In this document: positions 1 through 64,000 of the stretch, in pieces | How positions within the stretch are numbered: the first letter of the stretch is position 1 | How the letters are laid out: each line of letters starts with the position of its first letter | From: a virus | DNA length: 64,000 nt | IMG/VR virus record: IMGVR_UViG_3300009703_002976 | Span: 23,168 to 87,167 of that record | Reading direction: 5' to 3' (one strand) | Position numbers and translations under genes: made by a program | Notes under the pieces: generated by a model | The model's input: the letters and a program-made list of their open reading frames with translations, nothing else | What the model was told of the DNA's origin: nothing | Database searches by the model: none

Positions 1-516
1 GATAGATGGAATTTTGTTAATTTGGGTTATAGAGATACTCCAGAAGATTTTACTAAATTTTATACAAATTCTTTTGATATGTCTACTATGGTAAATGAAA
101 CAGATTTTACATTTAAAACAGAAGTTATGAACATACCTTCATTAAAAGTTTTAAAGCCCATTGAAAAATATATGATTCGTTCTTGTATTTTAAAATTTCA
201 TACACTTGCACATTTTAAACCCCATGTAGACACCTGGAAAGAAAAATCTTCTTGGTTACGATTGTGGGGCACTACTCATCCTGATTCTGTAAAATTACGT
301 TATAAATCTGATGAAGGGGAAAAATTAGTGTGGAATGATATTAAAAAAGAATATGAAAGTTATATTCCTATAGAAAATATAGAAGCAGGAAGATTATATT
401 TACATGATAGTTCAATATGGCATGATGCAATGTCATTTGAAGATAATACATATCAATTTTTTATTGCATTATCACCAAATGCTTTTCAAACATTGGGAGC
501 GTTATGTATAGAGTAG
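1..516 (+). CDS. 2OG/Fe(II) dioxygenase-like protein, 5' end outside window
   Basis: The frame is open to the left edge (first codons read DRWNFVNLGYRD), so the gene begins upstream and 171 residues are visible. Near fragment residues 75-77 there is an H-V-D triad and near residue 141 a second His (IWHDA). This matches the H-x-D...H iron site of double-stranded beta-helix oxygenases such as the aspartyl/asparaginyl beta-hydroxylase group. A late strand (YQFFIALS) follows, as expected of that fold. It overlaps the next gene, also oxygenase-like, by 13 bases, so it heads a run of three consecutive oxygenases. The substrate is unknown; hydroxylation of a sugar, peptide or small-molecule intermediate is inference from context. 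A TTG at 22 is only an internal possible start. Confidence 0.6.
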   Translation, partial: DRWNFVNLGYRDTPEDFTKFYTNSFDMSTMVNETDFTFKTEVMNIPSLKVLKPIEKYMIRSCILKFHTLAHFKPHVDTWKEKSSWLRLWGTTHPDSVKLRYKSDEGEKLVWNDIKKEYESYIPIENIEAGRLYLHDSSIWHDAMSFEDNTYQFFIALSPNAFQTLGALCIE

Positions 517-1025
517 AAGATAATTTTTATGATTTTCCAATATTTTTAGAAATATTGAATTTAATTAAAGATAGACCTCTTAATCAAATACCAGAGAAAT
601 ATGATGGGAAGAGATGTTCTTATGGTGAAACTAGACAATATTTAACTGAAGATTCTGTTCTTGCTGATCTTATACTTTCTAAATTTCCTTATAAAAAAGA
701 TTATAGAAGAAAAATAGAAATAGGTAATGATGTAAATGGTTTTTGGTTAAAACCGCATTCTGATCATTCAGCAAAAAAAGATGTTACAGTAATTTATTTT
801 GAAGGTCAACAAAATAACGGAACTACTTTTCATTATGAAGATCATAATGAAACAACGGAATTTATTCCTAATAGAGCGGTTCATTTTTATCCTGATTTAA
901 AAGATACTTATGATTCTGAAAGTTGGAAACATTCAGTTAAAAAAATTGATATGAATGTTAGACGAACTATAGTTGTAAATTATGTTGATAATACTTGGAG
1001 GGATATAGAAGATTGTTATGATTGA
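504..1025 (+). CDS. 2OG/Fe(II) oxygenase-like protein
   Basis: The 173-residue protein shows the facial-triad pattern H85-S-D87 and H143, with R154 (VRRTIVVNY) in the usual place of the 2-oxoglutarate-binding Arg. Strands around the triad (VTVIYF, AVHFYP, TIVVNY) fit a jelly-roll oxygenase. The length is about that of a minimal catalytic domain. It overlaps its oxygenase neighbours by 13 and 8 bases, so the three are probably translated together. No homologue of defined substrate is recognised. The ATG at 504 lies inside the upstream gene, as is usual throughout this island. Confidence 0.6.
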   Translation: MYRVEDNFYDFPIFLEILNLIKDRPLNQIPEKYDGKRCSYGETRQYLTEDSVLADLILSKFPYKKDYRRKIEIGNDVNGFWLKPHSDHSAKKDVTVIYFEGQQNNGTTFHYEDHNETTEFIPNRAVHFYPDLKDTYDSESWKHSVKKIDMNVRRTIVVNYVDNTWRDIEDCYD

Positions 1026-1602
1026 TCGAATAGGAAAATTGTTGGATCTGAATAAAATAAAAGAATTTTTTAACAGATCAGATAAAGAACAATTTGAATA
1101 TACAGGATTAGAACGTACAGATGGATTAGCAAATCATGGATATAGAGGATTAGGAGAAGAATTAGCGGCAAAGGAAAGTTATAATTTTTCAAGACATCAT
1201 GGATATAATCCTTTTGAATCTGAAGAAATTTTTGATTCTTTAGATGATATTGTTAGAAAATATTATGATGAAGATTTTGATGCAATTCTTAGAATAACAC
1301 ATTACCCTAAAATAAAATTAAAAATTACTGGCAATGATAGTGAAGGAGAAGGTGATAAAATTTTTAGATTATGTTCACATAAAGATTATGGTCCCCTAAC
1401 CTTATATTATGAATATACTCCCAATACAGGATTTCAAATTTTTAGAAATGAAGAATGGATAGATCCTGGATCTTGTATTATTTGGAATGAACTACATCGG
1501 GTAGTATATACAGATCCCATAAAAGAAAGATGGACTGTGACTTATCATGTAGATTATAAAGATTGTAAGATTTCAATGAATACTAGATTAGGAATAAAAT
1601 GA
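1018..1602 (+). CDS. 2OG/Fe(II) oxygenase, isopenicillin-N-synthase-like
   Basis: The 194-residue protein has the clearest oxygenase signature of the cluster. H121-K-D123-YGPLTL is followed by GFQIF, then W147 and PG150, and a distal H160-RV with R171. This order is typical of the C-terminal 2OG-Fe(II) domain of the IPNS/flavonoid-oxygenase type. The family oxidises, hydroxylates or cyclises small molecules. Canonical members are about 300 residues, so this is a short form with a reduced N-terminal half. It follows two other oxygenases and overlaps the next radical SAM gene by 4 bases (ATGA). The substrate cannot be inferred. Confidence 0.72.
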   Translation: MIDRIGKLLDLNKIKEFFNRSDKEQFEYTGLERTDGLANHGYRGLGEELAAKESYNFSRHHGYNPFESEEIFDSLDDIVRKYYDEDFDAILRITHYPKIKLKITGNDSEGEGDKIFRLCSHKDYGPLTLYYEYTPNTGFQIFRNEEWIDPGSCIIWNELHRVVYTDPIKERWTVTYHVDYKDCKISMNTRLGIK

Positions 1603-2417
1603 ATGAATTTACTTCTAGCAATCATATTAATTTTAGAGCCGCCCAATATAGTAATTTAAATTCTGTTTTAGGAATGTCTACTCTTGAAATAAATCCAACA
1701 GAACTTTGTAATAGGACATGTAGTTTTTGTCCCAGAGGAGATTGGTATCCCAATAAAAATGAACATTTATCAATAGATGATACATATTTAATTAAAAAAA
1801 GACTTGATGAATTTGAATATCAAGGAATTATTATTATAAGCGGTAAAGGGGAGCCTCTACTACATCCAAATATTTTTAAGATTGTTAATGTATTTAAAAA
1901 TGAATGGATAGAATTAATCACAAATGGTGATAATATATTAGAATCACCAGATATATTAGATAAATTGTTTGATAGCGGATTAAGTAGAATAATTTTAGAT
2001 GAATATGATAATGAAGAAAATTATAATAAAAAAATAGAAATTTTGGGCGATAGATGTGGAGTAGTAAAAAATCATTTTACAGGAATATTACAATCTTCAA
2101 TTTATAACAATAGATCGGGATCTTTTAAAACTATAGAAAAGTCATTAGATAGAAAATGTTATTTACCTTTTTATAAAGGATATATTGATTTGACCATGGA
2201 CCTTAGATTTTGTTGTAATGATTGGAAATATAAAGAAAGTTTGGGAAATTTAAGAGAAAATACATTAAAAGAACTTTGGATGTCTGATAAAATGAATAGA
2301 TATAGAAAAGAATTATCTAAAGGTAATAGATGTAATATAATATCGTGTAAAGAATGTGATGCAAATGGATTGTTATTGGGTGAAAATAGTTATAATGAAT
2401 TGATGGAGATTATATGA
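1599..2417 (+). CDS. Radical SAM/SPASM-type enzyme
   Basis: The 272-residue protein carries the radical SAM cluster motif C37-x3-C41-x2-C44 after a first strand (TLEINPTELC). It also has the glycine-rich SAM-binding motif (SGKGEPLLHP). The C-terminal part has a CC pair (FCCNDW) and more cysteines (RCN, SCKEC), suggesting an auxiliary SPASM-like iron-sulphur site. Such enzymes generate a 5'-deoxyadenosyl radical for difficult C-H chemistry on peptides, sugars or nucleosides. The gene sits between oxygenases and a CMP-sugar-synthetase-like gene, linked by 4-base overlaps on both sides. This is the first of ten radical SAM genes here. Confidence 0.85.
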   Translation: MNEFTSSNHINFRAAQYSNLNSVLGMSTLEINPTELCNRTCSFCPRGDWYPNKNEHLSIDDTYLIKKRLDEFEYQGIIIISGKGEPLLHPNIFKIVNVFKNEWIELITNGDNILESPDILDKLFDSGLSRIILDEYDNEENYNKKIEILGDRCGVVKNHFTGILQSSIYNNRSGSFKTIEKSLDRKCYLPFYKGYIDLTMDLRFCCNDWKYKESLGNLRENTLKELWMSDKMNRYRKELSKGNRCNIISCKECDANGLLLGENSYNELMEII

Positions 2418-3085
2418 AATATGCAATGATAGCTTGCAGACTTGGTAGCACAAGAGCAAAATTTAAAAATTTAGCATTAATAGGTGGAGAGCCCATGATG
2501 GCATGGGCTACAAAAGCCGCTCTTGAATCAAATTGTTTTGATAAAGTCATAATTAATGGAGATAATGATATTTTTAAGCAGATTGCAGAAGAATATGGTG
2601 TTGAATATTATGAAAGACCTATAGAATTGGGTTCATCTGAAACATTAATTGATGATGTATTTTATGATTTTATAGAAAAAAATCCATGTGAAACTGCCGC
2701 AATAGTAAATACAGTTAATCCTCTGCAAACAGGAGAAGAAGTTGCTAAAGCAATGGCTTATTATGAAGATAATAAATTAGATTCTTGTAATACATATGAA
2801 TTAAAATATGTTCATACGTGTTTAGGAGATACTCCTATTAATTTTGAATACGGTAAGATGTGTAAGACTCAAGATTTAGAACCTATAAAGTCAATAGCTT
2901 ATTCTGTTCAAATAGTAAGAACGAAAGTTTTTATGAAAGAAAAACATATTTTTTGTGGAAAACATGGAATGTATGGTCCTATATCAAAAAAAGCAGGAAT
3001 GTTAGTTAAAACTCCCGAAGATATTAAGATAATAAATGCTATATTGCATTATCATTCATCAATTGGATATTATGAGGGACGATAA
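2414..3085 (+). CDS. NeuA/KdsB-like cytidylyltransferase
   Basis: The 223-residue protein begins with a nucleotide-binding strand and the loop ACRLGSTRAKFKNL. This resembles the signature of acylneuraminate/KDO cytidylyltransferases, which couple CMP to an acidic sugar. The following GGEPMMAWA and the conserved spacing to INGDND and ERP also fit. The length is typical of the family (about 220-250). The expected product is a CMP-activated sugar or sugar-like acid that a transferase could use. The gene overlaps the aminotransferase downstream, suggesting the two act on one pathway. The exact sugar is unknown, and SpsF-type relatives remain possible. Confidence 0.72.
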   Translation: MKYAMIACRLGSTRAKFKNLALIGGEPMMAWATKAALESNCFDKVIINGDNDIFKQIAEEYGVEYYERPIELGSSETLIDDVFYDFIEKNPCETAAIVNTVNPLQTGEEVAKAMAYYEDNKLDSCNTYELKYVHTCLGDTPINFEYGKMCKTQDLEPIKSIAYSVQIVRTKVFMKEKHIFCGKHGMYGPISKKAGMLVKTPEDIKIINAILHYHSSIGYYEGR

Positions 3086-4028
3086 AAAACATATAAAACT
3101 TCTTAAACGTGAAAGATCAAAAGGAGTTAATAAAAAAGGACTACCATTAGATAAAAATGAAAGAATTATTCCATTTTCTAAATTTGAATTAGATGATTTG
3201 AGAAAACATTTGGGTACTAATCTTTGGAAATATCCTGATGTAGATGCATATTATAAAATTTTTGCCGATTGGTTGAAAATAGATGAAAAGAAATTATTTT
3301 TTACTGAAGGAGTGTCTGGTGCTATTAGGTCTTTAATGGAATTATATGCCTCAAAAACAGTATATTATGATACTCCTACTTATGCTATGTATGATGTTTA
3401 TTCTGAAATTTTTAATTTGATTCATGCTCCTATGGAAAATGCTGATATAATATTTTTACAAAATCCAAATATTCCTTATGGCACTACTTATAGTGAAGAT
3501 CAAATTCGTAAAATATGTTTACTTAATTCAATGAAATTAATTGTATTAGATGATGTATATTTCGAATTTAATATGCCAGATCATCTTTGGTTGATAGATG
3601 AAATTAAAAATTTGGTAATTATGAGAAGTTTTTCTAAAGCATTTGGATTAGCAAGTATTAGATTGGGTTATATAGTTTCAAATGAAGAAAATATTAAATT
3701 TATTTCGAATAATAGAAATGGATATGAAACTAATTTATTATCTTTACAAACGGCTCATTATTTTATTCGTAATGAATCAATAAAAAATAATTATATTAAT
3801 CAATTAAATTTTGGTCGTGATTATTTAATGGAACAATTGGATAGAATGAATATTGAAAGAGAAGGAGGATATTGTGGTAATTTTGTTTTTATTCGTACAG
3901 ATCCTAAAAATACAGACAAACTTGCGGAAAAAGGTATTCTTGTAAGAAAATGTGATGATGGTATAAGAGTAACATTGGGTCCTAGAAATGAAATGGAGAA
4001 ATTTATTGCTGTATTCAGAGACCTCTAA
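3072..4028 (+). CDS. PLP-dependent aminotransferase, class I/II (HisC/CobD-like)
   Basis: The 318-residue protein has fold-type I aminotransferase features. These are FFTEGVSGAI near the phosphate-binding loop, an Asn-Pro loop (LQNPNIPYG), VLDDVYFEF with the cofactor-binding Asp/Tyr, and RSFSKAFGLASIRLGY with the Schiff-base Lys (about K189). The pattern is closest to histidinol-phosphate aminotransferases and threonine-phosphate decarboxylase. An upstream ATG at 3036 exists, but the ATG at 3072 (MRDDKKH) gives a 14-base overlap with the previous gene, the common spacing here, and was chosen. Next to a cytidylyltransferase, it may aminate or decarboxylate a precursor before activation; that is inference. 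Confidence 0.75.
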   Translation: MRDDKKHIKLLKRERSKGVNKKGLPLDKNERIIPFSKFELDDLRKHLGTNLWKYPDVDAYYKIFADWLKIDEKKLFFTEGVSGAIRSLMELYASKTVYYDTPTYAMYDVYSEIFNLIHAPMENADIIFLQNPNIPYGTTYSEDQIRKICLLNSMKLIVLDDVYFEFNMPDHLWLIDEIKNLVIMRSFSKAFGLASIRLGYIVSNEENIKFISNNRNGYETNLLSLQTAHYFIRNESIKNNYINQLNFGRDYLMEQLDRMNIEREGGYCGNFVFIRTDPKNTDKLAEKGILVRKCDDGIRVTLGPRNEMEKFIAVFRDL

Positions 4029-4668
4029 TTTTGCTTTTTTCTTATGTCATAGTAATGCTAATCATTCTATTTGTATGGCTTTAGAAACTTTAATGGATCG
4101 TGAACACGATTATTCTTGGGACTGGGAAAATAGAAGCGAATATGGTTATAAACATGTATCACCATCGGGATTATTGTCTACAGATTCTTTTAATTTTAAA
4201 GAAATAATAGGAGACGAATGGTATGATTTAAAAAAAATAACTACTGTTAGAAATCCCTGGTCTCGATTATATGATTTTTATACTTGGCATTTTACTATAG
4301 AACGACCAATAAAAAAAATAGAACAAAAAATTTATGATTTTACAATATCAAAAAGTAGTTTTGATGAATGGATATCTTCTTTAGAAAAAGATAAAACTTT
4401 TGATTGGTGGGGAGAAATTTTTAATCAAGAAATTATGAGAAGACATTGTAATTATGTTATTAGATATGAGTATTTGAATGAAGATATTAATAATATATTT
4501 CCAGGATTAAAGATTCCTTCTGCATCTGTATCTCATCCTGGTCAATGGTATGCGGAAGACAATAAATATTTAATGACTATTAAAACTAAAAATATTATTA
4601 ACTATTTTTGTAAAGAAGATATTATAAATTACGAATATACATATGACGGAGAACAAACACTTAGTTAG
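3988..4668 (+). CDS. Sulfotransferase-like protein with degenerate PAPS loop
   Basis: The 226-residue protein contains TTVRNPWSRLYDFYTW at about residues 85-100. This is the 3'-phosphate-binding (3'-PB) signature of the Sulfotransfer_2 family of carbohydrate sulfotransferases. The N-terminal strand-loop-helix that normally carries the 5'-phosphosulfate loop (KTG-type) reads FFLCHSNANHSICMAL, so the conserved Lys/Gly/Thr are not seen. Sulfotransferase is the best fold call, but activity is uncertain. The start overlaps the upstream gene by 41 bases; a shorter start such as TTG 4006 is possible. Nearby glycan-type genes suit a sugar target. Confidence 0.55.
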   Translation: MKWRNLLLYSETSNFAFFLCHSNANHSICMALETLMDREHDYSWDWENRSEYGYKHVSPSGLLSTDSFNFKEIIGDEWYDLKKITTVRNPWSRLYDFYTWHFTIERPIKKIEQKIYDFTISKSSFDEWISSLEKDKTFDWWGEIFNQEIMRRHCNYVIRYEYLNEDINNIFPGLKIPSASVSHPGQWYAEDNKYLMTIKTKNIINYFCKEDIINYEYTYDGEQTLS

Positions 4669-5071
4669 AAAAGTGGGAGAAATAGATTTAGATAAATTGA
4701 TCGCCGCTTGTGAAGAACGTAGCTGGTTGAATCCCATTTTTGTTCATGATGATTCACCAAAAACATGGGAAGGTGGAGAGTTACCAGATATACTACAAGA
4801 AATTAGTGAAGAATTTAACGTTACTCAATCGAGAATACTATGTTTGCCTCCTTTGTCTACATTAGATTATCACATGGATTCTAATAATAGAATTAATATT
4901 CCTATACTTACTAATGATTATTGTTTTTTTATTTTTGATGATGTATTATATAAGTTTCCTGCAGATGGTAGTGTTTATTTAACAAATACTAAAGTTTTAC
5001 ATACTGCAGTAAATGCATCTTATACACATCGTTTTCATTTAATAGGTTTTACAGATGTTGAATTTGATTGA
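4643..5071 (+). CDS. Small 2OG/Fe(II) oxygenase-like (aspartyl hydroxylase-like) protein
   Basis: The 142-residue protein shows H77-M-D79 in a strand (TLDYHMDS), H120 (VLHTAV) and R130 (HRFHLIG). This has the order and spacing of a minimal jelly-roll oxygenase of the aspartyl/asparaginyl beta-hydroxylase type. It overlaps the sulfotransferase-like gene by 26 bases. It is the fourth oxygenase-like gene of the island and is separated from the first three by activation and transfer genes. The substrate is unknown, and a non-catalytic cupin cannot be excluded by reading alone. Confidence 0.5.
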   Translation: MTENKHLVRKVGEIDLDKLIAACEERSWLNPIFVHDDSPKTWEGGELPDILQEISEEFNVTQSRILCLPPLSTLDYHMDSNNRINIPILTNDYCFFIFDDVLYKFPADGSVYLTNTKVLHTAVNASYTHRFHLIGFTDVEFD

Positions 5072-5429
5072 AGACATGAATATCGCATTAAAATATGGTT
5101 TAAAATTGATAAAAGAAGAATCTGTTCGAATGCCTGATATGACAACTTTACAATTACAATTGATTATAGAATGTGTGAGGGGAGGCGGTGGAACCGTTCC
5201 AGAAAGTACACAATCTGTTATTGGATATGATGACTTGACAGATAAAGATATAGATGTTTTTAGAAAAACAATTCAAAAAGAATTGAATTTGTCGGATGAT
5301 GATATGATTATAAATGATAATGATGAATTAAAAAATTATGTTTCAAAGACTGTTCATAGTAGTGCATGTTTGATAGGAAATGCTAAAAAAATTAATGGAT
5401 CCACTGAATATTGGCAAGATGTCGGATGA
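5055..5429 (+). CDS. Unknown small phage protein
   Basis: The 124-residue reading frame has no family I recognise. It has a helical N-terminal half (ALKYGLKLIKEE; LQLQLIIEC), a Gly-rich turn (RGGGGTVPES) and an acidic middle (LSDDDMIINDNDE). The start is ambiguous: ATG 5055 overlaps the previous gene by 17 bases, whereas ATG 5076 begins 5 bases after it. The stop overlaps the ATG of the next gene (ATGA). It contains two Cys but no metal motif. Function is not assigned. Confidence 0.45.
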   Translation: MLNLIEDMNIALKYGLKLIKEESVRMPDMTTLQLQLIIECVRGGGGTVPESTQSVIGYDDLTDKDIDVFRKTIQKELNLSDDDMIINDNDELKNYVSKTVHSSACLIGNAKKINGSTEYWQDVG

Positions 5430-5917
5430 TTTTTGATAAAATTTTACATAAAAATATTTATAATTATGGTATAGATTATGAATTTAGAAAAAGAAATAAA
5501 GGCGATAGTATAGAATTTTATATTATTGAAGAATGTAGTAATGAAAAAGAATATAAATTTTATGTTTCTTCATATAGACCTTTGATAAAAAAATCGGGTT
5601 TAAAAAATCGAAATGGAGATTCTGATTATGCTTTGTTGTGGACTGATTTTCCAGAAAGAATTGATGATGCATTTGATAAGCAAATGCAATGGCATTATAA
5701 TAGAAATGTGGGTCTTGCTGATGTTGATTATAAAATTTCTTCTTTGATAATAAATCCTCATGGTATATTTTTTTATAGTTTGGGTAGTAATTTATATGTT
5801 CATGATTTAAAAATTTCAAACTATCAATTTTTTAATTCAACAGTATTAGAAAAAAATGTTTATTGGCAAATTGATCCTGTAAAATTAAACTTTATACGTA
5901 AATATGAGATAATATGA
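5426..5917 (+). CDS. Unknown phage protein
   Basis: The 163-residue protein starts at an ATG that overlaps the previous stop (ATGA); a longer TTG start at 5411 is less likely. The sequence alternates beta-strand-like segments (YKFYVSSYRPL; ISSLIINPHGIFFYS; NLYVHDLKI) and is rich in Tyr, Asn and Lys. It has no cysteine-based metal site, nucleotide loop or transmembrane segment. The downstream neighbour begins at its stop with a 4-base overlap, so it is translationally coupled to the 426-residue protein. I do not recognise the family. Confidence 0.5.
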   Translation: MIFDKILHKNIYNYGIDYEFRKRNKGDSIEFYIIEECSNEKEYKFYVSSYRPLIKKSGLKNRNGDSDYALLWTDFPERIDDAFDKQMQWHYNRNVGLADVDYKISSLIINPHGIFFYSLGSNLYVHDLKISNYQFFNSTVLEKNVYWQIDPVKLNFIRKYEII

Positions 5918-7194
5918 AATGGACTGGTGATCCCAATTGGAATTATATTTTTGATGGCAGATTCTATACAAAAGAAGATTTAAAATGGATGGGGGCTAGT
6001 GAATCTCCGGGAGAAATATTAAAAACTCCTGAGGATTGGGATGCTTCTATAAAAAAATTAAGTGAAAAAACGGATCGATATACGTGTATATATGAACCAG
6101 TGAAATGGGAACGTAATGATGTATTAAAAAAAATTTATGAAAATATACATCCCGAAAATGCTTCAAATACATTTTATTGTAATGGAGATTTGAGACTTGA
6201 ACAAAATCATGAAAAATTATTAAAAACATATAATTTTGATTTTCGTATAAATGTATATACATTTCCATGGATACCTATACAATCTTGGATATGGAGAGAT
6301 AAAAAATATACAGAAAAAAGTGGAATGAAGGGATGTTTTGGAGATACGTATATAAAACATGCGAAATTAGATTATCATAAAAAGTATAAAATAGTTTGTC
6401 CAGTTAATCATCCAAAAATTAACAGAGTAATGACTTTAGGTAAATTTGCTCAACATCATGAATTTGCATATTCATTTAAAAATACTGATACTGTAAATAT
6501 TGATGGTTCTTTTAATGATGATGAGTTTTGGTATTATTTAACTCATGACATAGAATGTAGAGATAAGAAAAAATGGTCTTGGTCTAAAGATGGTAATTAT
6601 ATTGAAGGAGATGATTTTGTATTACCGGTTGATCATGGTATTAAATTTCCTATAAATGATTTTGATATTAGCACACAAAAAAGTTTAACAGATATATTAC
6701 AAGTCCCATCAGTTTGGCCCGAAGATTTACAAGAAAATGATTATCACAATTATTTTCCAACATTGGAATGGTTACAATCTCATATTGAACTAATACATGA
6801 AACTTATTGTGTTAATAGTGGTGTTTTTAGTGAAAAAACAGCTAAGGTAATCGGACTTCAAAAACCCTTTCTTACCATTGGTTGTCAAAATTGGTATAAG
6901 CATTTTAAATCTTTTGGATTTAAATTATATGATGAATTATTTGATTATACGTTTGATTCAATGCCTTCTTATAAAGATAGATGGGAAAATATTATGCAAC
7001 AATGTGAAAATATTTTAGAAACTTCACATGATGAATTGAATGATAAAATAGAAAAAATACAACCAAAACTTGACCACAATAAAGAAGTAATGAAAAGTAT
7101 TGGAAGATCATATATGAATAGAGTTGTTGATGCTTGGTTATTAGCTAATAGAATTCTATCACTTTCTTTTGGATTTGCAAATGATAAAAAATGA
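5914..7194 (+). CDS. Conserved marine-phage protein, possible glycosyltransferase-related
   Basis: The 426-residue protein has a C-terminal block, roughly residues 310-360. It reads VFSEKTAKVIGLQKPFLTIG, then a loop, FKSFGFKLYDELFD, Y-x-FDS. I recognise this block from memory as recurring in T4-like marine phage proteins of the 'E-KT...KPF...GF' type, sometimes labelled glycosyltransferase-like. The N-terminal 300 residues contain strands such as TFYCNGDLRL and IVCPVNHPKINRVM that could form a Rossmann-like half. No catalytic residue can be named. It sits before the amidinotransferase with a 14-base overlap. The family call is tentative. Confidence 0.5.
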   Translation: MKWTGDPNWNYIFDGRFYTKEDLKWMGASESPGEILKTPEDWDASIKKLSEKTDRYTCIYEPVKWERNDVLKKIYENIHPENASNTFYCNGDLRLEQNHEKLLKTYNFDFRINVYTFPWIPIQSWIWRDKKYTEKSGMKGCFGDTYIKHAKLDYHKKYKIVCPVNHPKINRVMTLGKFAQHHEFAYSFKNTDTVNIDGSFNDDEFWYYLTHDIECRDKKKWSWSKDGNYIEGDDFVLPVDHGIKFPINDFDISTQKSLTDILQVPSVWPEDLQENDYHNYFPTLEWLQSHIELIHETYCVNSGVFSEKTAKVIGLQKPFLTIGCQNWYKHFKSFGFKLYDELFDYTFDSMPSYKDRWENIMQQCENILETSHDELNDKIEKIQPKLDHNKEVMKSIGRSYMNRVVDAWLLANRILSLSFGFANDKK

Positions 7195-8161
7195 ATGGGA
7201 TAAATTAAAAGAAGTTATTGTAGGAATTTCATATTCTAATTGTAATATAAATGGATTAGATAGAGTTATTGAAGAAACAAATGAAGATTTGGATGATCTA
7301 GAAAATATTTTTAAAGATTTAGGAGTAACTGTATATCGACCAAATCAACCAAAATTTTCTTTAGATGTACATCATCCAATAATGCCTAGAGATATTTTAG
7401 GTTTTTTTGATGATGTAATTGTTAAAGCATATGGCGCAGTTTATTCACGTATTGAAGAACATAAATGTTATGAAGATATAATAAACGGACAATGTTTATT
7501 AGAAATGCCAGTTCCTAAAATAATTAAAACTGAGGAATATGAAATTGTACAAAATCATACGAATAAAATAAAAATGCAACAACGATATGATAAATATGAA
7601 GATGAAGTGCTTTTTGAAACTGCGAATATTTTGAAATGTAATGATATGTTATTACATACACAGACCGCCAGTAAAGATACTGCAAATGGTAAAGGAACAG
7701 AAAAAGGATTAAACTGGTTGAAATCAAAATTTCCTGAAAAACAATGGGTGGAAATTCCTGCAGGAGGACATGCAGATGGAAAATTAGCATTATTAAGAGA
7801 AGGTCTATTGTTGACTTGGAGAGAAGATTATATTCCTGATGAGTTGAAACATTGGGATAAAATAATAGTTCAGGATAATGCAGAGTTTCCTAAAGAATTT
7901 GTTGAGCAAAGAAAAAAACAATATTATACAGAATATGTAATGAAATATCTTTCTGATTGGGTTGGGTATGCAAGTGAAACTTGGTTTGATGTTAATTGTA
8001 TTTCAGTAGATCCTAATACGATTATTACTGTAGGTAAAAATAAAGAAAATATTAAACAACTTGAAAAATATGATATTAATGTAGTTGTATGGAATTATAG
8101 ACATCGTTATTTTTGGGATGGAGGGGCTCATTGTTGTACTCAGGACATATCAAGAATATAG
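7181..8161 (+). CDS. Amidinotransferase family protein (glycine/inosamine amidinotransferase-like)
   Basis: The 326-residue protein has the hallmarks of arginine:X amidinotransferases. MPRD lies at about 68-71, AGGHADGK has the catalytic His/Asp (about H197, D199), and the C-terminal GGAHCCTQD carries the nucleophilic Cys (about C318). It ends 'ISRI' as family members do, and the length is close to GATM/StrB/AmtA-type enzymes. The reaction would move a guanidino carbon from Arg to an amine. The ATG at 7181 is preferred over TTG 7169 because it restores the 14-base overlap typical here. It is the last gene before a short gap with a candidate late promoter. The acceptor is unknown. Confidence 0.8.
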   Translation: MIKNEWDKLKEVIVGISYSNCNINGLDRVIEETNEDLDDLENIFKDLGVTVYRPNQPKFSLDVHHPIMPRDILGFFDDVIVKAYGAVYSRIEEHKCYEDIINGQCLLEMPVPKIIKTEEYEIVQNHTNKIKMQQRYDKYEDEVLFETANILKCNDMLLHTQTASKDTANGKGTEKGLNWLKSKFPEKQWVEIPAGGHADGKLALLREGLLLTWREDYIPDELKHWDKIIVQDNAEFPKEFVEQRKKQYYTEYVMKYLSDWVGYASETWFDVNCISVDPNTIITVGKNKENIKQLEKYDINVVVWNYRHRYFWDGGAHCCTQDISRI

Positions 8162-8167
8162 CAGGAA

Positions 8168-8175
8168 GATAAATA
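8168..8175 (+). promoter_or_regulatory. Candidate T4-type late promoter (GATAAATA)
   Basis: The octamer differs from the T4 late consensus TATAAATA only at its first base. It lies 38 bases upstream of the ATG at 8214, within one of the few real gaps of the island. A ribosome binding site AGAGGA (8201-8206) follows at good spacing. gp33 is encoded in the same window, so late-type recognition is plausible. Confidence 0.5.
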
Positions 8176-8213
8176 GTTAAAAATAATTAAGAACAATCTC
8201 AGAGGAACAAATT

Positions 8214-8813
8214 ATGTATATAACAAACAATAAAATTACAACAGATTTGGATCTATCTTCTTCTATAGAACTATTAAATAAAATAAAATTTGCTCTTTTT
8301 TCTTCAGATGAAAGTTTGTTAAATTTTGATCTTTCTAATGCATTGAATTATGAACTTCCTAGATTGTATGTTATGGAAAGTAATAATATTATGAATTTTA
8401 TTGAATTTTATAAATCTGAACCAGATATAGATACAAAGAATTCATTAAAATCCTATTGTGCCCAACATCTTACTTGGACAAATACTTTATTTCATGTAAC
8501 TGTATCTGATGCATTAGTAACTACAATTAACAAAGTTTTTACTAATTTTACAACAGCAATGGGTAGTGATGTAGATGAAAGAATTGAATCTGCTACTGGT
8601 AGTCCATTATATGATGCAACAACTACAATAGGAACAAATTTGGACTCTGTTGATTTGACTAATATTGATTCAGAGACAGCTAAAACTTCATGGACGGAAA
8701 AAGAATTAAAAGATTTGGGAATTTTTATGTTACAAGCATCAGGAAGTATTCCATATGATTTAATTAAAGATGATGTATTGGTTGTTTTAAGTGATTCACC
8801 TACAAGTTTATAG
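8214..8813 (+). CDS. Unknown protein after candidate late promoter
   Basis: The 199-residue protein starts at an ATG with a clear Shine-Dalgarno (AGAGGA, 7 bases away), unlike most genes around it. The sequence is mostly polar and helical, rich in Thr, Ser and Asp. It has mid segments SYCAQHLTWTNTLFHVTV and DALVTTINKVFTNFTTAM, and ends acidic/hydrophobic (KDDVLVVLSDSPTSL). No motif for catalysis or membrane insertion is visible. Its own promoter-like element and strong RBS suggest higher or separately timed expression. A virion or partner role is possible but unproven. Confidence 0.55.
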   Translation: MYITNNKITTDLDLSSSIELLNKIKFALFSSDESLLNFDLSNALNYELPRLYVMESNNIMNFIEFYKSEPDIDTKNSLKSYCAQHLTWTNTLFHVTVSDALVTTINKVFTNFTTAMGSDVDERIESATGSPLYDATTTIGTNLDSVDLTNIDSETAKTSWTEKELKDLGIFMLQASGSIPYDLIKDDVLVVLSDSPTSL

Positions 8814-8837
8814 ATTTTTTTAAAAATATATTATTTA

Positions 8838-10268
8838 ATGATTGATAAAGATCCTGAAAATCTCCCCTCATCTACTTTTTGTGCATTACCGTGGATGCAC
8901 ATTTCTACTCGCCCCAATGGACATATGCGTGTATGTTGTACTGCAAATGCATCCGCAGTACAAGATAAAGATTCAACAAATAAAACAATTTCAGAAGCAG
9001 GTGTTCTTAGGAGAGATGATGGAAAGCCTGCCAATTTAGCAACAACAAGTTTACTAGATGCATGGAATAATGAATATATGAAATCCGTGCGAAAGATGAT
9101 GCTTAGAGGTGAACGTCCTGCATCTTGTCTAAAATGTTTTAAGGAGGAAGATGCTGGACATAGATCAAAACGACAATGGGAAACAGCAAAATGGGTTAAC
9201 GAAATTGGACTTGAAGAAATTATTGATGAAACCACAGTTGAAGGAGCCGTTCCACCTAAAGTACGGTATATTGATCTTCGGCTTGGTAGTAAGTGTCAGC
9301 TTGCATGTGTTATGTGTAGTCCTCATGATTCATCTAAGTGGGTAAAAGAGTATAAAGAAATATATCCAGAAATAAAAAATCCTAGATTAAAAGATTCGCA
9401 ATTATGGGAAAAGGAATCTGGAAAATTAGCTTGGTCTGGTGGATCATATGCTTGGCATAAATCAAATCCCAATTTCTGGGAAGAATTTTATACTCAAGTG
9501 CCAACTCTTAAACAATTATATTGGGCTGGCGGTGAATCATTAATTATGAAAGAACATTATGAAGTTCTTGAAAAAATTATTGAGATGGGTTATGCTAAAG
9601 ATATTGAAGTTAGATATAATTCGAATGGACTTGAATGGGATTCTAATTTGTTTGATCTTTGGAAAGAATATAAGAATGTTATTTTTCATTTTAGTGTAGA
9701 TTCATATAAAGAAAAAAATCATTTCATTAGATATCCTTCTCGTTGGAAAAGAATTGTAAAACAAATGCATGTGTTAGATGATTATCCTCATGGTAATCTT
9801 AGATTGACAACAGCAACTACAATTACTGCTCTCAATATTTTTTATCTTCCAGAATTTATAAGTTGGAAATTAGAAGAAGATTGGAAATTACTTAATAAAT
9901 TTCCTGCTGGTGCTGGTATGATTGATTTGCATCTTGCATATTGGCCCCCCCAATTAAATTGTAAGGTATTACCTAAATGGTTTAAACGAGATGTAACTGA
10001 TAAATTCGAAGAGTTTTATCCATGGCTTGAAGAGAATTGGAAAAAATGTAATGGAGTTGAGGTCGAAAATATCGACTTCAAAGAGTGGAGAGAATTGCCG
10101 TATGGTATAAAAAGACTTGAGGGCCTTGTGTCTTTTATGAACTCTGAAGATTGGTCTGAAAGATTGCCCGAAACTGCTGAATGGTGTTTTACTATTGCAA
10201 AGACAAGAAACTTAGATTTTATAAAAATATTTCCTGATTTAGAATGGCTGGAGTGGTATGCAAATTGA
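8838..10268 (+). CDS. Radical SAM protein with N-terminal twitch/SPASM-like domain
   Basis: The 476-residue protein opens with FCALPWMHI (C15), a CC pair (C33, C34) and C97-x2-C100 (SCLKCFKEE). This is the arrangement seen in phage and bacterial 'twitch domain' radical SAM proteins. The core follows with C153-x3-C157-x2-C160 (KCQLACVMC) and a glycine motif WAGGES. It therefore probably binds the SAM cluster plus an auxiliary cluster. It overlaps the PP-loop gene downstream by 11 bases. Codon use seems slightly richer in G/C than neighbours. The reaction is unknown. Confidence 0.85.
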   Translation: MIDKDPENLPSSTFCALPWMHISTRPNGHMRVCCTANASAVQDKDSTNKTISEAGVLRRDDGKPANLATTSLLDAWNNEYMKSVRKMMLRGERPASCLKCFKEEDAGHRSKRQWETAKWVNEIGLEEIIDETTVEGAVPPKVRYIDLRLGSKCQLACVMCSPHDSSKWVKEYKEIYPEIKNPRLKDSQLWEKESGKLAWSGGSYAWHKSNPNFWEEFYTQVPTLKQLYWAGGESLIMKEHYEVLEKIIEMGYAKDIEVRYNSNGLEWDSNLFDLWKEYKNVIFHFSVDSYKEKNHFIRYPSRWKRIVKQMHVLDDYPHGNLRLTTATTITALNIFYLPEFISWKLEEDWKLLNKFPAGAGMIDLHLAYWPPQLNCKVLPKWFKRDVTDKFEEFYPWLEENWKKCNGVEVENIDFKEWRELPYGIKRLEGLVSFMNSEDWSERLPETAEWCFTIAKTRNLDFIKIFPDLEWLEWYAN

Positions 10269-11010
10269 AATTCCCAAAACAATACGTAGATTGAAACAAA
10301 AATTCATTGAAGAACTTTATTCAAAATATGAGGGCGAAGATGTTTGGAAAAATCTAAGACATTATAAAGACAAATGTTATGAAGAAAAGTTTGTAAATAC
10401 TATAGGTATTTGGATGTCGGGTGGAGCAGATAGTTCAATGTTAGCATATTTACTTGCTAAAAAAATTAAAGAAGAAAATTTAAATATAAAAATTCAACCT
10501 TTGTCTGTTAGAAGAGGAAGACCTAATAATCCAATATATGCTGGAAATGTTATAGATTGGATTGAAGAAGAATTAAATATTAAAATGAATGATCATATCA
10601 TATATTTTCCAGATATTACAGATAAGCATCAACGAGAAATAAAAGAATTTTGGGATAGAGATGATGAAAATTTTAGAAATGATTTATTTCAAATTCTTTA
10701 TTCTGGAATAACGTGTAATCCTCCTGTTAATGATAAAACTATTCCTTTAAATAAAGAACGTAGTAGAGATGAAAATGCGGATAGACCTTTAATATCAGAA
10801 AATGGAATTCGTTATTATTTAAATCCTTTTTTTGATATAAACAAAAAACAATTAGCAGAATTATATAAAGAAAATAATTTATTAAATACTCTTTTTTCTC
10901 AAACTTATAGTTGTGAGGGAGAGGCCGAAGACACTAAAACACATACTCAGCATTGTGAAAAATGTTGGTGGTGTCAAGAAAGATTTTGGGCGTTTGGAAG
11001 ATATGTATAA
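10258..11010 (+). CDS. QueC-like PP-loop ATPase
   Basis: The 250-residue protein has a PP-loop IWMSGGADSSML (S54-G-G-A-D-S59), the pyrophosphate loop of adenine-nucleotide alpha-hydrolases. The C-terminus has S-C219, then C233-x2-C236-x2-C239-x2-R242 and AFG. This is the order of the zinc cysteines and following Arg in QueC (7-cyano-7-deazaguanine synthase). QueC adenylates a carboxylate and converts it to a nitrile with ammonia. This protein may activate a carboxylate or nucleobase in the same way. A queuosine/DNA-deazaguanine pathway is not shown, because no QueD, FolE or DpdA is recognised. It is sandwiched between, and overlaps, two radical SAM genes. Confidence 0.78.
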   Translation: MQIEIPKTIRRLKQKFIEELYSKYEGEDVWKNLRHYKDKCYEEKFVNTIGIWMSGGADSSMLAYLLAKKIKEENLNIKIQPLSVRRGRPNNPIYAGNVIDWIEEELNIKMNDHIIYFPDITDKHQREIKEFWDRDDENFRNDLFQILYSGITCNPPVNDKTIPLNKERSRDENADRPLISENGIRYYLNPFFDINKKQLAELYKENNLLNTLFSQTYSCEGEAEDTKTHTQHCEKCWWCQERFWAFGRYV

Positions 11011-12139
11011 TATTGAAGATCAATCAAATCGATATCAAATAATATGGGATCTTGGAAGAAGATGTTCATATGCATGTTCCTATTGTCCGCCTCATAGAAA
11101 TAATAAAACATCCTCGTTTGTAAATTATAAAACATTATGTAAGTCTATGGATAATGTTGCAGAATATGCGTTGCTTTATGATACATTTAGAAAAAAACCT
11201 GCTAAGAAAAAATTGAGCTTTACTGGTGGTGAACCAACAGTACACCCTGATTTTTTTAGATTTTTAAAATATGTAAAAAAAGAATATCCTGATTTTAGTC
11301 GAGGATTGACAACTAATGGATGGTTTGGTAATAATATTTTAGATAAAGTTTTATCATTGACTACGGGAGGAACATTATCTTATCATTGTGAAGCAACAAA
11401 GAAACAAAAACAACAAGTAATATCAAATGCAATATATTTAAGACAAAAATATAAAGTTAATGTGATGTTTCATAAAGATTATTTTGAAGAATGTATAGAT
11501 GTATGTGAACAATTAGAAAAAAATAGTGTAGATTATGTACCAAGAATTATAGGAGATGATAATCCTAACGATAAAAAGTCTATAATATTGGGTTATACAC
11601 ATAAGTATAATAAAGATCAAATGAAATGGTTTCGTAACTATTGGAAACAAAGGGGACAAAATGTCTCAGAAAAAGGAAACACTCAAAAAGGACTGGGAAG
11701 ACCGTGTTGTGGAGGAAGATGTTTCAAGGCAGACGGTGTGGATACTTATTTTTTGCCTGACACTAATTTTTTGGGGTGGAATTGCATGGTTAATTGGTAC
11801 TTTCTTTTTTTAAATTCTGAATTAGATGCAGTTTATACACATCAAACTTGTGGAGTTAATTTAAATGGTGAAGTTGCTCCTTTAGGAAAAATATCAGAGT
11901 TTGATAAAATCATAGATGACTTAGCAGATAATATGTATCAAAAAAAGGTACCTATGATTACTTGCCCAAAAACTTTTTGTGGATGCGGTATGTGCATTAC
12001 AAAATCTAAAGACTCTATAGATGAAATGTTTAATCGACACGTAATTGATGAGTTAAATTATGAAAAAGTATCTCAAAAAACAAGTGATTGGAATACAGAT
12101 TTAACAGTTAAAAAATTATTTGAAAATAATGTGTTATGA
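11003..12139 (+). CDS. Radical SAM enzyme paired with QueC-like gene
   Basis: The 378-residue protein has C21-x3-C25-x2-C28 (RCSYACSYC) very near the start, followed by FTGGEPTVHP. The C-terminal half has several extra cysteines (GRPCCGGRC; CPKTFCGCGMC), suggesting auxiliary iron-sulphur clusters. A longer frame from GTG 10913 exists, but ATG 11003 overlaps the QueC-like stop by only 8 bases and places the cluster motif at the canonical N-terminal distance. In queuosine synthesis a radical SAM enzyme (QueE) makes the substrate of QueC. An analogous pairing is inferred, but this protein is longer and not clearly QueE. Confidence 0.83.
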   Translation: MYNIEDQSNRYQIIWDLGRRCSYACSYCPPHRNNKTSSFVNYKTLCKSMDNVAEYALLYDTFRKKPAKKKLSFTGGEPTVHPDFFRFLKYVKKEYPDFSRGLTTNGWFGNNILDKVLSLTTGGTLSYHCEATKKQKQQVISNAIYLRQKYKVNVMFHKDYFEECIDVCEQLEKNSVDYVPRIIGDDNPNDKKSIILGYTHKYNKDQMKWFRNYWKQRGQNVSEKGNTQKGLGRPCCGGRCFKADGVDTYFLPDTNFLGWNCMVNWYFLFLNSELDAVYTHQTCGVNLNGEVAPLGKISEFDKIIDDLADNMYQKKVPMITCPKTFCGCGMCITKSKDSIDEMFNRHVIDELNYEKVSQKTSDWNTDLTVKKLFENNVL

Positions 12140-13224
12140 AACATTTTTGCATGGCTCCCTTTGTACACATTCAAAGAAATTCTTTTGGTGAATTTAATCC
12201 TTGTTGTATGTTTAGTGATAGAATTTATTCTGAATATAATTCTATATACGAAGCATTCAATAGTGGAGAGAATAATAATCTTAGACAAAGAATGTTAAAT
12301 GATGAAAAAATAGAAGGATGTAATAAATGTTATAGAGATGAGTCTTTGGGAAAACACAGTTATAGACAACGTTTTAATGAAAGATATAAACAAGAATATA
12401 TTGATAATCCAAAAATAAAAGAATTAGAATTAGCATTAAGTAATAAATGTAATTATAAATGTGTAGACTGTAATACGAAATTTAGTTCTTCTTGGTATGA
12501 AGATGATCTGTTATTAGAAAGAACTCACTATACTTTTAAAGGACGAGATGTAAAAAATACAATTCATGAAGAAGATTTTAAAATCATGGATTTGAATGAA
12601 ATAAAAATTTTAGGGGGCGAGCCATTTTTAGATAAAAGATATATTGATGTTTTTAAAAAAATAGATGCTGAAAATATTAAGTTGTTTCTTGTTACAAATA
12701 ATTCTGTTTTCCCTAATAAAGAATGGATAGAACAATTAAAAAGATTTAAACATATTAATTTTAATATTAGTATTGATGGTGTTCATGAAGTTGCAGAATT
12801 TGTAAGATATGGAACTAAATTTATAAAATTTGAAAAAAATTATAAAAAATGGTTGGATTTAAATTTTCATAATATAGACATAATTCCTCATTTTGTTTTT
12901 CATTCTTTAAATGTTTTAAACTTTGATCAGACGATAGATTGGTTAATTGATGTTTATGATTCAGATATAGAAACAATATTAAATTATATTTCCTATGATT
13001 TTTTATCAATGCCTGAAATGTTAAATTGTTCATTTTTAACGGATGAATGTAAAAATATGATTGTTGATAATAGTGTTTATTTTAAAAATGAATTAGAAAA
13101 TTTTCTTGAAAGCAATTCATATAATTCGACATATATTGATGAATTGAAAAAATTTGTTTCTTTTTTGAATTTAAGAAGTGAAATACCCAATCAATCTTTT
13201 CAAGTTATATCATGTTTAAAATAA
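12136..13224 (+). CDS. Radical SAM protein with N-terminal twitch/SPASM-like domain
   Basis: The 362-residue protein begins MKHFCMAPFVHI (C5), then a CC pair (C23, C24) and C62-x2-C65 (CNKCYRDE). The radical SAM motif follows at C105-x3-C109-x2-C112 (KCNYKCVDC), then LGGEPFLD. This is the same architecture as the proteins at 8838, 15108 and 17705. It starts on the previous stop (4-base overlap) and overlaps the next gene by 13 bases. The target is unknown; tandem paralogues suggest successive modifications or a family of related substrates. Confidence 0.85.
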   Translation: MKHFCMAPFVHIQRNSFGEFNPCCMFSDRIYSEYNSIYEAFNSGENNNLRQRMLNDEKIEGCNKCYRDESLGKHSYRQRFNERYKQEYIDNPKIKELELALSNKCNYKCVDCNTKFSSSWYEDDLLLERTHYTFKGRDVKNTIHEEDFKIMDLNEIKILGGEPFLDKRYIDVFKKIDAENIKLFLVTNNSVFPNKEWIEQLKRFKHINFNISIDGVHEVAEFVRYGTKFIKFEKNYKKWLDLNFHNIDIIPHFVFHSLNVLNFDQTIDWLIDVYDSDIETILNYISYDFLSMPEMLNCSFLTDECKNMIVDNSVYFKNELENFLESNSYNSTYIDELKKFVSFLNLRSEIPNQSFQVISCLK

Positions 13225-14198
13225 ATGTTATAGAAATAGAATTGTCATCTCTTTGTAACGCAAAATGTTCTGCATGTATGCGTACTATATTAGATGAACG
13301 TGGAAAATATTATTTAAAAGATAATTTGCCTTTGAATGAAATTGAATCGTGGTTTAATGACATAGATTTATCAAATACTAAAATAAAAATGTGTGGAGTA
13401 TTGGGTGATCCAATGATTAATCCGGAATTGCATGATATTGTTTTTTATTTTTTATATGAAAAACATGTAAGAGATATTGAAATGTCTACGAATGGTGGTA
13501 CTCGTACACTTGATTTCTGGAAAGAATTGGGTATGTTATCAAAAAATTCGAATAAAAGATTTTATGTTCATTGGGCTATTGATGGAGTTACAAAAAATGA
13601 CTATAGAGAAAACGTTGTACTCGATAGAGTATGGAATAATATTAATGCTTACCATTCTACTGGCGGCCATAGTATCTGGCAGTATATCATTTTTGATTAT
13701 AATGAAGACGAAGTTGAAATGGCCAGAGAAAAAGCAAAAGAAAATGGAATGAAATTTGCAACTCGTAAAAGTTGGAGAAATAATTCAGATTTTGCTAAAG
13801 TTAAATCTAGGGCCGCTAAAGAAATTGATGCTGAAAAGTATGAAGAAGTTGAAAAACGAGCATATGAGAAATCATATGAAGATGCAAAAATTGTATGTAG
13901 ACATAAAGTAAAAGGAGAAATATACATTGGTGCAAATAGAAGATTGTGGCCTTGTTGTCATTTATATGATGAAGATGTTGCTCAAAAAAATAATTCTATG
14001 AAACATTTATTTGAGTCTGTGGGACACAATTTTAATGATTTAAATAAACATAGTATAAAAGATATTTTATCTGGTGAGTGGTATAAAAAGACTTTAGAAG
14101 ATAGTTGGAATAAATTTCATCCTATGCATTTGCCTAGATGTTATTTGACATGTGGAGATGAAGGAAAACGAGCGGTTATTAAAAATGTGGAAAACTAA
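13212..14198 (+). CDS. Radical SAM/SPASM-like enzyme
   Basis: The 328-residue protein has C15-x3-C19-x2-C22 (LCNAKCSAC) at the N-terminus, then a degenerate glycine motif (CGVLGDPMINPEL). A C-terminal RLWPCCHLYDE pair with LPRCYLTCGDEG suggests an auxiliary cluster. Architecture and motifs closely match the following gene (14185) and 20799: cluster motif first, 'CG...DP' loop, C-terminal CC. The three are probably paralogues. A substrate cannot be named. It overlaps neighbours by 13 and 14 bases. Confidence 0.83.
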   Translation: MFKINVIEIELSSLCNAKCSACMRTILDERGKYYLKDNLPLNEIESWFNDIDLSNTKIKMCGVLGDPMINPELHDIVFYFLYEKHVRDIEMSTNGGTRTLDFWKELGMLSKNSNKRFYVHWAIDGVTKNDYRENVVLDRVWNNINAYHSTGGHSIWQYIIFDYNEDEVEMAREKAKENGMKFATRKSWRNNSDFAKVKSRAAKEIDAEKYEEVEKRAYEKSYEDAKIVCRHKVKGEIYIGANRRLWPCCHLYDEDVAQKNNSMKHLFESVGHNFNDLNKHSIKDILSGEWYKKTLEDSWNKFHPMHLPRCYLTCGDEGKRAVIKNVEN

Positions 14199-15114
14199 AA
14201 CAGTAGAATGGATCGATGTTGAATTAACATCATTTTGTAATATAGCATGTCCTGGTTGTTTGAGACAAGAAAAAAGAAAACAAGTAGATCATATTTTAGA
14301 TAAAGATATGATACAATTTTCTGATTTGCAAAAATGGATCAGAAAAGAAGATTTCCCTAATTTAAAATTGCTTAATTTTTGTGGATCTGTAGATGAGCCC
14401 ACAACACATCCTGAATTATTAGATATAGTAGAATATTTTTTAACATTTACAGAGATAAATATTGCATCCAATGGATCGACTAAGACAAAAGATTTTTGGA
14501 AAAAATTAGGAGAATATGGTGTATCTGTATTTTTTGGTATTGATGGTATAGATCAGAAATCGTTAGAGAAATATAGAATAGGTTCTAGTTTTAAAAAAAT
14601 ACAGGAAAATTATAGAGCATTTATTAAAGCGGGGGGTAATGCTACTTGGCAATTTATAGTATTTGAACATAATGAACATCTTTTGGAAGATGCAAAAGCT
14701 CTTTCAGAAAAAGAAGGATTTACAAATTTTAGAACAATATTTTCTCATAGAAAAGGAAGTGGAGAGATTGAAAAAAAGACAGTTGAAGAACAAGAGATAT
14801 ATTGTAAGTATGGACATCAAAAAAGACTTTTTATAAATCATACAGGAGCTTTGATACCATGTTGTTATTTAAACTCTGAAGCACTTGAATTACATGCTAA
14901 TGAAACTATTAAAACTAAATTTGGGACAAAATATATGGAATTAGATGGAGTGTTATCAAATAATCTTAAATATAATACAGTATCGGAAGTATTGAATGGA
15001 GAATTATTTAAATATATTATTGAATCTTGGAATGATGATCCAGTTGAAAAGTGTTGGCAAACATGTAAACAGAAAAAAAGAGATATTTTTATAGATGAGA
15101 AAGTAACATGCTGA
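14185..15114 (+). CDS. Radical SAM/SPASM-like enzyme (paralogue of neighbours)
   Basis: The 309-residue protein has C18-x3-C22-x2-C25 (FCNIACPGC) and a CGSVDEPTTHPELL loop corresponding to the SAM-binding glycine motif. A C-terminal CC pair (LIPCCYLN) and EKCWQTC follow. The ATG at 14185 gives a 14-base overlap with the upstream gene; the longer frame from 14152 would overlap by 47 bases and is not preferred. It resembles 13212 in motif order, including the middle phrase ATWQFIVFEHNE compared with SIWQYIIFDYNE there. It is a member of the ten-gene radical SAM set; the reaction is unknown. Confidence 0.83.
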   Translation: MWKTKTVEWIDVELTSFCNIACPGCLRQEKRKQVDHILDKDMIQFSDLQKWIRKEDFPNLKLLNFCGSVDEPTTHPELLDIVEYFLTFTEINIASNGSTKTKDFWKKLGEYGVSVFFGIDGIDQKSLEKYRIGSSFKKIQENYRAFIKAGGNATWQFIVFEHNEHLLEDAKALSEKEGFTNFRTIFSHRKGSGEIEKKTVEEQEIYCKYGHQKRLFINHTGALIPCCYLNSEALELHANETIKTKFGTKYMELDGVLSNNLKYNTVSEVLNGELFKYIIESWNDDPVEKCWQTCKQKKRDIFIDEKVTC

Positions 15115-16454
15115 CTTGTTTTTACGCCCTTGGTGGAATTAATTATAAAAATGGAGTTATAACAACTTGTCCAAGACAAGCAAATCAATTAGTATTTGCT
15201 CATGAAACAATATTGCCCTCAGAAATATTTAATCATAAAAATTTTAAAGAACTTAGAAAATCATTATATCAAAATAAATGGCCTAGTGGATGTGATACAT
15301 GTGAGAATATGGAACAGGTAGGAGCAAAGTCTATGAGAAAAGATTATGTTTTAAATTCTGATAATTTTTTTCATAAGCCACAAAAAGACGATTATTCGGA
15401 CGGAGATCCACAAAAAAATAAATTAAAAGATGAAAAAACAGAAATAAGATTATATGATTGTTATAATCCTATAACACATGAAGTAAACACAAAAGGATTG
15501 CGACATGTTGAGTTTAGATTTAGTACGGCTTGTAATTTTTCTTGTTTACATTGTTCAAAAGTTTATTCCTCGGGATGGACTAAAAAATTACGTAATTATG
15601 AACCCGATCAAGAAGTTATACTAAATGATTTAAGACAATTGTTAGGAACAGAACATAGACATGGCCCAAATGATAGAAATGAAATGTCTTTATCTATTGA
15701 AGAATCTTTAAAAATTGTAGAAGACCTGAATGAAAATTTTCCATTATTACAATATGTGGATTTTGCAGGAGGAGAATTACTATATCAAAAGCAATTTTTT
15801 CCCACATTGAAAAAATTAGCAGATCATCCTAATGCAAAAAATATAAAAATATCTTTTCATACAAATTTTAATGCTGATTTTGATGTTGCACTTTTGTCTA
15901 AACATCTGGAATGTTTTGGCTCTTCAGCAATAATAATATCTGTTGATGCGGGTAAAACATTTTATTCTTATTTTAGAAATGGGGGTGAATGGGACAAATT
16001 GAAAAATAATATTCAAGAATTTAAAAAAATAAATGATTTTACTTGGGTTGATATGAGTTGTACAACTTCAATTTATCAAATGTTGGATATATATGATGTT
16101 TTTGATTCGTTTTATGATTTGAATTTAAACTTTGATGCATCTATAGTTCAAACTCCACAATATTTGGATCCGTCATTAATACTTTATGATTTTTATGATG
16201 AGACTATGAAAGATATTGAAAAAACATATGAGTTAATTGAAAAAAGACAAAAAAATCCTGAAGGAAAAAGTGATTATTCAAAATATTGGTTTAATTATAT
16301 TGTGGATTATGTAAAGCAAACGAAAATAAGTTATAATAATTTTAATAGATTTTTAATATATCGAAAAAAATCAGATGAGATTTGGAATCAAGATTTTAAT
16401 GATTATTTTGAAAATTATCAAATCGAAAATAATGAATTAGTGAGAGTTAAGTGA
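15108..16454 (+). CDS. Radical SAM protein with N-terminal twitch-like domain
   Basis: The 448-residue protein has an N-terminal twitch-like region with C4 and C21 (TTCPRQ) and C62-x2-C65 (GCDTCENME). The CC pair of its relatives is reduced to one Cys at C21. The radical SAM core has C142-x3-C146-x2-C149 (ACNFSCLHC) and FAGGELLYQ. A long charged insert of about residues 85-125 separates the halves. It overlaps the preceding gene by 7 bases and the next by 4 (GTGA). Same family as 8838, 12136 and 17705; substrate unknown. Confidence 0.82.
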   Translation: MLTCFYALGGINYKNGVITTCPRQANQLVFAHETILPSEIFNHKNFKELRKSLYQNKWPSGCDTCENMEQVGAKSMRKDYVLNSDNFFHKPQKDDYSDGDPQKNKLKDEKTEIRLYDCYNPITHEVNTKGLRHVEFRFSTACNFSCLHCSKVYSSGWTKKLRNYEPDQEVILNDLRQLLGTEHRHGPNDRNEMSLSIEESLKIVEDLNENFPLLQYVDFAGGELLYQKQFFPTLKKLADHPNAKNIKISFHTNFNADFDVALLSKHLECFGSSAIIISVDAGKTFYSYFRNGGEWDKLKNNIQEFKKINDFTWVDMSCTTSIYQMLDIYDVFDSFYDLNLNFDASIVQTPQYLDPSLILYDFYDETMKDIEKTYELIEKRQKNPEGKSDYSKYWFNYIVDYVKQTKISYNNFNRFLIYRKKSDEIWNQDFNDYFENYQIENNELVRVK

Positions 16455-17518
16455 AATTAAGTGAATATGATTTTACCAAGATACCTTGGAATAAAATTGA
16501 ACGAGTTGGGACTTGGAAGATGCTGGAGTCTGACTTATTTACAGTTTCATGGTTGTTAGGGAGATTTTGTAATTATAGATGTTCATATTGCTGGCCATAT
16601 GCAAGAAGTAATACTAAAGATCATCGTCCTGTGAAATTATGTCTCAATACAATTGATGAAATTAAACGACAGGCCAGAGAAAGAAATTTTAATTCCTTTC
16701 ATTTTAGTCTATCTGGAGGTGAGCCCACTTTTCATCCAGCATATCTTGATATACTTGAACATCTTGCAGATGATGTAGTATACACTAATTATTCATCTGT
16801 CCATATGACTTCAAATTGTTCTCGACCTATGAAGTGGTTTGAACGATATGTTGAGTCAGCAAAGAAATTTTCAAGAGCATCTATTACTGCATCATTTCAT
16901 CGTGAATATATTACAAAAAATAAACTTAATGATTTTGCAGATAAACTTGATTTTTGTCAACGTAATGGTGTAAGAGTAACAATTAATTCTGTAATGGTAC
17001 CAGAAAAATTTGATGAAATATATAAAGACTTATTGTATTTTTATGAACGAGGCATAAACGTAACACTTAAACCACAAAGTGATCCTACTGCATCATTTGT
17101 TGTTGATGGATATTCTGAAGAACAGATGCAAGTATTGCATAATGGTATGCCTCAGATTACAAACATGGAAGTTAAATCAAAAAAACTTCAAAACATTCGT
17201 CAAGAATTTGAAATTGTTATGAATGATGATGAAGGAAAAGAGTGGTATCTTGATCAAGCAGAAAGATTTAATGCATTTAATTTTAATAATTTTAAAGGAT
17301 GGACTTGCTCTACTGGTTATCGTAGTTGCATTATTCGTGAACCTGATGGAAGCATTAAACGATCTTATTCTTGTGGAGATGCTCCTTTAGGAAATATAGA
17401 AACAGGATTTAAATTATTTGATTCGCCTGTGATATGTACTACAAATGCGTGTGTAAGTTCTGCTGATAGTAAAATTCCTAAAAAGAAATCTAATTGTACC
17501 TTACCATTATGGAAATAG
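16451..17518 (+). CDS. Radical SAM enzyme
   Basis: The 355-residue protein starts at GTG overlapping the previous stop (GTGA). The cluster motif is C40-x3-C44-x2-C47 (FCNYRCSYC), preceded by TVSWLLGR as in 11003, and followed by LSGGEPTFHP. C-terminal cysteines (WTCSTGYRSC, SYSCGDAP, CTTNAC, NCTLP) suggest an additional cluster. It resembles 11003 in lacking the N-terminal twitch region. Base composition seems slightly less AT-rich than adjacent genes, a possible sign of separate acquisition. The reaction is unknown. Confidence 0.83.
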   Translation: MKLSEYDFTKIPWNKIERVGTWKMLESDLFTVSWLLGRFCNYRCSYCWPYARSNTKDHRPVKLCLNTIDEIKRQARERNFNSFHFSLSGGEPTFHPAYLDILEHLADDVVYTNYSSVHMTSNCSRPMKWFERYVESAKKFSRASITASFHREYITKNKLNDFADKLDFCQRNGVRVTINSVMVPEKFDEIYKDLLYFYERGINVTLKPQSDPTASFVVDGYSEEQMQVLHNGMPQITNMEVKSKKLQNIRQEFEIVMNDDEGKEWYLDQAERFNAFNFNNFKGWTCSTGYRSCIIREPDGSIKRSYSCGDAPLGNIETGFKLFDSPVICTTNACVSSADSKIPKKKSNCTLPLWK

Positions 17519-17718
17519 ATAATATTATAAATGATTATTCTTTGAGAGAATTACAAATTATTTCTTCAAGAATATTATCAGAACATGAAGCTACAAATAA
17601 TTTTATAAAACAATTTAAAGCAGATCATGATAGTCATCAATTTTATAAAAACGTTATTAAATGGTATATTGAAAAATATAAACATTTTCCTGAATTGAAA
17701 AAATATGATTCCTTCTAA
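17509..17718 (+). CDS. Small helical protein between radical SAM genes
   Basis: The 69-residue protein (MEIDNIINDYSLRELQIISS...) begins at an ATG overlapping the upstream stop by 10 bases. It ends 14 bases inside the next radical SAM gene. It is highly charged and predicted mostly helical, with no cysteine and no recognisable domain. It is the only small gene embedded inside the radical SAM array. A role as partner protein, recognition element or peptide substrate is conceivable, but nothing in the sequence shows which. Confidence 0.5.
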   Translation: MEIDNIINDYSLRELQIISSRILSEHEATNNFIKQFKADHDSHQFYKNVIKWYIEKYKHFPELKKYDSF

Positions 17719-19234
17719 AGATAATACTTTTTGTTTTTATCCTTTTTATGCCATGGTTTTTAAACTATGGAAAAAGAATAGTAATGAATTAAGAGCAGTT
17801 GCACCATGTTGTATGATGCATGACACTAAAGATATAACAGGAATTAAAATAGATGTTTCATATACTGCTACAAATCCTGTGGTTATTACAAGTATAAATC
17901 ATGAATTAATTGATGATGATAAAATAGAAATTTATGAAGTAAATGGAGATGGAGTTGATGTGGGGCCATATACAGTAACAGTACTTTCTTCAGATACATT
18001 TTCTATTCCTGAAGATGCTACAAAGGGCAATGTTGGTAAATTGAATTATCATATGAGAGAACCGAATTCAATTTTAACTAGAAGAGATTTAAAAGGATTG
18101 TCTCCTCATGATATTTTTCATCATAAAAAATTTGAAGAATTAAGAAAAAACTTACTTAATAATGTGCGGGATTCTCGTTGTTCCACATGTTGGAATCAGG
18201 AAGATTTGGGAATAATGTCTCATAGAATGTATACACGATGGCAATTTCCAGAAAAATTTAAAACAAGTTTAAAAGAAATAGACATATCAATATCTAATAA
18301 GTGTAATTTAGCATGTAGAATGTGTAATACAGGATCTTCACATCAACTAAATGAAGATGTGAATAAATTAAGAAAAAATAATAAATTGCTTTTATTTGAA
18401 GAAGTTTCAGATAATGGTTTAGGATCACTTAATTTACCATTGGATGTTAAAAATAATCATTTAATACAATGGATATATCACAATACTGATAAAATAAAAA
18501 TTTTAAAAGCATCTGGAGGAGAGCCACTATATGATAGAAATATATTAAATTTGTTAAGAAAATATGTGAAAGATGGTAATAGTAAATCAACAGAATTACA
18601 ATTCCATACAAATGCAATGTTAATAACAGATAAAATTATTAAACTCATGGACGAATTTAAATTACAAAGACATTCATTTAGTATAGATGGAGTTGATAAG
18701 ACTTATAATTACATAAGACATAAAGCAAATTTTTCGATTTTAGAAAAAAATATTAAAAATTGGTTTAACAAATCTAATAACATTTATGCAGTAAATATTA
18801 ATTTAGTATTGTCTGCGTTAAATATAGGTAATGTTGTTGAGTTTTTGGAATGGACAGCTTTGATGTTTCATGATAAGATTAGATGTAATGTTTTTATTTC
18901 TGAAGTGCGGCCTCATGGTAGAGGACTCGATATTGCAAATTTACCAATCTCTTATTTAGAAAAAATACGAAAAGATATTATAGAATATAGAGATGGTTTT
19001 GAAACATTTAGAACTAAAATATATAATTATATGCATAAAGGAAATTTTTTCCATTATGAAATTGATAAATTATTATCGTTAATTGATCATGCAATAACAA
19101 ATAATGTATGTGATATTTTTCGTTTATATACTGAAATAACATTATTAGATGAAACAAGAAATCAAAGTTATAAAAATTTTTTAGATTCTTCTTTAGTTTC
19201 TATTTTAGAAAACTATGAATCGCAAGAAAAATAA
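17705..19234 (+). CDS. Radical SAM twitch-type protein with inserted structural-protein beta-domain
   Basis: The 509-residue protein opens FCFYPFYAM (C10) and has a CC pair (C35, C36). It later has C159-x2-C162 (CSTCWNQE) and C200-x3-C204-x2-C207 (KCNLACRMC) with SGGEPLYD, so it is a member of the twitch-type radical SAM family. Residues about 48-116 are an extra block not seen in its relatives. The block (VSYTATNPVVITSINH... SSDTFSIPED...KLNY) closely matches residues 283-348 of the structural protein at 51307. It looks like an FCCH-type beta module inserted in a loop after the CC pair. The enzyme motifs on both sides remain intact. See the hunt section for this fusion. Confidence 0.85.
   Translation: MIPSKDNTFCFYPFYAMVFKLWKKNSNELRAVAPCCMMHDTKDITGIKIDVSYTATNPVVITSINHELIDDDKIEIYEVNGDGVDVGPYTVTVLSSDTFSIPEDATKGNVGKLNYHMREPNSILTRRDLKGLSPHDIFHHKKFEELRKNLLNNVRDSRCSTCWNQEDLGIMSHRMYTRWQFPEKFKTSLKEIDISISNKCNLACRMCNTGSSHQLNEDVNKLRKNNKLLLFEEVSDNGLGSLNLPLDVKNNHLIQWIYHNTDKIKILKASGGEPLYDRNILNLLRKYVKDGNSKSTELQFHTNAMLITDKIIKLMDEFKLQRHSFSIDGVDKTYNYIRHKANFSILEKNIKNWFNKSNNIYAVNINLVLSALNIGNVVEFLEWTALMFHDKIRCNVFISEVRPHGRGLDIANLPISYLEKIRKDIIEYRDGFETFRTKIYNYMHKGNFFHYEIDKLLSLIDHAITNNVCDIFRLYTEITLLDETRNQSYKNFLDSSLVSILENYESQEK
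17855..18049 (+). repeat. Dispersed domain repeat, copy 1 (FCCH-like module in a radical SAM gene)
   Basis: This stretch aligns codon by codon with 52153-52350 in the large structural gene. It includes identical DNA strings such as attacaagtataaatcat and tcagatacattttctattcc. About two thirds of residues are identical by eye, with only a few small gaps. It is an intra-genomic copy of a beta-domain. Confidence 0.85.
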
Positions 19235-19994
19235 TCTTAGATTTGTATTTCCAGTAAATCAACCTGGACTTGGTGATAGATTTATCATGACTTCAAATAT
19301 TCTTTATGCTAGAAAAGAAGTTGAGCATGAATGTTGTATTATTGATATTTTTCTTAAAAATATCAAGCCAAGTAAGAATTATGAGTTTGATCAAAAACAA
19401 TATTTAAATCTTACAGATTTTTATGATATTATAGATTTTTTTCATTTTAAAAGACCAGATAAAAGTGAACCATTAATAATTTCAAATATAATAGATGAAG
19501 AACCTCCTCCATTTCATGCCAGCACAGGTCACCGTAATATTGAGTATGAAATAACAAATAATGAATATAAGAGAAGCCACAATTTTCTTTATAATCGAGA
19601 ACAATATTGGCCTATAAATTATGATAAAACTATAAAAAAAGATATTATAACATTTATGTTTTATGTAGATGATTCATTACCCGAACATAAATTTATTACA
19701 GTAGAGGAAGAAAAAGAATTTCAATTATTAAAAACGAATTTATCATCATTTAATTTTCATCGTTTAGAAGATTTTAATTTTAAAAAAAATGTAGAATTAT
19801 TATCTAGAAGTAAGTTATTAATATCATCAGAAGGAATGTGGACACATCTTTCAAGAGCAATGGATATTGATACTATTACGATTTCAAGAGATTCTAAGTT
19901 TATTAAAGAATTTACTCGACAAGGTTATTTTTGTTCTGGAATTCAAGAATGTTTAAATGAATTAGAAAAAAGATGTCATGAATCACAGGTCTAG
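19215..19994 (+). CDS. Glycosyltransferase-like protein, tandem paralogue 1
   Basis: The 259-residue protein starts with a strand and GD-type loop (LRFVFPVNQPGLGDRFIMTSNIL). It ends with LLISSEGMWTHLSRAMDIDTITISR, recalling the GT9-like C-terminal donor-site pattern (strand, S-x-G, His, hydrophobic helix). It is a very close relative of the following gene, with shared long words at DNA level (aatcttagatttgtattt, gatagatttatcatg). Assignment to GT-B fold is by pattern, not by a named family. It follows the fused radical SAM gene, overlapping it by 20 bases. Confidence 0.5.
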   Translation: MNRKKNNLRFVFPVNQPGLGDRFIMTSNILYARKEVEHECCIIDIFLKNIKPSKNYEFDQKQYLNLTDFYDIIDFFHFKRPDKSEPLIISNIIDEEPPPFHASTGHRNIEYEITNNEYKRSHNFLYNREQYWPINYDKTIKKDIITFMFYVDDSLPEHKFITVEEEKEFQLLKTNLSSFNFHRLEDFNFKKNVELLSRSKLLISSEGMWTHLSRAMDIDTITISRDSKFIKEFTRQGYFCSGIQECLNELEKRCHESQV

Positions 19995-20847
19995 TTATTG
20001 GGAAACAGGTTATTTTAAAAAAAAGAATCTTAGATTTGTATTTCCAGTAAATCAACCTGGACTGGGTGATAGATTTATCATGGCCTCAAATATTCTTTTT
20101 ACTATGAAAGAAGTTGAACACGAATCTTGTATTGTTGATATTTTTCTTAAAAACACAAAGACGGTGCATAAAAGCCAGTATTTAAATCTTATAGATTTTT
20201 ATGATATTATAGATTTTTTTCATTTTAAAAGACCAGATGAAAGTGAATCATCAATAATTACAAATATAATAGATGAAGCTCCTCCTACATATAAAGAGAT
20301 ATTGGCTTCAAAACGAAAAAATATTACAGGTGATGTTGCTTGTCATGATTTTAATTCTAGATATAATGAATATGTTATAAGTAATTATTTTCTTTATAAC
20401 GAAGCACGATATTGGCCTATAAATTATGATAAAACTGCAAAAAAGCAACTTATAACATTTATGTTTTATGTAGATGATTCAGTACCCGAACATAAATTTA
20501 TCACAACAGAGGAAGAAAAAGAATTTAATAAGGTAAAAGATTATTATGGACATTATTTTCATCGACATGAATATTATTTTGTTCGTTTAGAAGATTTTAA
20601 TTATAAAAGAAATATAGAATTATTATCTAAAAGTTTGTTTTTAATAGCATCAGAAGGAATGTGGACCCATTTATCTAGAGCAATGAAAGTTAATACCATA
20701 GCATATTCTAGGGATATTACTTTTATTGAGGAATTTAATAAACAGGGACATTTTTGTTCTGGATTTTTTGAAAAATGTTTAATTGAATTAGAAAAAAAAT
20801 GTATAGAATTAAAAAAGAAGAGCAACTTTATAAGTTTGAAGAGATAA
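19978..20847 (+). CDS. Glycosyltransferase-like protein, tandem paralogue 2
   Basis: The 289-residue protein is a tandem duplicate of the preceding gene. It shares NLRFVFPVNQPGLGDRFIM, a DIIDFFHFKRP block and SEGMWTHLSRAM. It differs by an extra N-terminal stretch (MNHRSSYWETGYFK), an insert near residues 105-125 and another near residue 195. Divergence in the middle suggests altered acceptor specificity; the conserved ends fit a retained fold. It overlaps the upstream gene by 17 and the next by 49 bases, the longest same-strand overlap in the island. Confidence 0.5.
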   Translation: MNHRSSYWETGYFKKKNLRFVFPVNQPGLGDRFIMASNILFTMKEVEHESCIVDIFLKNTKTVHKSQYLNLIDFYDIIDFFHFKRPDESESSIITNIIDEAPPTYKEILASKRKNITGDVACHDFNSRYNEYVISNYFLYNEARYWPINYDKTAKKQLITFMFYVDDSVPEHKFITTEEEKEFNKVKDYYGHYFHRHEYYFVRLEDFNYKRNIELLSKSLFLIASEGMWTHLSRAMKVNTIAYSRDITFIEEFNKQGHFCSGFFEKCLIELEKKCIELKKKSNFISLKR

Positions 20848-21866
20848 AACATATACATTTTGAACCTACGCAAAGATGTCAGGCGGCGTGTCCTATGTGT
20901 GATAGAACTAATAATCCACATATAAAAAATGCTGAACTTTCTATAGAACAATTTAAACAAATTGTAAATGCTAATTTAGCAAAACAATTAAATAGTTTTC
21001 TTATGTGTGGTAATCATGGAGATCCTATGATTGCAAAGGATACCCTTGAAATGTTTGACTGGTTACGCTATAATAATAATGAACTATATCTTCATATGAC
21101 TACAAATGCTGGAGGACGATCTGATGATTGGTGGAAAAGACTTGCGGAAATTTTTGGTGATTATGGAAAAGTATCTTTTTCAGTAGATGGTTTAGAAGAC
21201 ACAAATCATTTATATCGAGTAAATGTAGATTGGAATCGTGTTGAAAATTCAATGGATGTTTTTACTCAAGCAGGAGGAAAAGGTTATTGGGTATTTTTAA
21301 TATTTGAACATAATGAACATCAAGTAGAAGAAGCAGAACGAATGGCTAAATTATTTGGACTTGAATTTGTGAGAAAAAAGTCTGGAAGATGGGTGCAAAG
21401 TTATAAAAATAAGAAAATTGACAAAAAGATAACCACTAAGGGGAATGAGATTAAGCCACCAGCTAATCCAGAGAATCAGAATAAGAGTGTTAACAGTTAT
21501 GATAAATTGATTAAAAGTCATGGTTCCTTTCAAGAGTATTTAGATAAAACAAAAATAAAATGTAAGTCAATAGATACTAAAGAAATTTTTATTTCAGCAG
21601 AAGGTCTTGTGACTCCTTGTTGTTGGACTGCTGGAAAATTATATAAAGTATATGAAAAAATAGGACAAAATCAAATATGGTCTTATATAGATGATATTAA
21701 AAATATTAATGCTTTATATAAACCTTTAAATGAAATTATTGAAGGAGATTTTTTTAAAAAGATTAAACAATCTTGGAATTTGCCTTCTTGTTCACAAGGA
21801 AAATCAAAAGTTTGTGCAGAGAAGTGTGGTACTGATTTTAACGCATTTGCAGATCAATGGAAATAA
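20799..21866 (+). CDS. Radical SAM/SPASM-like enzyme
   Basis: The 355-residue protein has C27-x3-C31-x2-C34 (RCQAACPMC), an MCGNHGDPMIA loop matching those of 13212 and 14185, and a C-terminal CC pair (LVTPCCWTAG) with CAEKCG. It also shares the phrase YWVFLIFEHNEHQVEEAERMA with 14185, so it is a third member of that paralogue set, now separated by glycosyltransferase-like genes. A Lys/Asn/Pro-rich insert occupies about residues 205-235. The ATG lies 49 bases inside the upstream gene; no later ATG precedes the cluster motif. Confidence 0.83.
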   Translation: MYRIKKEEQLYKFEEIKHIHFEPTQRCQAACPMCDRTNNPHIKNAELSIEQFKQIVNANLAKQLNSFLMCGNHGDPMIAKDTLEMFDWLRYNNNELYLHMTTNAGGRSDDWWKRLAEIFGDYGKVSFSVDGLEDTNHLYRVNVDWNRVENSMDVFTQAGGKGYWVFLIFEHNEHQVEEAERMAKLFGLEFVRKKSGRWVQSYKNKKIDKKITTKGNEIKPPANPENQNKSVNSYDKLIKSHGSFQEYLDKTKIKCKSIDTKEIFISAEGLVTPCCWTAGKLYKVYEKIGQNQIWSYIDDIKNINALYKPLNEIIEGDFFKKIKQSWNLPSCSQGKSKVCAEKCGTDFNAFADQWK

Positions 21867-22579
21867 AAATTAATTGTCTTAAATGGGGAACAAAATATGA
21901 TTCTTCATATGTTAATAGAACATATGGTGGGTTATTAAAACATTGTAATGAATCATTTCATTTCGTTTGTTATACTGATAATCCTAAGGGAATATCTTCT
22001 AAAATTGAAACAAAAGATATTGAAGAACTTAGACCATATAATACAAATATGATGTTTACATATGAAAAATTAATGCTGATAGACAAAGACGAATATGATA
22101 AGAATCTCTGGATAGATTTAGATGTATTAGTACATGAAAATGTAACTGAATTAATAACAAGAAAGCATAATAATATTACATTTATATGGAATTATTGGAA
22201 TGATTATGAAAAAATAAGTTTATTTAATTTTGGTAGGGGAGTTTCTTGTCATGTAAATTCTTCATTTGTTGCATGGGATAAGGGAACAGCTTCTTGGCTT
22301 TTAAAATATACTAAAGAAAATTGGAAAAAAATAGAATGGACATATAAAAGTCTTGATAAGTATTTGTTTTATCAACATTACAGAAATAATAAAATTAATT
22401 TATGGGAAGATGGATTTTTTTCAAATTATAATAAAGAAAATTATAAATTAAAAAATAAAGTAACATTATTTAATACATCACATCTTTATAACAATAAAAA
22501 TATGAAAGAAATTAAACATTACGAATTAGATGAATCACCAGTACAGGAATTATGGAAAAGTTATTCTCTTGGGTTGTAA
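21857..22579 (+). CDS. GT-A fold glycosyltransferase
   Basis: The 240-residue protein has the N-terminal Rossmann-like start (MEIKINCLKWGTKYDSSYV) and a strand ending in a DxD motif (LWIDLDVLVH). That motif binds metal and the nucleotide-sugar phosphate in GT-A enzymes. A conserved-looking 'VNSSFVAWDKG' segment follows, as in many small phage glycosyltransferases. It overlaps the radical SAM gene by 10 bases and the next gene by 28. Donor and acceptor are unknown. Confidence 0.7.
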   Translation: MEIKINCLKWGTKYDSSYVNRTYGGLLKHCNESFHFVCYTDNPKGISSKIETKDIEELRPYNTNMMFTYEKLMLIDKDEYDKNLWIDLDVLVHENVTELITRKHNNITFIWNYWNDYEKISLFNFGRGVSCHVNSSFVAWDKGTASWLLKYTKENWKKIEWTYKSLDKYLFYQHYRNNKINLWEDGFFSNYNKENYKLKNKVTLFNTSHLYNNKNMKEIKHYELDESPVQELWKSYSLGL

Positions 22580-22971
22580 ATCATGAAAAAATTTCTGTAT
22601 TATGTTGTCCAAGTTTTAAATTTATTAAAACATTAAAAGGACTGGATATGGAGATTGATAATATAAATTATGATATTAATTTTAGAGATATGCCAAATGT
22701 GATTTGTAAAGATTTTGTATTTGATAATGTTAAATTATATAATTGTGTATTGCATTATAATTGTGAGAAAACATATCCTGTGGGACGAATGCATGAAGGA
22801 ATTTTTATATTAAGGGGTGATGATAAAGAACATAATGGTGATTGTAATCCTATTCATTCGATTGATAAATTAATAGATGATAATGAATTGACAGAAGTTT
22901 TTGATTCATTTGAAATACAAAGTAAAAATAAAAAATACAAACATTATTGTGTATATGGAACAAATCTATAA
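22552..22971 (+). CDS. Methyltransferase-like C-terminal half, possibly truncated paralogue
   Basis: The 139-residue protein seems to match only the C-terminal half of the gene that follows. 'HYNCEKTYPVGRM' corresponds to 'INTSSEHMSDIVLM', and 'DCNPIHSIDKLIDDNELTEV' to 'DHINCVKEVDELIEKNQIKNV'. The SAM-binding N-terminal part is missing. The HNGDCNPI phrase recurs in marine phage methyltransferase-like proteins as I know them. It may be a decayed copy, or one half of a two-subunit enzyme. The start overlaps the glycosyltransferase by 28 bases and is uncertain. Confidence 0.4.
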   Translation: MEKLFSWVVNHEKISVLCCPSFKFIKTLKGLDMEIDNINYDINFRDMPNVICKDFVFDNVKLYNCVLHYNCEKTYPVGRMHEGIFILRGDDKEHNGDCNPIHSIDKLIDDNELTEVFDSFEIQSKNKKYKHYCVYGTNL

Positions 22972-23725
22972 TTGGAGAAAAAATAAAAACGATATAAGTT
23001 TGCACAATATTGAAATAGGTTCTTATAATGAAAAGATTGGAGAACTTAAAGAAGAAATAGGTTCTATTAGAGAGACTATTGGAGAACATAGAGAACAAAT
23101 TTCTATATGTGAAAATGATAATAGAGAAACACCATATTATTGGGTCAATCAATGGGTTAATAATAATTTGCCTTCATATTCTAATAGTTTTGAAGACTCT
23201 GTATCTCAAGGACAATATGAATCTAAATTATGGTTAAATGAAAAATTAGAAAAATTTATTTCTATGCCAGAACTTCATATTGATATTATCGGTTCTTGGT
23301 TTGGATTTCCTTTAATAGAAATGTTAGCAAATGCGTTTGATATAAAACAAATAGATTTATATGATATTGATGAGGATTGTCATAAAGTAACTGCTCAATA
23401 TATAAATCATTTTGATTGTGATTTTAAAATAGTGCAATTTAAAGATTTTTTTGAACGTAAAGAAATGAGAAGAAGACATTTAATTATTAATACATCATCT
23501 GAACATATGTCTGATATAGTTCTTATGAAAGAATATTATAAAGATTATCCAGTAAAACCTATTTTAGCAATACAATCAAATAATTATTTTGATGTTGAAG
23601 ATCATATAAATTGTGTAAAAGAGGTTGATGAATTAATAGAAAAAAATCAAATTAAAAATGTTTTGTATAAAGGAAAACGTTCTTTGCCATTATATGATAG
23701 ATTTATGGTGATAGGTAAATGGTAG
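22955..23725 (+). CDS. Class I methyltransferase-like protein with N-terminal coiled coil
   Basis: The 256-residue protein begins with a heptad-like coiled coil (NEKIGELKEEIGSIRETIGE...). It is followed by a Rossmann-like region: IDIIGSWFGFPLIEMLA, then an acidic strand IDLYDID, then INTSSEHM, as in a phage-type SAM-dependent methyltransferase family. The ATG at 22955 (MEQIYNW) overlaps the previous gene by 17 bases; the longer frame from 22901 is less likely. The methylation target is unknown. The glycan setting suggests a sugar or carrier. Confidence 0.5.
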   Translation: MEQIYNWRKNKNDISLHNIEIGSYNEKIGELKEEIGSIRETIGEHREQISICENDNRETPYYWVNQWVNNNLPSYSNSFEDSVSQGQYESKLWLNEKLEKFISMPELHIDIIGSWFGFPLIEMLANAFDIKQIDLYDIDEDCHKVTAQYINHFDCDFKIVQFKDFFERKEMRRRHLIINTSSEHMSDIVLMKEYYKDYPVKPILAIQSNNYFDVEDHINCVKEVDELIEKNQIKNVLYKGKRSLPLYDRFMVIGKW

Positions 23726-24288
23726 TTATTGTTCTTGTACGCACAGGAAGTAAATATGATGAATGGTATGAAAATAATATCATTTATATGATACGTAAAT
23801 TTGGAGAAATGAAAAGATGTGAATATTATATTATAAGAGAGGGAGAAGGTAGTGTATATGATAAACTTAAAATGTTTAAGGAATGTACTGATGATGTAAA
23901 TTATTTATATTTTGACTTAGATATTATTATTAAGAAGCCCATAGACTATTTAATTAAAGATGATTTTACACTTGTTAATGCTTGGTGGAGGGCGCCATTT
24001 CATACTCCTTTGAATTCTTCAATAATGTCATGGAAAGGAAATTATTCTCATATTTATGACAAATTTTATGAAGATGAAGATTATAGCAGAGTAAAATATT
24101 GGAAAGGTATTGATGAATATATTTACAAAGAAATGGAGTATAATACTTATGATGATAAAGTATGTTGGTCTTATCCCTGGAATAGACAAGAATTAGATTA
24201 TTCTATTTGTTTGTTCAATCATGAATTTGCTCCTGCAATGAGAATAAAAGGATGGATGGAAAAATATGTGTTATTAGAAACTTCTTAA
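23719..24288 (+). CDS. GT-A-like glycosyltransferase, small
   Basis: The 189-residue protein has an N-terminal strand (VVIVLVRTGSKYDEWY), a strand with DLD (YLYFDLDIIIKKP) matching the DxD metal site, and a later NAWWRAPFHTPLNSS segment like the acceptor loop of similar phage glycosyltransferases such as that at 26629. It is short for a complete GT-A enzyme but retains the core. It overlaps the methyltransferase-like gene by 7 bases and the oxygenase by 37. Confidence 0.6.
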   Translation: MVVIVLVRTGSKYDEWYENNIIYMIRKFGEMKRCEYYIIREGEGSVYDKLKMFKECTDDVNYLYFDLDIIIKKPIDYLIKDDFTLVNAWWRAPFHTPLNSSIMSWKGNYSHIYDKFYEDEDYSRVKYWKGIDEYIYKEMEYNTYDDKVCWSYPWNRQELDYSICLFNHEFAPAMRIKGWMEKYVLLETS

Positions 24289-24785
24289 CAGAAGAAGAAT
24301 GTTTTAATTTTATTATAACTTATAGAAAAAAAGTTCGGCGAGCCGGAGTTATAAATGAAGAATTTTCTGATTATCGAAGATCAAAAGTTTTTATTTGGCA
24401 TAAAGATTCTTTTTTAGAAAACAAATTTAATTGTTCTAATATGATATTTCAATTTTCAGAATATTCTAAATTAAATTATTATCATTGGCATAATGATTTT
24501 AATACTACTCAATCGGAGCGTAAAAGAATAGAAACATGTGTGGTGCCTTTAAATGAGGAATATCAAGGAGGTCTTTTTGAAATTAAAGATCAAGATCCAA
24601 TTGAATTAAATGTAGGAGATTGTCTTAGATTTGATTCAAAATTAGAACATAGAGTTAATCCTGTATTAAAAGGAAAAAGATATTCTTTAACTGCTTGGGT
24701 TATTGAACAAAAGTCAATAAAACATTATTTTGAAGATGAAATTTATAAACATCTTGTAATTGCAAACGATTTGGAATTAATATGA
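24252..24785 (+). CDS. 2OG/Fe(II) oxygenase (prolyl-4-hydroxylase-like)
   Basis: The 177-residue protein shows H80-N-D82 (YHWHNDF), GGLFEI, then VGDCLRFDSKLEH133RV and GKR143YSLTAWV. This is the complete H-x-D...H...R/K-S/L signature of the prolyl-4-hydroxylase/PKHD family, at the family's usual catalytic-domain size. Such enzymes hydroxylate proteins or small molecules using 2-oxoglutarate. It is the fifth oxygenase-like gene of the island and lies among glycosyltransferases, so hydroxylation of an acceptor before glycosylation is a possibility, not shown. Confidence 0.75.
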   Translation: MDGKICVIRNFLTEEECFNFIITYRKKVRRAGVINEEFSDYRRSKVFIWHKDSFLENKFNCSNMIFQFSEYSKLNYYHWHNDFNTTQSERKRIETCVVPLNEEYQGGLFEIKDQDPIELNVGDCLRFDSKLEHRVNPVLKGKRYSLTAWVIEQKSIKHYFEDEIYKHLVIANDLELI

Positions 24786-25861
24786 CAGATAAAACATCCG
24801 ATATAGTTTTGATACATGCTTATTTGTCTGATGAAGAAAGAAAATCAGTTTGTCATAAATTTATAAAACAATTTAAATCTTTTGGGTATGATGTTATAAT
24901 CACAAGTCATTTGCCCCTTGATAAAGATACACAAGAATTGGTTGATTATGCAATTTATGATAAAGATAATATTTTGTTAAATGATCCTACACTTAAAGGA
25001 TATTTGGTAAATTATGCTTATGCTCCTGATGATGAAGGAAATCCTATACCCCTTTTTAATATTGCAAGTAGAGAATTTTTTAAAAATAATACAATACTTG
25101 CAGTTTTACGTTTATTGCTTGCTGGTGTTACGTATGCAAAACTTCTTAATAAAAAAATAATACATTTATTTGATTATGATGGATTTTTGCCTACTGATGA
25201 AGAGTTAATAAAAAATAGCGATATTATATTGAATCAAGGAAAACAAGCAGTATTTTATGAACGTGAGACAGAAAATTTAGATGCCGAACATTGGGGCGAA
25301 AGAAGAATTAGACATTGGCAAATTATGACATTAATTATGTCTTGTAATGTAGATTTTTTATATCGAAGATTGAATATGTATTCTGATGATCATCTTAAAA
25401 AAATGATTACTTATAAAGGTATGCAAATGGGAGAAGAGTTATTAGGATATGTTCTTGGGGTGTCTTATTTAAATAAAGAAAAAGATACTTTTGAAGAAAA
25501 CATTGAAATAAAAAATCTTGAAGAAAGTTCTCAAAGAATAGGTTTTGAAAAACAAAAAGTTTATACTGATGCTGAATTTCCTTGGATATGTCTTGCAAAA
25601 GATCCGGCACAAGATGGATATAGATTTTTTGCTATGCCACCGAAAGGAACAATTCATGTGAAAGTTTTTTATAATCATAATTTATATTCTGCATTTACTT
25701 GTTCTGATTGGGGATATAGAACAGATTATTTTGCTTCAGAAGGACTTGAAAATATAACAATTCATGTGAATGATGAATTTTTTAGAGAATATGATTTTAC
25801 TGATCCAAAAACAGAAGCACTTATTTTAATGAATAGTATTTGGACTGATGCACCAAAATAA
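24782..25861 (+). CDS. Glycosyltransferase-like conserved marine-phage protein
   Basis: The 359-residue protein begins with a Rossmann-like half (IVLIHAYLSDEERKSVCHKF ... GYDVIITSHLPL) and a following acidic strand (DYAIYDKDN). That opening is common in marine phage glycosyltransferase-like proteins as I recall them. An IIHLFDYDGFL strand may stand in for a DxD site. The C-terminal domain is beta-rich (GTIHVKVFYNHN; NITIHVNDEF). Family assignment is by resemblance only. It overlaps both neighbours (4 and 14 bases). Confidence 0.5.
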   Translation: MTDKTSDIVLIHAYLSDEERKSVCHKFIKQFKSFGYDVIITSHLPLDKDTQELVDYAIYDKDNILLNDPTLKGYLVNYAYAPDDEGNPIPLFNIASREFFKNNTILAVLRLLLAGVTYAKLLNKKIIHLFDYDGFLPTDEELIKNSDIILNQGKQAVFYERETENLDAEHWGERRIRHWQIMTLIMSCNVDFLYRRLNMYSDDHLKKMITYKGMQMGEELLGYVLGVSYLNKEKDTFEENIEIKNLEESSQRIGFEKQKVYTDAEFPWICLAKDPAQDGYRFFAMPPKGTIHVKVFYNHNLYSAFTCSDWGYRTDYFASEGLENITIHVNDEFFREYDFTDPKTEALILMNSIWTDAPK

Positions 25862-26636
25862 AATAACTATTATAATTCATACATGTGATGAATACAGTCA
25901 TTTTTGGGATGGTTGGTATACCATGTTCGATCATTTTGGATTTTTAGATTTAGGATGGCCCATACATTTTTGCAATGAAGAAGTAGATTTGCCTTTTAAT
26001 GATCAGAGAATAACTCAGATTAAAACAGGTAAAAGTAAAAAGTATATGGGAGTTGAATGGAGAGAATGGTTACCTACTTTTGGGGGACCTAAACAAGTTG
26101 ATGAAGGATGGAGTGATAGACTTATAGCATCTTTAAATTCAACTCAAACAAAGTATGTTTTATACATGCAAGAAGATCAATGGCCTTTTAAACAGATTAA
26201 TGTAAATTTATTTAATAAATTATTAAATTTCGTATCTATTCATGATATAAATGGATTAAGATTACATCGACTTATATCTTCTTATGATCTAAATGAATTT
26301 GAAGAAACAGACTATTATATAGACAATAAAAAAGTTTTAAGAGTCAAAAGGGATGCCGGTTTTTTATTATGTCATCAACCTACTATTTGGAATAAAGACT
26401 TTTTATTAGATGTGAGTATTCATGGAGAAGGGTTTAGAGATAATGAATATGCTGGAAGTGAAAGAGTTAGAGAAAAATATAAAGATCCAAAAATTTTTGT
26501 ATATAATCATCATTGGTTTTTAGAAAAATCTGCTTCTTCTGCTGGTTTATGGATACCAGAAATTGAATGGGAATATAGAGAAGTTGCAAGAGAACGTGAT
26601 GTTTATAAACATTTTAATATGATTAAAAATGAATAA
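25848..26636 (+). CDS. GT-A-like glycosyltransferase
   Basis: The 262-residue protein starts with ITIIIHTCDEYSHFWDGWY and includes a strand YVLYMQEDQWPF. There an ED pair takes the usual DxD place. 'GFLLCHQPTIWNKDFL' follows, and 'NEYAGSERVRE' may be an acceptor/catalytic segment. I recognise this pattern in phage and bacterial surface-polysaccharide glycosyltransferases. It overlaps its neighbours by 14 and 8 bases. Donor and acceptor are unknown. Confidence 0.55.
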   Translation: MHQNKITIIIHTCDEYSHFWDGWYTMFDHFGFLDLGWPIHFCNEEVDLPFNDQRITQIKTGKSKKYMGVEWREWLPTFGGPKQVDEGWSDRLIASLNSTQTKYVLYMQEDQWPFKQINVNLFNKLLNFVSIHDINGLRLHRLISSYDLNEFEETDYYIDNKKVLRVKRDAGFLLCHQPTIWNKDFLLDVSIHGEGFRDNEYAGSERVREKYKDPKIFVYNHHWFLEKSASSAGLWIPEIEWEYREVARERDVYKHFNMIKNE

Positions 26637-27354
26637 AACAAAAGTTTTTGCAGTTAGAATAGGCGACAAGTATGGACAAGATGTAGAAAATTACATTGAA
26701 TCCAAAATTTCAAATGTAACTTGGATTCGTGATGAATTACCAGATGTAAAATTACAATGGAATAAGTTACGAGTTATGAATATGGACATAGATGAACCTG
26801 TTCTTGTGATTGATATAGATATGCTTTTTATGAATGATTATGTTAAAGCAATAGATTATCCAATTAAAAAAGGTGAATTTTTAACTGCAAAGTCTTGGTG
26901 GAAAGATACTTGGAATGAAAATTATTCTTTATGTGGGGGATTTCAAAAATATTATCCAAAAGATTGTAAATACATTTATGATGAATTTATGAGTGATATT
27001 GATTATTGGTCACAATATTATATTACACGTAAAATAACAATTGGACCAGTTAATGGAGAGCAATATTTTGTAGAAGATCAAGTAAAGAATCGACTAAAAT
27101 TAAAATATCTTCCAGAAACATGGATGTCTAGGATGTGTAATAAAAATGATTTAGAAGAACTTGCTTTAATAAATTCTCAATATCCAGGAGAATATGTTTA
27201 TTTAGATGGGTTTCATAATGATATCAAAATAATACATTTTAAAGATTATGAAATAGATTATTCTTTTTCTTCTGGATATAGTTCCGCATCTCTTTCTGCT
27301 TCAACATCAGGTGTTTCTTCTTCACCTTCACCCTCATTAAGAATTTCAGAATAA
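26629..27354 (+). CDS. GT-A-like glycosyltransferase with antisense-overlap tail
   Basis: The 241-residue protein resembles the small glycosyltransferase at 23719: VFAVRIGDKYGQDVENYI start, PVLVIDIDMLFM (DxD), and AKSWWKDTWNENYSLCGG. Its last 32 codons run over the 3' end of the minus-strand gene at 27258. The resulting tail is very Ser-rich (SSASLSASTSGVSSSPSPS) and unlike the rest, so the natural domain probably ends near IIHFKDYEIDY. It is the last gene of the plus-strand island. Confidence 0.65.
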   Translation: MNKTKVFAVRIGDKYGQDVENYIESKISNVTWIRDELPDVKLQWNKLRVMNMDIDEPVLVIDIDMLFMNDYVKAIDYPIKKGEFLTAKSWWKDTWNENYSLCGGFQKYYPKDCKYIYDEFMSDIDYWSQYYITRKITIGPVNGEQYFVEDQVKNRLKLKYLPETWMSRMCNKNDLEELALINSQYPGEYVYLDGFHNDIKIIHFKDYEIDYSFSSGYSSASLSASTSGVSSSPSPSLRISE

Positions 27355-28145
27355 GCCGCAAATAATGAAACTAAATCTTCAGCTTTTCTAATTCTGGATC
27401 TGGCATCTTTATTTTCACTATTTTGTACATTTTCTTTTTCGAAAAGTTGTAATTTCCATTTAAAAATTTGTTCGGAACTTCCACCAAGTAATACTTCTAT
27501 ATTTGTAGGAATTTTTTCTGCTGTATCTTCCGGTACATCACCATTAACTATCAAATAATACCAATACATTGCTTCAATAATTGAACTAGCTTTTCTGATA
27601 TTTTGACGATACTCTTTATTTTCACATTCTTGTACTGGAGGGGATTCAAATATTTCAAGTTTTGTTTGAAATAATTCTTCTGTTGAAGCATTTCTTATTG
27701 AGTCCCATGTAATAGGTCTTGTTTCATCAATAGTTTCTATTTTAATATTGCCATTTGCTCTATATTCTAGATACTCTTGAAAATCTTTTTCTCTTTGTAA
27801 ATTATCATTATGCCATGCCTCAGTAAATTTTTCTATTTCTTCAAATGTCTTGAATTTGTGATCATCAGGCATAGAATCTATCAATGCTCGACATAATTCT
27901 GTTTCAACCATTGTTTCTAATTGTTGTACATCAATCTCGGGATGAGGAACAGTCAAATCTTCACCTTCAGGAATTTCTCTCCAACGAACCCATAAGGGAT
28001 TATCTACATCAGGTGTATTCAATGGATATTTGTAAAATATACCAGTAATTCTACATTGCTTCCAATATGATGTCCATGTTTCATAATCTGAAGCGTGATA
28101 TGCTTCTGCAAGAGTAGTTCTTTTTTGGACACTTTGTTCAGCCAT
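27258..28145 (-). CDS. Probable virion-associated protein with internal repeat
   Basis: The 295-residue protein is preceded by a good ribosome binding site (AAAGGAG, minus strand, close to its ATG). It carries two copies of a roughly 50-residue repeat at about 155-204 and 224-273. Matching phrases are FQTKLEIFE/FKWKLQLFE, ECENKEYRQNIRKA/NSENKDARSRIRKA and YYLIVNGD/YSEILNEGE. The C-terminus is strongly acidic. The N-terminal part is Trp/Tyr-rich (YETWTSYWKQ, LWVRWREIPEGE). No enzyme motif is visible. It probably shares a transcript with 28159, and a structural or assembly role is inferred from that pairing. Confidence 0.5.
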   Translation of the reverse strand: MAEQSVQKRTTLAEAYHASDYETWTSYWKQCRITGIFYKYPLNTPDVDNPLWVRWREIPEGEDLTVPHPEIDVQQLETMVETELCRALIDSMPDDHKFKTFEEIEKFTEAWHNDNLQREKDFQEYLEYRANGNIKIETIDETRPITWDSIRNASTEELFQTKLEIFESPPVQECENKEYRQNIRKASSIIEAMYWYYLIVNGDVPEDTAEKIPTNIEVLLGGSSEQIFKWKLQLFEKENVQNSENKDARSRIRKAEDLVSLFAAYSEILNEGEGEEETPDVEAERDAELYPEEKE

Positions 28146-28158
28146 TATATTTTCTCCT

Positions 28159-29112
28159 TTAAGGTGTTCTTTGTCCTGGTGTTATAAAATAATATGGTCC
28201 GCCATTATCTACTAATGATCCGCTTGGAGTATATGTTCTTGTATAGACTCCTCCAGAAGGCCCACTTAATGAGTTAGTGTAACTATTATATATTTTATCG
28301 TAAAAAGTTCCTCTATTTGTTCCTGAATTTGTTGTTGATACATTATACAATAAATGTCTTCTATAAAGTACTTGTAAATAAACATCATTTACCAATTTAT
28401 TAGTGGAAGCATTTGTACTTGATTCTAATTGTATTTCAGAATTGGTGCTGTCCCATCTAATATAATTATCAGGAGATGAGGGTTCAGTTGTATTTGCAGT
28501 TTTTAGATATAATTTATAAGTTGCATTTGTTGCACCATAGTATGTGTCAGTAAACCATGTTCCCTTATCGGACCAAGTTCCTCCTCCTGGATCAGATGTT
28601 GCCACTCTATAAGTTCCCACTTCATCACCAGAAAGCATTTGAGTAAGACAATGAGTTGCGAGAGTGTCTAGTAAGTCTGCTTCAACTATTGGTCCCATTT
28701 TTAAATCTGGAGAAGTCCAATACAATAATCCTGTGGCATTTATATCGGTATCATTGATACTTCCTGGATGATTGTTTGATGTATTTTGGTAAAATGTAGA
28801 TGTTGAATTAGCTAAAGTTGTTTGATCACTACTGAAGTTTGTGTCTGGTTCTGCTCCACTGCTAGGAGAATTATCATCAGGTTCTGTGTGAGATCCTTGA
28901 GCCCGTACCCCATTAATAGCCGTTCCTATAGTTACATCATCAGCACCGTTTGGTTGAGAAAGTCCCACATGTCCTGGAGTGGTATTAGTAGAATCTAAAA
29001 GGGCCGCATATCTTTTTCTTAGAAAATAGCTAAGAACTTCTAATTCAGAATCAGAAAACATTCTGAGATCGGCATTTCCTGAATCCCAGTATAAGTGTCT
29101 ATATTGTGTCAT
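28159..29112 (-). CDS. Probable virion structural protein
   Basis: The 317-residue protein is rich in Ser, Thr, Asn and Gly with short beta segments. It opens with RHLYWDSGNADLRMFSDSEL-EVLSYFLRKRYA. That W-(D/N)-S...SD-E-L opening is one I associate with small structural proteins of marine T4-like phages. It lacks catalytic motifs. It sits just downstream of a minus-strand TATAAATA and 13 bases before a second minus-strand gene, so the two form a late-type unit inserted between plus-strand glycosylation genes. A fibre or decoration role is possible. Confidence 0.5.
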   Translation of the reverse strand: MTQYRHLYWDSGNADLRMFSDSELEVLSYFLRKRYAALLDSTNTTPGHVGLSQPNGADDVTIGTAINGVRAQGSHTEPDDNSPSSGAEPDTNFSSDQTTLANSTSTFYQNTSNNHPGSINDTDINATGLLYWTSPDLKMGPIVEADLLDTLATHCLTQMLSGDEVGTYRVATSDPGGGTWSDKGTWFTDTYYGATNATYKLYLKTANTTEPSSPDNYIRWDSTNSEIQLESSTNASTNKLVNDVYLQVLYRRHLLYNVSTTNSGTNRGTFYDKIYNSYTNSLSGPSGGVYTRTYTPSGSLVDNGGPYYFITPGQRTP

Positions 29113-29117
29113 AAATA
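29110..29117 (+). promoter_or_regulatory. Possible late promoter (CATAAATA) for 29215
   Basis: One base differs from the T4 late consensus on the plus strand. It is 97 bases before the ATG at 29215 and overlaps the start of the minus-strand gene. It is a weak call because AT-rich sequence produces such octamers by chance. Confidence 0.25.
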
Positions 29118-29182
29118 GTCCATTGACAAGTGGTTCAAAATAGTGTAAACTATATAATTGTATATCTTGTTTATATTATATG

Positions 29183-29190
29183 TATTTATA
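29183..29190 (-). promoter_or_regulatory. Putative T4-type late promoter (TATAAATA) for 29112-27258
   Basis: This is an exact consensus octamer read on the minus strand, about 70 bases upstream of the ATG ending at 29112. It lies in the 102-base divergent spacer 29113-29214, which otherwise holds no gene. It supports late expression of the two minus-strand genes. Confidence 0.55.
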
Positions 29191-29214
29191 TTTATTTAGT
29201 CATCAAAAGTGCTT

Positions 29215-31875
29215 ATGAAAATCCTATATATTACTCCTCACCTATCTACAGGTGGTGCCCCACAGTATCTTCTTAAAAAAATAGAATTCTTACATAGTGA
29301 CAATGATATTTATGTCATCGAATATAATGATTATGGTATCTATAGAGTTCAAAAAGATAAAATATTAAACATTTTAAATGACCGATTAATAACTTTGTCT
29401 GAAGACAAAACTGATATACTGAAATATTTAGATGAAATAAAACCCCATATTGTTCACTTTGAGGAGATGCCTGAATTTTTTGTGGACGATGAAATAGCAG
29501 AACAAATTTATCAAAAAGAAAGAAGATATTTAATTTTTGAAACTTCTCATGATTCTTCATTCAATCCTGATGAAAAAAGATTTTTACCAGATAAATTTTT
29601 ATTCTGTAGTGATAATCAATTAATAAAATTTAGATCATTAGATGTTCCTGCATGTGTTATAGAATATCCTGTTGATAAAAAAGTAGAAGAGAAACGAAGA
29701 GATGTTGCTTTAAGAGAATTAGGAGTTGATCCTGCCTTGAAGCACGTATTGAATGTTGGATTATGGACATCTAGAAAAAATCAAGCAGAAATTATTGAAT
29801 ATGCCAAACTTTTACCTGATGTACAATTTCATTTTGTAGGGAATCTTGCAGAAAATTTCAAAGAATATTGGGAACCCCTAACAAAAGATTTGCCTGATAA
29901 TTGTATCGTTTGGGGAGAACGAGAAGATGTAGACAGATTTTATTCATGTATGGATTTATTTTTATTTGCTTCAAGGGGGAATGAACACGATAAAGAAACG
30001 AATCCATTAGTATTAAAAGAAGCATTATCTTGGAAGATACCTGTTTTAGCACATAAACTTGATTCATATCTTGACAAATATAATGATAAAGTTACTTGGC
30101 TTTCTGATAATGTTGAAATTAATACAATTAAAATATGCAGAATGTTGAATATAAGTGATCGAATTGTAAATTGTTCCATTGATGAAACTAAAGTAACTTT
30201 ACACTTCACGAATTTTTATGAATGTTTTCATGAAAAATTATTATGTATCTATGAAATAGATACTGAATTGTTGGCGTATAGATCCCATATTATATGCAAT
30301 TCGATGTGGGCTCAACCGCATTGTGGTAAAGATGTTACAAATGGATTTATAGTAAAAATATATGATGCTCCTAAAAATTATTTTTCGAATATAAATGATG
30401 AAAATTTAGTAGATGATCATCATCTTTTATTCGAAAAAACGTTTTCATGGAAAAATGAAGTAGATATTGCAGTTCTTGGTGAAAGAAAAAAATTTCATGG
30501 AATACCAGATGATCCCTCTTCTTGGTATACTCTTTATGAAACGTTAATATTAAAATATTATAATAAATTAAATTTAATAGAAGGCGATACTGTAATTGAT
30601 ATTGGAGGTCACTATGGATTTTTTACTATGTACGCCTTAAACAAAGGTGCTTCTCAGGTTCATACAATTGAACCCACAAAAACAACTTTTGATGTTTTAT
30701 GTAAAAATTTAAAAGATTATGATAATGTTAAAAAATATAATTTAGCAATTTCTTCTGATAATGAAAGTAGAGAACTTATTGCTATTGGTTCTAGTTCATG
30801 TAATTCTTTTCATGAAAACTTTAATAATAGTCCAGACAATAAAGAAAATTTAGGAATAAGAAAAAAACAAGTTGTTAATTGTGTTACACTTGAACAATTT
30901 ATGAAAAATAATAATATTGATAGAATAGATGCATTGAAATTAGATTGTGAAGGAGCAGAATGGGATATGTTACCAGCAATTAGTGATGATTTTTTTAAGT
31001 ATAAGATAAGAAAACTTTCTATGGAAGCACATCCAGATGGTGTGGGTCAAGAAGGAATGAAAAATAGGGCAATTGAATTTATAGAACGATTAGAGGGTTT
31101 AAATTATCATGTCATTGCTGATTCTCAAATAACATCAAATGGAGAATTGGGTAATTTATGGGCATCAAGAAAACCAAAAATAAAAATAGTTCATATGCTT
31201 GTTGATCCTGATGGAGAAAGAGAAAAAGAATCGATAAGACATCTTACAAAATTATCTGAATATTCGAACTGGAAATATGAACAAATAATAAATCCCTTAT
31301 ATAAAGATTTTCCACCAAAAGAAACATGTGCTAGACCAGAATCTGTCCAAATGAAGCCAGGAGAATATAAATTAACTCCTGCACATTATGGTAATTATTC
31401 TGCTCATAAAGATGCTATAAACAAACATTTAAATGATGAATTTGATGCGATTTTATTTTGTGAATGTGATGCTATTTTTATAAAACCGGTTCATGTGGTT
31501 TATAGAGAAATTATGGATAGATTAGATGATATAAATCAATATGATTTGTATTATATGTCTTTTGGAAAAAGAATTCCTGATTGGGAACACGAAGACTATG
31601 AATATTTTGGTGTGACGAATAGAATGTCTGAAGCACATTGTTATTTACTGCCCACAGATAAAAAGAGAAAATTATATTTTAGAAAGAAATTAAAAGACAC
31701 GAAGTGGGATACATATGATTTATGGTTGAATAACAATATATTTCCAGATAAGAAATGTGGCATAGTTAAATCTCCTATTTCAATTCAATGTTCAGGTGAG
31801 TCATATCTAGACAAATCTTTTAAAGATGGAACTACTTTATTAACTGATGAAGAACTAACACATGAAACGTTTTAA
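29215..31875 (+). CDS. Trifunctional GT4-like / FkbM methyltransferase / C-terminal glycosyltransferase-like fusion
   Basis: The 886-residue protein has three parts. Residues 1 to about 290 are GT4-like (KILYITPHLSTGGAPQYLLK; VLNVGLWTSRKNQ; ETNPLVLKEALSWKIPVLA). A beta-rich linker of about 140 residues follows. About 455-650 is FkbM-type methyltransferase (TVIDIGGHYGFFTMYAL; HTIEPTKTTFD; ALKLDCEGAEWDML). The remaining 235 residues begin IKIVHMLVDPDGERE and contain DAILFCECDAIF, a strand with an acidic pair like a GT-A site. ATG 29215 is preferred to GTG 29209. It overlaps the next giant gene by 14 bases. It could transfer a sugar, O-methylate it and extend it in one polypeptide; that order is inference. 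Confidence 0.8.
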   Translation: MKILYITPHLSTGGAPQYLLKKIEFLHSDNDIYVIEYNDYGIYRVQKDKILNILNDRLITLSEDKTDILKYLDEIKPHIVHFEEMPEFFVDDEIAEQIYQKERRYLIFETSHDSSFNPDEKRFLPDKFLFCSDNQLIKFRSLDVPACVIEYPVDKKVEEKRRDVALRELGVDPALKHVLNVGLWTSRKNQAEIIEYAKLLPDVQFHFVGNLAENFKEYWEPLTKDLPDNCIVWGEREDVDRFYSCMDLFLFASRGNEHDKETNPLVLKEALSWKIPVLAHKLDSYLDKYNDKVTWLSDNVEINTIKICRMLNISDRIVNCSIDETKVTLHFTNFYECFHEKLLCIYEIDTELLAYRSHIICNSMWAQPHCGKDVTNGFIVKIYDAPKNYFSNINDENLVDDHHLLFEKTFSWKNEVDIAVLGERKKFHGIPDDPSSWYTLYETLILKYYNKLNLIEGDTVIDIGGHYGFFTMYALNKGASQVHTIEPTKTTFDVLCKNLKDYDNVKKYNLAISSDNESRELIAIGSSSCNSFHENFNNSPDNKENLGIRKKQVVNCVTLEQFMKNNNIDRIDALKLDCEGAEWDMLPAISDDFFKYKIRKLSMEAHPDGVGQEGMKNRAIEFIERLEGLNYHVIADSQITSNGELGNLWASRKPKIKIVHMLVDPDGEREKESIRHLTKLSEYSNWKYEQIINPLYKDFPPKETCARPESVQMKPGEYKLTPAHYGNYSAHKDAINKHLNDEFDAILFCECDAIFIKPVHVVYREIMDRLDDINQYDLYYMSFGKRIPDWEHEDYEYFGVTNRMSEAHCYLLPTDKKRKLYFRKKLKDTKWDTYDLWLNNNIFPDKKCGIVKSPISIQCSGESYLDKSFKDGTTLLTDEELTHETF

Positions 31876-34800
31876 ATTATCTCTTGTAACTTCTTGTTAC
31901 AATGCTGAGTCTTATTTGGAAGAGTTAGCGAATTCTGTTTTTTATCAAAATTATGATCATTGGGAATGGATTCTTGCTGATGATTTTTCTGTTGATAATA
32001 CTCGTACATTAATGGAAGAATTAAAAAGAAAAGATTCTAGAATAAGAATTGTAGAACCCAAACATAAAAAAGAAATTTGGTGGAATCCACAACTTCATGC
32101 TGTTGGTGAAATAGTATGTCATTTAGATGCTGATGATGCAATTTTACCTGGAACATTTGATAAAATAATACATTATTTTAATTTATTTCCAGAAGCAGTT
32201 TTACTTCATTTTAATGCAAACAAATATTTTAATACCCTACCCCAAAATACAACTAATCTCTTTGATAATTTTAAAGACAATGTATACATGACAAGAGATA
32301 ACAATTCTTTTTTAGAAGGATTTGAAAAGTTGTGGCCCCAACGAACAAATATTTTTGGATATTTGAGAATATTTAAAAATTTACCAGGATTGCATTTTCC
32401 AGAACATAAAGATGATGATGCTTGTTTATCAAATGATGGACAATGGCTTTTACATTTAGAAAGATATGGAAAATGGTTAACTATTCCTAGAACATCATAT
32501 CTTGCAAGAGAACACGGTGAATGTGAAAACTTTAGAAACTGGAATCCTCGTGGAGAAGCACAATTAGTAATAAATGAAAAAAGAGATAGAAATAATTTTA
32601 TTTTAGAATATCCAAGAAATATTAAATATTTTGATGATATCTATGATTTAGCAGAATCTACTTATTTGAGCAAATTGAATTATGAAACAGAAAGAAAAAA
32701 TGTAAGTTTTTTAAATTTTAATTATGGTGAAGAACAACGAACAAAAGTAAAACAATTATTTTTTGATCATGATATAGTTTTTGAAAAGTATCTAGACAAT
32801 ATTTCTTATTATTTTGTTAAAATAAATTTAGAAGATACATCAGATACAATAAGAACAATTATATCTAAATTACCTGTAGCAAATTTTGAATTAAGTTTTT
32901 TTTCAGATAATGTGCATTTACATCAAAATAATCGTACACAATCAGACAATATTGAAAATATAAAAGAGACTATTACATCAGATGGTCGAAGTGTTTTTTG
33001 GTATGCACAAGATAATCGAATACAATTTATTTCTGCTGTTCAACAAATAAAAGATGTTTCTGATATTGTTTTATCTACAGGAAATGCATATGTTTTAGAA
33101 AGAAAAAAAGAAAGAGAAGAAGAAAATAATAATTTAAAAATAATGCAAGTACATATTGGTTGTGGGCTTGATATTCCACCCAAAGGATATGGGGGATTAG
33201 AAGAAGTCATGTATCAATATATGAGAGTAGCAAAGGGTAGAGGACATGAAGTAGAGTTAAAATGGTTAGATGATATAACGCAAAGTGATTTAGAAAAATA
33301 TGATGTATTTCATAATCATACTGGTGGATTTTATGATTTATTGAGAGATAGATGTATACCTTATATTTTTACAATGCATGATGCTTTTGTGAAAATACAT
33401 GGAAAAGATTCTCATTTTTATATGACTAATAATGAGACTATAAAAAATTCTTTATTCAGTTTAATTCCAACTGAAGATATGATAGATTTTTTTCTATATC
33501 CAGATAAGTTAAGAAGATTGCATCATGGTGTAGATACGAATTTTTATTTTCCTGTAAAAAACAAAAATGATGTACGATTGATTTGCGTGGGTGGAGGAGA
33601 TGATAGAAAAGGATTTCATTTAGCAGTTCAGGCGGCAAAAACATTAGGACTTCCTATAACGATTGTTGGACCAGATTCAATACATGCAGTATATAATAAA
33701 ACTTTTTATGATATTGTAGAAGAATGTAAAAATCATATTGATATAACTCTTACAGGTAATGTAGAAAAATATGAATTAAGAAATATATTAAATGAACATC
33801 ATATAATGATTCATCCAGCATCATTAGAAACAGGGCAACCCTGTCTTGCAGTTCTTGAAGCAATGGCGTGTGGATTACCTGTAGTTGGAACAATGCAAGA
33901 TAAAATTTCTTTGAAAGGATTTGAATTATGTACTAGAGAAGTTGATGATATTGTAAATAAGGTTAAACTTGTTTTAAATGACTATGATGAATATTCAAAG
34001 AAAGCAAGAGAATTTGCTAAAGAAAGAGATTGGGAAAATATTTTTGATGAATTGGAAAAATATTATTATGAAGCAAAAGAATTAAAATATACTAAGCCAT
34101 TTGATATGAAAGATAGATTGTTATTTGCGTATCAAAATACAGATGCAGATGGTAAAAATATTTTCGATTTAAATATGCAAAAAAATCCTTATTTGGCTGT
34201 TAAAGGATCTATTCCTGGAAATTATAAAATTAATTTTATTGATAGAGATACGGGTGGGGTTCATTATTCAAATGATGTTTCTGCGGGTGGCTGGGTTGCT
34301 TGTGGTATTGATTATTATGTTAATTGGAGAGTTGAAGCAATAAATGTTCAAACAGAAGAAATAGAATTTGAATATGAACAAGATTTTACAAATAAAAATA
34401 TTTTTGTTTGGTTTGATTCAGTAGCATTGGGAGATACTTTAGCTTGGGTACCAGTTGTTGAAGCATTTCGCAAGAAACATAAATGTAAAATGTATTGTAG
34501 TACATTTTGGAACGATTTAGTATCTGAATCATACCCAGAAATAACCTTTATAACCCCTGAATCTGGATTTAATGATTTTGTATCTTCTTATCGAATAGGT
34601 TTTTTTGAAGAAAGTCTTCAATCTCCAGTAGATATGAAAAATGTTTCGTTACAGAAATTATGTGCAGGTATTCTTGGTTTTAAAGATTTTGAAGAAACAA
34701 AATGTGAAATAATAGTTAAAGAAAGAGAGGAAGATCCACAATTAATTCGAAAGCCTTATGTGTGCATTGGTATGCAATCAACTGCTCAAGCAAAATATTG

Positions 34801-35275
34801 GAATTATCCAGGAGGATGGGATGAGGTGGTTGACTTTTTATCCAAAAAGGGATATAATATAGTATGTATAGATAAACACCATTCTTTTGGACAAGGAGAA
34901 TATTTTAATAAATCACCAAAAAATGTGATAGGAAGACATGAACGAACTTTAGATCAAACAATTGCTACTTTAAATGGTGCTGAATTTTTTATTGGATTGG
35001 GTTCTGGTTTATCGTGGTTGGCGTGGTCTTTAAATAAATATGTAGTAATGATATCGGGATTTAGTAATCCTATATCTGAATTCTCTTCAAAATGTTTTAG
35101 AATCCATAATGATACAGTTTGTAATAGTTGTTATAATCGGCATAAATTTGATCCCGGTGATTGGTTGTGGTGTCCAGATCATAAAAATACTGACAGAATG
35201 TTTGAATGCACAAAAAACATTGAACCAGTAAAAGTTTGTGATGCTATTGAAGAAGTAATAAAACTAATAGACTAA
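31862..35275 (+). CDS. Giant GT2 / GT4 / TibC-type heptosyltransferase fusion
   Basis: The 1137-residue protein starts with a GT2 domain (LSLVTSCYNAESYLEELANS; WILADDFSVDN; HLDADDAI) to about residue 300. From about 425 there is a GT4 domain (IPPKGYGGLEEVMYQY; GGGDDRKGFHLAVQA; E-AMACGLPVVGT). From about 755 a C-terminal unit resembles autotransporter strand-loop-strand O-heptosyltransferases (TibC/Aah). Its features are FVWFDSVALGDTLAWVPV, GMQSTAQAKYWNYPGGW, GLGSGLSWLAWSL, and a CNSC...WCPDHKNTDRMFECT cysteine finger, which binds iron in that family. Those enzymes glycosylate protein Ser residues with ADP-heptose. An O-glycosylated virion or host-surface protein is a reasonable but unproven target. 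Confidence 0.82.
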   Translation: MKRFKLSLVTSCYNAESYLEELANSVFYQNYDHWEWILADDFSVDNTRTLMEELKRKDSRIRIVEPKHKKEIWWNPQLHAVGEIVCHLDADDAILPGTFDKIIHYFNLFPEAVLLHFNANKYFNTLPQNTTNLFDNFKDNVYMTRDNNSFLEGFEKLWPQRTNIFGYLRIFKNLPGLHFPEHKDDDACLSNDGQWLLHLERYGKWLTIPRTSYLAREHGECENFRNWNPRGEAQLVINEKRDRNNFILEYPRNIKYFDDIYDLAESTYLSKLNYETERKNVSFLNFNYGEEQRTKVKQLFFDHDIVFEKYLDNISYYFVKINLEDTSDTIRTIISKLPVANFELSFFSDNVHLHQNNRTQSDNIENIKETITSDGRSVFWYAQDNRIQFISAVQQIKDVSDIVLSTGNAYVLERKKEREEENNNLKIMQVHIGCGLDIPPKGYGGLEEVMYQYMRVAKGRGHEVELKWLDDITQSDLEKYDVFHNHTGGFYDLLRDRCIPYIFTMHDAFVKIHGKDSHFYMTNNETIKNSLFSLIPTEDMIDFFLYPDKLRRLHHGVDTNFYFPVKNKNDVRLICVGGGDDRKGFHLAVQAAKTLGLPITIVGPDSIHAVYNKTFYDIVEECKNHIDITLTGNVEKYELRNILNEHHIMIHPASLETGQPCLAVLEAMACGLPVVGTMQDKISLKGFELCTREVDDIVNKVKLVLNDYDEYSKKAREFAKERDWENIFDELEKYYYEAKELKYTKPFDMKDRLLFAYQNTDADGKNIFDLNMQKNPYLAVKGSIPGNYKINFIDRDTGGVHYSNDVSAGGWVACGIDYYVNWRVEAINVQTEEIEFEYEQDFTNKNIFVWFDSVALGDTLAWVPVVEAFRKKHKCKMYCSTFWNDLVSESYPEITFITPESGFNDFVSSYRIGFFEESLQSPVDMKNVSLQKLCAGILGFKDFEETKCEIIVKEREEDPQLIRKPYVCIGMQSTAQAKYWNYPGGWDEVVDFLSKKGYNIVCIDKHHSFGQGEYFNKSPKNVIGRHERTLDQTIATLNGAEFFIGLGSGLSWLAWSLNKYVVMISGFSNPISEFSSKCFRIHNDTVCNSCYNRHKFDPGDWLWCPDHKNTDRMFECTKNIEPVKVCDAIEEVIKLID

Positions 35276-35277
35276 AA

Positions 35278-35502
35278 ATGATTAAAACAATAAAGCCTCA
35301 AGATTTTGCAATTATTATAGAAGATATTGTTGCTAATAAAAAAATGACTTATTTAGATGCAATATCTCATTACTGTGAAGAAACAAAAATGGAACCAGAA
35401 ACAGTTGGAAAACTTGTTCAAGGAAATTTAAAAGCCAAGCTAAGAGAAGAAGTTACGGCCTTGCATTTTCTCCCAAAAACTGCTACAATACCAGGACTAT
35501 GA
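35278..35502 (+). CDS. 33: Late transcription coactivator gp33
   Basis: The 74-residue protein fits T4-like gp33 of marine phages. It is small, helical, has a central 'YLDAISHYCEE' helix and ends in LHFLPKTATIPGL, like the LP-KT-x-LP tail of cyanophage gp33. gp33 bridges host RNA polymerase, the sigma-like gp55 and the gp45 clamp to activate late promoters. Synteny confirms the call: it directly precedes gp59 and gp32 and overlaps gp59 by 4 bases. Confidence 0.8.
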   Translation: MIKTIKPQDFAIIIEDIVANKKMTYLDAISHYCEETKMEPETVGKLVQGNLKAKLREEVTALHFLPKTATIPGL

Positions 35503-36119
35503 TAAAAATGGATCCGTTTGATTGTTATAAAGAATACGTTTCAATCAAGACTCATTTTCATGCTAATAAGTATGATTACTTTAAGCATAAAAAAAGAAAA
35601 ATCTCATTGAATGCTTTTAAAAAACGTAATGATCAATTCTTTTTTGTAAGATTGTCAAAAAGTTATAAAGATGATGAGATATCGAAATTCTTTGTTGCTA
35701 ACTTTATTGAGAATGAAAACTTGTGGATAGGTGATGCACTTGATTCACAAGCAGAAATGAAATATAAAGAATGGCAAAAAAGAATACAAAGCATGAGTTA
35801 TATTTTTAGCAATGATATTGAAAAATTGTTGAACAAAGAAGATTTTGAAAATTGGTTCAAAGTTGAAAAGGGTCAACATCCTTTATTGCTGAAACAAACG
35901 ATTGCTAAATATATTTGTATGGAAACTTTTTCCATACTTAATATGATACTTAACTTTGTTCCTGATTGGGATCAAAAGATAAAAGAAACTTTTGTCTGGC
36001 CTCAGTTTAGAGATAAAGTTTTAAAATACACTCCATTTTTGGAGGTGGATAAGACGAAATTTCGTAAAATACTACGAGATACAATTAATACAACGAATAT
36101 AACGAATATGAAAGGTTAA
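35499..36119 (+). CDS. 59: DNA helicase loader gp59
   Basis: The 206-residue protein has the gp59 opening (MDPFDCYKEYVSIKTHFHANKYDYFKH) and the all-helical, Lys/aromatic-rich composition of the T4 helicase assembly protein (217 residues in T4). gp59 binds forked DNA and gp32 and loads the gp41 helicase. It starts on the stop of gp33 (ATGA) and ends one base before gp32, the conserved T4-like order. It acts at the replication fork in the host cytoplasm. Confidence 0.85.
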   Translation: MIKMDPFDCYKEYVSIKTHFHANKYDYFKHKKRKISLNAFKKRNDQFFFVRLSKSYKDDEISKFFVANFIENENLWIGDALDSQAEMKYKEWQKRIQSMSYIFSNDIEKLLNKEDFENWFKVEKGQHPLLLKQTIAKYICMETFSILNMILNFVPDWDQKIKETFVWPQFRDKVLKYTPFLEVDKTKFRKILRDTINTTNITNMKG

Positions 36120-36120
36120 C

Positions 36121-37005
36121 ATGGCACAACTATCTGCACTAAAAAAATCCCGCAAATCCTTTATGCAAAATCTTCACAAAGAAATTGAGAAGATTGATAC
36201 TCCTTCTGAATCGAAGAGTTATATCGATGATCGATTTTGGAAGCCAGAAATAGATAAGTCTGGAAATGGATATGCTGTTATTCGATTTCTTCCCCCAGTA
36301 GATGGAGAAGATATTCCATGGGCGAGAGTTTTCAACCATGGTTTTCAAGGACCAACAGGTCTTTGGTACATTGAAAATTCTTTGACAACTCTTGGTAAGA
36401 AAGATCCTGTCTCAGAATATAATTCTCAACTCTGGAATTCTGGAATCGAGGCGAACAAAGAGATTGCTCGTAAGCAAAAACGCCGTCTAACTTATATCAG
36501 TAACATTTATATTGTTTCTGATTCAAAGAATCCTCAGAACGAAGGAAAAGTTTTTCTATACAAATTTGGAAAAAAGATTTTCGATAAAGTCAATGATTTG
36601 ATGAATCCCGAATTTGAAGATGAAACTCCTGTAAATCCTTTTGATCTTTGGGAAGGTGCGAACTTCAAATTGAAGATTCGTAAAGTTGAGGGTTATCAAA
36701 ATTATGATAAGAGTGAATTTGATAAACCTGCACAACTTGTAGAAGATGAAACTGAGCTTGAAAAAGTTTGGAATTCACAGTATGCTCTTACAGAATTTAC
36801 TGGTGATGATCAATTTAAGTCTTATGAGGATTTGAAAGCGAGATTAGATTCTGTTCTTGCAGTAGAAACTCCTCCTATTACTGAGCCTGTTTCTCGACCT
36901 GTTACTAAACCTAAAACTGCTGAAGATGTATCATCAGAAGATAAAACAACTTCTGAAGATGATGAAGATATGTCTTATTTTGCTAAGTTAGCAGAAGATA
37001 ATTAA
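36121..37005 (+). CDS. 32: Single-stranded DNA-binding protein gp32 lacking the T4 zinc ligands
   Basis: The 294-residue protein has the N-terminal basic LAST-like region (ALKKSRKSF), the core OB-fold signature (YAVIRFLPP; WARVFNHGFQ; GLWYIENSL; NEGKVFLYKFGKKIFDK) and a long acidic C-terminal tail (SSEDKTTSEDDEDM). The tail binds partner proteins in T4. The segment that holds His/Cys zinc ligands in T4 gp32 reads WYIENSLTTLGKKDPVSEYN here, with no Cys. It is preceded by AAAGG near the ATG. gp32 coats ssDNA in replication and recombination. Confidence 0.93.
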   Translation: MAQLSALKKSRKSFMQNLHKEIEKIDTPSESKSYIDDRFWKPEIDKSGNGYAVIRFLPPVDGEDIPWARVFNHGFQGPTGLWYIENSLTTLGKKDPVSEYNSQLWNSGIEANKEIARKQKRRLTYISNIYIVSDSKNPQNEGKVFLYKFGKKIFDKVNDLMNPEFEDETPVNPFDLWEGANFKLKIRKVEGYQNYDKSEFDKPAQLVEDETELEKVWNSQYALTEFTGDDQFKSYEDLKARLDSVLAVETPPITEPVSRPVTKPKTAEDVSSEDKTTSEDDEDMSYFAKLAEDN

Positions 37006-37006
37006 T

Positions 37007-37074
37007 CTAAGAGTGCTTAGTACTCACTTTAATTAGGGGGCCTGGAGTGTCGTTCCAGCGGCACGCCTCCTAAT
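37007..37074. terminator. GC-rich structured intergenic element between convergent gp32 and tape measure
   Basis: Between the gp32 stop (37005) and the minus-strand stop (37077), bases 37032-37041 pair with 37065-37074 (10 bp, one G-U). Inside, 37047-37052 pairs with 37059-37064 (6 bp, one G-U) around loop TTCCAG. A 5-base bulge CTGGA (37042-37046) is complementary to that loop. Upstream, CTAAG(agtg)CTTAG (37007-37020) is a second small hairpin. No U-run follows on either strand, so a classical intrinsic terminator is not certain. A bidirectional terminator is the most likely role from position. Confidence 0.5.
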
Positions 37075-37076
37075 CA

Positions 37077-38930
37077 TCAACGAGCCCCATCAAATAAACC
37101 ATCACCCATATAATTAAAGTCTACATTTTGTTGAATATCAGATCGAACAGTATTATGAGTAGTTTCTTGTAAAACTACATTATCTCCTCCTCCTCCTCGA
37201 TTAACTGATCTTCTTCTTGTCTCTTCCCATTGTGCCAATATTTGTTGTGCTTTTAATTCACGTAGTTTATGCAATTGGTCCACATCTACATTTCCTGCTT
37301 CTAACAATTTTTGCATAACTAGACTATTTTTTAATGCTCCTGGACCAATTTGATGATCTGGAATAGGTGGAGCGTTTTTACCTGGAAACCATATATCCCA
37401 TAAACCTCCAGCATTTTTTATTGCTGAAAGTATCGTTGACAGTCCTAAACTGGTTGTTGGACTAACTCCTTGAGCCCGTAATGCATCATCTATTACTTCT
37501 AAATCTTGTTGAGCTTGATGCATTTTTGTCTGTGTAGTTTGAGCCCCCCCATATGTAGCAAGTTCTTCTTCCAATTTCGCCGCTACTACTGCTTTCTTTT
37601 TGGATATACCAAAAAGTGCATCAAGTTCATCAGTCACGACTTGCAATGCATATCCTAGTGCCGCTCCTAAAATCATACCTCCAAGTATTCCAGGTATACT
37701 TCCTGCAGTTAAAAATGCACCAGCTATACCGCCCAAAGCTCCCCCAGCAACCATTTTCCTAGCATATGGACTGGCTTTAAAATATTCAACTAAAGCCTTT
37801 TTATAGGCATTTGCCATTCCTTTTCCTTCAGCTTTGTCAATTCTTAATGCTTCTGCTAAGACTGGTCCTGCTAATAGTCCAGCTCCAGCTCCAAGTATTA
37901 AACCAGCCATCATTCCTGCTGGACCAAATTTACTTAATACTAATGCACCAAAAAGTGCGCCACCTCCAGGAGCAAATTCTAAAACACCTTTCATTTGATC
38001 ACTTGAAAACCATTTCACTAAACCTGCAGTCATTGCCGATTTCCAATCTGCTCCAGTAGCTCTTTCTATCTCCATCATTTCTTTTATTGTACCAGCACCT
38101 ATTATTCCAATACCTGCTCCAAGAATTGCTCCAGCCACCATTCCTGCAGGACCAAATAACATTCCCATTTTACCAAACAGAGCCGCCCCGCCCAATCCCA
38201 TATAAGGAATAAAATTTTTGTATAAATGCTCTTTCACTTTATTCATTACATTTTTGGAATCTACTTTTGATTTATCTTCTGCAAAAATATGATTTAATCC
38301 AGTTAATGCCCCTCCAAGTACTCCGCCAATTATTGCTCCTCTTGGTCCCAATAAACCAAAACCGATCAAAGCTCCTTTTCCAGCACCTCCTGCCGCGGCT
38401 TCAGCAAGTGATTTATATGCTCCTCCTGATGGAGAAAAAAATGAATCTATAAATGCTCTAACGCCACCACTAAAGGTGTCTTGATCAAATCCTGCTTGTA
38501 ATGCTTGAACTAATGCTGGTCCTGCAACGAGTAAAGCAATACCTCTTGCTAATTTGGGCAATAGTGCCATACCTAAAGATGCGGGCATGAATCTTCTTAA
38601 TCCTCCAGGAATTCCCATAAGTGCAGTAGATAAGAAATTTCCCAACATTCCCATGAAACCCTTTCCTGAGAATCTTGGTAAATTCATCTTGGATTTCATA
38701 TTTAATTCTTTTCTGCCTTCTTTTTTTTCCTCAAGTTCGTTTTCTCTATCTTTTCGGTCCTTAACTTTATCTGCATTTACCCCTTTTAGCAGAAGTCCTC
38801 TCATACTGTATAATAAAGCGGACTGTACTTCCATCTGTTTTTCGATGGTTGCAATATTATTTTTATTTTGATCTTTTAGTTCATTGACAAGATTTTGAAA
38901 ATGAGAATAATTGTGGGGTTTACGTGCCAT
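37077..38930 (-). CDS. 29: Tape measure protein (gp29-like)
   Basis: The 617-residue protein (T4 gp29 has 590) sits directly after the gp26/gp51-like chaperone pair, the tape-measure position. A charged helical N-terminus (ENELEEKKEGRKELN) leads to four Gly/Ala/Leu hydrophobic units at about residues 180-216, 246-281, 322-357 and 396-430, such as FGPAGMVAGAILGAG and FGPAGMMAGLILGAG. A helical C-terminal part ends GDGLFDGAR. Tape measures set tail length and are threaded into the host. The symbol is by synteny and composition, not by direct match to T4 gp29. Confidence 0.7.
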   Translation of the reverse strand: MARKPHNYSHFQNLVNELKDQNKNNIATIEKQMEVQSALLYSMRGLLLKGVNADKVKDRKDRENELEEKKEGRKELNMKSKMNLPRFSGKGFMGMLGNFLSTALMGIPGGLRRFMPASLGMALLPKLARGIALLVAGPALVQALQAGFDQDTFSGGVRAFIDSFFSPSGGAYKSLAEAAAGGAGKGALIGFGLLGPRGAIIGGVLGGALTGLNHIFAEDKSKVDSKNVMNKVKEHLYKNFIPYMGLGGAALFGKMGMLFGPAGMVAGAILGAGIGIIGAGTIKEMMEIERATGADWKSAMTAGLVKWFSSDQMKGVLEFAPGGGALFGALVLSKFGPAGMMAGLILGAGAGLLAGPVLAEALRIDKAEGKGMANAYKKALVEYFKASPYARKMVAGGALGGIAGAFLTAGSIPGILGGMILGAALGYALQVVTDELDALFGISKKKAVVAAKLEEELATYGGAQTTQTKMHQAQQDLEVIDDALRAQGVSPTTSLGLSTILSAIKNAGGLWDIWFPGKNAPPIPDHQIGPGALKNSLVMQKLLEAGNVDVDQLHKLRELKAQQILAQWEETRRRSVNRGGGGDNVVLQETTHNTVRSDIQQNVDFNYMGDGLFDGAR

Positions 38931-38932
38931 TA

Positions 38933-39121
38933 TTAGGCCCTTCTTTCTTGATCTTTTTGTTTACTATTTTCTTGTTCTATATGAGCAATTAGCATTTCTA
39001 CGTATATGTCTCTTTCAAAAGGCATTAAATTTTCTATTTCTGTTAAACTATATTTATGATGTTGCATCAATTGAAACGTTAGTTGATAATAGTTTGCTAA
39101 AGTATTATGACTACACATCAT
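38933..39121 (-). CDS. 51: gp51-like baseplate hub assembly / tape-measure chaperone (T-like)
   Basis: The 62-residue protein contains HHKYSLTEIENLMPFERDIYVEMLIAHIEQE. This resembles small proteins labelled gp51 (hub assembly catalyst) in marine T4-like phages, although T4 gp51 itself is much longer. Its ATG overlaps the gp26 stop (ATGA), and it lies in the -1 frame relative to gp26 immediately after a T9 run. It may be made separately, as a gp26-gp51 fusion by frameshifting, or both. Tape measure follows after 2 bases. Confidence 0.65.
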   Translation of the reverse strand: MMCSHNTLANYYQLTFQLMQHHKYSLTEIENLMPFERDIYVEMLIAHIEQENSKQKDQERRA

Positions 39122-39861
39122 AAAAAAAAATCGCCAATTCCATTCAAAGTTTGTTTTTCATGACATTTACATTTAGAACATGTAAATTCAATATCGTGTA
39201 ATATAGCAGGCATTGTGCCAAAAAACAGTTTAAGTTTTTCAAATTGATCACTTGATAAACTACTAATAAATTCTTCCAGTTCTTCTTTATTATATTCACC
39301 TGCATTAAATACTTCTTCACCAGAATATATGTTATCAATACAATCAATAACAATACTAAACAATTCTGCTACAGTTGAAGTTTTTTCATTTTCCATGTCT
39401 GCTAAACGATTATAAACTTCCATTGTTGGATATTTCATTTCAACAGTAATTGTATCTGTTAATTTAATGTTCTTAGAATGTTTATCGTTTGTAGTAAGTT
39501 TTATATCAGCAAGATTTATTTTTACTTTTGTTTGAGCATCACAAGATTCCCCATTACTATTTGTTTCTTCTCGATGTTTTATCATTAGTTCAACAACTTC
39601 ACCAACAGATTTTGCTCTTATATTTAATAATGCCATCTGTAAATCAAATAATGGTAATTCTTCAGCATTTACTTCTTCTGATAAAATACAATTATTGATT
39701 ATTTGTTTTGAAGTTCTTACTATTTCATCTTGTTCTCCCCCCTCCATAGCCATCAATAAAAGTTTCTCTTCTTTGACTAGAAAGGGTCTGTAAGTTACTG
39801 GTTTTTTTATTGAAGTCAAGTTCATTGTAAATGTAGGTGCTTCAATTTTGGGTAAACTCAT
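39118..39861 (-). CDS. 26: Baseplate hub subunit / tape-measure chaperone gp26
   Basis: The 247-residue protein opens SLPKIEAPTFTMNLTSIKKPVTYRPFLVKEEKLLLMA and contains ELPLFDLQMALLNIRAKSVGE. This is the typical core of the T4 gp26 baseplate family (Pfam T4_baseplate type). The C-terminus has a CSKCKCHEKQTL zinc-ribbon-like motif ending in GIGDFFL. A GGAGA ribosome binding site precedes the ATG. gp26 acts in hub assembly and, by position before gp51 and the tape measure, probably as part of a chaperone pair. It ends in T9-A-TGA; see the frameshift finding. Confidence 0.85.
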   Translation of the reverse strand: MSLPKIEAPTFTMNLTSIKKPVTYRPFLVKEEKLLLMAMEGGEQDEIVRTSKQIINNCILSEEVNAEELPLFDLQMALLNIRAKSVGEVVELMIKHREETNSNGESCDAQTKVKINLADIKLTTNDKHSKNIKLTDTITVEMKYPTMEVYNRLADMENEKTSTVAELFSIVIDCIDNIYSGEEVFNAGEYNKEELEEFISSLSSDQFEKLKLFFGTMPAILHDIEFTCSKCKCHEKQTLNGIGDFFL

Positions 39862-39886
39862 TATATCTCCATTTTTTAATTATTTT

Positions 39887-40429
39887 TTACGCAACACTAG
39901 GGGGATTGGCTCCAGTTGAAATTCTGCTCATTTCCCATTTTCGATATGCAAAGGTAACACTAAGTCTTGCATATTCATTATTTTGTGACCATCCCAAATT
40001 TATTGCTCCCACATTTAGGGGAAATGCTTCTCTAAATCTTATTCCATAACTTCTAACATTTTCTTCTGTAAATGTTCTTAACCAAATATCAGTTGTATAA
40101 TCATTATAATATGAAGCATCATATAGATCGGGATCAACTATATCATTTTGCCAATTGTCAAAAAACTCTTTTTCTTTCCATCCCTCTGCAGAACAAATAA
40201 ATGTCATTGTAGTATCAATGAACATTTGACCATAACCTATTTTTCTTACTGGTCCATATAATTTATCTTCAACTGTAAGCATAGTTTTACCAGGAAGTTC
40301 TGCTTGTTCGCATTGAAATACGCTAAAATCAGAATCTTGTCTACCGATATAGACTTCATATCTATTTAATGGTGCGGGACCATGTTTAACATTTAATTTG
40401 CTTCTAAAATTATCTACACTTAAAGGCAT
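39887..40429 (-). CDS. Tail-tube-fold protein (gp19-like)
   Basis: The 180-residue protein has the T4-like tail tube signature: LSVDNFRSKLN start, QAELPGKTM, a YGP-x-RKIGY strand, an aromatic FFDNWQNDI helix and late strands EYARLSVTFAYRKWEM. T4-type tube and tube-initiator proteins share this fold. Because the major tube gp19 is usually next to the sheath (not seen here), this is more likely a hub/tube-related paralogue than the main tube. It is in a minus-strand run with gp4, gp26, gp51 and tape measure. The exact T4 equivalent is not assigned. Confidence 0.7.
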   Translation of the reverse strand: MPLSVDNFRSKLNVKHGPAPLNRYEVYIGRQDSDFSVFQCEQAELPGKTMLTVEDKLYGPVRKIGYGQMFIDTTMTFICSAEGWKEKEFFDNWQNDIVDPDLYDASYYNDYTTDIWLRTFTEENVRSYGIRFREAFPLNVGAINLGWSQNNEYARLSVTFAYRKWEMSRISTGANPPSVA

Positions 40430-41010
40430 TAAATCATTCTCCTACTATCTCCCCAAACAACGAGTTTGTTTTCTTTTTTGAATCTTTCTGTTGGTAAAAA
40501 TAATGCAATTTCTTTTTCATCATCATCTACAATTACAACTCTAGATGTTATGTGTTTATATAGATATCTTTTTACTGTTGGTTTAATTTGTTTAATTCTT
40601 GCAAGTCCTTCATAATTTACTGATTTTGACCGATCAATAGCATCCATTAATTTTGCCCTAAGTAATGGAGGAAGATAATGAAAATTTAAACCAAGAAAAC
40701 CATTTCCATACATTTTTACGCACATGATTAATGGGAATCTATCATAATACTTCATTTTATCTTTAGTTTTTGGATCATAAAAATATGATGCCATTGCACC
40801 AGGTGCTATTGTTCCCTTACCTGATTTTTTAGCAGTTTTATAAAATTCATCTGCAGTATCTACTTCACTAAATCTACTTCTTAATTCTGCTCTTAAAGCG
40901 CCAACTTTTCTGCGAAACCATTGTGATGCATTACTTGTTCTTGGTTGTCCTTCATTTCTTCTTATTGCAGTCTTTAATTTATCTAAAAACGTTTGATCTT
41001 GTTGTGCCAT
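40429..41010 (-). CDS. Conserved T4-like phage protein, possibly gp2-like
   Basis: The 193-residue protein has a basic N-terminus and a core YYDRFPLIMCVKMYGNGFLG, then LNFHYLPPLLRAKLMD. I recognise this from T4-like marine phages, where it has been labelled unknown or DNA-end-protector (gp2)-like. T4 gene 2 lies beside gene 4, and here the gene is next to gp4, 12 bases downstream of it. This supports but does not prove the link. A C-terminal VVWGDSRR follows. It overlaps the tail-tube-fold gene by 1 base. Confidence 0.5.
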   Translation of the reverse strand: MAQQDQTFLDKLKTAIRRNEGQPRTSNASQWFRRKVGALRAELRSRFSEVDTADEFYKTAKKSGKGTIAPGAMASYFYDPKTKDKMKYYDRFPLIMCVKMYGNGFLGLNFHYLPPLLRAKLMDAIDRSKSVNYEGLARIKQIKPTVKRYLYKHITSRVVIVDDDEKEIALFLPTERFKKENKLVVWGDSRRMI

Positions 41011-41022
41011 AATTATATTTAG

Positions 41023-41454
41023 TTAAAAAAGATGATCTTCTGTAATGATTTTAAATCTCCATTTTCTGTCGCTACAATACTCTGTAGCCGCTTTCCATTT
41101 TGCTTCATTTACACCAAATGTGTATACTTCAGATAAATATCTTCTAGTGATTCTTTTAGGTTTTTTGGGTTGTGATAGTTGCTTTTTGGGTTTAACTTCT
41201 ATAAGCACACATTCTGTTAATCCATTTTCTTTTTTTATTTTGATCCAAAAATCAGGAAAATATCTATGTATTCGTTTATCAATAGGAGATTTGTAGGGAA
41301 CAACTATCTCTTCACTTGACCATTCAATAACATCGGGATTGTTTTCACAATAATTCATGAATTTTTTTTCCCATAAAGAACGGTAAGTAACTTTAGTAGG
41401 ATCTCCCCGATATTTTTTCAAATTTTTTATTTTATATTTTCCTTTGTAACTCAT
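41023..41454 (-). CDS. 4: Head completion protein gp4 (nuclease-fold)
   Basis: The 143-residue protein matches T4 gp4 (gene 50/4) closely in motif order: MSYKGKYKIKNLKKYRGDPT, YRSLWEKKFMNYC, EWSSEEIVVPY, HRYFPDFW and IEVKPKKQ. The PD...E-x-K arrangement belongs to TnsA/Vsr-like PD-(D/E)XK endonucleases. T4 gp4 is about 150 residues and finishes heads after packaging. The ATG at 41454 was chosen because the longer frame from 41511 adds a spurious hydrophobic leader that crosses the divergent gene start. It heads the minus-strand run. Confidence 0.88.
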   Translation of the reverse strand: MSYKGKYKIKNLKKYRGDPTKVTYRSLWEKKFMNYCENNPDVIEWSSEEIVVPYKSPIDKRIHRYFPDFWIKIKKENGLTECVLIEVKPKKQLSQPKKPKRITRRYLSEVYTFGVNEAKWKAATEYCSDRKWRFKIITEDHLF

Positions 41455-41484
41455 GCTAAATATTATGTATATAACGTAGAGGAG
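41455..41484 (+). promoter_or_regulatory. Possible late promoter (GCTAAATA) and RBS for 41489
   Basis: In the 34-base divergent spacer, GCTAAATA (41455-41462) resembles the late octamer. AGAGGAG (41478-41484) is a strong ribosome binding site 4 bases before the ATG. The promoter assignment is weak; the RBS is clear. Confidence 0.45.
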
Positions 41485-41488
41485 AATA

Positions 41489-42376
41489 ATGGCCCAGAAT
41501 CCGGCAACCAAATTAAGAGAAGTAGTAAATGTAAAAACTGGTGTTAGAATATATAGATTTCCAGAAAATATAGGATCAACTACAGCAGAACCAGAATCAA
41601 GAAAATTTTGTTTATTTCGTTTTCATAATGTAGATGATAGTGGAAATCCAGGAGAAACATCTACTTGTGTAGTATTGCCTTTTCCAGAAATAAATGATGC
41701 GATTAATATAAAATATGAGAATGTTGAATTTGATGTTGTTGGAGCAATTGCAGTAGGGGCCTCGGCGGGAAATGTAAGTATAGATCGTTTATCGGATATT
41801 GCAAAAACAGGATTAAAATCTTTTAATAGAGATTCTTTTGCACGAATAGCCGCAGATACAGTATTAAGTGGAACTCCTGGACTAAAAGCAGGAGTTGCAA
41901 AAGGATTAAATACAATACAAAATCCTTATATTACAAACGTATTTAATAGTTCAGGATTTAGAGATTTTTCTTTTACTTTTACTCTTATACCAAAAAGGGC
42001 TCATGAAAGTGATCATATACAAGATATTATTAGAACTTTTAAAGAAGCAATGTTACCCGAAAAAAAATTAATAAAAGAAGGAAGAAATATAAATCAGAGT
42101 ACAGGAATTATAAAAATGCCAGATAAAGTTGATATTACTTTTTTTCCTACTACAGGAGCAGATTATAACAAAAATAAATCAATAATAAAAATTCGAAATG
42201 CAGTCGTAACAGATTTGACAGTTGAATTTTCATCAGGAACACAAAATCCTACTTTTTTTAAAGACACGGGTGCTCCTTTATCTGCAGTATTGAATGTATC
42301 AGTTAAAGAAACCGAAATTTATACTAAAGAAAGTCTTATAAAAGATTATCCAGAACACAGAAAGGATTTCAAATAG
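41489..42376 (+). CDS. Baseplate tail-tube initiator/cap protein (gp54/gp48-like)
   Basis: The 295-residue protein contains strands and Gly turns typical of T4 gp48/gp54, which cap the baseplate and start the tube: KFCLFRFHNVDDSG; IKYENVEFDVV; NPYITNVFNSSGFRDFSFTFTLIP; a PEKKLI segment; and a late KVDITFFPT strand. T4 gp54 is 320 and gp48 364 residues; the size is nearer gp54. A strong RBS precedes it. It is followed 4 bases later by a related 356-residue protein, as gp48 and gp54 are related and adjacent in T4. Confidence 0.7.
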   Translation: MAQNPATKLREVVNVKTGVRIYRFPENIGSTTAEPESRKFCLFRFHNVDDSGNPGETSTCVVLPFPEINDAINIKYENVEFDVVGAIAVGASAGNVSIDRLSDIAKTGLKSFNRDSFARIAADTVLSGTPGLKAGVAKGLNTIQNPYITNVFNSSGFRDFSFTFTLIPKRAHESDHIQDIIRTFKEAMLPEKKLIKEGRNINQSTGIIKMPDKVDITFFPTTGADYNKNKSIIKIRNAVVTDLTVEFSSGTQNPTFFKDTGAPLSAVLNVSVKETEIYTKESLIKDYPEHRKDFK

Positions 42377-42380
42377 TAAA

Positions 42381-43451
42381 ATGGAACCATATGCTAATTT
42401 GAATAGAATAGTAGGACTTAAAAAAAGATATGAATATCCTAAAGGTATAGGTAGTACTAAAGGACTACATCATTTTATGTTAATAAAAGAATTAAGATGG
42501 AAAAAACCTGAAAAAGGAAGTGATGCGTTTAGTGGAAGTGGAATAACAAATTTTGAAAATGTTACTGGTGGAAATGAATCAAAAGATTTTTATGAACCTG
42601 GGAAAAATTTTATTTTACATTTGCCACCTGGTTCATTAAAAACACAATATTCTGCTGATTATGCTGATGTAAATTTGGGTATTTTTGGAGATATATTATC
42701 ACAAAATGCAATGCAAATAACAGAAGATATGAAAACACATTTTTCAGAATTTGCAAAAGGTGATACAGGATTTATACAAAATACGATGAAAATGTATAAT
42801 GAATTAAGAAAAGATATGACAGATAAAATTATGCCATATTATGATAGTGAAGATTTTAAAGGAGATTTTGTAAATAGAATTAGATTTAATGTAGCAACCG
42901 CTGTTGGTGCTTTAGCTCCTTCACAGGCAAAAGGAGAACAAATAGCATCTATGTCTATGAGAGCGGCAAGAAATCCATATACTTCTCTCATATTTACAGG
43001 AATAAAAAAATTACGAACACATAATTTTAATTTTGAATTTAATCCTAAAGATGCAAACGAATCTAGTACTCTTATGTCAATTATATTAAATTTAAAATAT
43101 GGAATGTTACCAGGATTAGATAGATTAACTATTAAAAAAGGAGCGAATTCAAATATTATTGCTCAAACACCAACTGCTCATCCAGATCATAAACGTATGC
43201 ATACTATGTCTATTCAAAATGAAATGAATTCTGCTTTTTTTACTTATCCCCATAATTATAGAATTCAATTTTTTAGTAATGCTGGAGAGAACAAATATTT
43301 GTATCGTATAGGAAATTCTTTTTTAGTATCACTTAAAGCAAAATATGCACCTAGATTTTTTGAAGAAAATGGAATGCCAACAACAATAGGTTTACAACTT
43401 CAGTTTAAAGAAAACTTTGCTATTGATAGATCACAAGCGGAGACTTACTAA
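42381..43451 (+). CDS. Baseplate tail-tube cap/initiator protein (gp48/gp54-like)
   Basis: The 356-residue protein shares with its neighbour the phrase NPYTSLIFTGIKKLRTHNFNF (compare NPYITNVFNSSGFRDFSFTF), a shared fold landmark of the gp48/gp54 pair. The size matches T4 gp48 (364). It has a Gly/Ser-rich insert (EKGSDAFSGSGITN) and ends with RFFEENGMPTTIGLQLQFKE. By size this would be gp48 and 41489 gp54; the pairing could be reversed. It overlaps gp53 by 1 base. Confidence 0.7.
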   Translation: MEPYANLNRIVGLKKRYEYPKGIGSTKGLHHFMLIKELRWKKPEKGSDAFSGSGITNFENVTGGNESKDFYEPGKNFILHLPPGSLKTQYSADYADVNLGIFGDILSQNAMQITEDMKTHFSEFAKGDTGFIQNTMKMYNELRKDMTDKIMPYYDSEDFKGDFVNRIRFNVATAVGALAPSQAKGEQIASMSMRAARNPYTSLIFTGIKKLRTHNFNFEFNPKDANESSTLMSIILNLKYGMLPGLDRLTIKKGANSNIIAQTPTAHPDHKRMHTMSIQNEMNSAFFTYPHNYRIQFFSNAGENKYLYRIGNSFLVSLKAKYAPRFFEENGMPTTIGLQLQFKENFAIDRSQAETY

Positions 43452-44029
43452 TGTCAGATTTTTTTAAGAATTATAGTACATTTTATTATAATATGGATAA
43501 GGTTAAACCAATTAGAGGGAAACTTGCGACAAATTTATTGTCTAGAGTAAACATAACTAATGAAGTTTTAAAAAATGTTAGATCATATTATCCGTATCGA
43601 ATAAAAGAACATGAAAGACCAGATATTATAGCACAAGAATATTATGGATCTAGTGATCTAGTTTTTTTAATATTTTTAGCAAATAATATTCAAGATCCTT
43701 TATATGATTGGCCATTATTTGGAAACGAATTGACAAATCTTATTAAAGAAAAGTATGGTTCAGTTGATTCTGCAAAAACAGATGTGCATCATTATGAACA
43801 AATATTAAGAAGTGGTTCTAATAAAACAGTGGATACTCCTAAGATTTTAGAAAAAGTTGCGATTGTTGATAAAGAATCATATGATCTTCTTGATGCAACA
43901 AAAAGAAAAATAATATACAATTATGATTATGAGATTATGAAAAACAATGCAAAAAAAGAAATTGTTTTAATAGAAAATACTTTTTCTAAACAAATTTTAA
44001 CTGAACTAAGAAGTCTTTATGCTAATTAA
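43451..44029 (+). CDS. 53: Baseplate wedge protein gp53
   Basis: The 192-residue protein (T4 gp53: 196) contains YYPYRIKEHERPDIIAQEYY, GSSDLVFLIFLANNI and DPLYDWPLF. This is the core pattern of the gp53 family, a LysM-like fold joining wedges to the hub. Position between tube-cap proteins and the gp27-like hub matches marine T4-like phages. It starts 1 base before the previous stop and its TAA overlaps the next ATG (TAATG). Confidence 0.88.
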   Translation: MSDFFKNYSTFYYNMDKVKPIRGKLATNLLSRVNITNEVLKNVRSYYPYRIKEHERPDIIAQEYYGSSDLVFLIFLANNIQDPLYDWPLFGNELTNLIKEKYGSVDSAKTDVHHYEQILRSGSNKTVDTPKILEKVAIVDKESYDLLDATKRKIIYNYDYEIMKNNAKKEIVLIENTFSKQILTELRSLYAN

Positions 44030-45789
44030 TGGAATATAATATGTCAGAATATTCAGATATAGGAACTTCAGAATTTAACAAATCCGAATCAAAATTTAGT
44101 ACTGAAGCAGAATGGACATTAACCTTTATTAATTATAGGGGAAGAGAATATGTAGTTAATTCTGAAGAAAATTCAGTAATTCTTGGTTTTACAATAAACG
44201 AATCTTTATTTGAAAGTAATGTTATAACTGGTGATATAAAAATACTTGATGGTGCTGGATTAGATGAAAGAATTCCTATTATCGGACAAGAAAAAGTTCG
44301 TATTAAATTAAAAAATAAATTATTGGGTGGATCAATGTGGGATGCTGAATATACGATTATTAAAAGATCCGCCACTATAGAAGATGGACCATCAAAGTTT
44401 TTTGTTTTGGATTTTTGTTCAGATGAATTTATTGCAAATTTAAGAAACAGAGTATCTAAATCATATAAATCACAATTAGCTTCTCATATAATTAAAGACA
44501 TATATGATAATTATGTAAAAAATGATCATTTTGTAAAAGATCAAAAACTATTAAATTATGATGAAAAAGGAGATTCTGATGGAACTTTTTATGGAATGCA
44601 TTTTGTATTTCCTACAGTAAGACCTTTTAAAGCAATAAGCATGGTAGTTAAAAAATCTGTTGCTTCAAATGTTGAAATGAGGCAAAGACAAGTAAGTGCA
44701 AATTTTGGTAAATTTTTATTTTATGAAAATAAATTTGGTTTTTATTTTAAAGCATTGTCTGATTTATTACATCCCTTGGTAACAACATCGGAAGCGGAAA
44801 TTGAAGAATCGGAAATAGAAGCATTAGAATCACAGGGCACAGATTCTGGTCAACAAAATCCCCTTACTAGAGAAAAAGGAAAAAGAATAGCTCGTCCTCC
44901 TACGACATCATCAATTGAAATACCAGTAGCCTCTTATGTAATAAGACCAGCAGATCATATTGGTATATCTGCAGAAGAAAAAGAATTTTTAGTTGTTCGA
45001 TTTAAATTACAATCTACTTTTAATGTTTTAAATAATTTAGTAGAAGGAATGTATTCTGGAAGATTATTAACATATGATCCAACAACTCAAAGAATAGGTT
45101 CTATAAATCAATCATCAGCTACACCATATATTCCTAAAGATGATAAAGAAGATGAAAGATTTACTAATGGTTTATATAAAGCAAATCATAAGGCAACGTA
45201 TTATGAATATGATTATTGGAATCAATTTTCAAATTTTAGACATGTTGGCGGTGAAAGAAATCCTCTAACAAATGATCATCATTATGGAGTAGATAAATCT
45301 GAATCATTTTACAAATATGTATCAACAAATTTTAATCATAATGAAAAAATGATTACAAAATTATTGCAAAATGTTATGACAGATAATGATAAGGGAGCAA
45401 TTTCCGTAGACAAACAAGTAGAAAGATGGTTGATTCAGAGTTATTCTCAATCAAGACAATTGAAAAATATAATAACACAAGTAACTGTGCCTGGTGATCA
45501 TAATAGAGTTATTGGAGAAATAATAGAATTGAAATATCCTTCAAGTTATTATCCAAATGAAGAACATTCGTTTTATACAGGACATTATTTAATAACAAAA
45601 ATTCAACATATAATTACAAATAATAGTTATTTAACAACAATGGAATTAGCAAAAGATACATTATTTACTAGACTTTATAGACATATTTTTGATGATGCAA
45701 ATGAAATGATATTTGATCCAGAAGCTGTGGTGGGTTTAGATCAAGGTCTTAATCCCAAACATGGTATGGAAGGAGGATATAGTGAATAG
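44029..45789 (+). CDS. 27: Baseplate hub protein (gp27-like)
   Basis: The 586-residue protein (T4 gp27: 391) has a hub-type N-terminal beta domain (ILGFTINESLFESNVITGDI; KVRIKLKNKL) and a mid section like the hub core (VVKKSVASNVEMRQRQV). The C-terminal strands include VTVPGDHNRVIGEIIELKYP and GHYLITKIQH. An acidic insert at about residues 250-285 (EAEIEESEIEALES) helps explain the extra length. An alternative start is ATG 44041. Position immediately before gp5 is the T4 hub position. gp27 forms the ring to which the gp5 spike attaches. Confidence 0.72.
   Translation: MEYNMSEYSDIGTSEFNKSESKFSTEAEWTLTFINYRGREYVVNSEENSVILGFTINESLFESNVITGDIKILDGAGLDERIPIIGQEKVRIKLKNKLLGGSMWDAEYTIIKRSATIEDGPSKFFVLDFCSDEFIANLRNRVSKSYKSQLASHIIKDIYDNYVKNDHFVKDQKLLNYDEKGDSDGTFYGMHFVFPTVRPFKAISMVVKKSVASNVEMRQRQVSANFGKFLFYENKFGFYFKALSDLLHPLVTTSEAEIEESEIEALESQGTDSGQQNPLTREKGKRIARPPTTSSIEIPVASYVIRPADHIGISAEEKEFLVVRFKLQSTFNVLNNLVEGMYSGRLLTYDPTTQRIGSINQSSATPYIPKDDKEDERFTNGLYKANHKATYYEYDYWNQFSNFRHVGGERNPLTNDHHYGVDKSESFYKYVSTNFNHNEKMITKLLQNVMTDNDKGAISVDKQVERWLIQSYSQSRQLKNIITQVTVPGDHNRVIGEIIELKYPSSYYPNEEHSFYTGHYLITKIQHIITNNSYLTTMELAKDTLFTRLYRHIFDDANEMIFDPEAVVGLDQGLNPKHGMEGGYSE
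45770..45776 (+). promoter_or_regulatory. Shine-Dalgarno (AAGGAGG) deciding the gp5 start
   Basis: A full AAGGAGG lies 5 bases before GTG 45782. This favours GTG as the real gp5 start over the in-frame ATG 45761, which lies before the SD. Confidence 0.75.
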
Positions 45790-47797
45790 TTCAGATTTTT
45801 TAAATGTTAATGATGCAAAAGATTTTATGGGAGCTGAAGGTTTTGTTTGGTTTTATGGTGTTGTAGAAGATAGAAAAGATCCTCTTTTTCTTGGAAGAGT
45901 TAAAGTAAGATGTATTGGATTTCATACAGATGATAAAACATTAATACCAACAGAGGATCTTCCTTGGGCCGATGTTATTCAACCAATAACATCAGCCGCA
46001 ATATCTGGAATCGGAACTACTCCTACTGGATTAGTAGAAGGTACTCATGTGCTTGGATTTTTTAGAGATGGACAAGAAGCACAAGAGCCAGTAATTTTAG
46101 GAACATCTGGAGGAGTACCTGAAAATATTTCAAACCCTGATAGAGGATTTCATGATTCTAGAACAATTGAAGAAAGAAAAAATGCTCCTTATCCTCCATT
46201 ATATATCGATAGATTTAATTCGGGCATTCCTGCAAAAGTTGTAGAACATTCTCAAGTAGAAGAACAATCTACTTATGAATTTGTTGGAGAAACTCCAATG
46301 AAGGATGGTAAATTATGGTATGGAAAAAATGAAGACGAATCTAAAATTCAAGCAAACATTTATAAACGTAAAGATTCAGATAAACCAGAAGATAAACCTA
46401 AAAAAGCAAATACTTCACCGATGTTGACGGCTCAACTTTATTCTAGAAATCCAGATGAAAATAGAATGATATATGATAAAGATGGTATACCAATTATGTC
46501 TTTACCGTCAACAAATTTACTTGGTTTAAATAGAATAAAATTTATAAGAAAATATGAATCTAATGTAACTCCTCATCCTGCTTCTTCGGTTCATCCACAT
46601 GCTCAAATTGTTTTGAATGCTCATAGAATTGCAGGAAGTTTAATGTCAACTCAGAATAATTTGCATAGGGGAGTTGAAAAAGCTATGGGAGAACCTTGGG
46701 GAGTACCACCAGATGGTTTTAATCCTGAATATCCTTATAATCATGTCACATATACTGAAAGCGGACATTTATTTGAATTAGATGATTCTCCTGGTGCTGA
46801 AAGAATTAGATTGTTACATAGAACTCAAAGTTTTCTTGAATTTTTACCAGACGGTTCTAGAGTTGATAATGTTGTTGGAAAGTCTTATTTTCTTGCAGAT
46901 GCGGATGTACATTCTCACATTTATGGTGATGATGTAAAACATGTTAAAGGAGCGATGAATCATATTTATAATTCTAGGGGAGCAGGAACTAATAAAATGC
47001 TTTTTGCTGGTGATGGTGATGTAAATTTAGAAGTTACTAAAGGAGATTATAATATTGATTTAAAAGATGGTGAGATGACAATTAAAGCAAGAAATCTTAA
47101 AATCATAGGAACAGCAATTGATCCAGGAGCATCAAAATTTCAATTACAACAAATGTCACCAGAATTGGGTGATTCGCAGTTAGCATTTAAGACAGAAGCA
47201 GAAAGTTGGGCTACTGATACTGGAGATTTTTCGTTAAATTGTTCAAATGAAAATTTATCTGTTACAGGAAATGCTAAAACAAATGTAGGTGCAGATAATG
47301 AAATAACAGTAGAAGGAAGTTCAAGGGAAGTAGTAAAGGGTATATTTGGAATGGGTATGAAAAAAGTATGTGTAGCAAAACCAATTACTCTTGAAGCAAC
47401 AAATCCATCAGCGGGTATTAAATTACATAGTGGTCCTGGAGGAGTACCAACATCTTTAGAATTAGATGCGGGTGGAATGGCTCTCAGTACTAAATTAGGC
47501 AATGTTACTGCAGATGCAACTATAGGAAAAATTGAATTAACAGCAGGAACAAGTTTTTCTCTTGAAACGGGTACAGAAATAGACCTTAAAAATAAAAAAG
47601 GTAATATTAAAATAGATACTACAGGACTTATTTCTATGAAAGGAATGGGTTCTGATATTCATACTTTATTAAAAAAATTATCAATGGCATTACAAAATAT
47701 GACTCATCCAACTCCTGCTGGTCCAAGTGGTCCAGCAACGAATATGAGTGAAATTATACAATTTGATTTAGAAATAGATAAGGTGTTTCAAGCATGA
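45782..47797 (+). CDS. 5: Baseplate spike gp5 (OB-fold / beta-helix, no lysozyme seen)
   Basis: The 671-residue protein starts at a GTG behind a perfect SD. It has a gp5/VgrG-type N-terminal OB domain (GFVWFYGVVEDRKDPLFLGR; VRCIGFHTDD; LPWADVIQPI; GFFRDGQEAQEPVILGT). A long middle follows, then a C-terminal beta-helix-like region of alternating strands (GDYNIDLKDGEMTIKARNLK ... TAGTSFSLETGTEIDLKNKK). T4 gp5 carries a lysozyme between these parts; I see no lysozyme-like E/D/T block. The protein punctures the envelope. The 56-residue gene overlaps its stop. Confidence 0.87.
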   Translation: MNSSDFLNVNDAKDFMGAEGFVWFYGVVEDRKDPLFLGRVKVRCIGFHTDDKTLIPTEDLPWADVIQPITSAAISGIGTTPTGLVEGTHVLGFFRDGQEAQEPVILGTSGGVPENISNPDRGFHDSRTIEERKNAPYPPLYIDRFNSGIPAKVVEHSQVEEQSTYEFVGETPMKDGKLWYGKNEDESKIQANIYKRKDSDKPEDKPKKANTSPMLTAQLYSRNPDENRMIYDKDGIPIMSLPSTNLLGLNRIKFIRKYESNVTPHPASSVHPHAQIVLNAHRIAGSLMSTQNNLHRGVEKAMGEPWGVPPDGFNPEYPYNHVTYTESGHLFELDDSPGAERIRLLHRTQSFLEFLPDGSRVDNVVGKSYFLADADVHSHIYGDDVKHVKGAMNHIYNSRGAGTNKMLFAGDGDVNLEVTKGDYNIDLKDGEMTIKARNLKIIGTAIDPGASKFQLQQMSPELGDSQLAFKTEAESWATDTGDFSLNCSNENLSVTGNAKTNVGADNEITVEGSSREVVKGIFGMGMKKVCVAKPITLEATNPSAGIKLHSGPGGVPTSLELDAGGMALSTKLGNVTADATIGKIELTAGTSFSLETGTEIDLKNKKGNIKIDTTGLISMKGMGSDIHTLLKKLSMALQNMTHPTPAGPSGPATNMSEIIQFDLEIDKVFQA

Positions 47798-47964
47798 GTA
47801 AAAAAGAAGAAGAAATTATTTTAGAACAAAAACCAATAGTTAATGGTAATATGACAGAAGTTTTAGAAAAGGTTTTAAATTTCAATAATGATTATTTAAA
47901 ATTTTTAAAAAGTGAATTGGAAACTGCTAAAAAAATACAATTAGAAGAAAGAAATAATGGCTGA
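47794..47964 (+). CDS. Small coiled-coil protein between gp5 and a large structural gene
   Basis: A 56-residue frame (MSKKEEEIILEQKPIVNGNM...) starts on the gp5 stop (ATGA) and ends 8 bases inside the next gene. It is strongly helical and charged with heptad-like Leu spacing (EVLEKVLNF-NNDYLKFLKSELE), suggesting a coiled coil. It has no recognised family. Coupled overlaps on both sides and the absence of any other use for this gap support a real gene. It could be a small baseplate or hub accessory. Confidence 0.6.
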   Translation: MSKKEEEIILEQKPIVNGNMTEVLEKVLNFNNDYLKFLKSELETAKKIQLEERNNG

Positions 47965-50900
47965 AGAAGAAGTATCAAAAGATGATGTTATTTTAAAGCA
48001 GATGGAGGGTGTTGCTTTTGGTGGCTCTACTGCAGATGCTTTAAATCTTTTTTTATCAGGATTACAAACATTCGGTAATAATTTTGCTGTAATTTGTGAT
48101 ACATTAATTCAATTTTTTCAAGCAACCAAATTATTTTTAGAATCTTTTGCAAATCCTCTTACTGCATCTTTAATAGCAACTATTGATTCTTTAATAGAAG
48201 CACTTGAAGAATTAAATGCTTTAGGATTTGGTAGTGTTACTGTTTGGCCTTGGGCACATGGAACATATCCCCAACAATTGAATACTGAAAAATTAGATGA
48301 AGCAATGCTTGGTCTTGTTGCCGCTATGCAAGGAGTTGATATTGGAGATATTCGTTTTAGTGAACGTGGATTTTTTGTACAGACAAAAAATGGAGAAACT
48401 TTACTTACTCCTGGTCAGGAAATTGCGGCTGGTGGTACTAGAGAATCTTTTCAAACAAAAGACACGATATATGATACTCTGACAGGAATTCGTAATTTTT
48501 TTCATCCAGAATTGTGGACTGGTACAACAACTCCTTTTTGGCTTGATTCTCCAAGTGATGCCGCAAAACGAAGAGCCGCATTCACGCAGAGGGGAGGTAG
48601 TGGTCCTCACCAAGATACAGATCCAGCTTCCCTTGAACAGCATTGGTCTGGTCAAGCCGCAGATTGGTCAAAAGATAAACTTCTTTCAGCTATTCAGACG
48701 ACACAAAAAAATCTACTTGTTAGAGAATTGACTCCTAATCAAGCTGTGAAAAAAATTATACAATCATTATCTGGAAACACTCCTGATGATAATAGACCAA
48801 CTGGAGGTGGTCCTTATAAAGCATATGTTTTAATGTTTGCTCTTCCAACAATAAATGATGTAGTTCAGGTTGTGCAACAATTTGCTGATTATTTTGGTTC
48901 TGTTATAGGTGATCCACTGGTTAAAAAATTAGCGGCTCCTGGATCTGGTACTTTTGATGAAAGAATAAAAACAATTCAATTAGGAGAGCCCTTACATAAA
49001 CCAGGAGTCTGGGACAGACCAGATGAACAGTCAGAATTTTATTATAATGAAGCAGATTTTAAAGTAAGAAAAGTTGCAGATAAGACATATAAATTAGGCG
49101 GCGAAATACCCATGTTTAGACCAGGTGATAGAATAGTTCAAACAGGTGGTATATTAGGAAATCATACTGCTTCTGCAGAAGTTGTTCAACATCTTCCAAT
49201 AATCGTTAAGAATGGTATGATTATACAAAATAGAGTTAGAGTAAAAAGTGTTAGAGGTGAATTTATAGGAACAAGTCATAAACCCCTTAATACGGCATCA
49301 ACGCCACTTGTTAAATCTATTTTAACAGGTCCTCCTAATCCTAATAACGATCCTATTTTTAGATCAGATACATTAGAAAAACCAATTGAAAGAATAGATG
49401 GTACATTTTTTGGAACAATTAAAGAAGGGGAAACTGTAATAACTGAAATTATACCTAATGATACAATTGGTCAACTTATTAGAACCACATGTCAAAATCT
49501 TTCTGTCTCTCAGGGGTCAGGCGGAGCTTTTAAAGCAGGAATGAAAAGTTTATTAGAGGGGGGAGGAAGTAAAAGAATTATTGACTCTTATATGACTTTT
49601 TTGAAAAGCATTAAAAAGGGAATGGTGATTAAGCATCAATTTTTACAACCAATGGATATGTCTAATAAGGCTTTTGATTTTTATCATGGTTCAGCATGGA
49701 CGGATACTGAGTTTAAATTTAATTACGGTCAATTATTAGATGTAATACCTTCATTAGATGTACAGTATCATATTGCTAATATTAAAATTGGTGGTATGGC
49801 TATAGAAAGCACAAATAATTTAACAGAGGAGTCACTTTTTGCTTATGTAGATGGAGATAATAAACCTATTATGGCGGATCTTACTTTTGAAATAGGATTT
49901 TTAAATTATGATGGATCATATGATACAGATTTTTTAAATATTGATATTGGTGGAATAATAACTGTACCAAATACGGGGTATGGGGGAGTACATTCTTGGC
50001 AAACAACAATACCAACAACTAATGACAGATTCGGTCCTCCCAATCAACCTTTTGAAACAATATCAGGAAATAAAAATATTTCTCCTAATTGGAACTATAT
50101 AAGAATTTCAGATTTATTTCCAGCATATGGACAAGTTGTAAAAGATGCAATTGGATCAGTAAAGAAATTTAAGAAACAAGTTGAAGAAATAGCTAAAGCA
50201 ATAGATGAATATATAAGATTTTTGGAAAGACAAATAAAAGCAATACAAAGATTAAATGATCAAGTTCAACAATTGATTGCATTTTTTACTAAGGGATTAA
50301 ATATGGCTGGTATTTATACAGCACAATTTGGTGGAGATGGAATTGGTGATTTTAAAAAGAAATTAAAAAACATGAAAATGTTGCAAACTAATAAAAATAA
50401 TTTAAATGAAATAACTTTGGAGACAGTTGAAACTGATACTGAGATAGAAGATCCCTTTACTGGATTAAAGAAAACTGTTAAAAGAAAAATTTTAAAACCA
50501 GTTACAAAAAAAGCAACAGGGGAAGAACCTGACGGTATTCCAAAACCATTAAGTGAACTTGATAATTTAAAATATTCTGGAGCTATTGTATTTTTGGGTC
50601 AGGGACCTGATTTAGAAAAATTTGATACGTTTATGAATAATTTTAACGGATTAGCAACTCTTGGAAAAGGATTTCTTTCAAATTTATTTTCCAAAGAAAG
50701 TATTATTGCTCAACGAATAATTCCATATGTTCATGATATACAAGGAGAGAATGTAAATGGAGATTTTGAAAGTATAGAGGGATTGGGATCAATTGATGAA
50801 GAAGCAACAATACGAATCGTTTTTACAAATGATGCTAATTTATTGGACAATACTGAGAGAGAACTTGTTAATGGACAAGTTGAAAGAAGTGTAGATTTTT

Positions 50901-51307
50901 CTCCAAGGATTCAAATGAATAGTGTTTCACTTACAAATTCTGAAGATAATTCTATTTCTACAAAAAATGATTCAATTATATTATTTCAAGGAACATATAA
51001 CGAAGAAGAGTCGGTAGGTAATAAATTTTCTCAAGATGCTTCTTTTCATCAATTTGTAACACGGCCCAAAACACGTATTGTAGGAAAGGGCAATGCTGAT
51101 AAAGATGGAAAGTTTGAAAAACAATATTTTAATGTGGATCTTAAACCTAAAAACCCATTAAAAAGATGCACCGACAAGAATAAATATAAAATTTTAATTC
51201 AATCAAGTATAGTGAATCAAGAAGGTCAATCATTAAAAGAAAGATATAAACTTAATATTGGATTTTCTATAAATCCTGTAACAGTAGATTTTGGAGGATT
51301 TGTTTAA
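47957..51307 (+). CDS. Large baseplate-associated structural protein, unknown
   Basis: The 1116-residue protein has a helical N-terminus (ALNLFLSGLQTFGNNFAVICD), a loop region GTTTPFWLDSPSDAAK and mid beta segments (YKAYVLMFALPTINDVVQVV). At about residues 730-775 there is a coiled coil (VKKFKKQVEEIAKAIDEYIRF). The C-terminal part is beta-rich with an acidic INGDFESIEG-type loop. No enzyme or receptor-binding motif is visible. Position between the gp5 spike and the Ig-domain protein, with 1-base and 8-base overlaps, suggests a baseplate or fibre-base component. I do not recognise the family. Confidence 0.6.
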   Translation: MAEEEVSKDDVILKQMEGVAFGGSTADALNLFLSGLQTFGNNFAVICDTLIQFFQATKLFLESFANPLTASLIATIDSLIEALEELNALGFGSVTVWPWAHGTYPQQLNTEKLDEAMLGLVAAMQGVDIGDIRFSERGFFVQTKNGETLLTPGQEIAAGGTRESFQTKDTIYDTLTGIRNFFHPELWTGTTTPFWLDSPSDAAKRRAAFTQRGGSGPHQDTDPASLEQHWSGQAADWSKDKLLSAIQTTQKNLLVRELTPNQAVKKIIQSLSGNTPDDNRPTGGGPYKAYVLMFALPTINDVVQVVQQFADYFGSVIGDPLVKKLAAPGSGTFDERIKTIQLGEPLHKPGVWDRPDEQSEFYYNEADFKVRKVADKTYKLGGEIPMFRPGDRIVQTGGILGNHTASAEVVQHLPIIVKNGMIIQNRVRVKSVRGEFIGTSHKPLNTASTPLVKSILTGPPNPNNDPIFRSDTLEKPIERIDGTFFGTIKEGETVITEIIPNDTIGQLIRTTCQNLSVSQGSGGAFKAGMKSLLEGGGSKRIIDSYMTFLKSIKKGMVIKHQFLQPMDMSNKAFDFYHGSAWTDTEFKFNYGQLLDVIPSLDVQYHIANIKIGGMAIESTNNLTEESLFAYVDGDNKPIMADLTFEIGFLNYDGSYDTDFLNIDIGGIITVPNTGYGGVHSWQTTIPTTNDRFGPPNQPFETISGNKNISPNWNYIRISDLFPAYGQVVKDAIGSVKKFKKQVEEIAKAIDEYIRFLERQIKAIQRLNDQVQQLIAFFTKGLNMAGIYTAQFGGDGIGDFKKKLKNMKMLQTNKNNLNEITLETVETDTEIEDPFTGLKKTVKRKILKPVTKKATGEEPDGIPKPLSELDNLKYSGAIVFLGQGPDLEKFDTFMNNFNGLATLGKGFLSNLFSKESIIAQRIIPYVHDIQGENVNGDFESIEGLGSIDEEATIRIVFTNDANLLDNTERELVNGQVERSVDFSPRIQMNSVSLTNSEDNSISTKNDSIILFQGTYNEEESVGNKFSQDASFHQFVTRPKTRIVGKGNADKDGKFEKQYFNVDLKPKNPLKRCTDKNKYKILIQSSIVNQEGQSLKERYKLNIGFSINPVTVDFGGFV

Positions 51308-54300
51308 TGGCAAACAATTCAATTTCTAGAACAGGAACATTTACATCTAGCGGAAGTGCTGGGGGTTCGGGAACATATCATTATAATCATGGTGAATATT
51401 GGAGTAGTTCTGGATCATCTGGTTATTCTGGCACAGATTATTATTCTAATGATGATTTAAATAACGGTTCTATTTTTGTTAATATTGATAGTCAAATATC
51501 TATAACATTTACACAAGAAGTTGATAATAGTTCTATAACTACTTTCAACAAAGATAAGTTATTGCCTCTAGATTCTCAAAACAAAAAAGGAACTGTTGGA
51601 TTGACACATATTGTTTCTACGACTCAGGGAGCAACAGATGATGGAAATAATTTAAAAGCCTTAAAATTAACTTCTCTACCTATAGATTTAACAACTAATG
51701 ATCATGAAGCTGTTGCTGATCAAGAATTTGTAGAAATGGCTTCTTCTCCTTCTACAGTAGATAATCAAACTTATATTTTTACACCAAAAGCAAATCTTTC
51801 TTCAAATACAACTTATTTTTTAAGAATGGATCCTACAAATGTATTAGATGCTACTGGTTCAGAAATTAGTTATTTTACTGAAAAAGGATTTGTTACTGAT
51901 AATACGCAAAGTTTTGTGACTACAGGAGATTATTATGATGGATTTAAAATGCAAATTGAAAAGGTTAATTTATATTTAGAAGAAACAGAACCTAATGCTG
52001 ATGGTGTAACTGATCCTCAACCAGATTCTTTGACTTTATATCGAGATGATGGAAAAAGCGGAACAGTTTCTTTAGCAACTACTTTAAATATTCAATCTAT
52101 AGAAGGAACAGTATTAAAATATCAATTAGATCCTACTTCATATAAAATGAATGTTGCTTATACTGCTACTAATCCTATAGTAATTACAAGTATAAATCAT
52201 GGATTAGCAGATGATGACAAAATAGAAGTTTATGATGTAGTAAGTGGGGTTTCAATTAAAGAAGGTGCATATACATTAACAGAAATTACTTCAGATACAT
52301 TTTCTATTCCTGTTGATGGTACAGGAAGTACTGCTGGTAGATTAAATTATTATAGAAATGCAAATAAAAATGATTTATTTAAATGGAGCGAAAGCAAGGA
52401 TGAAGGACCAACAACAACAAATTATGTTGTAAGAAAAAAAGCATTGTCTGTTCCGAAAAAAAATGGAAAATCTATTGATGAGTTGTTAGATGTTAAGTTT
52501 AAAACTAAAGCAACAAGTGAGGGTTCAATAGGCGAACCAGCAACAGGTAGAGAAGGAAAAATAATAAAAATTGATGATGAGACTATATCATTTGTTGCTA
52601 TATCCGATACTGCTTCAGGTGGAAAAATTATATCTTCTACTTTTGTAAATAATTCTATAGTAGATATTTCAACTTCTAATAATGATATTAGATTCCATAT
52701 AAAAGCAAATACTTCTCCCGATCATAATGTACATCCTTTTCATTCTTCTGCGCCAAAAGTGATTTCTACCTTTCCTGAAGATGGTACATCTTTCCCGAGA
52801 AAATTGACAATTACTCAAATTTCAAGAAGTGGACATGAAGCCATTGTATCTACAAATCATCCTCATAATTTGTTTAAAGATGATTATATACAAATTGTTG
52901 ATTCTACTCAACTCATTTATAATAAAACAACAAAAGTATTGTCTGTTCCAACACCAAACACTTTTCGTTATGATATGGGTTCACATAGTAATTTTACAAA
53001 TGTACAAAGTCCTGCTCCTGGAAAACCGAAACTTGAGATTAGTAATGATGATGGTACTACTTATGCAGAAAGATATAATGCTATATTCGTAAATTTTAAT
53101 CAATCTATGAACACAAGTACTGTTACTGTTGCAAATAATACTCATTTAATTTCTGCAAATGGAACAAGTGCAACATTTTCTGGTGGGCAAGATTCTGCTT
53201 CAAGCACAATACATTTATCAGATGATGGATTTGAAACAATTGAAAATTGTGTTTCAGTAATAGCAAGTTCAGGTAATTCTGTTTTTGCAATTGTCCCTGA
53301 AGCTCTTCAAGCAAGACATGATTATAATATAAAAGTTAAAACAGATATTCAGGATTTGGGTCAAACAAATAGTCTTTATCAATTTACAACAACTGAAGGA
53401 ATTACTACTGGACAGAAATTTATAGATCCACAGACTGGTCAAGAAACAATATATTCAAAAGACGAAGATCCTCCGAAAATTAAAAGAATAACTTTTCCAA
53501 CAGCCGATGATGATCTTATTGTAGAAAGTGCTAATATAGCTGAAATAACTGCCCATTCAGATTTTTATCATACAGCAATGCCCCTCAGTACGTTAATGAC
53601 TTATGGTGTTAAGATTCAATTTTCTGAAAGTATGAAAATAAATTCAGTAACTACTGCAACATCTAATACAGATCCTACAGGCACAGTATTGCTGTCTGCC
53701 GATGATTTTAGTACAGTTGTTCAAATGGCTACAGATCCAGTTGTAACAACAACTGATGAAGAGAATGATACTTTTACTGTTAAACCTATAGCAAATGTAT
53801 CTGCAAATGCTGTTTATACTTTAAAAGTTTTAAAAGATGTTACTGATGATTCACCAGAAGAAAATCGAATGGAACAAGATAATGTGATGTCAATAAAAGT
53901 TCTTACAGTAAATTCGATTCCTGGAAGTGCTGTGAATTATTATTCTGCAGGAGAAATTATATCAGGAGTTAGAACATTAACGATTAAAGCAAATACAGGA
54001 ACACCAACTATAGGAGTAACTGCTGGATCTACGTTTTTAGGTTTAACATCAAAAGGTAAAGGGAAAGTTTTAGATTTTACTGAAGATTCGGGAGCAATAA
54101 CATCTATTAGATATACGGAATTATCTGGTCAAGATGGATCTATTAGACCTTTACGTCCTGGTGAAATTTGTAAAGTAAGTGATACTGTTAATTTTACAAT
54201 TGATAATGTTGCAATAACTGATCCTCCAGAAGGAAATGTTATCTCTTTTACTACAGGAACAAGAAAATTAATTTATAGAGATAGGAGTGCAGATAATGAA

Positions 54301-55248
54301 TTTGTATCTGCAAATTCAAGTGCAGAGAGAATTTTTGGTAGAGCATCAAATGGAGAAGTTTTTGCAAGTAGTTCTGGTAGTGAAGGTATAGTGGGACCAG
54401 GAATTAAAACTGCTACAACTGGACTTGTAGCAAATGTGTTTTTTAGTGATGGTTCAAGTTTAGTGTCTCCTATAGATGGAAATCTAACTGGTATTGATGA
54501 AAGATCAAATCTTACTGTTAAGTTTACTCAAACAATGAATGTTGAAAGTATTAATTTTAATGCAGTTGATTCAATAGTAAGAGATCCTTATAATATATTG
54601 CTTTCTTATGATAGTAATTTTGGTAATACAATACCACTGAGTACGAATTTTACAAGTTCAAATAATGATACTGTATTTGAATTCCAACCAGCAATATTGT
54701 CAAATACAAGTTTACAATTAACACAAGATAAGAATCTTTATGCTAAGGTAACACAGACAGCAAAAAATCTGGGTGATATGAATTTGGCAAGTGTTTTTGC
54801 TCCTTCAAATTATGCTAATACTGTTACAAATGTTGATTTTAAAGCAATAGATGCTTCTGTTTTTACTACAGATGGAGAAGAAATAAAATTAGGAACAGGA
54901 ACTTCTATTTCTATGCCTAATCAATCTTCAATAATAGCAAGATCAACTCTTGTTATTATTCATTTTAACGAGGTTCCTGATCTGGCAGATTTTGACATGG
55001 CTGGGTCGGGATATGAAATAGAATTATCAACTGTCAGTAATTTTGCTTCAGGTTTCTATTCAGGTACAGCAACTTTAACAAAACAAGGCAAATATGGAAC
55101 AGAAATACATATTAGACTTTCTGTAGGATTAACGGCATCAACTCAGCATTATTTAAGAGTTGTGGGTAGTGTAGGCGGAAGTAGTGAAGGCGGAAAAGCA
55201 ATTGATACAACTACCCAATATTTCAATTCATTTACAACTTCATCATAA
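51307..55248 (+). CDS. Giant structural protein with Ig-like (Big_5/SbsA-type) domains and two FCCH-like modules
   Basis: The 1313-residue protein has several repeats of the bacterial Ig-like type: ISITFTQEVDNSSI; AIFVNFNQSMNTSTV; VKIQFSESMKINSV; LTVKFTQTMNVESI; VIIHFNEVPDLADF. Each is followed by TY-type strands and a closing VT/IK-V segment. Two further modules resemble FCCH beta domains (residues about 283-348 and about 499-557). The N-terminus is Gly/Ser/Tyr-rich (SGSAGGSGTYHYNHGEYWSS). The size and domain chain fit a long fibre- or whisker-like adhesive protein. It starts at TAATG overlapping the previous gene. Confidence 0.72.
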   Translation: MANNSISRTGTFTSSGSAGGSGTYHYNHGEYWSSSGSSGYSGTDYYSNDDLNNGSIFVNIDSQISITFTQEVDNSSITTFNKDKLLPLDSQNKKGTVGLTHIVSTTQGATDDGNNLKALKLTSLPIDLTTNDHEAVADQEFVEMASSPSTVDNQTYIFTPKANLSSNTTYFLRMDPTNVLDATGSEISYFTEKGFVTDNTQSFVTTGDYYDGFKMQIEKVNLYLEETEPNADGVTDPQPDSLTLYRDDGKSGTVSLATTLNIQSIEGTVLKYQLDPTSYKMNVAYTATNPIVITSINHGLADDDKIEVYDVVSGVSIKEGAYTLTEITSDTFSIPVDGTGSTAGRLNYYRNANKNDLFKWSESKDEGPTTTNYVVRKKALSVPKKNGKSIDELLDVKFKTKATSEGSIGEPATGREGKIIKIDDETISFVAISDTASGGKIISSTFVNNSIVDISTSNNDIRFHIKANTSPDHNVHPFHSSAPKVISTFPEDGTSFPRKLTITQISRSGHEAIVSTNHPHNLFKDDYIQIVDSTQLIYNKTTKVLSVPTPNTFRYDMGSHSNFTNVQSPAPGKPKLEISNDDGTTYAERYNAIFVNFNQSMNTSTVTVANNTHLISANGTSATFSGGQDSASSTIHLSDDGFETIENCVSVIASSGNSVFAIVPEALQARHDYNIKVKTDIQDLGQTNSLYQFTTTEGITTGQKFIDPQTGQETIYSKDEDPPKIKRITFPTADDDLIVESANIAEITAHSDFYHTAMPLSTLMTYGVKIQFSESMKINSVTTATSNTDPTGTVLLSADDFSTVVQMATDPVVTTTDEENDTFTVKPIANVSANAVYTLKVLKDVTDDSPEENRMEQDNVMSIKVLTVNSIPGSAVNYYSAGEIISGVRTLTIKANTGTPTIGVTAGSTFLGLTSKGKGKVLDFTEDSGAITSIRYTELSGQDGSIRPLRPGEICKVSDTVNFTIDNVAITDPPEGNVISFTTGTRKLIYRDRSADNEFVSANSSAERIFGRASNGEVFASSSGSEGIVGPGIKTATTGLVANVFFSDGSSLVSPIDGNLTGIDERSNLTVKFTQTMNVESINFNAVDSIVRDPYNILLSYDSNFGNTIPLSTNFTSSNNDTVFEFQPAILSNTSLQLTQDKNLYAKVTQTAKNLGDMNLASVFAPSNYANTVTNVDFKAIDASVFTTDGEEIKLGTGTSISMPNQSSIIARSTLVIIHFNEVPDLADFDMAGSGYEIELSTVSNFASGFYSGTATLTKQGKYGTEIHIRLSVGLTASTQHYLRVVGSVGGSSEGGKAIDTTTQYFNSFTTSS
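52153..52350 (+). repeat. Dispersed domain repeat, copy 2 (source-like FCCH module in the structural gene)
   Basis: This aligns codon by codon with 17855-18049 in the radical SAM gene (for example TATNPIVITSINH and SDTFSIPVD). It is the natural-looking member because the surrounding protein is built from similar beta modules. See the fusion finding. Confidence 0.85.
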
Positions 55249-55261
55249 AAAAGGAAATAAC

Positions 55262-55531
55262 ATGTTAGATGAAAACACTTTAAAACAGGGCATAGAAGAA
55301 GCATTTAAACTTGGTGCGGCCGCTGGATCATATCCAGCAGTTGCGGCACTATTAGCTAAAGCAATACACACTTATGTAAATACTGCTGAGATTAAAATAC
55401 CCATAACTACTGAAGTATTGGGTTCTACTGGTCCGTGTGCAGTTGGCGCTCCTGCTGTACTTGATGGGGTGCTTGGCATAGCTAAGGGAACGGGCATAGT
55501 TCAAGCAGGACCAGGATCAGCTTTAATATAG
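55262..55531 (+). CDS. Small conserved structural protein upstream of gp25
   Basis: The 89-residue protein starts at an ATG with AAGGA a few bases before it; the longer frame from 55184 lies inside the previous gene. The sequence is helical at the N-terminus (LKQGIEEAFKLGAAAG; VAALLAKAIHTYVN), then short strands and a Gly/Ala/Pro-rich end (LGSTGPCAVGAPAVLDG). Small proteins ending in G-P-rich stretches with 'AIHTYV' recur near baseplate genes in marine T4-like phages as I recall. A PAAR tip was considered and not supported. Function unknown. Confidence 0.5.
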   Translation: MLDENTLKQGIEEAFKLGAAAGSYPAVAALLAKAIHTYVNTAEIKIPITTEVLGSTGPCAVGAPAVLDGVLGIAKGTGIVQAGPGSALI

Positions 55532-55541
55532 AGTAAATAGA

Positions 55542-55549
55542 ACTAAATA
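55542..55549 (+). promoter_or_regulatory. Candidate late promoter-like octamer (ACTAAATA) just before gp25
   Basis: It is followed directly by AACATATG, so it lies 5 bases before the gp25 ATG. The string TAAATAAACATATGGCTA is shared with the gp8 start (62102). No Shine-Dalgarno is present between the two elements. Confidence 0.4.
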
Positions 55550-55554
55550 AACAT

Positions 55555-56031
55555 ATGGCTACAAACGCATTACAAGAAGAATATTTAACATTTGATCAGG
55601 ATCAGCTTAATTTAAAAGATGATGAAGCAATTCGTTATCTAACTTTATTGGGACCTAGAGATTTGAATATGCAATTTCGTCATAATCCCAATACAGGGGA
55701 TCTTGCCTTAAAAACAGGATCTAATGCAGTAAAAGAATCTATAAAAAATATAATTTTAACTAGAAAAATGGAAAGACCTTTTCAACCTGGTTTTGGTTCA
55801 AATGTAATGGAATTATTATTTGAGTCAAATGATATAATTACTGAAAAATTAATTGAAGATGAGATTAGGTCTGCGGTTGAAAATTTTGAAAATAGAGCAA
55901 ATATATTAGATGTAATTGTTAATGATGATAGAGGAGGACATGGTTATCGAATTAAAATAGTTTTTTCTGTTGCTAATGAATCTGAACCGATAACATTTAC
56001 AACATTTTTACGACAAACAAGAGGTACCTAA
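55555..56031 (+). CDS. 25: Baseplate wedge protein gp25
   Basis: The 158-residue protein (T4 gp25: 132) has the gp25/IraD/GPW fold signature. This includes SIKNIILTRKMERPFQPGFG, then SNVMELLFE (the ERPF-P-FG motif followed by LLFE) and late strands RIKIVFSVAN and ITFTTFLRQ. Members nucleate the wedge and sheath ring. It has an N-terminal extension of about 25 residues compared with T4. It is directly followed by gp6, as in T4-like phages. No SD is visible before the ATG. Confidence 0.93.
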   Translation: MATNALQEEYLTFDQDQLNLKDDEAIRYLTLLGPRDLNMQFRHNPNTGDLALKTGSNAVKESIKNIILTRKMERPFQPGFGSNVMELLFESNDIITEKLIEDEIRSAVENFENRANILDVIVNDDRGGHGYRIKIVFSVANESEPITFTTFLRQTRGT

Positions 56032-57897
56032 ATGGCAGAAGCTACTAAATTACGGGTTTCAGAATTAGACTTTGATCAAATAAAAACTAATTTTAAAAGT
56101 TTTCTCAAAGAACAAGATATCTTTAGAGATTATAATCAAGATGGTTCTGTTATTTCTCAACTATTAGATATTTTAGCATATAATACTCATTATAATGCTT
56201 TTTATTTAAACATGGTAGCAAATGAAATGTATATTGATTCTGCAACTACTAGAAATGCTATGATATCTTTGTCTAAGTTATTAGGTTATACTCCGAAATC
56301 AAGAACTGGAGCAACAGCAAATGTAAATATATCAATAACACCCGATGATGCTCCTTCAAATATTACTGTAGTAAAAAATACACAATTTAATACTGTTATA
56401 AATGGAGTCAATTTTTCTTTTGTTACTGATAAATCATATTCTACAACTGCAAATTCTGATAATTCAACAGTTACCATTTCAAATGTTACATTGATTGAAG
56501 GTGATCCATTAACTTATAGATATACTGCTAATACACAAGATTCTTCACAAAGATTTACTATTCCTAATAGAGGAGTTGATCATTCAACAGTTACAATTTC
56601 TATTAAAGAAAATTCTTTTACTACTGAATTGTCTCCTTATACTTTAGCATCTGATTTACTTGGTGTTAGTTCAACATCAAATGTATTTTTTATAGAAGAG
56701 GCTTCAGATTTTAAGACAGATATAAAATTTGGAGATGGTGTTTTAGGAAGAAAATTAAAATCTGGAAATATTGTTATTATTGATTATAATGTTTGTGCTG
56801 GTGTAATGGGAAACGGTGCAAATAATTTTTCAGTTGCAACAACTGTTGGTGGTTATTCAACCGCTACTGTTTCAACTAATAGTAAAGCTGAAGGTGGTTC
56901 AGATGAGGAAACTATTAATTCTATAAGATTTAATGCTCCCAGACATTATAATACACAAAATCGAGCAGTAACAACAGATGATTATAAAAGAATAATTTTA
57001 AGAGATTATCCATTGGCAGAATCAATAGTTGTATATGGGGGAGAAGAAGCTGATCCTCCAGAATATGGAAAAGTTTTTATAGGTATAAAACCTAAATCGG
57101 GACTATATTTAACTGATTCAGTAAAAACAAATATTAAAGATAATATTCTCAAAAAATATAACGTTGCATCTATAACACCAGAGTTTGTTGATCTTGATTA
57201 CATTTATATTTTATTAACAACAACTGTTAATTTTGATTCACGAAAAACAACAAAAACTTCACAAACATTAAGAAGTAGTATTATAAATTCTATTAACACA
57301 TATGTTAATGAAGACCTTTATAAATTTGAACAAGCATTTAGATTATCGAAGTTACAAACAAAAATAGATGATACTGATTCTTCTGTTTTAGGTAATGATA
57401 GTTCTATTAGATTGAAAAAAGTATTCGAACCATTATTAAATGCGAAATTATCTTATACTCTAAGATTTAATAATTCAATTTTTCATCCTCATAGTGGTCA
57501 TGCTCCTGCTTTATCTTCTACCACATTTTCTATAAATGATGAACAAGATGTTTTAAGAGAAGATTGTAAAATAAAAGATAAAGATAGTGTATTAATAGTT
57601 TATAGAATAGATAATGAAGGAAAAGAACATACAGTCCGAGAAAATATTGGTTCAATTGATTATATAACTGGAAAAGTAATAATAGATGCTTTTGATCCCG
57701 CATCGTATACAGGTCATAACATTAATATAACTGTTATACCAGTTTTAAGTGATATATCATCTTTGAGAGAGCAATTAATAACAATTCAAGAGAGTGATAT
57801 TAATTTAAAGATGAATGATACATCATTAGTTGAAAAACAAGATCAAATAACAACAAGTAAAACCACAACATCTCAAACAACGGCAGTAAATTATTAA
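56032..57897 (+). CDS. 6: Baseplate wedge protein gp6
   Basis: The 621-residue protein (T4 gp6: 660) shows the gp6 N-terminal phrase LRVSELDFDQIKTNFKSFLK, then EQDIFRDYNQDGSVISQLLD and ILAYNTHYNAFYLNMVANEM. These are followed by SLSKLLGYTPKSRTGATA, all hallmark gp6 positions. The mid part has IKFGDGVLGR and the conserved NSIRFNAPRHYNTQNRAVTT-DDY. gp6 forms the wedge ring with gp25 and gp53. It begins directly after the gp25 stop. Confidence 0.95.
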   Translation: MAEATKLRVSELDFDQIKTNFKSFLKEQDIFRDYNQDGSVISQLLDILAYNTHYNAFYLNMVANEMYIDSATTRNAMISLSKLLGYTPKSRTGATANVNISITPDDAPSNITVVKNTQFNTVINGVNFSFVTDKSYSTTANSDNSTVTISNVTLIEGDPLTYRYTANTQDSSQRFTIPNRGVDHSTVTISIKENSFTTELSPYTLASDLLGVSSTSNVFFIEEASDFKTDIKFGDGVLGRKLKSGNIVIIDYNVCAGVMGNGANNFSVATTVGGYSTATVSTNSKAEGGSDEETINSIRFNAPRHYNTQNRAVTTDDYKRIILRDYPLAESIVVYGGEEADPPEYGKVFIGIKPKSGLYLTDSVKTNIKDNILKKYNVASITPEFVDLDYIYILLTTTVNFDSRKTTKTSQTLRSSIINSINTYVNEDLYKFEQAFRLSKLQTKIDDTDSSVLGNDSSIRLKKVFEPLLNAKLSYTLRFNNSIFHPHSGHAPALSSTTFSINDEQDVLREDCKIKDKDSVLIVYRIDNEGKEHTVRENIGSIDYITGKVIIDAFDPASYTGHNINITVIPVLSDISSLREQLITIQESDINLKMNDTSLVEKQDQITTSKTTTSQTTAVNY

Positions 57898-57898
57898 A

Positions 57899-60800
57899 AT
57901 GTCAGAATATAATTGGTTAAAAGATACAGAAAATACAAAATTAGTAAGTAAGATATCTAATTTAGTTGAGAATCAATTTCCAGAATTTGTTAAAAATGAA
58001 GGAACGAATTTTGTTGAATTTTTAAAATTTTACTACAAATGGATGGAATCACATGAATTAACTATTAAAGATGTGGTTCAAGATGAATATCATATTAGAT
58101 TAGAAAGTGAACAGGGCGGTTTTGTTTTAGAAACTGGATCGGATTTTATTTTAGAAGGCGATAGAACTAATAATAGTGCTTATGAAAAAAATGAAATTAT
58201 AACAGGAATGACTTCAGGTGCAACTGGTACTGTTGATAGAAACACAAATACTGCATCGAGTAAAATTTATGTAACAGGAGTAACGAAAACAGATTTCGAA
58301 GTAGGTGAAATAATTAAAGGCACAAATAATCGTACACTTGGTACTGTAACTAGCTTTCAGAAAAATCCTCTTTTTGCATCGAGAACATTATTAAAATCAA
58401 AAGATATTGATAGCACTACAACAACTATGATGGATTATTTTGCTAAAGAATTTTTGATAAATTTTCCATTAAATTTAAGTACAGACAAACCACTTTTAAT
58501 AAAACATATATCTGATATTTACAGATCAAAGGGAACAAGTACTTCATATGATTTTTTATTTAAATCATTATATGATATACAAAATCTTACTTTTTATACC
58601 CCAAAACTAGATTTACTTAAACCTTCTACTGGTAATTGGCAACAAGACAAATCTATCAGAATTATTACAGATGATCCTGCGACATCATTTGAAAGTCATT
58701 CTGTTACAGGAAAACAATCAGGAGCAACTGGAATTGTAAATCGTATTGAAGAATTTGCGGCTGGAGTTTTTGATATAACAGAATTATTTTTAACAAATAT
58801 TGAAGGAACATTTATTGTAGGAGAATCGGTAGACTCAAATGAAGTTGATGGAGTATCTGGTAGTGGAATAGCACAAGGATTAATATCTGAAATTCTTATT
58901 TCCACTGCGGGTTCTGATTATAAAATAAATGATAAACTTTCATTTTCTGGTGGGGGAGGTGTTGAAGCAAAAGCAAAAGTAACAGATATTGGATCTGGTG
59001 CATTAGCTAAATTTACTATATTCGATGGTGGAGATGGATATCTTGAAGATAAAGAATTAACAGTAAATAATTTTGCTACGTTGGGAACTGGATTTGCTGG
59101 AAAAATTAAAGATGTAATTGATACTTTTACATTTTCAAAAAATGAAGATATAATAGGAAATTATACTTCAGTTACATTGGATGCTCTTGCATATGAATTG
59201 AGTGGAGATGTATCAGCGGATGTCGATAGTAGATTAATTGATGCATTAGGTTTTTCAAAATTAGATGCAGGACACATTTCTAGTGTAGAAACTACTGGTA
59301 CTGGTGCTGGTTATGAGGCTATTCCTAAAATATCAGTTTCAGAATCAACAACTGAAGATTTTAATGAAAATTCTGTTCAAATTTTGAATTTAAATCCAGA
59401 TCCTGATGATCTTGGTACAACTAATGCGATTACAGATTTTTTTGATCCTGGTGAAAAAATAACTTCTAATAGTGGTAATAAAATAGGAACATTTTTTGGT
59501 ACTGTATCGACAACATATGATCACTTAGATCCTTCCAGAATAAGAGTAAAAACTATAAAATTTTTAGATCAAAATGTAACTGAAAAAATTCCAATTGCAC
59601 AAAGAAACGATTTGCTTGTAAATAATTCTTCTTATTTAGCAACTTCAAATCCATCAGTATATCATGTACAATTCGTTACTGGTGGTTCGGGTTCAGTAAA
59701 TACTATAAAATATAAACGAGGAATTGATGCAAGAGAAGATTTTAATAGTGCAAATAATACTGGAAATATAGATTTTTATCCAACATCAGGTGGAGTAGAT
59801 GTAACAGGTGGTTATCAAACATTAAGTTTTGGTATTACATCAATTACTAGATCAAGCACAATTGCAACTGCAACCACATATGGAAAACATGGATTAGAAG
59901 ATGGGCAAATAGTTGCTATATCAGGAGCAAGTCCTGCTGGTTACAATGGAACTGCAACAATTACGGTAGCAAGTACAACTTCTTTTTCATATACCGTAGG
60001 GGGTTCCCTTACAACTCCTGCTACAGGAACTATAACTTATAATGAAAATGTTTCTGTAAAATTTACATTACCTTTTGGACATACTACTGATGATGAATAT
60101 GCTTTTTCTACTATTGATTTTGTTTCTAATGAAGTTCTTACTGGCGCTAATTCTGCCGCAGTTGCAACTGTAAACACTGGTGTTGCTTTTTCTGCTGGAG
60201 GTGATTTAGGAAATAATGCAATAGTTGGAATTGCTTCGGGAGATGCTGGTTCTGGATCTATTAAGTCTATAGAAATTCAAGATCCAGGAGTAGGATTTAC
60301 ATCCGTTCCTACAATAACATTACCAGGTCTTGGGGCAGAAAATGCAAATTTAACTGCAAAAATTGGTGCAATGAGATCAGAGACAGGGCTTTATCTCAAT
60401 GAAGATGGTCAATTAAGTTCTAGTAAAAAACTTATTGATAGTAATTTTTATCAAGATTATTCTTATTCATTAATTGCTAATAAACAACTTAATGATTATC
60501 AAGAAATTGTTTTTAAATTATTGCATCCCGTAGGAACAAAACTTTTTGGAGAATTTACTCCTGATCCTACTGAATTGAATATGGGATTTGATAGTAGAAT
60601 AAAATTTGAGAATAATGATTTGGCATTAAAAGAAGATGGTGATGATCTTTTAATGGAAGATCAAACAGATCCAAGACATGAAGTAATATTTAATAATAAT
60701 CAAAATTTAGGAACAGGAACTGTTGCCTTAACAGGTAATTCTGAAGAATTATTGGGAGATTCTACAGATTTTACAGCAACGTATGCTGAAGGAGATCATG

Positions 60801-62071
60801 TAGTTATTGATGATGAACAATCTTTTGAAGTTTCTTATGGTGAATTAAGATTAGAGAATTATTTAACAGGTACAATATCAACATCATCATCAAATGTTAT
60901 TTCTATTATAGGATTAGGTGATTCTTCTCCTAAGACTTTAACTGTACCTAGTGATTTTAGTGCTAATGCTAATTTTGTTGCAAATAGCGTAGTAACACAA
61001 ATAAATTCTACCACAGGCGAAAAAGTAACAGGCATTGTTCTTAGACATGAACTAGATTCATCAAATAATAATACATTAATTTTACATTCTTGCAATGGAA
61101 TATTTGATACTTCAAGTAATGCAAATTCTACAGTTGGAAATAATTCATTATTAAGCATAGAAACATATAATATGATTTTAGAAGGAAGTTCTGCAGATTT
61201 AACTGGTGATTTTGTATCAGAAGAAGATGGAGTATCGATTATTGCATTGGAAAATAGCATATATCAAAATAACGACTCTATCGTAACTGCAACATTTGAA
61301 TATGCAAAATCAAATGTAATTTTTGGTGTTGCAACAGATTTTCAAACAGATTTTAGAATAAATGATAGAATTAAATTGTTATCAACTCAACAAAATACAA
61401 AAATTATTGAAATAATTAATTCAACCTGTTTAATAGGAAATACTTCAATAAGCACAGATACCGATTTTAATATAGTTTTAGAAGAGGGGTCAGATGGTTA
61501 TCCAGGAAATTTCATTGCAGAAAATAATGACAATATTATTTTAAATAATATTGATCCTAATGCAGTTAAATTTGATAATGAAGATATTCAATTTTATAAT
61601 TTGCTTGAAACAACGGTAAGGGGAACAACTACTGCAAATGGTGTATATACAGGAAATGTTTCTTTAGCAGGAATAAATTCTTCTTTTGGAGAAGATTTAT
61701 TAGTAGGCGATGTTATTACATTATCTTCTAATACATCTCAAAAAGGAAAAATTTTAACGATAGCAGGTCAAACTTTAACTTTAAATACAGCATTGGGTGA
61801 TGGAACAGAGGGTCAAACTATAACTTTACATTCAATTAGAAATTTTGATTTAGAAAGAAATGCGACCTTTATAACATTATCAACTCCTTATGATGCTTCA
61901 AATAATTTTATGAATTTGACAGTTAATTCATCCGCTACAGGATTGTTGCTTCTTGAAGATGGAGTTGGTACTGCTAATGCGGGATATGTTGGAAACACCT
62001 CAACTGAGGGAAGTTTAAAATTTGAAATATTATCGACATTTAATAATCAAACACCTAAATTCATACAATAA
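57899..62071 (+). CDS. 7: Baseplate wedge gp7-like giant protein
   Basis: The 1390-residue protein (T4 gp7: 1032) starts SEYNWLKDTENTKLVSKISN and has FPEFVKNEGTNFVEFLKFYY-KWMES. This N-terminal segment is typical of marine T4-like gp7-position proteins. The body is a chain of beta modules: GEIIKGTNN-type turns, 'GSDYKINDKLSFSGGGG' glycine loops, one FCCH-like module at about residues 645-715 (SITRSSTIATATTYGKHGLEDG) and D-F-T...D-type repeats near the end. Position gp6-gp7-gp8 supports the call. Its modules overlap in style with those of gp8 here. Confidence 0.75.
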   Translation: MSEYNWLKDTENTKLVSKISNLVENQFPEFVKNEGTNFVEFLKFYYKWMESHELTIKDVVQDEYHIRLESEQGGFVLETGSDFILEGDRTNNSAYEKNEIITGMTSGATGTVDRNTNTASSKIYVTGVTKTDFEVGEIIKGTNNRTLGTVTSFQKNPLFASRTLLKSKDIDSTTTTMMDYFAKEFLINFPLNLSTDKPLLIKHISDIYRSKGTSTSYDFLFKSLYDIQNLTFYTPKLDLLKPSTGNWQQDKSIRIITDDPATSFESHSVTGKQSGATGIVNRIEEFAAGVFDITELFLTNIEGTFIVGESVDSNEVDGVSGSGIAQGLISEILISTAGSDYKINDKLSFSGGGGVEAKAKVTDIGSGALAKFTIFDGGDGYLEDKELTVNNFATLGTGFAGKIKDVIDTFTFSKNEDIIGNYTSVTLDALAYELSGDVSADVDSRLIDALGFSKLDAGHISSVETTGTGAGYEAIPKISVSESTTEDFNENSVQILNLNPDPDDLGTTNAITDFFDPGEKITSNSGNKIGTFFGTVSTTYDHLDPSRIRVKTIKFLDQNVTEKIPIAQRNDLLVNNSSYLATSNPSVYHVQFVTGGSGSVNTIKYKRGIDAREDFNSANNTGNIDFYPTSGGVDVTGGYQTLSFGITSITRSSTIATATTYGKHGLEDGQIVAISGASPAGYNGTATITVASTTSFSYTVGGSLTTPATGTITYNENVSVKFTLPFGHTTDDEYAFSTIDFVSNEVLTGANSAAVATVNTGVAFSAGGDLGNNAIVGIASGDAGSGSIKSIEIQDPGVGFTSVPTITLPGLGAENANLTAKIGAMRSETGLYLNEDGQLSSSKKLIDSNFYQDYSYSLIANKQLNDYQEIVFKLLHPVGTKLFGEFTPDPTELNMGFDSRIKFENNDLALKEDGDDLLMEDQTDPRHEVIFNNNQNLGTGTVALTGNSEELLGDSTDFTATYAEGDHVVIDDEQSFEVSYGELRLENYLTGTISTSSSNVISIIGLGDSSPKTLTVPSDFSANANFVANSVVTQINSTTGEKVTGIVLRHELDSSNNNTLILHSCNGIFDTSSNANSTVGNNSLLSIETYNMILEGSSADLTGDFVSEEDGVSIIALENSIYQNNDSIVTATFEYAKSNVIFGVATDFQTDFRINDRIKLLSTQQNTKIIEIINSTCLIGNTSISTDTDFNIVLEEGSDGYPGNFIAENNDNIILNNIDPNAVKFDNEDIQFYNLLETTVRGTTTANGVYTGNVSLAGINSSFGEDLLVGDVITLSSNTSQKGKILTIAGQTLTLNTALGDGTEGQTITLHSIRNFDLERNATFITLSTPYDASNNFMNLTVNSSATGLLLLEDGVGTANAGYVGNTSTEGSLKFEILSTFNNQTPKFIQ

Positions 62072-62088
62072 TAAAAATATTTTATTAA

Positions 62089-62096
62089 TATAAATA
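62089..62096 (+). promoter_or_regulatory. T4-type late promoter octamer (TATAAATA) just before gp8
   Basis: Exact consensus, ending 5 bases before the gp8 ATG, inside a 30-base gap with no Shine-Dalgarno. If used as a late promoter, its transcript would begin at or just after the ATG. Confidence 0.5.
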
Positions 62097-62101
62097 AACA
62101 T

Positions 62102-63883
62102 ATGGCTAGACTGGTTACAACAAAATTTAAAATACATAACGCAGAGCAATTCATTGAATCTCTCAGCGAAACTTCGGCAACAAATTTATATTTGTTTATC
62201 GGAAGAGTTCAAGAATGGACTGATGAAAATTCACCGCCTGCACCAACTGAAGCAGTAGCAAATACTTTGTATAGTTATTGGGATCAAATGATTGCCGCAA
62301 AAAAAGTTACTTCTGCAGATGTTAAACATGTTATTACAAGAAGAAATTGGGAATCAAATACTGCATATACTGCTTATGCTCATACAAATCCAGATCAGTT
62401 AGCAAATAATTTTTATGTTGTTACAGAAGATTTTAATGTATATAAGTGTTTACAAAATAATTTGTCGAACGGAACTTCAACAATTAAGCCAACTGGTACA
62501 GGTTCAGCGGTTATTGAAATTGCAGATGGATATAAATGGAAATATATGTATACTATTACATCTCAAGATACTTTGAAATTTACAACATCTGAATATATTC
62601 CCGTACAAAAAAGTATAGATTCTAGACAAATTGCAGTTGAAGATGCCGCTATTGATGGACAAATAGACATTATTAATAAAACATCAAATGGTGATTTTAA
62701 AGTTGAATTTACGGCTGGTCCAACAAATGCTGTTGGAGATTCTCAAGATTTTATTTCTAGTGAGACTTTAGTGGGTCAAACATCGAATCAATATGGAACA
62801 CTTGTCAGTTATACTTCAAGTGCGAATAATATAACTTATTCCCCTAGTGTAGGAAATACAAAATTTACTGATGGTGAAGTTGTTTTAGGAGCAACATCTA
62901 ATGCGAGAGCAACAATTTCGCAGACGCCAGTATCAACATATGAATTTGATACAGGAGTATTTGCACAAGTGACTAATTCTACTGTAATGCAATTATCTAC
63001 AAGTGCAAATAATAGTGTAGATGGTTTATATGTAAATTCAACTGTTTTTGTGGTAAATAATGCAGGACAAGGAGAACAAACTACAATTACACAATATGAT
63101 GCTTTGCTTAGAAGAATAACTGTAAATCCTGCTTTTACTGTTACACCAAGTACTGTTTCTGGTTATGAAGTAGCGCCATCAATTACATTAAATGGAGATG
63201 GAAGTTCCTTTAAAGGAAGAACAAGAGGAAATGCATCTCATGGTGTAACCGAAGTAACTGTAACAGAAAAAGGAGCTGGTTTTACTATAGCAAGTCCCTC
63301 TATTTTTGCTAATGTTTCTTATGGAACAGGAGCAAATTCTGAAGTTATTATTGGACCAGTAGGTGGTCACGGTAAAAATGCTATTGAAGAATTGGGAGGA
63401 AATAGGGTTATGGTTGATTCTCGTATTTCTGGAAATGAATCGGGAAGATTTACAACATCTAATGATTTTAGACAAGTGGGATTATTAAGAGATCCTTTAC
63501 AAACTGCAAATACCCTTGCATTTTTTACAGAATCTTTATCGGATCAATCTACAACTTTAACAGTTGGAGCCGTTGCTGGATCTTTTCAATCAGATGAAAA
63601 GATTTATACAGGATCATCTTTAGCGGATAGTACGGCTAATGGAACTGTTGTAGATTTTCTAAATAATAATACATTAAGAATAAATGAAGTCAAAGGTACT
63701 TTTCAAGATAGTAATGTGGTGACTGGAGCAAATTCAAGTTCATCCGGAACAATTTCTGCAAATGGTGTTGCTCAACCAGGAATGAAACCTTATAGTGGCG
63801 ATGTACTTTATATTGAAAACAGAGAAAAAATTACTAGATTGCAGAATCAAGTAGAAGACTTTAAGATTGTATTGGAGTTTTAA
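62102..63883 (+). CDS. 8: Baseplate wedge protein gp8, enlarged
   Basis: The 593-residue protein (T4 gp8: 334) has the gp8 N-terminal pattern: a VTTKFKIHNAEQFIESL start, YLFIGRVQEWTDENSPP, RRNWESNTAYTAYAHTN, NFYVVTEDFNVYKCLQNN, KPTGTGS and DGYKWKYMYTI. The additional length comes from beta modules with the motif VGQTSNQYGTLVSY / LGATSNARATISQ, resembling repeats in the gp7-like neighbour. gp8 links wedges in the baseplate rim. Confidence 0.85.
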   Translation: MARLVTTKFKIHNAEQFIESLSETSATNLYLFIGRVQEWTDENSPPAPTEAVANTLYSYWDQMIAAKKVTSADVKHVITRRNWESNTAYTAYAHTNPDQLANNFYVVTEDFNVYKCLQNNLSNGTSTIKPTGTGSAVIEIADGYKWKYMYTITSQDTLKFTTSEYIPVQKSIDSRQIAVEDAAIDGQIDIINKTSNGDFKVEFTAGPTNAVGDSQDFISSETLVGQTSNQYGTLVSYTSSANNITYSPSVGNTKFTDGEVVLGATSNARATISQTPVSTYEFDTGVFAQVTNSTVMQLSTSANNSVDGLYVNSTVFVVNNAGQGEQTTITQYDALLRRITVNPAFTVTPSTVSGYEVAPSITLNGDGSSFKGRTRGNASHGVTEVTVTEKGAGFTIASPSIFANVSYGTGANSEVIIGPVGGHGKNAIEELGGNRVMVDSRISGNESGRFTTSNDFRQVGLLRDPLQTANTLAFFTESLSDQSTTLTVGAVAGSFQSDEKIYTGSSLADSTANGTVVDFLNNNTLRINEVKGTFQDSNVVTGANSSSSGTISANGVAQPGMKPYSGDVLYIENREKITRLQNQVEDFKIVLEF

Positions 63884-63886
63884 CAA

Positions 63887-64000
63887 ATGCCTAAATTAAC
63901 ACAAGATTTTAATATATCACCTTATTATGATGATTTTAATGAAGCAAATAAATTTTATAAGGTTTTATATCGTCCTGGATATTCTGTTCAGGCAAGAGAA
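63887..64000 (+). CDS. DUF4815-like structural protein, 3' end outside window
   Basis: 38 codons are visible, from the ATG 3 bases after the gp8 stop to the window edge. The protein begins MPKLTQDFNISPYYDDFNEA, then NKFYKVLYRPGYSVQARE. This 'DFN-SPYYDDF...RPGY-VQARE' opening is typical of large structural proteins with an N-terminal DUF4815-type domain in marine myoviruses. The rest cannot be seen. Confidence 0.7.
   Translation, partial: MPKLTQDFNISPYYDDFNEANKFYKVLYRPGYSVQARE

Follow-up and report, generated by a model that had tools for sequence, protein, structure and literature searches.

Phages with many radical SAM genes are already known. The Campylobacter T4-like phages CP220 and CPt10 (Firehammervirus) were reported in 2010 to encode 11 and 12 radical SAM proteins, respectively, in clusters that differ between these otherwise 96% identical phages, with an amidinotransferase in each (PMC2853527). 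Our recount for CP220 gives 11 radical SAM proteins, with clusters of five radical SAM genes plus an amidinotransferase. A 183-kb marine T4-like environmental genome published in 2017, TARA_ERS488813_N000010, has 12 radical SAM genes (PMC5332604), and a host recognition cluster with radical SAM cassettes was described for pelagimyophages in 2020 (PMC7029224).

Here we analyze a window of 64,000 nucleotides, corresponding to positions 23168-87167 of an 87,167-base virus record from a T4-like marine phage. Genes are denoted by their start positions in this window. In common with the CP220 type, the locus belongs to a T4-like phage and combines at least five radical SAM genes with an amidinotransferase in an arrangement that differs between close relatives. 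The radical SAM and amidinotransferase proteins of the two phages are detectably related, but at only ~18-32% identity. Moreover, CP220 infects Campylobacter, has a QueD-like gene, and has no carbamoyltransferase or DegT gene; no homologue of the 8838 type was found in it. The TARA genome was reported in terms of Fe-S proteins only, without gene order, module or function, and is likened here by description. Pelagimyophages, including Pelagibacter phage Mosig, resemble the present phage in that their large, hypervariable islands contain glycosyltransferases as well as radical SAM cassettes, and the Mosig island shares a carbamoyltransferase, a DegT-type aminotransferase and nitroreductases with ours. 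However, the pelagimyophage island lies between VrlC and gp14, whereas the present one extends from a PD-(D/E)XK nuclease gene to gp59/gp32.

Mosig also has only 2 Radical_SAM matches in 141 kb. Isolate phages with homologues of 12136 carry them in one to three places each, and KVP40-like Vibrio phages have one to three copies of 12136-related genes at 22-29% identity. Given these numbers for the isolates and Mosig, ten radical SAM genes in one stretch are more than chance. What is new here is an unusually conserved module, apparent allele exchange in place, and split radical-SAM/SPASM pairs. A search of the open-licence literature turned up no prior account of the module, of alleles exchanged in fixed slots or of such split pairs.

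Borders and gene content of the island

The locus is a biosynthesis island of ~57 kb, fixed between replication genes and gp59/gp32. On the left it follows the PD-(D/E)XK nuclease gene (at record position 1421), and on the right it runs up to gp59 (at record position 58666); two relatives, G051 and G056, have the same borders. T4-like baseplate genes lie downstream, beyond gp59 and gp32. Among isolates, no close DNA relative was found; Mosig is the nearest by gp6 (40% identity).

A sequence-only reading had placed ten radical SAM genes in a 20-kb block at 1599-21866 (Table 1). The ten genes are indeed there, but these coordinates are too narrow: the island reaches ~23 kb beyond them on the upstream side and ~13 kb on the downstream side, and the whole 87-kb record has 13 Radical_SAM matches, 3 of them upstream of the window. 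That upstream segment holds two split radical SAM genes, a KedN5-like B12-binding radical SAM gene and a fifth N-terminal twitch protein, together with a second amidinotransferase, a NodU-type carbamoyltransferase, a tryptophan halogenase, a nitroreductase, an AMP-ligase fragment and a DegT aminotransferase.

Table 1. Features of the island and its right border, in window coordinates.
Feature	Position	Strand	Evidence
Radical SAM/SPASM protein, variable left arm	1599..2417	+	PF04055 43.9 bits, SPASM 33.9 bits
Cytidylyltransferase, nearest curated family PseF (pseudaminic acid)	2414..3085	+	PF02348 57.6 bits
HisC-like class I/II aminotransferase	3036..4028	+	PF00155 83 bits; TIGR01141 169.6 bits, below cut-off
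Sulfotransferase-like protein	3988..4668	+	phrog_3347 'Galactose-3-O-sulfotransferase', E 1.1e-5
Asp/Arg-hydroxylase-like oxygenase	4643..5071	+	PF05118 22.5 bits, just below cut-off 22.6
Pentein amidinotransferase, StrB/AGAT type	7169..8161	+	Nearest solved structure inosamine-phosphate amidinotransferase 1bwd, E 5e-16
N-terminal twitch radical SAM, conserved core	8838..10268	+	NF033640 397 bits; 77-95% identical among ten phages
QueC-like PP-loop ATPase, four-Cys stretch at C-terminus, divergent in place	10258..11010	+	PF06508 27.2 bits vs 22; allele classes
Radical SAM, C-terminal multi-Cys region, conserved core	11003..12139	+	PF04055 38.7 bits; 74-90% identical among ten phages
N-terminal twitch radical SAM, divergent in place	12136..13224	+	NF033640 236 bits; 35-90% identical among carriers
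Radical SAM, CGxxGDP motif, C-terminal CC, discrete alleles	13212..14198	+	PF04055, alignment
Radical SAM, CGSVDEP motif, SPASM-like C-terminus	14185..15114	+	PF04055; 32% identical to a CP220 radical SAM, E 2e-19
N-terminal twitch radical SAM, CP for CC in twitch	15108..16454	+	NF033640 199 bits, alignment
Radical SAM, four invariant C-terminal Cys, core	16451..17518	+	PF04055 58.4 bits; 11-sequence alignment; 40 viral loci
Small protein, also adjoins module genes in several relatives	17494..17718	+	Synteny
N-terminal twitch radical SAM with 70-aa in-frame insertion	17705..19234	+	NF033640 209 bits
Two paralogous genes, GT9 glycosyltransferase-like by eye only	19215..20847	+	No Pfam or PHROG match
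Radical SAM, CGNHGDP motif, C-terminal CC, core	20799..21866	+	PF04055; 68-97% identical in most carriers, 42-46% in G048
Glycosyltransferase-like, after radical SAM module in relatives	21857..22579	+	phrog_1962 glycosyltransferase, E 6e-5; synteny
Glycosyltransferase + FkbM methyltransferase fusion	29209..31875	+	PF00534, PF05050
Multidomain glycosyltransferase (GT2, group 1, GT9)	31862..35275	+	PF00535, PF00534, PF01075 above cut-off
Right border: T4-like gp59 + gp32	35499..37005	+	PF08993/PF08994 and PF08804

Overlapping frames had been noticed in the block, and 25 of the 27 gene junctions between 1599 and 24785 do overlap, by 4-50 bases; the other two have gaps of 52 and 24 bases. A scan for promoters and terminators found nothing above shuffled sequences, terminator-like sites included.

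The amidinotransferase is nearest to StrB, and keeps the HxD and GGxHC motifs with the catalytic His and Cys, the Asp position being less clear. The cytidylyltransferase is nearest to PseF, but scores 55.8 bits against that family (TIGR03584), below the cut-off of 205.7. Some of the glycosyltransferase labels (19215-20847, 23719-24288 and 24782-27354) were made by eye only and have no profile support; the paralogues at 19215-20847 recur in several relatives at 32-52% identity.

The ten radical SAM genes

All ten proteins pass the PF04055 gathering cut-off (30.1-58.4 bits vs 29.5) and keep the CX3CX2C motif that had been read from the sequence. Two of the open reading frames were listed from GTG codons at 10913 and 14152; the ATGs at 11003 and 14185 fit the orthologues. 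The three subtypes originally proposed are real, and 1599 adds a fourth, a classical SPASM protein with SGKGEP. The N-terminal twitch subtype (8838, 12136, 15108 and 17705) is recognized by NCBIfam NF033640, whose cut-off is 170 bits. In the second subtype (13212, 14185 and 20799), CGxxGDP or CGSVDEP replaces the SAM-binding GGE motif, which is present in 6 of the ten proteins, and the C-terminus has CC. The third subtype, 11003 and 16451, has multi-cysteine regions at the C-terminus, with CCGGRC and CxxxxCxCxxC invariant in 11003. A viperin identity for these two was rejected (NF038283 scores of 38.8 and 44.0 bits, respectively, vs a cut-off of 180).

The AF2 model of 8838, the only usable one, has a pLDDT of 81 and radical SAM enzymes as its best PDB matches; that of 11003 was too poor to use, so that the structural check concerns 8838 alone.

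The in-frame insertion in 17705, which relatives lack, resembles a segment of a virion protein, being 78% identical in nucleotides to window positions 52144-52354. We considered that it might be a mobile domain, and rejected this, as no further copies were found outside orthologues of the virion protein.

The conserved module and its relatives

At the heart of the island, eight or nine radical SAM enzymes and the PP-loop ATPase form a conserved module. Searching other marine phages for the gene set found the right part, 8838-21866, as a syntenic module in eight of them (G043, G046, G047, G048, G050/G051, G055, G056 and P161). Apart from small rearrangements, the order is kept: 8838, PP-loop, 11003, 13212, 14185, 15108, 16451, 20799 and then the glycosyltransferase-like 21857. 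The gene 12136 also recurs with the module but changes position between phages. The view that these are not isolated auxiliary genes is thus well founded, as nine of them (8838, PP-loop, 11003, 12136, 13212, 14185, 15108, 16451 and 20799) recur together, also in phages whose major capsid protein shares only 63% identity with its counterpart in a close relative of the present phage.

Nor are the radical SAM genes scattered singly in relatives. In 34 viral records picked by a homologue of 8838, there are 1-22 radical SAM matches per record, with at least 2 in 33 of them; in 37 records picked by a homologue of 16451, there are 1-13, with at least 2 in 35. These two sets have one record in common. 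Because the records were picked for carrying one such gene, the counts speak to clustering, and not to frequency among all phages. The relatives picked by gp6 consisted largely of fragments from the structural region that lack the island, and hence are neutral on the module.

This comparison does not support the idea of one complete 20-kb pathway: the arm at 1599-8161 has a limited distribution, several slots differ independently, and the island is larger on both sides. Two close relatives, G043 and G044, account for most occurrences of this arm (1599 is 85-87% identical in these, and 48% in G051), and therefore the supposed pathway consists of a conserved module and a variable arm. More widely, a carbamoyltransferase occurs in 19 of 35 records searched and an amidinotransferase in 16 of 37, the latter including CP220. 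Some carriers, G056 and G060 among them, also have genes for Fe-S assembly (IscU and an A-type carrier), which would aid the maturation of many Fe-S enzymes; G051 and the present 87-kb record lack these genes.

The carrier P161 is a 161-kb phage contig in a MAG, and its gp32 is 99% identical to that of the present record. In looking for a bacterial donor of 8838, we found only two MAG contigs (80-91% identity), of which the one examined (161 kb) has T4-like structural genes and is a phage, and we rejected such a donor.

Between the distant carriers P161 and G051, 8838, 11003 and 20799 (76%, 70% and 71% identity, respectively) are more conserved than the gp23 major capsid protein (63%); DNA polymerase is at 51% and the TerL terminase at 61%. 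The conservation of 16451 equals that of the capsid, at 63%. The core genes appear to be under purifying selection, judging by dN/dS values of ~0.1-0.2, which are rough, since many dS values lie close to saturation.

In contrast, even phages that are otherwise close can have very different versions of PP-loop, 12136 and 13212. The rank correlation of their similarity matrices with that of 8838 is 0.37, 0.15 and 0.16, respectively, vs 0.81 for 11003. For example, the identity of 13212 is 54% for G000 vs P161 but 85% for P161 vs G048, while that of 8838 is 90% and 85%. Such weak or absent tracking of 8838 is the pattern expected of allele exchange in place, which we call apparent.

Possible products of the island

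The sequences show what the genes are, which cofactor motifs they keep, how far order and sequence are conserved, and which alleles are discordant; a joint pathway, its chemistry and its target are inferred. We give a probability of roughly 0.45 to the reading that the phage makes amino-sugar or cyclitol-like units during infection, which glycosyltransferases mount on the virion or host surface, so that an unusual surface rich in sugars is built or decorated. The radical SAM and twitch enzymes would perform oxidations, epimerizations or C-H functionalization. Nitrogen might be added by the PP-loop enzyme and an aminotransferase, the amidino group would come from the StrB-like pentein, and positions could be capped by carbamoyl-, sulfo- and methyltransferases. 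The PseF-like enzyme would activate the sugar. The conserved slots would provide a common scaffold, and the swapped slots varied decoration.

We favor such amino-sugar or glycan tailoring as the most economical reading because of the neighboring genes, namely the amidinotransferase nearest to StrB, whose substrate is an aminocyclitol phosphate, and the PseF-like, carbamoyl-, sulfo- and glycosyltransferase genes. The sequence-only reading had spoken of a biosynthetic or decoration pathway; the clustering and module order speak against isolated auxiliary genes, and decoration is suggested by the neighbors. Counting against glycan tailoring, none of the enzymes has a solved orthologue, and the amidino-, carbamoyl- and cytidylyltransferases are not part of the universal module. 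No complete nucleotide-sugar pathway was recognized in the 87-kb record. It is also conceivable, although we would sooner bet against it, that the module is the phage lineage's own assembly line, in which 8-9 cooperating radical SAM enzymes make a chemotype new to cells that is varied by allele swaps in fixed positions, and which is kept like a structural gene set.

Other explanations are improbable to similar degrees. The radical SAM enzymes might modify peptides or virion proteins in the manner of RiPP-like or protein maturases, e.g., by cross-linking side chains on tail proteins. SPASM and twitch domains are frequent in peptide maturases, and SkfB is the nearest match of 8838 in sequence and fold, but with TM-scores of only ~0.3. 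A Cys-rich repeat protein is encoded in P161; however, it is found in no other sequence compared. Among ORFs of at least 60 aa, no precursor-like gene was seen in the overlapping gene string, and 17494-17718, the only conserved ORF of small size, lacks a Cys-rich core. We consider this account unlikely, and equally so the idea that the island yields a diffusible, natural-product-like small molecule acting on the host or on rivals. The tryptophan halogenase, AMP-ligase fragment, nitroreductase, KedN5-like B12 radical SAM and StrB-like amidinotransferase would suit such a product, but no carrier protein, NRPS/PKS or exporter was recognized among the annotated island genes, and the same overlapping gene string continues into glycosyltransferases.

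Hypermodification of DNA or nucleotides, e.g., of the 7-deazaguanine type, seems the least probable of all. In this reading, the PP-loop enzyme would act after a radical SAM enzyme, as QueC does after QueE. It is suggested by a radical SAM gene that adjoins the PP-loop gene, by the QueC-like C-terminus of the PP-loop protein and by a QueD-type PTPS gene in G056, G060, G071, G073, G076 and CP220. However, PTPS is absent from the present record, from G051 (167 kb) and from the P161 contig, the PP-loop protein scores 26.8 bits with TIGR00364 (QueC) vs a cut-off of 150.3, and a QueE identity was rejected for all ten radical SAM proteins, none of which reaches a QueE cut-off. Finally, the island could be a mosaic of unrelated auxiliary genes gathered at a recombination hotspot, without a common product. 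The left arm is mostly specific to two relatives and several slots differ independently; swapping in place also fits such mosaicism. We nevertheless doubt this explanation, as the gene order of the module and the signs of purifying selection on it are maintained in phages whose capsid proteins are 63% identical.

The auxiliary genes of phages are usually single host-derived enzymes, whereas here there is an ordered set of Fe-S enzymes. Because this set is ordered and under apparent purifying selection across strongly diverged capsids, it probably gives the phage something needed. Should the product be a surface glycan, slots that are conserved and slots that are swapped would offer a direct handle on how phages diversify their coats or exclude rivals. 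If it is not, the island would be a source of uncharacterized radical SAM chemistry.

Radical SAM and SPASM domains on separate genes

Upstream of the window, two short radical SAM genes that lack a SPASM domain precede two further genes, each of which encodes SPASM alone; the four are nested in the order A-B-b-a. It might be supposed that this split reflects a sequencing error. However, the split is retained in related viral records (G044, G045, G046, G047 and G050/G051), among which the gene order varies, and sequencing error is therefore ruled out as its source. The arrangement suggests that these genes encode two-subunit radical-SAM/SPASM enzymes.

Coordinates of the features discussed
Feature	Location
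Split radical SAM/SPASM gene group	virus record 3182-5158 (L001)
Radical SAM gene with insertion	window 17705-19234
Segment matching the insertion	window 52144-52354
Five GDS-motif genes	L001 5143-7532; L002 2146-3054; L002 8525-9268
Genes for IscU and a pair of A-type Fe-S carriers	G056:C1:137942-139914
CDCxYCTC-repeat protein	contig P161 98878-99411 (L169 from 18878)

An insertion in radical SAM gene 17705

This gene contains an in-frame insertion of about 70 amino acids, which is absent from its orthologues. The insertion shares 78% DNA identity with part of the gene for a 1313-amino-acid protein, which lies among this phage's own baseplate genes.

Additional genes and related contigs

Five genes start with a GDS-type motif and were judged by eye to resemble SGNH hydrolases; none of the 4 that we compared with Pfam matched. 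In G056, a carrier phage, the IscU gene adjoins those for the two A-type carriers. The structural region of P161, a close relative, encodes a protein with CDCxYCTC repeats, for which a search of isolate phages found no match. The radical SAM-rich island is also present on two GTDB MAG contigs (L163 and L164), labelled Chloroflexi and Acidimicrobiaceae; the Chloroflexi-labelled contig (161 kb) is a T4-like phage that was binned with a bacterium.

Follow-up and report, generated by a model that had tools for sequence, protein, structure and literature searches.

An FCCH-like domain shared by a radical SAM enzyme and a structural protein of a marine T4-like phage

Exchange of domains between phage proteins is known chiefly for those that serve receptor binding, lysis and replication. 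Domain mosaicism, i.e. the in-frame shuffling of domains in phage proteins, has contemporary cases in receptor-binding, baseplate and endolysin proteins (PMC10684548). The locus analysed here resembles these cases in the in-frame shuffling of a domain, but differs in its recipient, which is a radical SAM enzyme; the words FCCH and 'radical' were both absent from PMC10684548 in a word search. Literature searches for FCCH domains in phage enzymes gave nothing on point.

The DNA under study is a stretch of 64,000 nucleotides (positions 23,168 to 87,167 of IMG/VR record IMGVR_UViG_3300009703_002976), called the window below. The wedge protein encoded at 56032-57897 is closest to those of the Pelagibacter phages Mosig and HTVC008M (38-40%), and the virus is therefore a marine T4-like phage.

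Two described families are close to the locus. The enzyme is a member of N_Twi_rSAM (NCBIfam NF033640) with 208.8 bits at a cut-off of 170 bits. It has the auxiliary-cluster Cys motifs of this family together with the core CxxxCxxC. Yet the insert interrupts the N-terminal part, so that the profile match of the enzyme does not begin before residue 127, whereas the match of the insert-free orthologue from phage G007 begins at residue 8. The inserted module resembles the E1_FCCH domain (PF16190) as it occurs on phage virion proteins. The likeness consists of the pattern NPxVITSxxHxL..D...ITKLTADTFSIP and of a profile link through the domain repeats of L079. In contrast to those domains, the module has a direct Pfam score under the cut-off, and its copy described here lies inside an enzyme.

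A module common to enzyme and structural protein

According to the original prediction a radical SAM protein and a structural protein of this phage have a module in common. This was borne out by blastn of 17601-18300 against the window, which aligned 17845-18053 with 52143-52354 at 78.3% identity over 212 nt (E 1.4e-45; runner-up match E 6e-6). The protein identity of the two copies was 58.7% over 75 residues (E 2.7e-21), so that the match as such holds while the figure of about two thirds, estimated by eye, was slightly high. As read from the alignment, identical DNA words reach a length of up to 24 nt (CTTCAGATACATTTTCTATTCCTG). The similarity of the DNA was far above chance. It comprised a single module, ended on either side of it, and the two copies lie within open reading frames of 509 and 1313 aa. 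Thus the insert and the module of the structural protein are homologous. Coordinates are collected in Table 1.

Table 1. Positions of the enzyme, the structural protein and their common module in the window
Feature	Position	Strand	Evidence
Radical SAM gene, 509 aa, N_Twi_rSAM family, with inserted domain	17705..19234	+	NCBIfam NF033640 208.8 bits; Pfam Radical_SAM 4.5e-12
FCCH-like domain in twitch-domain loop, aa 48-116	17846..18052	+	blastn 78.3% to 52143-52354; E1_FCCH E 9e-4; absent from L003 and G007 orthologues
Whole replaced slot, aa 42-120	17828-18064	+	79 residues in window enzyme
Short ORF, 69 aa, directly upstream of enzyme	17509..17718	+	gene order as in G007 phage; in L003 fused to downstream gene
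Structural protein, 1313 aa, in T4-like baseplate gene block	51307..55248	+	lies among baseplate hub/lysozyme and wedge PHROGs; Big_5 Ig-like domains
FCCH-like domain in native place, about aa 280-349 of structural protein	52143..52354	+	blastn; family alignment

The pair ranks second by strength among the DNA repeats of the window, behind a tandem duplication at 19224-20802. The latter belongs to the genes 19215-19994 and 19978-20847 (76% identity over 801 nt, 62% aa), for which L003 has one related gene in this place. The enzyme gene itself is part of a cluster of several radical SAM genes at 8838-21866, which includes a QueC-like protein (10258-11010) and is followed by glycosyltransferase and FkbM-type methyltransferase genes at 29209-35275.

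In the enzyme the insert occupies a loop of the N-terminal twitch-like domain, as had been claimed. This loop lies between putative Cys ligands, and the score for NF033640 confirms the twitch domain. The Cys motifs were likewise said to be intact despite the insert, and all of them are present: C10, C35/C36 and C159xxC162 of the N-terminal twitch set and C200xxxC204xxC207 of the radical SAM core. Both sets are kept in L003, the G007 orthologue and L005. C36 and C159 flank the graft and are putative ligands of an auxiliary cluster, assigned by position. AlphaFold modelled the enzyme core with confidence (many blocks above 85). Foldseek and VIA-align placed this core among the SPASM/twitch radical SAM enzymes, and structure comparison put it near anSME, MoaA, viperin and sactipeptide maturases (best Z 13.9); these are too general for naming a substrate.

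The structural protein had no PHROG match of its own, and neither had the adjoining 1116-aa protein (47957-51307). In each of the 11 other distinct homologues found, the domain has the same position, at about aa 270-370.

Searched alone against Pfam, the insert reached PF16190 with E 9e-4 and 19.8 bits. Because this is under the gathering cut-off of 29.5 bits, the module is called FCCH-like and is not filed as a member of the Pfam family. A profile of the module matched the domain repeats of L079 at 3.5e-10, and the L079 domain in turn is a clear E1_FCCH member (5e-21, 75 bits to PF16190). Through L079 the module is homologous, transitively, to accepted E1_FCCH members. A query built on this L079 repeat matched, in annotated phages, tail tubular protein B, baseplate J, other baseplate proteins and stabilisation proteins; its further matches were hypothetical proteins, a single protein with a chitin-binding domain and proteins whose names refer to FCCH. 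Searches of annotated phage records found relatives neither of the enzyme nor of the structural protein nor of the insert, and pattern scans found the FCCH-like domain in no other enzyme.

The insert was modelled with low confidence (pLDDT about 43-51), likely owing to the shallow alignment, and a separate model of the structural-protein region had a mean pLDDT of 38. When solved structures were searched with a profile of the domain alignment, all matches were at chance level (E 0.45). The beta-barrel fold predicted for the insert is based on homology alone.

The loop slot in related enzymes and selection on the insert

We defined the slot as the stretch between the CCMMHDT and NS[IV]L motifs. 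It comprises 8 residues in the G007 orthologue (73% aa identity over the core), 33 in the L003 enzyme (75%) and 79 in the window enzyme; with lengths from 8 to 79 residues the slot thus tolerates insertion. The 33 residues of L003 are unrelated to the window insert, and the more distant relatives, L005 and L006, have short loops. The expectation that relatives of the enzyme lack the insert was therefore confirmed in the two closest ones, and these two insert-free orthologues exclude an ancient insert carried by all relatives, the finding that was to count against the original prediction. The G007 phage has a structural protein with the domain although its enzyme is without insert. Since the structural homologues all have the domain and the closest enzymes do not, the structural side is the donor; on this comparison the direction of transfer, from the structural gene family to the enzyme, is clear, and a gain on the branch of the window enzyme is the simplest reading.

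Some further features of the relatives were recorded. The sequence filling the slot of the L003 enzyme lies at L003 3124-3222, and neither tblastn against phages nor a degenerate DNA pattern run on viral_contigs found relatives beyond L003 itself. An origin of this 33-mer from a repeat motif was dropped, as a regular expression over about 1.2 million translated residues found L003 alone. The short ORF upstream of the enzyme is located downstream of it in L003, as the N-terminus of another protein, i.e. modules were rearranged beside the graft. A 161-kb phage-like contig (L081, contig C1 of G007) has the structural and radical SAM genes in order; it is filed in a Chloroflexi MAG and is probably a phage contig binned with it.

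We favor the view, with a probability of about 0.62, that the loop received a graft from the structural gene family and that the domain is a tolerated appendage. An in-frame piece with one whole FCCH-like beta-domain of this family would have taken the place of the short loop between C35/C36 and C159xxC162, which has 8 residues in the G007 slot. The step would be a non-homologous in-frame recombination, probably with the copy of a related phage or with an older state of the own gene, and may be more recent than the separation from the relatives in G007 and L003. The most likely effect would be a surface appendage on a working enzyme, with binding of a partner or a glycan at most secondary. Against this reading counts that the fused gene is known from one assembled genome only. 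Readings of function and of origin are not mutually exclusive, and our estimates for them do not sum to one.

Purifying selection acts on the enzyme core (dN/dS 0.20-0.26), and among the three orthologues of the window, G007 and L003 the window has the shortest core branch. Codon models of the insert branch disagreed. MG94, which had the better likelihood, gave an omega of 0.70 versus a background of 0.20 (p 0.023) and did not reject neutrality (p 0.55), whereas GY94 gave 0.27 and rejected it (p 0.019). Selection in the insert is thus model-dependent. Positive selection had appeared from NG86, with dN about equal to dS; it was dropped, as codon models with AT-rich composition gave omega below 1 and opposite verdicts on neutrality. 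Over the whole domain 8 of 32 donor-invariant positions are altered in the insert, a rate equal to that of variable positions, while 23 of the 27 in the interior are kept. Constraint on the insert appears to be relaxed or changed.

These data bear on the question of whether the insert has acquired a new function within the enzyme, such as binding of a substrate or partner beside the auxiliary Fe-S cluster, and is maintained by selection. The result of GY94 and the different sequence in the L003 slot, as if the slot served variation, speak for this, but the better-fitting MG94 does not, and we regard a new function as a tentative possibility. A broader version would make the slot a site of variation for module exchange, holding the FCCH-like domain, the L003 33-mer or nothing, where the grafted domain gives the enzyme a new target, which might be the virion or a surface glycan; this we consider unlikely.

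Source, age and virion contacts of the insert

The domain was originally thought to stem from the phage's own structural gene, by recent copying or by gene conversion. Indeed both copies occur in a single genome with 78% DNA identity and the 24-nt identical word. However, the insert is about equally distant from the structural copies of every phage (55-62% aa; own copy 59%), those of other phages being as close or closer, and at the DNA level it reaches 79% at best with any known copy. In a DNA tree its branch arose, with modest support, between the two main groups into which the structural copies fall. A sister placement of insert and own copy was rejected by the AU (p 0.013-0.014) and KH tests (0.033) and not by the SH test (0.16). 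None of the three private DNA states of the own copy is present in the insert. An old origin from the own gene could be masked if the insert evolved fast and the own gene was later replaced; still, with AU rejection at p 0.0136 and no private state in common, we doubt that the own gene was copied recently. Of the claimed graft from the phage's own gene, the in-frame insertion and the structural family as donor side stand, while the own gene as source and the recent date do not. The donor was this structural gene family, probably in the form of a related phage's copy or of the own gene at an early stage, and a related phage fits best.

The synonymous distances (NG86) of the insert to the donors were 0.17-0.44, and those of the enzyme core were 0.64 to G007 and 0.83 to L003. 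Because the former are below the latter, an insertion younger than the splits of the enzyme is suggested, an order in time that depends on a synonymous clock varying with gene and model. The structural copies of the window and of L046, which is identical to G007 in the FCCH-like domain, differ by a domain dS of 0.21, while the insert differs from either by 0.30-0.32. Thus there is no single uniform clock, the genes have differing histories and the dating is soft.

It was also proposed that the enzyme may be held at the tail or baseplate by its inserted domain, or that this domain may recognise the ligand of the structural protein, and that the chemistry of the enzyme would so be directed to the virion. 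FCCH domains do occur on virion proteins of annotated phages, and the reading frame and most donor-invariant interior positions are kept. But over the whole domain such positions changed at the same rate as variable ones, relatives manage without the insert, nothing in the sequence favors tethering or a common ligand, and there is no sign that the domain mediates contacts between virion proteins. We consider such a role improbable. An assembly chimera is still less probable: the fused gene comes from a single genome and a second assembly of it was not found, but the insert is close to no known structural copy and has a one-codon deletion of its own, both joins are in frame, and the flanking gene order agrees with the G007 phage.

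Taken together, in the favored reading of a loop graft from the structural gene family, a virion module would have entered a metabolic enzyme between putative cluster ligands and left the enzyme core not degraded. The donor family, an insert-free orthologue and the recipient are all available in one case, so that it can be tested concretely if grafts of this kind are passengers or acquire a function.

Follow-up and report, generated by a model that had tools for sequence, protein, structure and literature searches.

The gp26 gene and the small gp51-like open reading frame (ORF) that follows it on the minus strand of the 64,000-nucleotide stretch of DNA analysed here (the window) are very probably one recoded locus, from which a pair of tail assembly chaperones of the lambda G/G-T kind would be made by -1 ribosomal frameshifting. 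The virus, a marine T4-like bacteriophage, appears to make two versions of the chaperone from one gene. The -1 phase of the two frames, the slippery heptamer at the end of gp26, the synonymous constraint on its codons, the missing start codons of the second ORF and the chaperone-like fold of the first together argue that gp26/gp51 is most likely a G/G-T pair. From these features we infer slippage, its efficiency and the functions of the products: most ribosomes would stop at the end of gp26 and release the short form of the chaperone (TAC-N, lambda G-like), and a minority would slip back one base with their tRNAs on a U-run heptamer, which in the window would be U UUU UUU or U UUU UUA and in relatives mostly U UUU UUC. 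Ribosomes that had slipped would read on through the gp51-like domain in the -1 frame, and their product would be a longer protein, TAC-NC, of the G-T type. If the two parts act as they do in lambda, G would coat the tape-measure protein and T would recruit tail-tube subunits.

At the junction the minus strand (39140..39111) reads GAATTGGCGA TTTTTTTTTA TGATGTGTAG. The last codons of gp26 are GGC GAT TTT TTT TTA TGA, and the next ORF opens with ATG ATG TGT in the -1 frame relative to gp26. A first-pass annotation of the window had described the run of nine T, this gp26 ending and the -1 frame of the next gene, and all three were confirmed from the sequence. Two slippery heptamers, T TTT TTT and T TTT TTA, are in frame within the window's slip site (Table 1).

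Table 1. Positions of the gp26/gp51 locus and adjoining features in the window.
Feature	Position	Strand	Basis
Tail-tube-like protein, just upstream of gp26	39887..40429	-	phrog_45 tail tube, E 3.7e-34
gp26 / TAC-N (lambda G-like) gene, 247 aa; stop TGA at 39120..39118	39118..39861	-	PF12322, phrog_150, fold
Slippery site T9A	39121..39130	-	sequence; in-frame T TTT TT in 154/154 loci; synonymous constraint
T9 run	39130..39122	-	sequence
In-frame heptamer T TTT TTT	39130..39124	-	sequence
In-frame heptamer T TTT TTA	39127..39121	-	sequence
gp51-like / T domain, 62 aa, -1 frame, opening from 39121; C-terminal part of predicted TAC-NC fusion	38933..39121	-	phrog_634, phase
Possible downstream stem, 39124..39115 with 39062..39053, starting at the slip site	39053..39124	-	MFE -14.5 kcal/mol, z -2.73
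617-aa ORF directly after the gp26/gp51 pair, tape-measure candidate	37077..38930	-	position, size and Gly/Ala-rich make-up only

Relatives were drawn from IMG/VR as 80 loci with gp26 and the best 80 with gp51 among the matches listed, which with the window gave 161 sequences; some contigs were in both sets, and one entry (L001) was the window over gp26. Both parts were required on the plus strand at E <= 1e-3, and 154 of the 161 passed (L006, L020, L021, L022, L027, L074 and L128 were dropped). Removal of sequences at least 90% alike over 300 nt left 113 representatives. The gp51 part lay in the -1 frame in all 154 loci with both parts, and gp26 ended in every one of them with an in-frame T TTT TT(C/T/A), the last base being C in 87, T in 43 and A in 24 (69, 37 and 7 among the representatives). 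Elsewhere in gp26 of the representatives, an in-frame T TTT TT occurred only 16 times in 26,283 codons, or 0.14 per gene, so that its presence at every junction exceeds what chance would give. Because the loci are related, these counts are not independent and exact probabilities would be meaningless. The T run was 6, 7, 8 or 9 long in 66, 28, 9 and 10 of the 113 representatives, and the 19 members of the window's clade all had the nine-T run. The heptamer, not the nine-T run, is the conserved element. Its distance to the anchor, the conserved start of the gp51 domain, was 14 nt in 95 of the 113 representatives, 11 nt in 17 and 17 nt in one, and the gp26 stop codon lay anywhere from 0 to 9 codons past it. 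The earlier proposal that a -1 slip would fuse gp26 to the gp51-like protein gains support from the frame and in-frame heptamer of all 154 loci; that annotation had named a lack of conservation of the T run or frame in relatives as refuting it, and in the relatives the -1 frame and an in-frame heptamer of at least six T held throughout, and the length of nine did not.

The same survey bears on two explanations that do not involve the ribosome. Homopolymers are error-prone, and a sequencing or assembly error in the T run could have split one continuous gene in two; however, all 154 loci, which come from many samples, have the same -1 phase, and cultured isolates with only six T show it too, so that independent relatives already exclude an error, whose probability is negligible. 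Transcriptional slippage would have RNA polymerase add or skip a U on the nine T, leaving some mRNAs in the fused frame. Bacterial polymerases begin slipping at about nine T and find six too short, and the nine-T run kept throughout the window's clade is about as long as this mechanism would need. The 66 representatives with six T only, which nonetheless keep the exact heptamer phase, and a phase that stays constant while the run length varies make slippage by the polymerase highly improbable, and we favor -1 frameshifting during translation.

The codons of the heptamer are under synonymous constraint. Its first Phe codon was TTT in all 113 representatives, compared with 932 of the 1,278 Phe codons elsewhere in the same genes, and the codon before this TTT also ended in T in 113 of 113, the residue itself varying (S, D, N, A or R). 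The other FF pairs of these genes (n=111) were encoded as TTC TTT 56 times, TTT TTT 39 times, TTC TTC 9 times and TTT TTC 7 times. When 226 columns were scored for synonymous conservation, the columns of these two codons, the first Phe and the one before it, took the 3rd and 6th ranks; the remaining columns in the top six were two near the 5' end (2 and 13) and two in mid-gene (93 and 95).

The first-pass annotation had offered as its alternative a plain 4-base ATGA overlap, in which a separate gp51 would be made by termination-reinitiation at the ATG one base before the gp26 stop. The window does carry ATG ATG at the junction, a point against frameshifting, and GenBank records annotate two genes. 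The first of these ATGs was ATG in 11 of the 19 clade members but ATA in the other 8, and no ATG, GTG or TTG at all was present between the slip site and the gp51 domain in 93 of 154 loci (76 of 113 representatives). Where representatives did have an in-frame junction ATG, an SD-like 4-mer lay 5-12 nt upstream in 0 of 33, versus 80 of 94 gp26 starts. With start codons missing from most loci and properly spaced SD-like elements from the junction ATGs that exist, a separate start of gp51 translation, with or without coupling, fails as a general mechanism. Coupled initiation also leaves the heptamer and its synonymous constraint unexplained, and we regard it as very unlikely, if somewhat less so than slippage by the polymerase.

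Upstream of the heptamer, at a distance of 9-20 nt, 85 of 113 representatives had SD-like 4-mers, with a peak at -13; when the same interval was shifted further upstream, the mean was 11.2. In dnaX, an SD-like element at such spacing stimulates -1 shifts. Elements at this spacing are too distant to serve initiation at the domain, and they fit a stimulator of the dnaX type. No SD-like 4-mer was present upstream of the window's own slip site, which speaks against frameshifting there, and 6 of the 19 members of its clade had one. Downstream, the window has a possible stem, which is weak and not conserved. Folding z values, calculated from every second representative (57 of 113) with shuffled controls, averaged -1.1 at offsets 0, 7 and 12 compared with -0.35, -0.04 and -0.04 at -120, -60 and +60. 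RNAalifold returned no consensus structure in the 113 representatives, nor in the 95 with equal spacing, and for this reason we claim no structural element. A downstream stimulatory structure was thus considered and rejected, although folding was mildly better than in shuffled sequences, and the lack of a conserved one is a further point against frameshifting.

By sequence, both parts are members of the T4 gp26/gp51 family (PF12322, phrog_150 and phrog_634). The gp26 protein matched PF12322 (T4_baseplate) at E 2.4e-58 and phrog_150 at E 1.1e-63, and a PDB sequence search with it gave no relative. In an AlphaFold2 model of gp26 (54 sequences, pLDDT 89.4, pTM 0.82), residues 1-86 aligned with the HK97 tail assembly chaperone 2ob9 at Z 7.5 (rmsd 4.2, 84 aligned), a Z below 8 that may reflect a common arrangement. 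The next best structures were 3fgx (Z 7.2) and YqbN (3klu, Z 7.0), both of which we take to be tail assembly chaperone relatives; all other rows were at 4.5 or lower, and the top three all cover the N-terminal 86-96 residues of gp26. Plain Foldseek of the model against the PDB found nothing at E <= 0.001 (2ob9 was at rank 29 with E 2.0), and a viral library returned mainly other gp26-like and uncharacterised proteins. The model thus provides moderate evidence for a tail assembly chaperone fold in the N-terminal domain of gp26. A search for a second full-length G-T gene in the 87,167-base record, which may be a fragment, found a single gp26-like place.

The gp51-like ORF matched phrog_634, 'baseplate hub assembly catalyst', at E 3.9e-27, and the match covers only positions 58-118 of 121. 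Its predicted structure has three helices (pLDDT 81, pTM 0.47). In these phages 'gp51' is most likely the C-terminal (T) domain of the G-T protein and not a separate gene, and the label 'gp51, baseplate hub assembly catalyst' would then cover a domain and not a standalone gene. In the phage Melnitz-2, the annotated gp51 (L171 2549..2692) begins within the domain and lacks its N-terminal part, as expected if gp51 has no real start codon.

The arrangement resembles lambda G/G-T, which is also known from P2, HK97 and mycobacteriophages, in its short chaperone ORF with a -1 overlapping second ORF, in the slippery heptamer that ends the first ORF, in the adjoining tail genes and in the likeness of the N-terminal fold to the HK97 chaperone. 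It differs in having a U-run heptamer instead of lambda's G GGA AAG, in the greater length of gp26 (247 aa), which has a Cys-containing C-terminal part, and in the next gene, which is only a positional candidate for the tape measure. The pair had been placed in the chaperone position before the tape measure by the first-pass annotation; the 617-aa ORF that comes next is a tape-measure candidate by position, size and composition only, and lacks sequence support as one. It had no significant match to T4 gp29, the Cr30 and phiM12 tape-measure candidates or PDB sequences, none in Pfam or in 50,697 phage records, and a weak one only in PHROG (E 0.029). In Cr30 and phiM12, tape-measure-like proteins are annotated one small ORF further on. 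By eye, the 617-aa ORF shows repeated glycine-zipper-like segments.

The survey also took in 25 records of phages other than T4 (L163-L182 and L197-L201), picked because they were diverse or oddly annotated, and 18 of them contain the heptamer. They include Kyanoviridae, phiM12, Cr30, Rhizobium I34 (with G as the last base), Melnitz-2, DLP6, Ps15, ACP17, Aeromonas AS-yj, Acinetobacter SH-Ab 15599, OC, Vibrio D484 and nt-1. A joined gp26-gp51 gene is annotated in none of the 25 records, and 8 have no gene annotated in the T-domain frame (L163, L175, L176, L177, L178, L180, L181 and L198). The other 7 isolates lack the heptamer, which counts against frameshifting: four Ackermannviridae (L176, L197, L198 and L199) have ATT TTC AT, and the Vibrio phages K355, K364 and VPALA (L178, L200 and L181) have CTT TTY. 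By eye, all seven still show a T-like -1 frame, unannotated in several records. In three of them, a profile matched at E 2.8e-5 in Mutine, one of the Ackermannviridae, and weakly in K355 (E 0.096) and VPALA (E 0.38). The slip site of these seven phages, if any, is non-canonical. A scan with gp26 of Vibrio K355 found no relatives.

T4 itself has the family without the overlap. Its gp26 (208 aa) and gp51 (249 aa) are encoded on opposite strands, and both match PF12322, the same family as in the window, where there is one G gene whose T domain is in the -1 frame. The 113 representatives were fused in silico, and a profile of these fusions was compared with a small target set that included shuffled controls (best shuffled E 1.2). 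It matched T4 gp51 end to end, with the N part, the junction and the T domain all aligned (E 2.9e-15), and T4 gp26 over the G part only (E 2.3e-21), so that T4 gp26 corresponds to the G part and T4 gp51 to the whole fusion. T4 gp26 ends GAG TTC TTT GAG TTA CTA TAA, in which the FF pair is retained and the heptamer is absent. On the basis of these profile matches and the absence of the heptamer, T4 appears to make both chaperone forms from two paralogous genes, a two-gene version of the same pair. In a tree of 33 proteins, T4-type gp26 and gp51 grouped at 91/91, a support value short of what the tool counts as strong, and every frameshift locus, those of two Straboviridae (AS-yj and nt-1) among them, fell outside this group; as to the direction of change between frameshift and two genes, the tree is no more than suggestive. 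The tree lacks the N part of the L195 gp51, whose match is broken. In that record (1501..2246), the match to T4-type gp51 is split between two frames, with one piece at 1501-1860 and the other at 1836-2246, through either a sequencing error or a real disruption.

We offer one joint proposal for the wider T4 superfamily, tentatively and with slightly less than even confidence. In it, the U-run -1 frameshift would be the ancestral and near-universal route to G-T, boosted in most lineages by an internal SD-like element about 10 nt upstream; T4, with its two-gene version, would have escaped from this route secondarily and lost the slippery site; and Ackermannviridae and some Vibrio phages would have moved to a non-canonical -1 site (ATT TTC or CTT TTY), behind which lies a hidden T domain that annotations often miss.

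Related arrangements have been reported. A passage in Atkins et al. 2016 (PMC5009743) describes G-T frameshifting as conserved 'except T4'. Excerpts of the PRFect paper (PMC10885494) credit Vladimirov, Gautam and Davidson 2022 with some T4-like phages that have a short and a fused long TAC gene, and excerpts of the paper on Pseudomonas phage Adele (PMC12846349) credit Vladimirov 2022 with T4-like phages whose TAC-N genes have poly-T slippery sites. As excerpted, the latter paper also places a -1 frameshift at a T-rich GTTTTT at the TAC-N end in the TAC of Vandenendeviridae/Andersonviridae, the second TAC ORF being routinely annotated as a separate gene or missed. The loci studied here share with this Adele-type TAC the -1 shift at a T-rich motif ending TAC-N and the second ORF that is annotated separately or missed, but the Adele type, as described in those excerpts, belongs to other phage families and has a shorter motif, and the likeness drawn here is one of locus layout. 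Going by these excerpts, the literature already attributes such an arrangement in T4-like phages to work of 2022. Our literature search found no paper naming the gp26/gp51 frameshift itself, and the coverage of cyanophage-type loci in Vladimirov 2022 lay outside its reach; we therefore do not claim the frameshift as unpublished. Because the T4 part was credited in 2022, what is new here is limited to the breadth of the survey, the tests of synonymous constraint and of start codons, the SD-like element found before the slip site and the exceptions listed. The locus and its relatives would place gp26/gp51 of T4-like marine phages in the G/G-T scheme.

Two further observations concern the rest of the window. 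ARAGORN, run on the whole of it (1..64000), found no tRNA genes. A 1137-aa ORF on the plus strand (31862..35275) adjoins the tail gene block and, by eye, appears to combine several glycosyltransferase domains in one protein.
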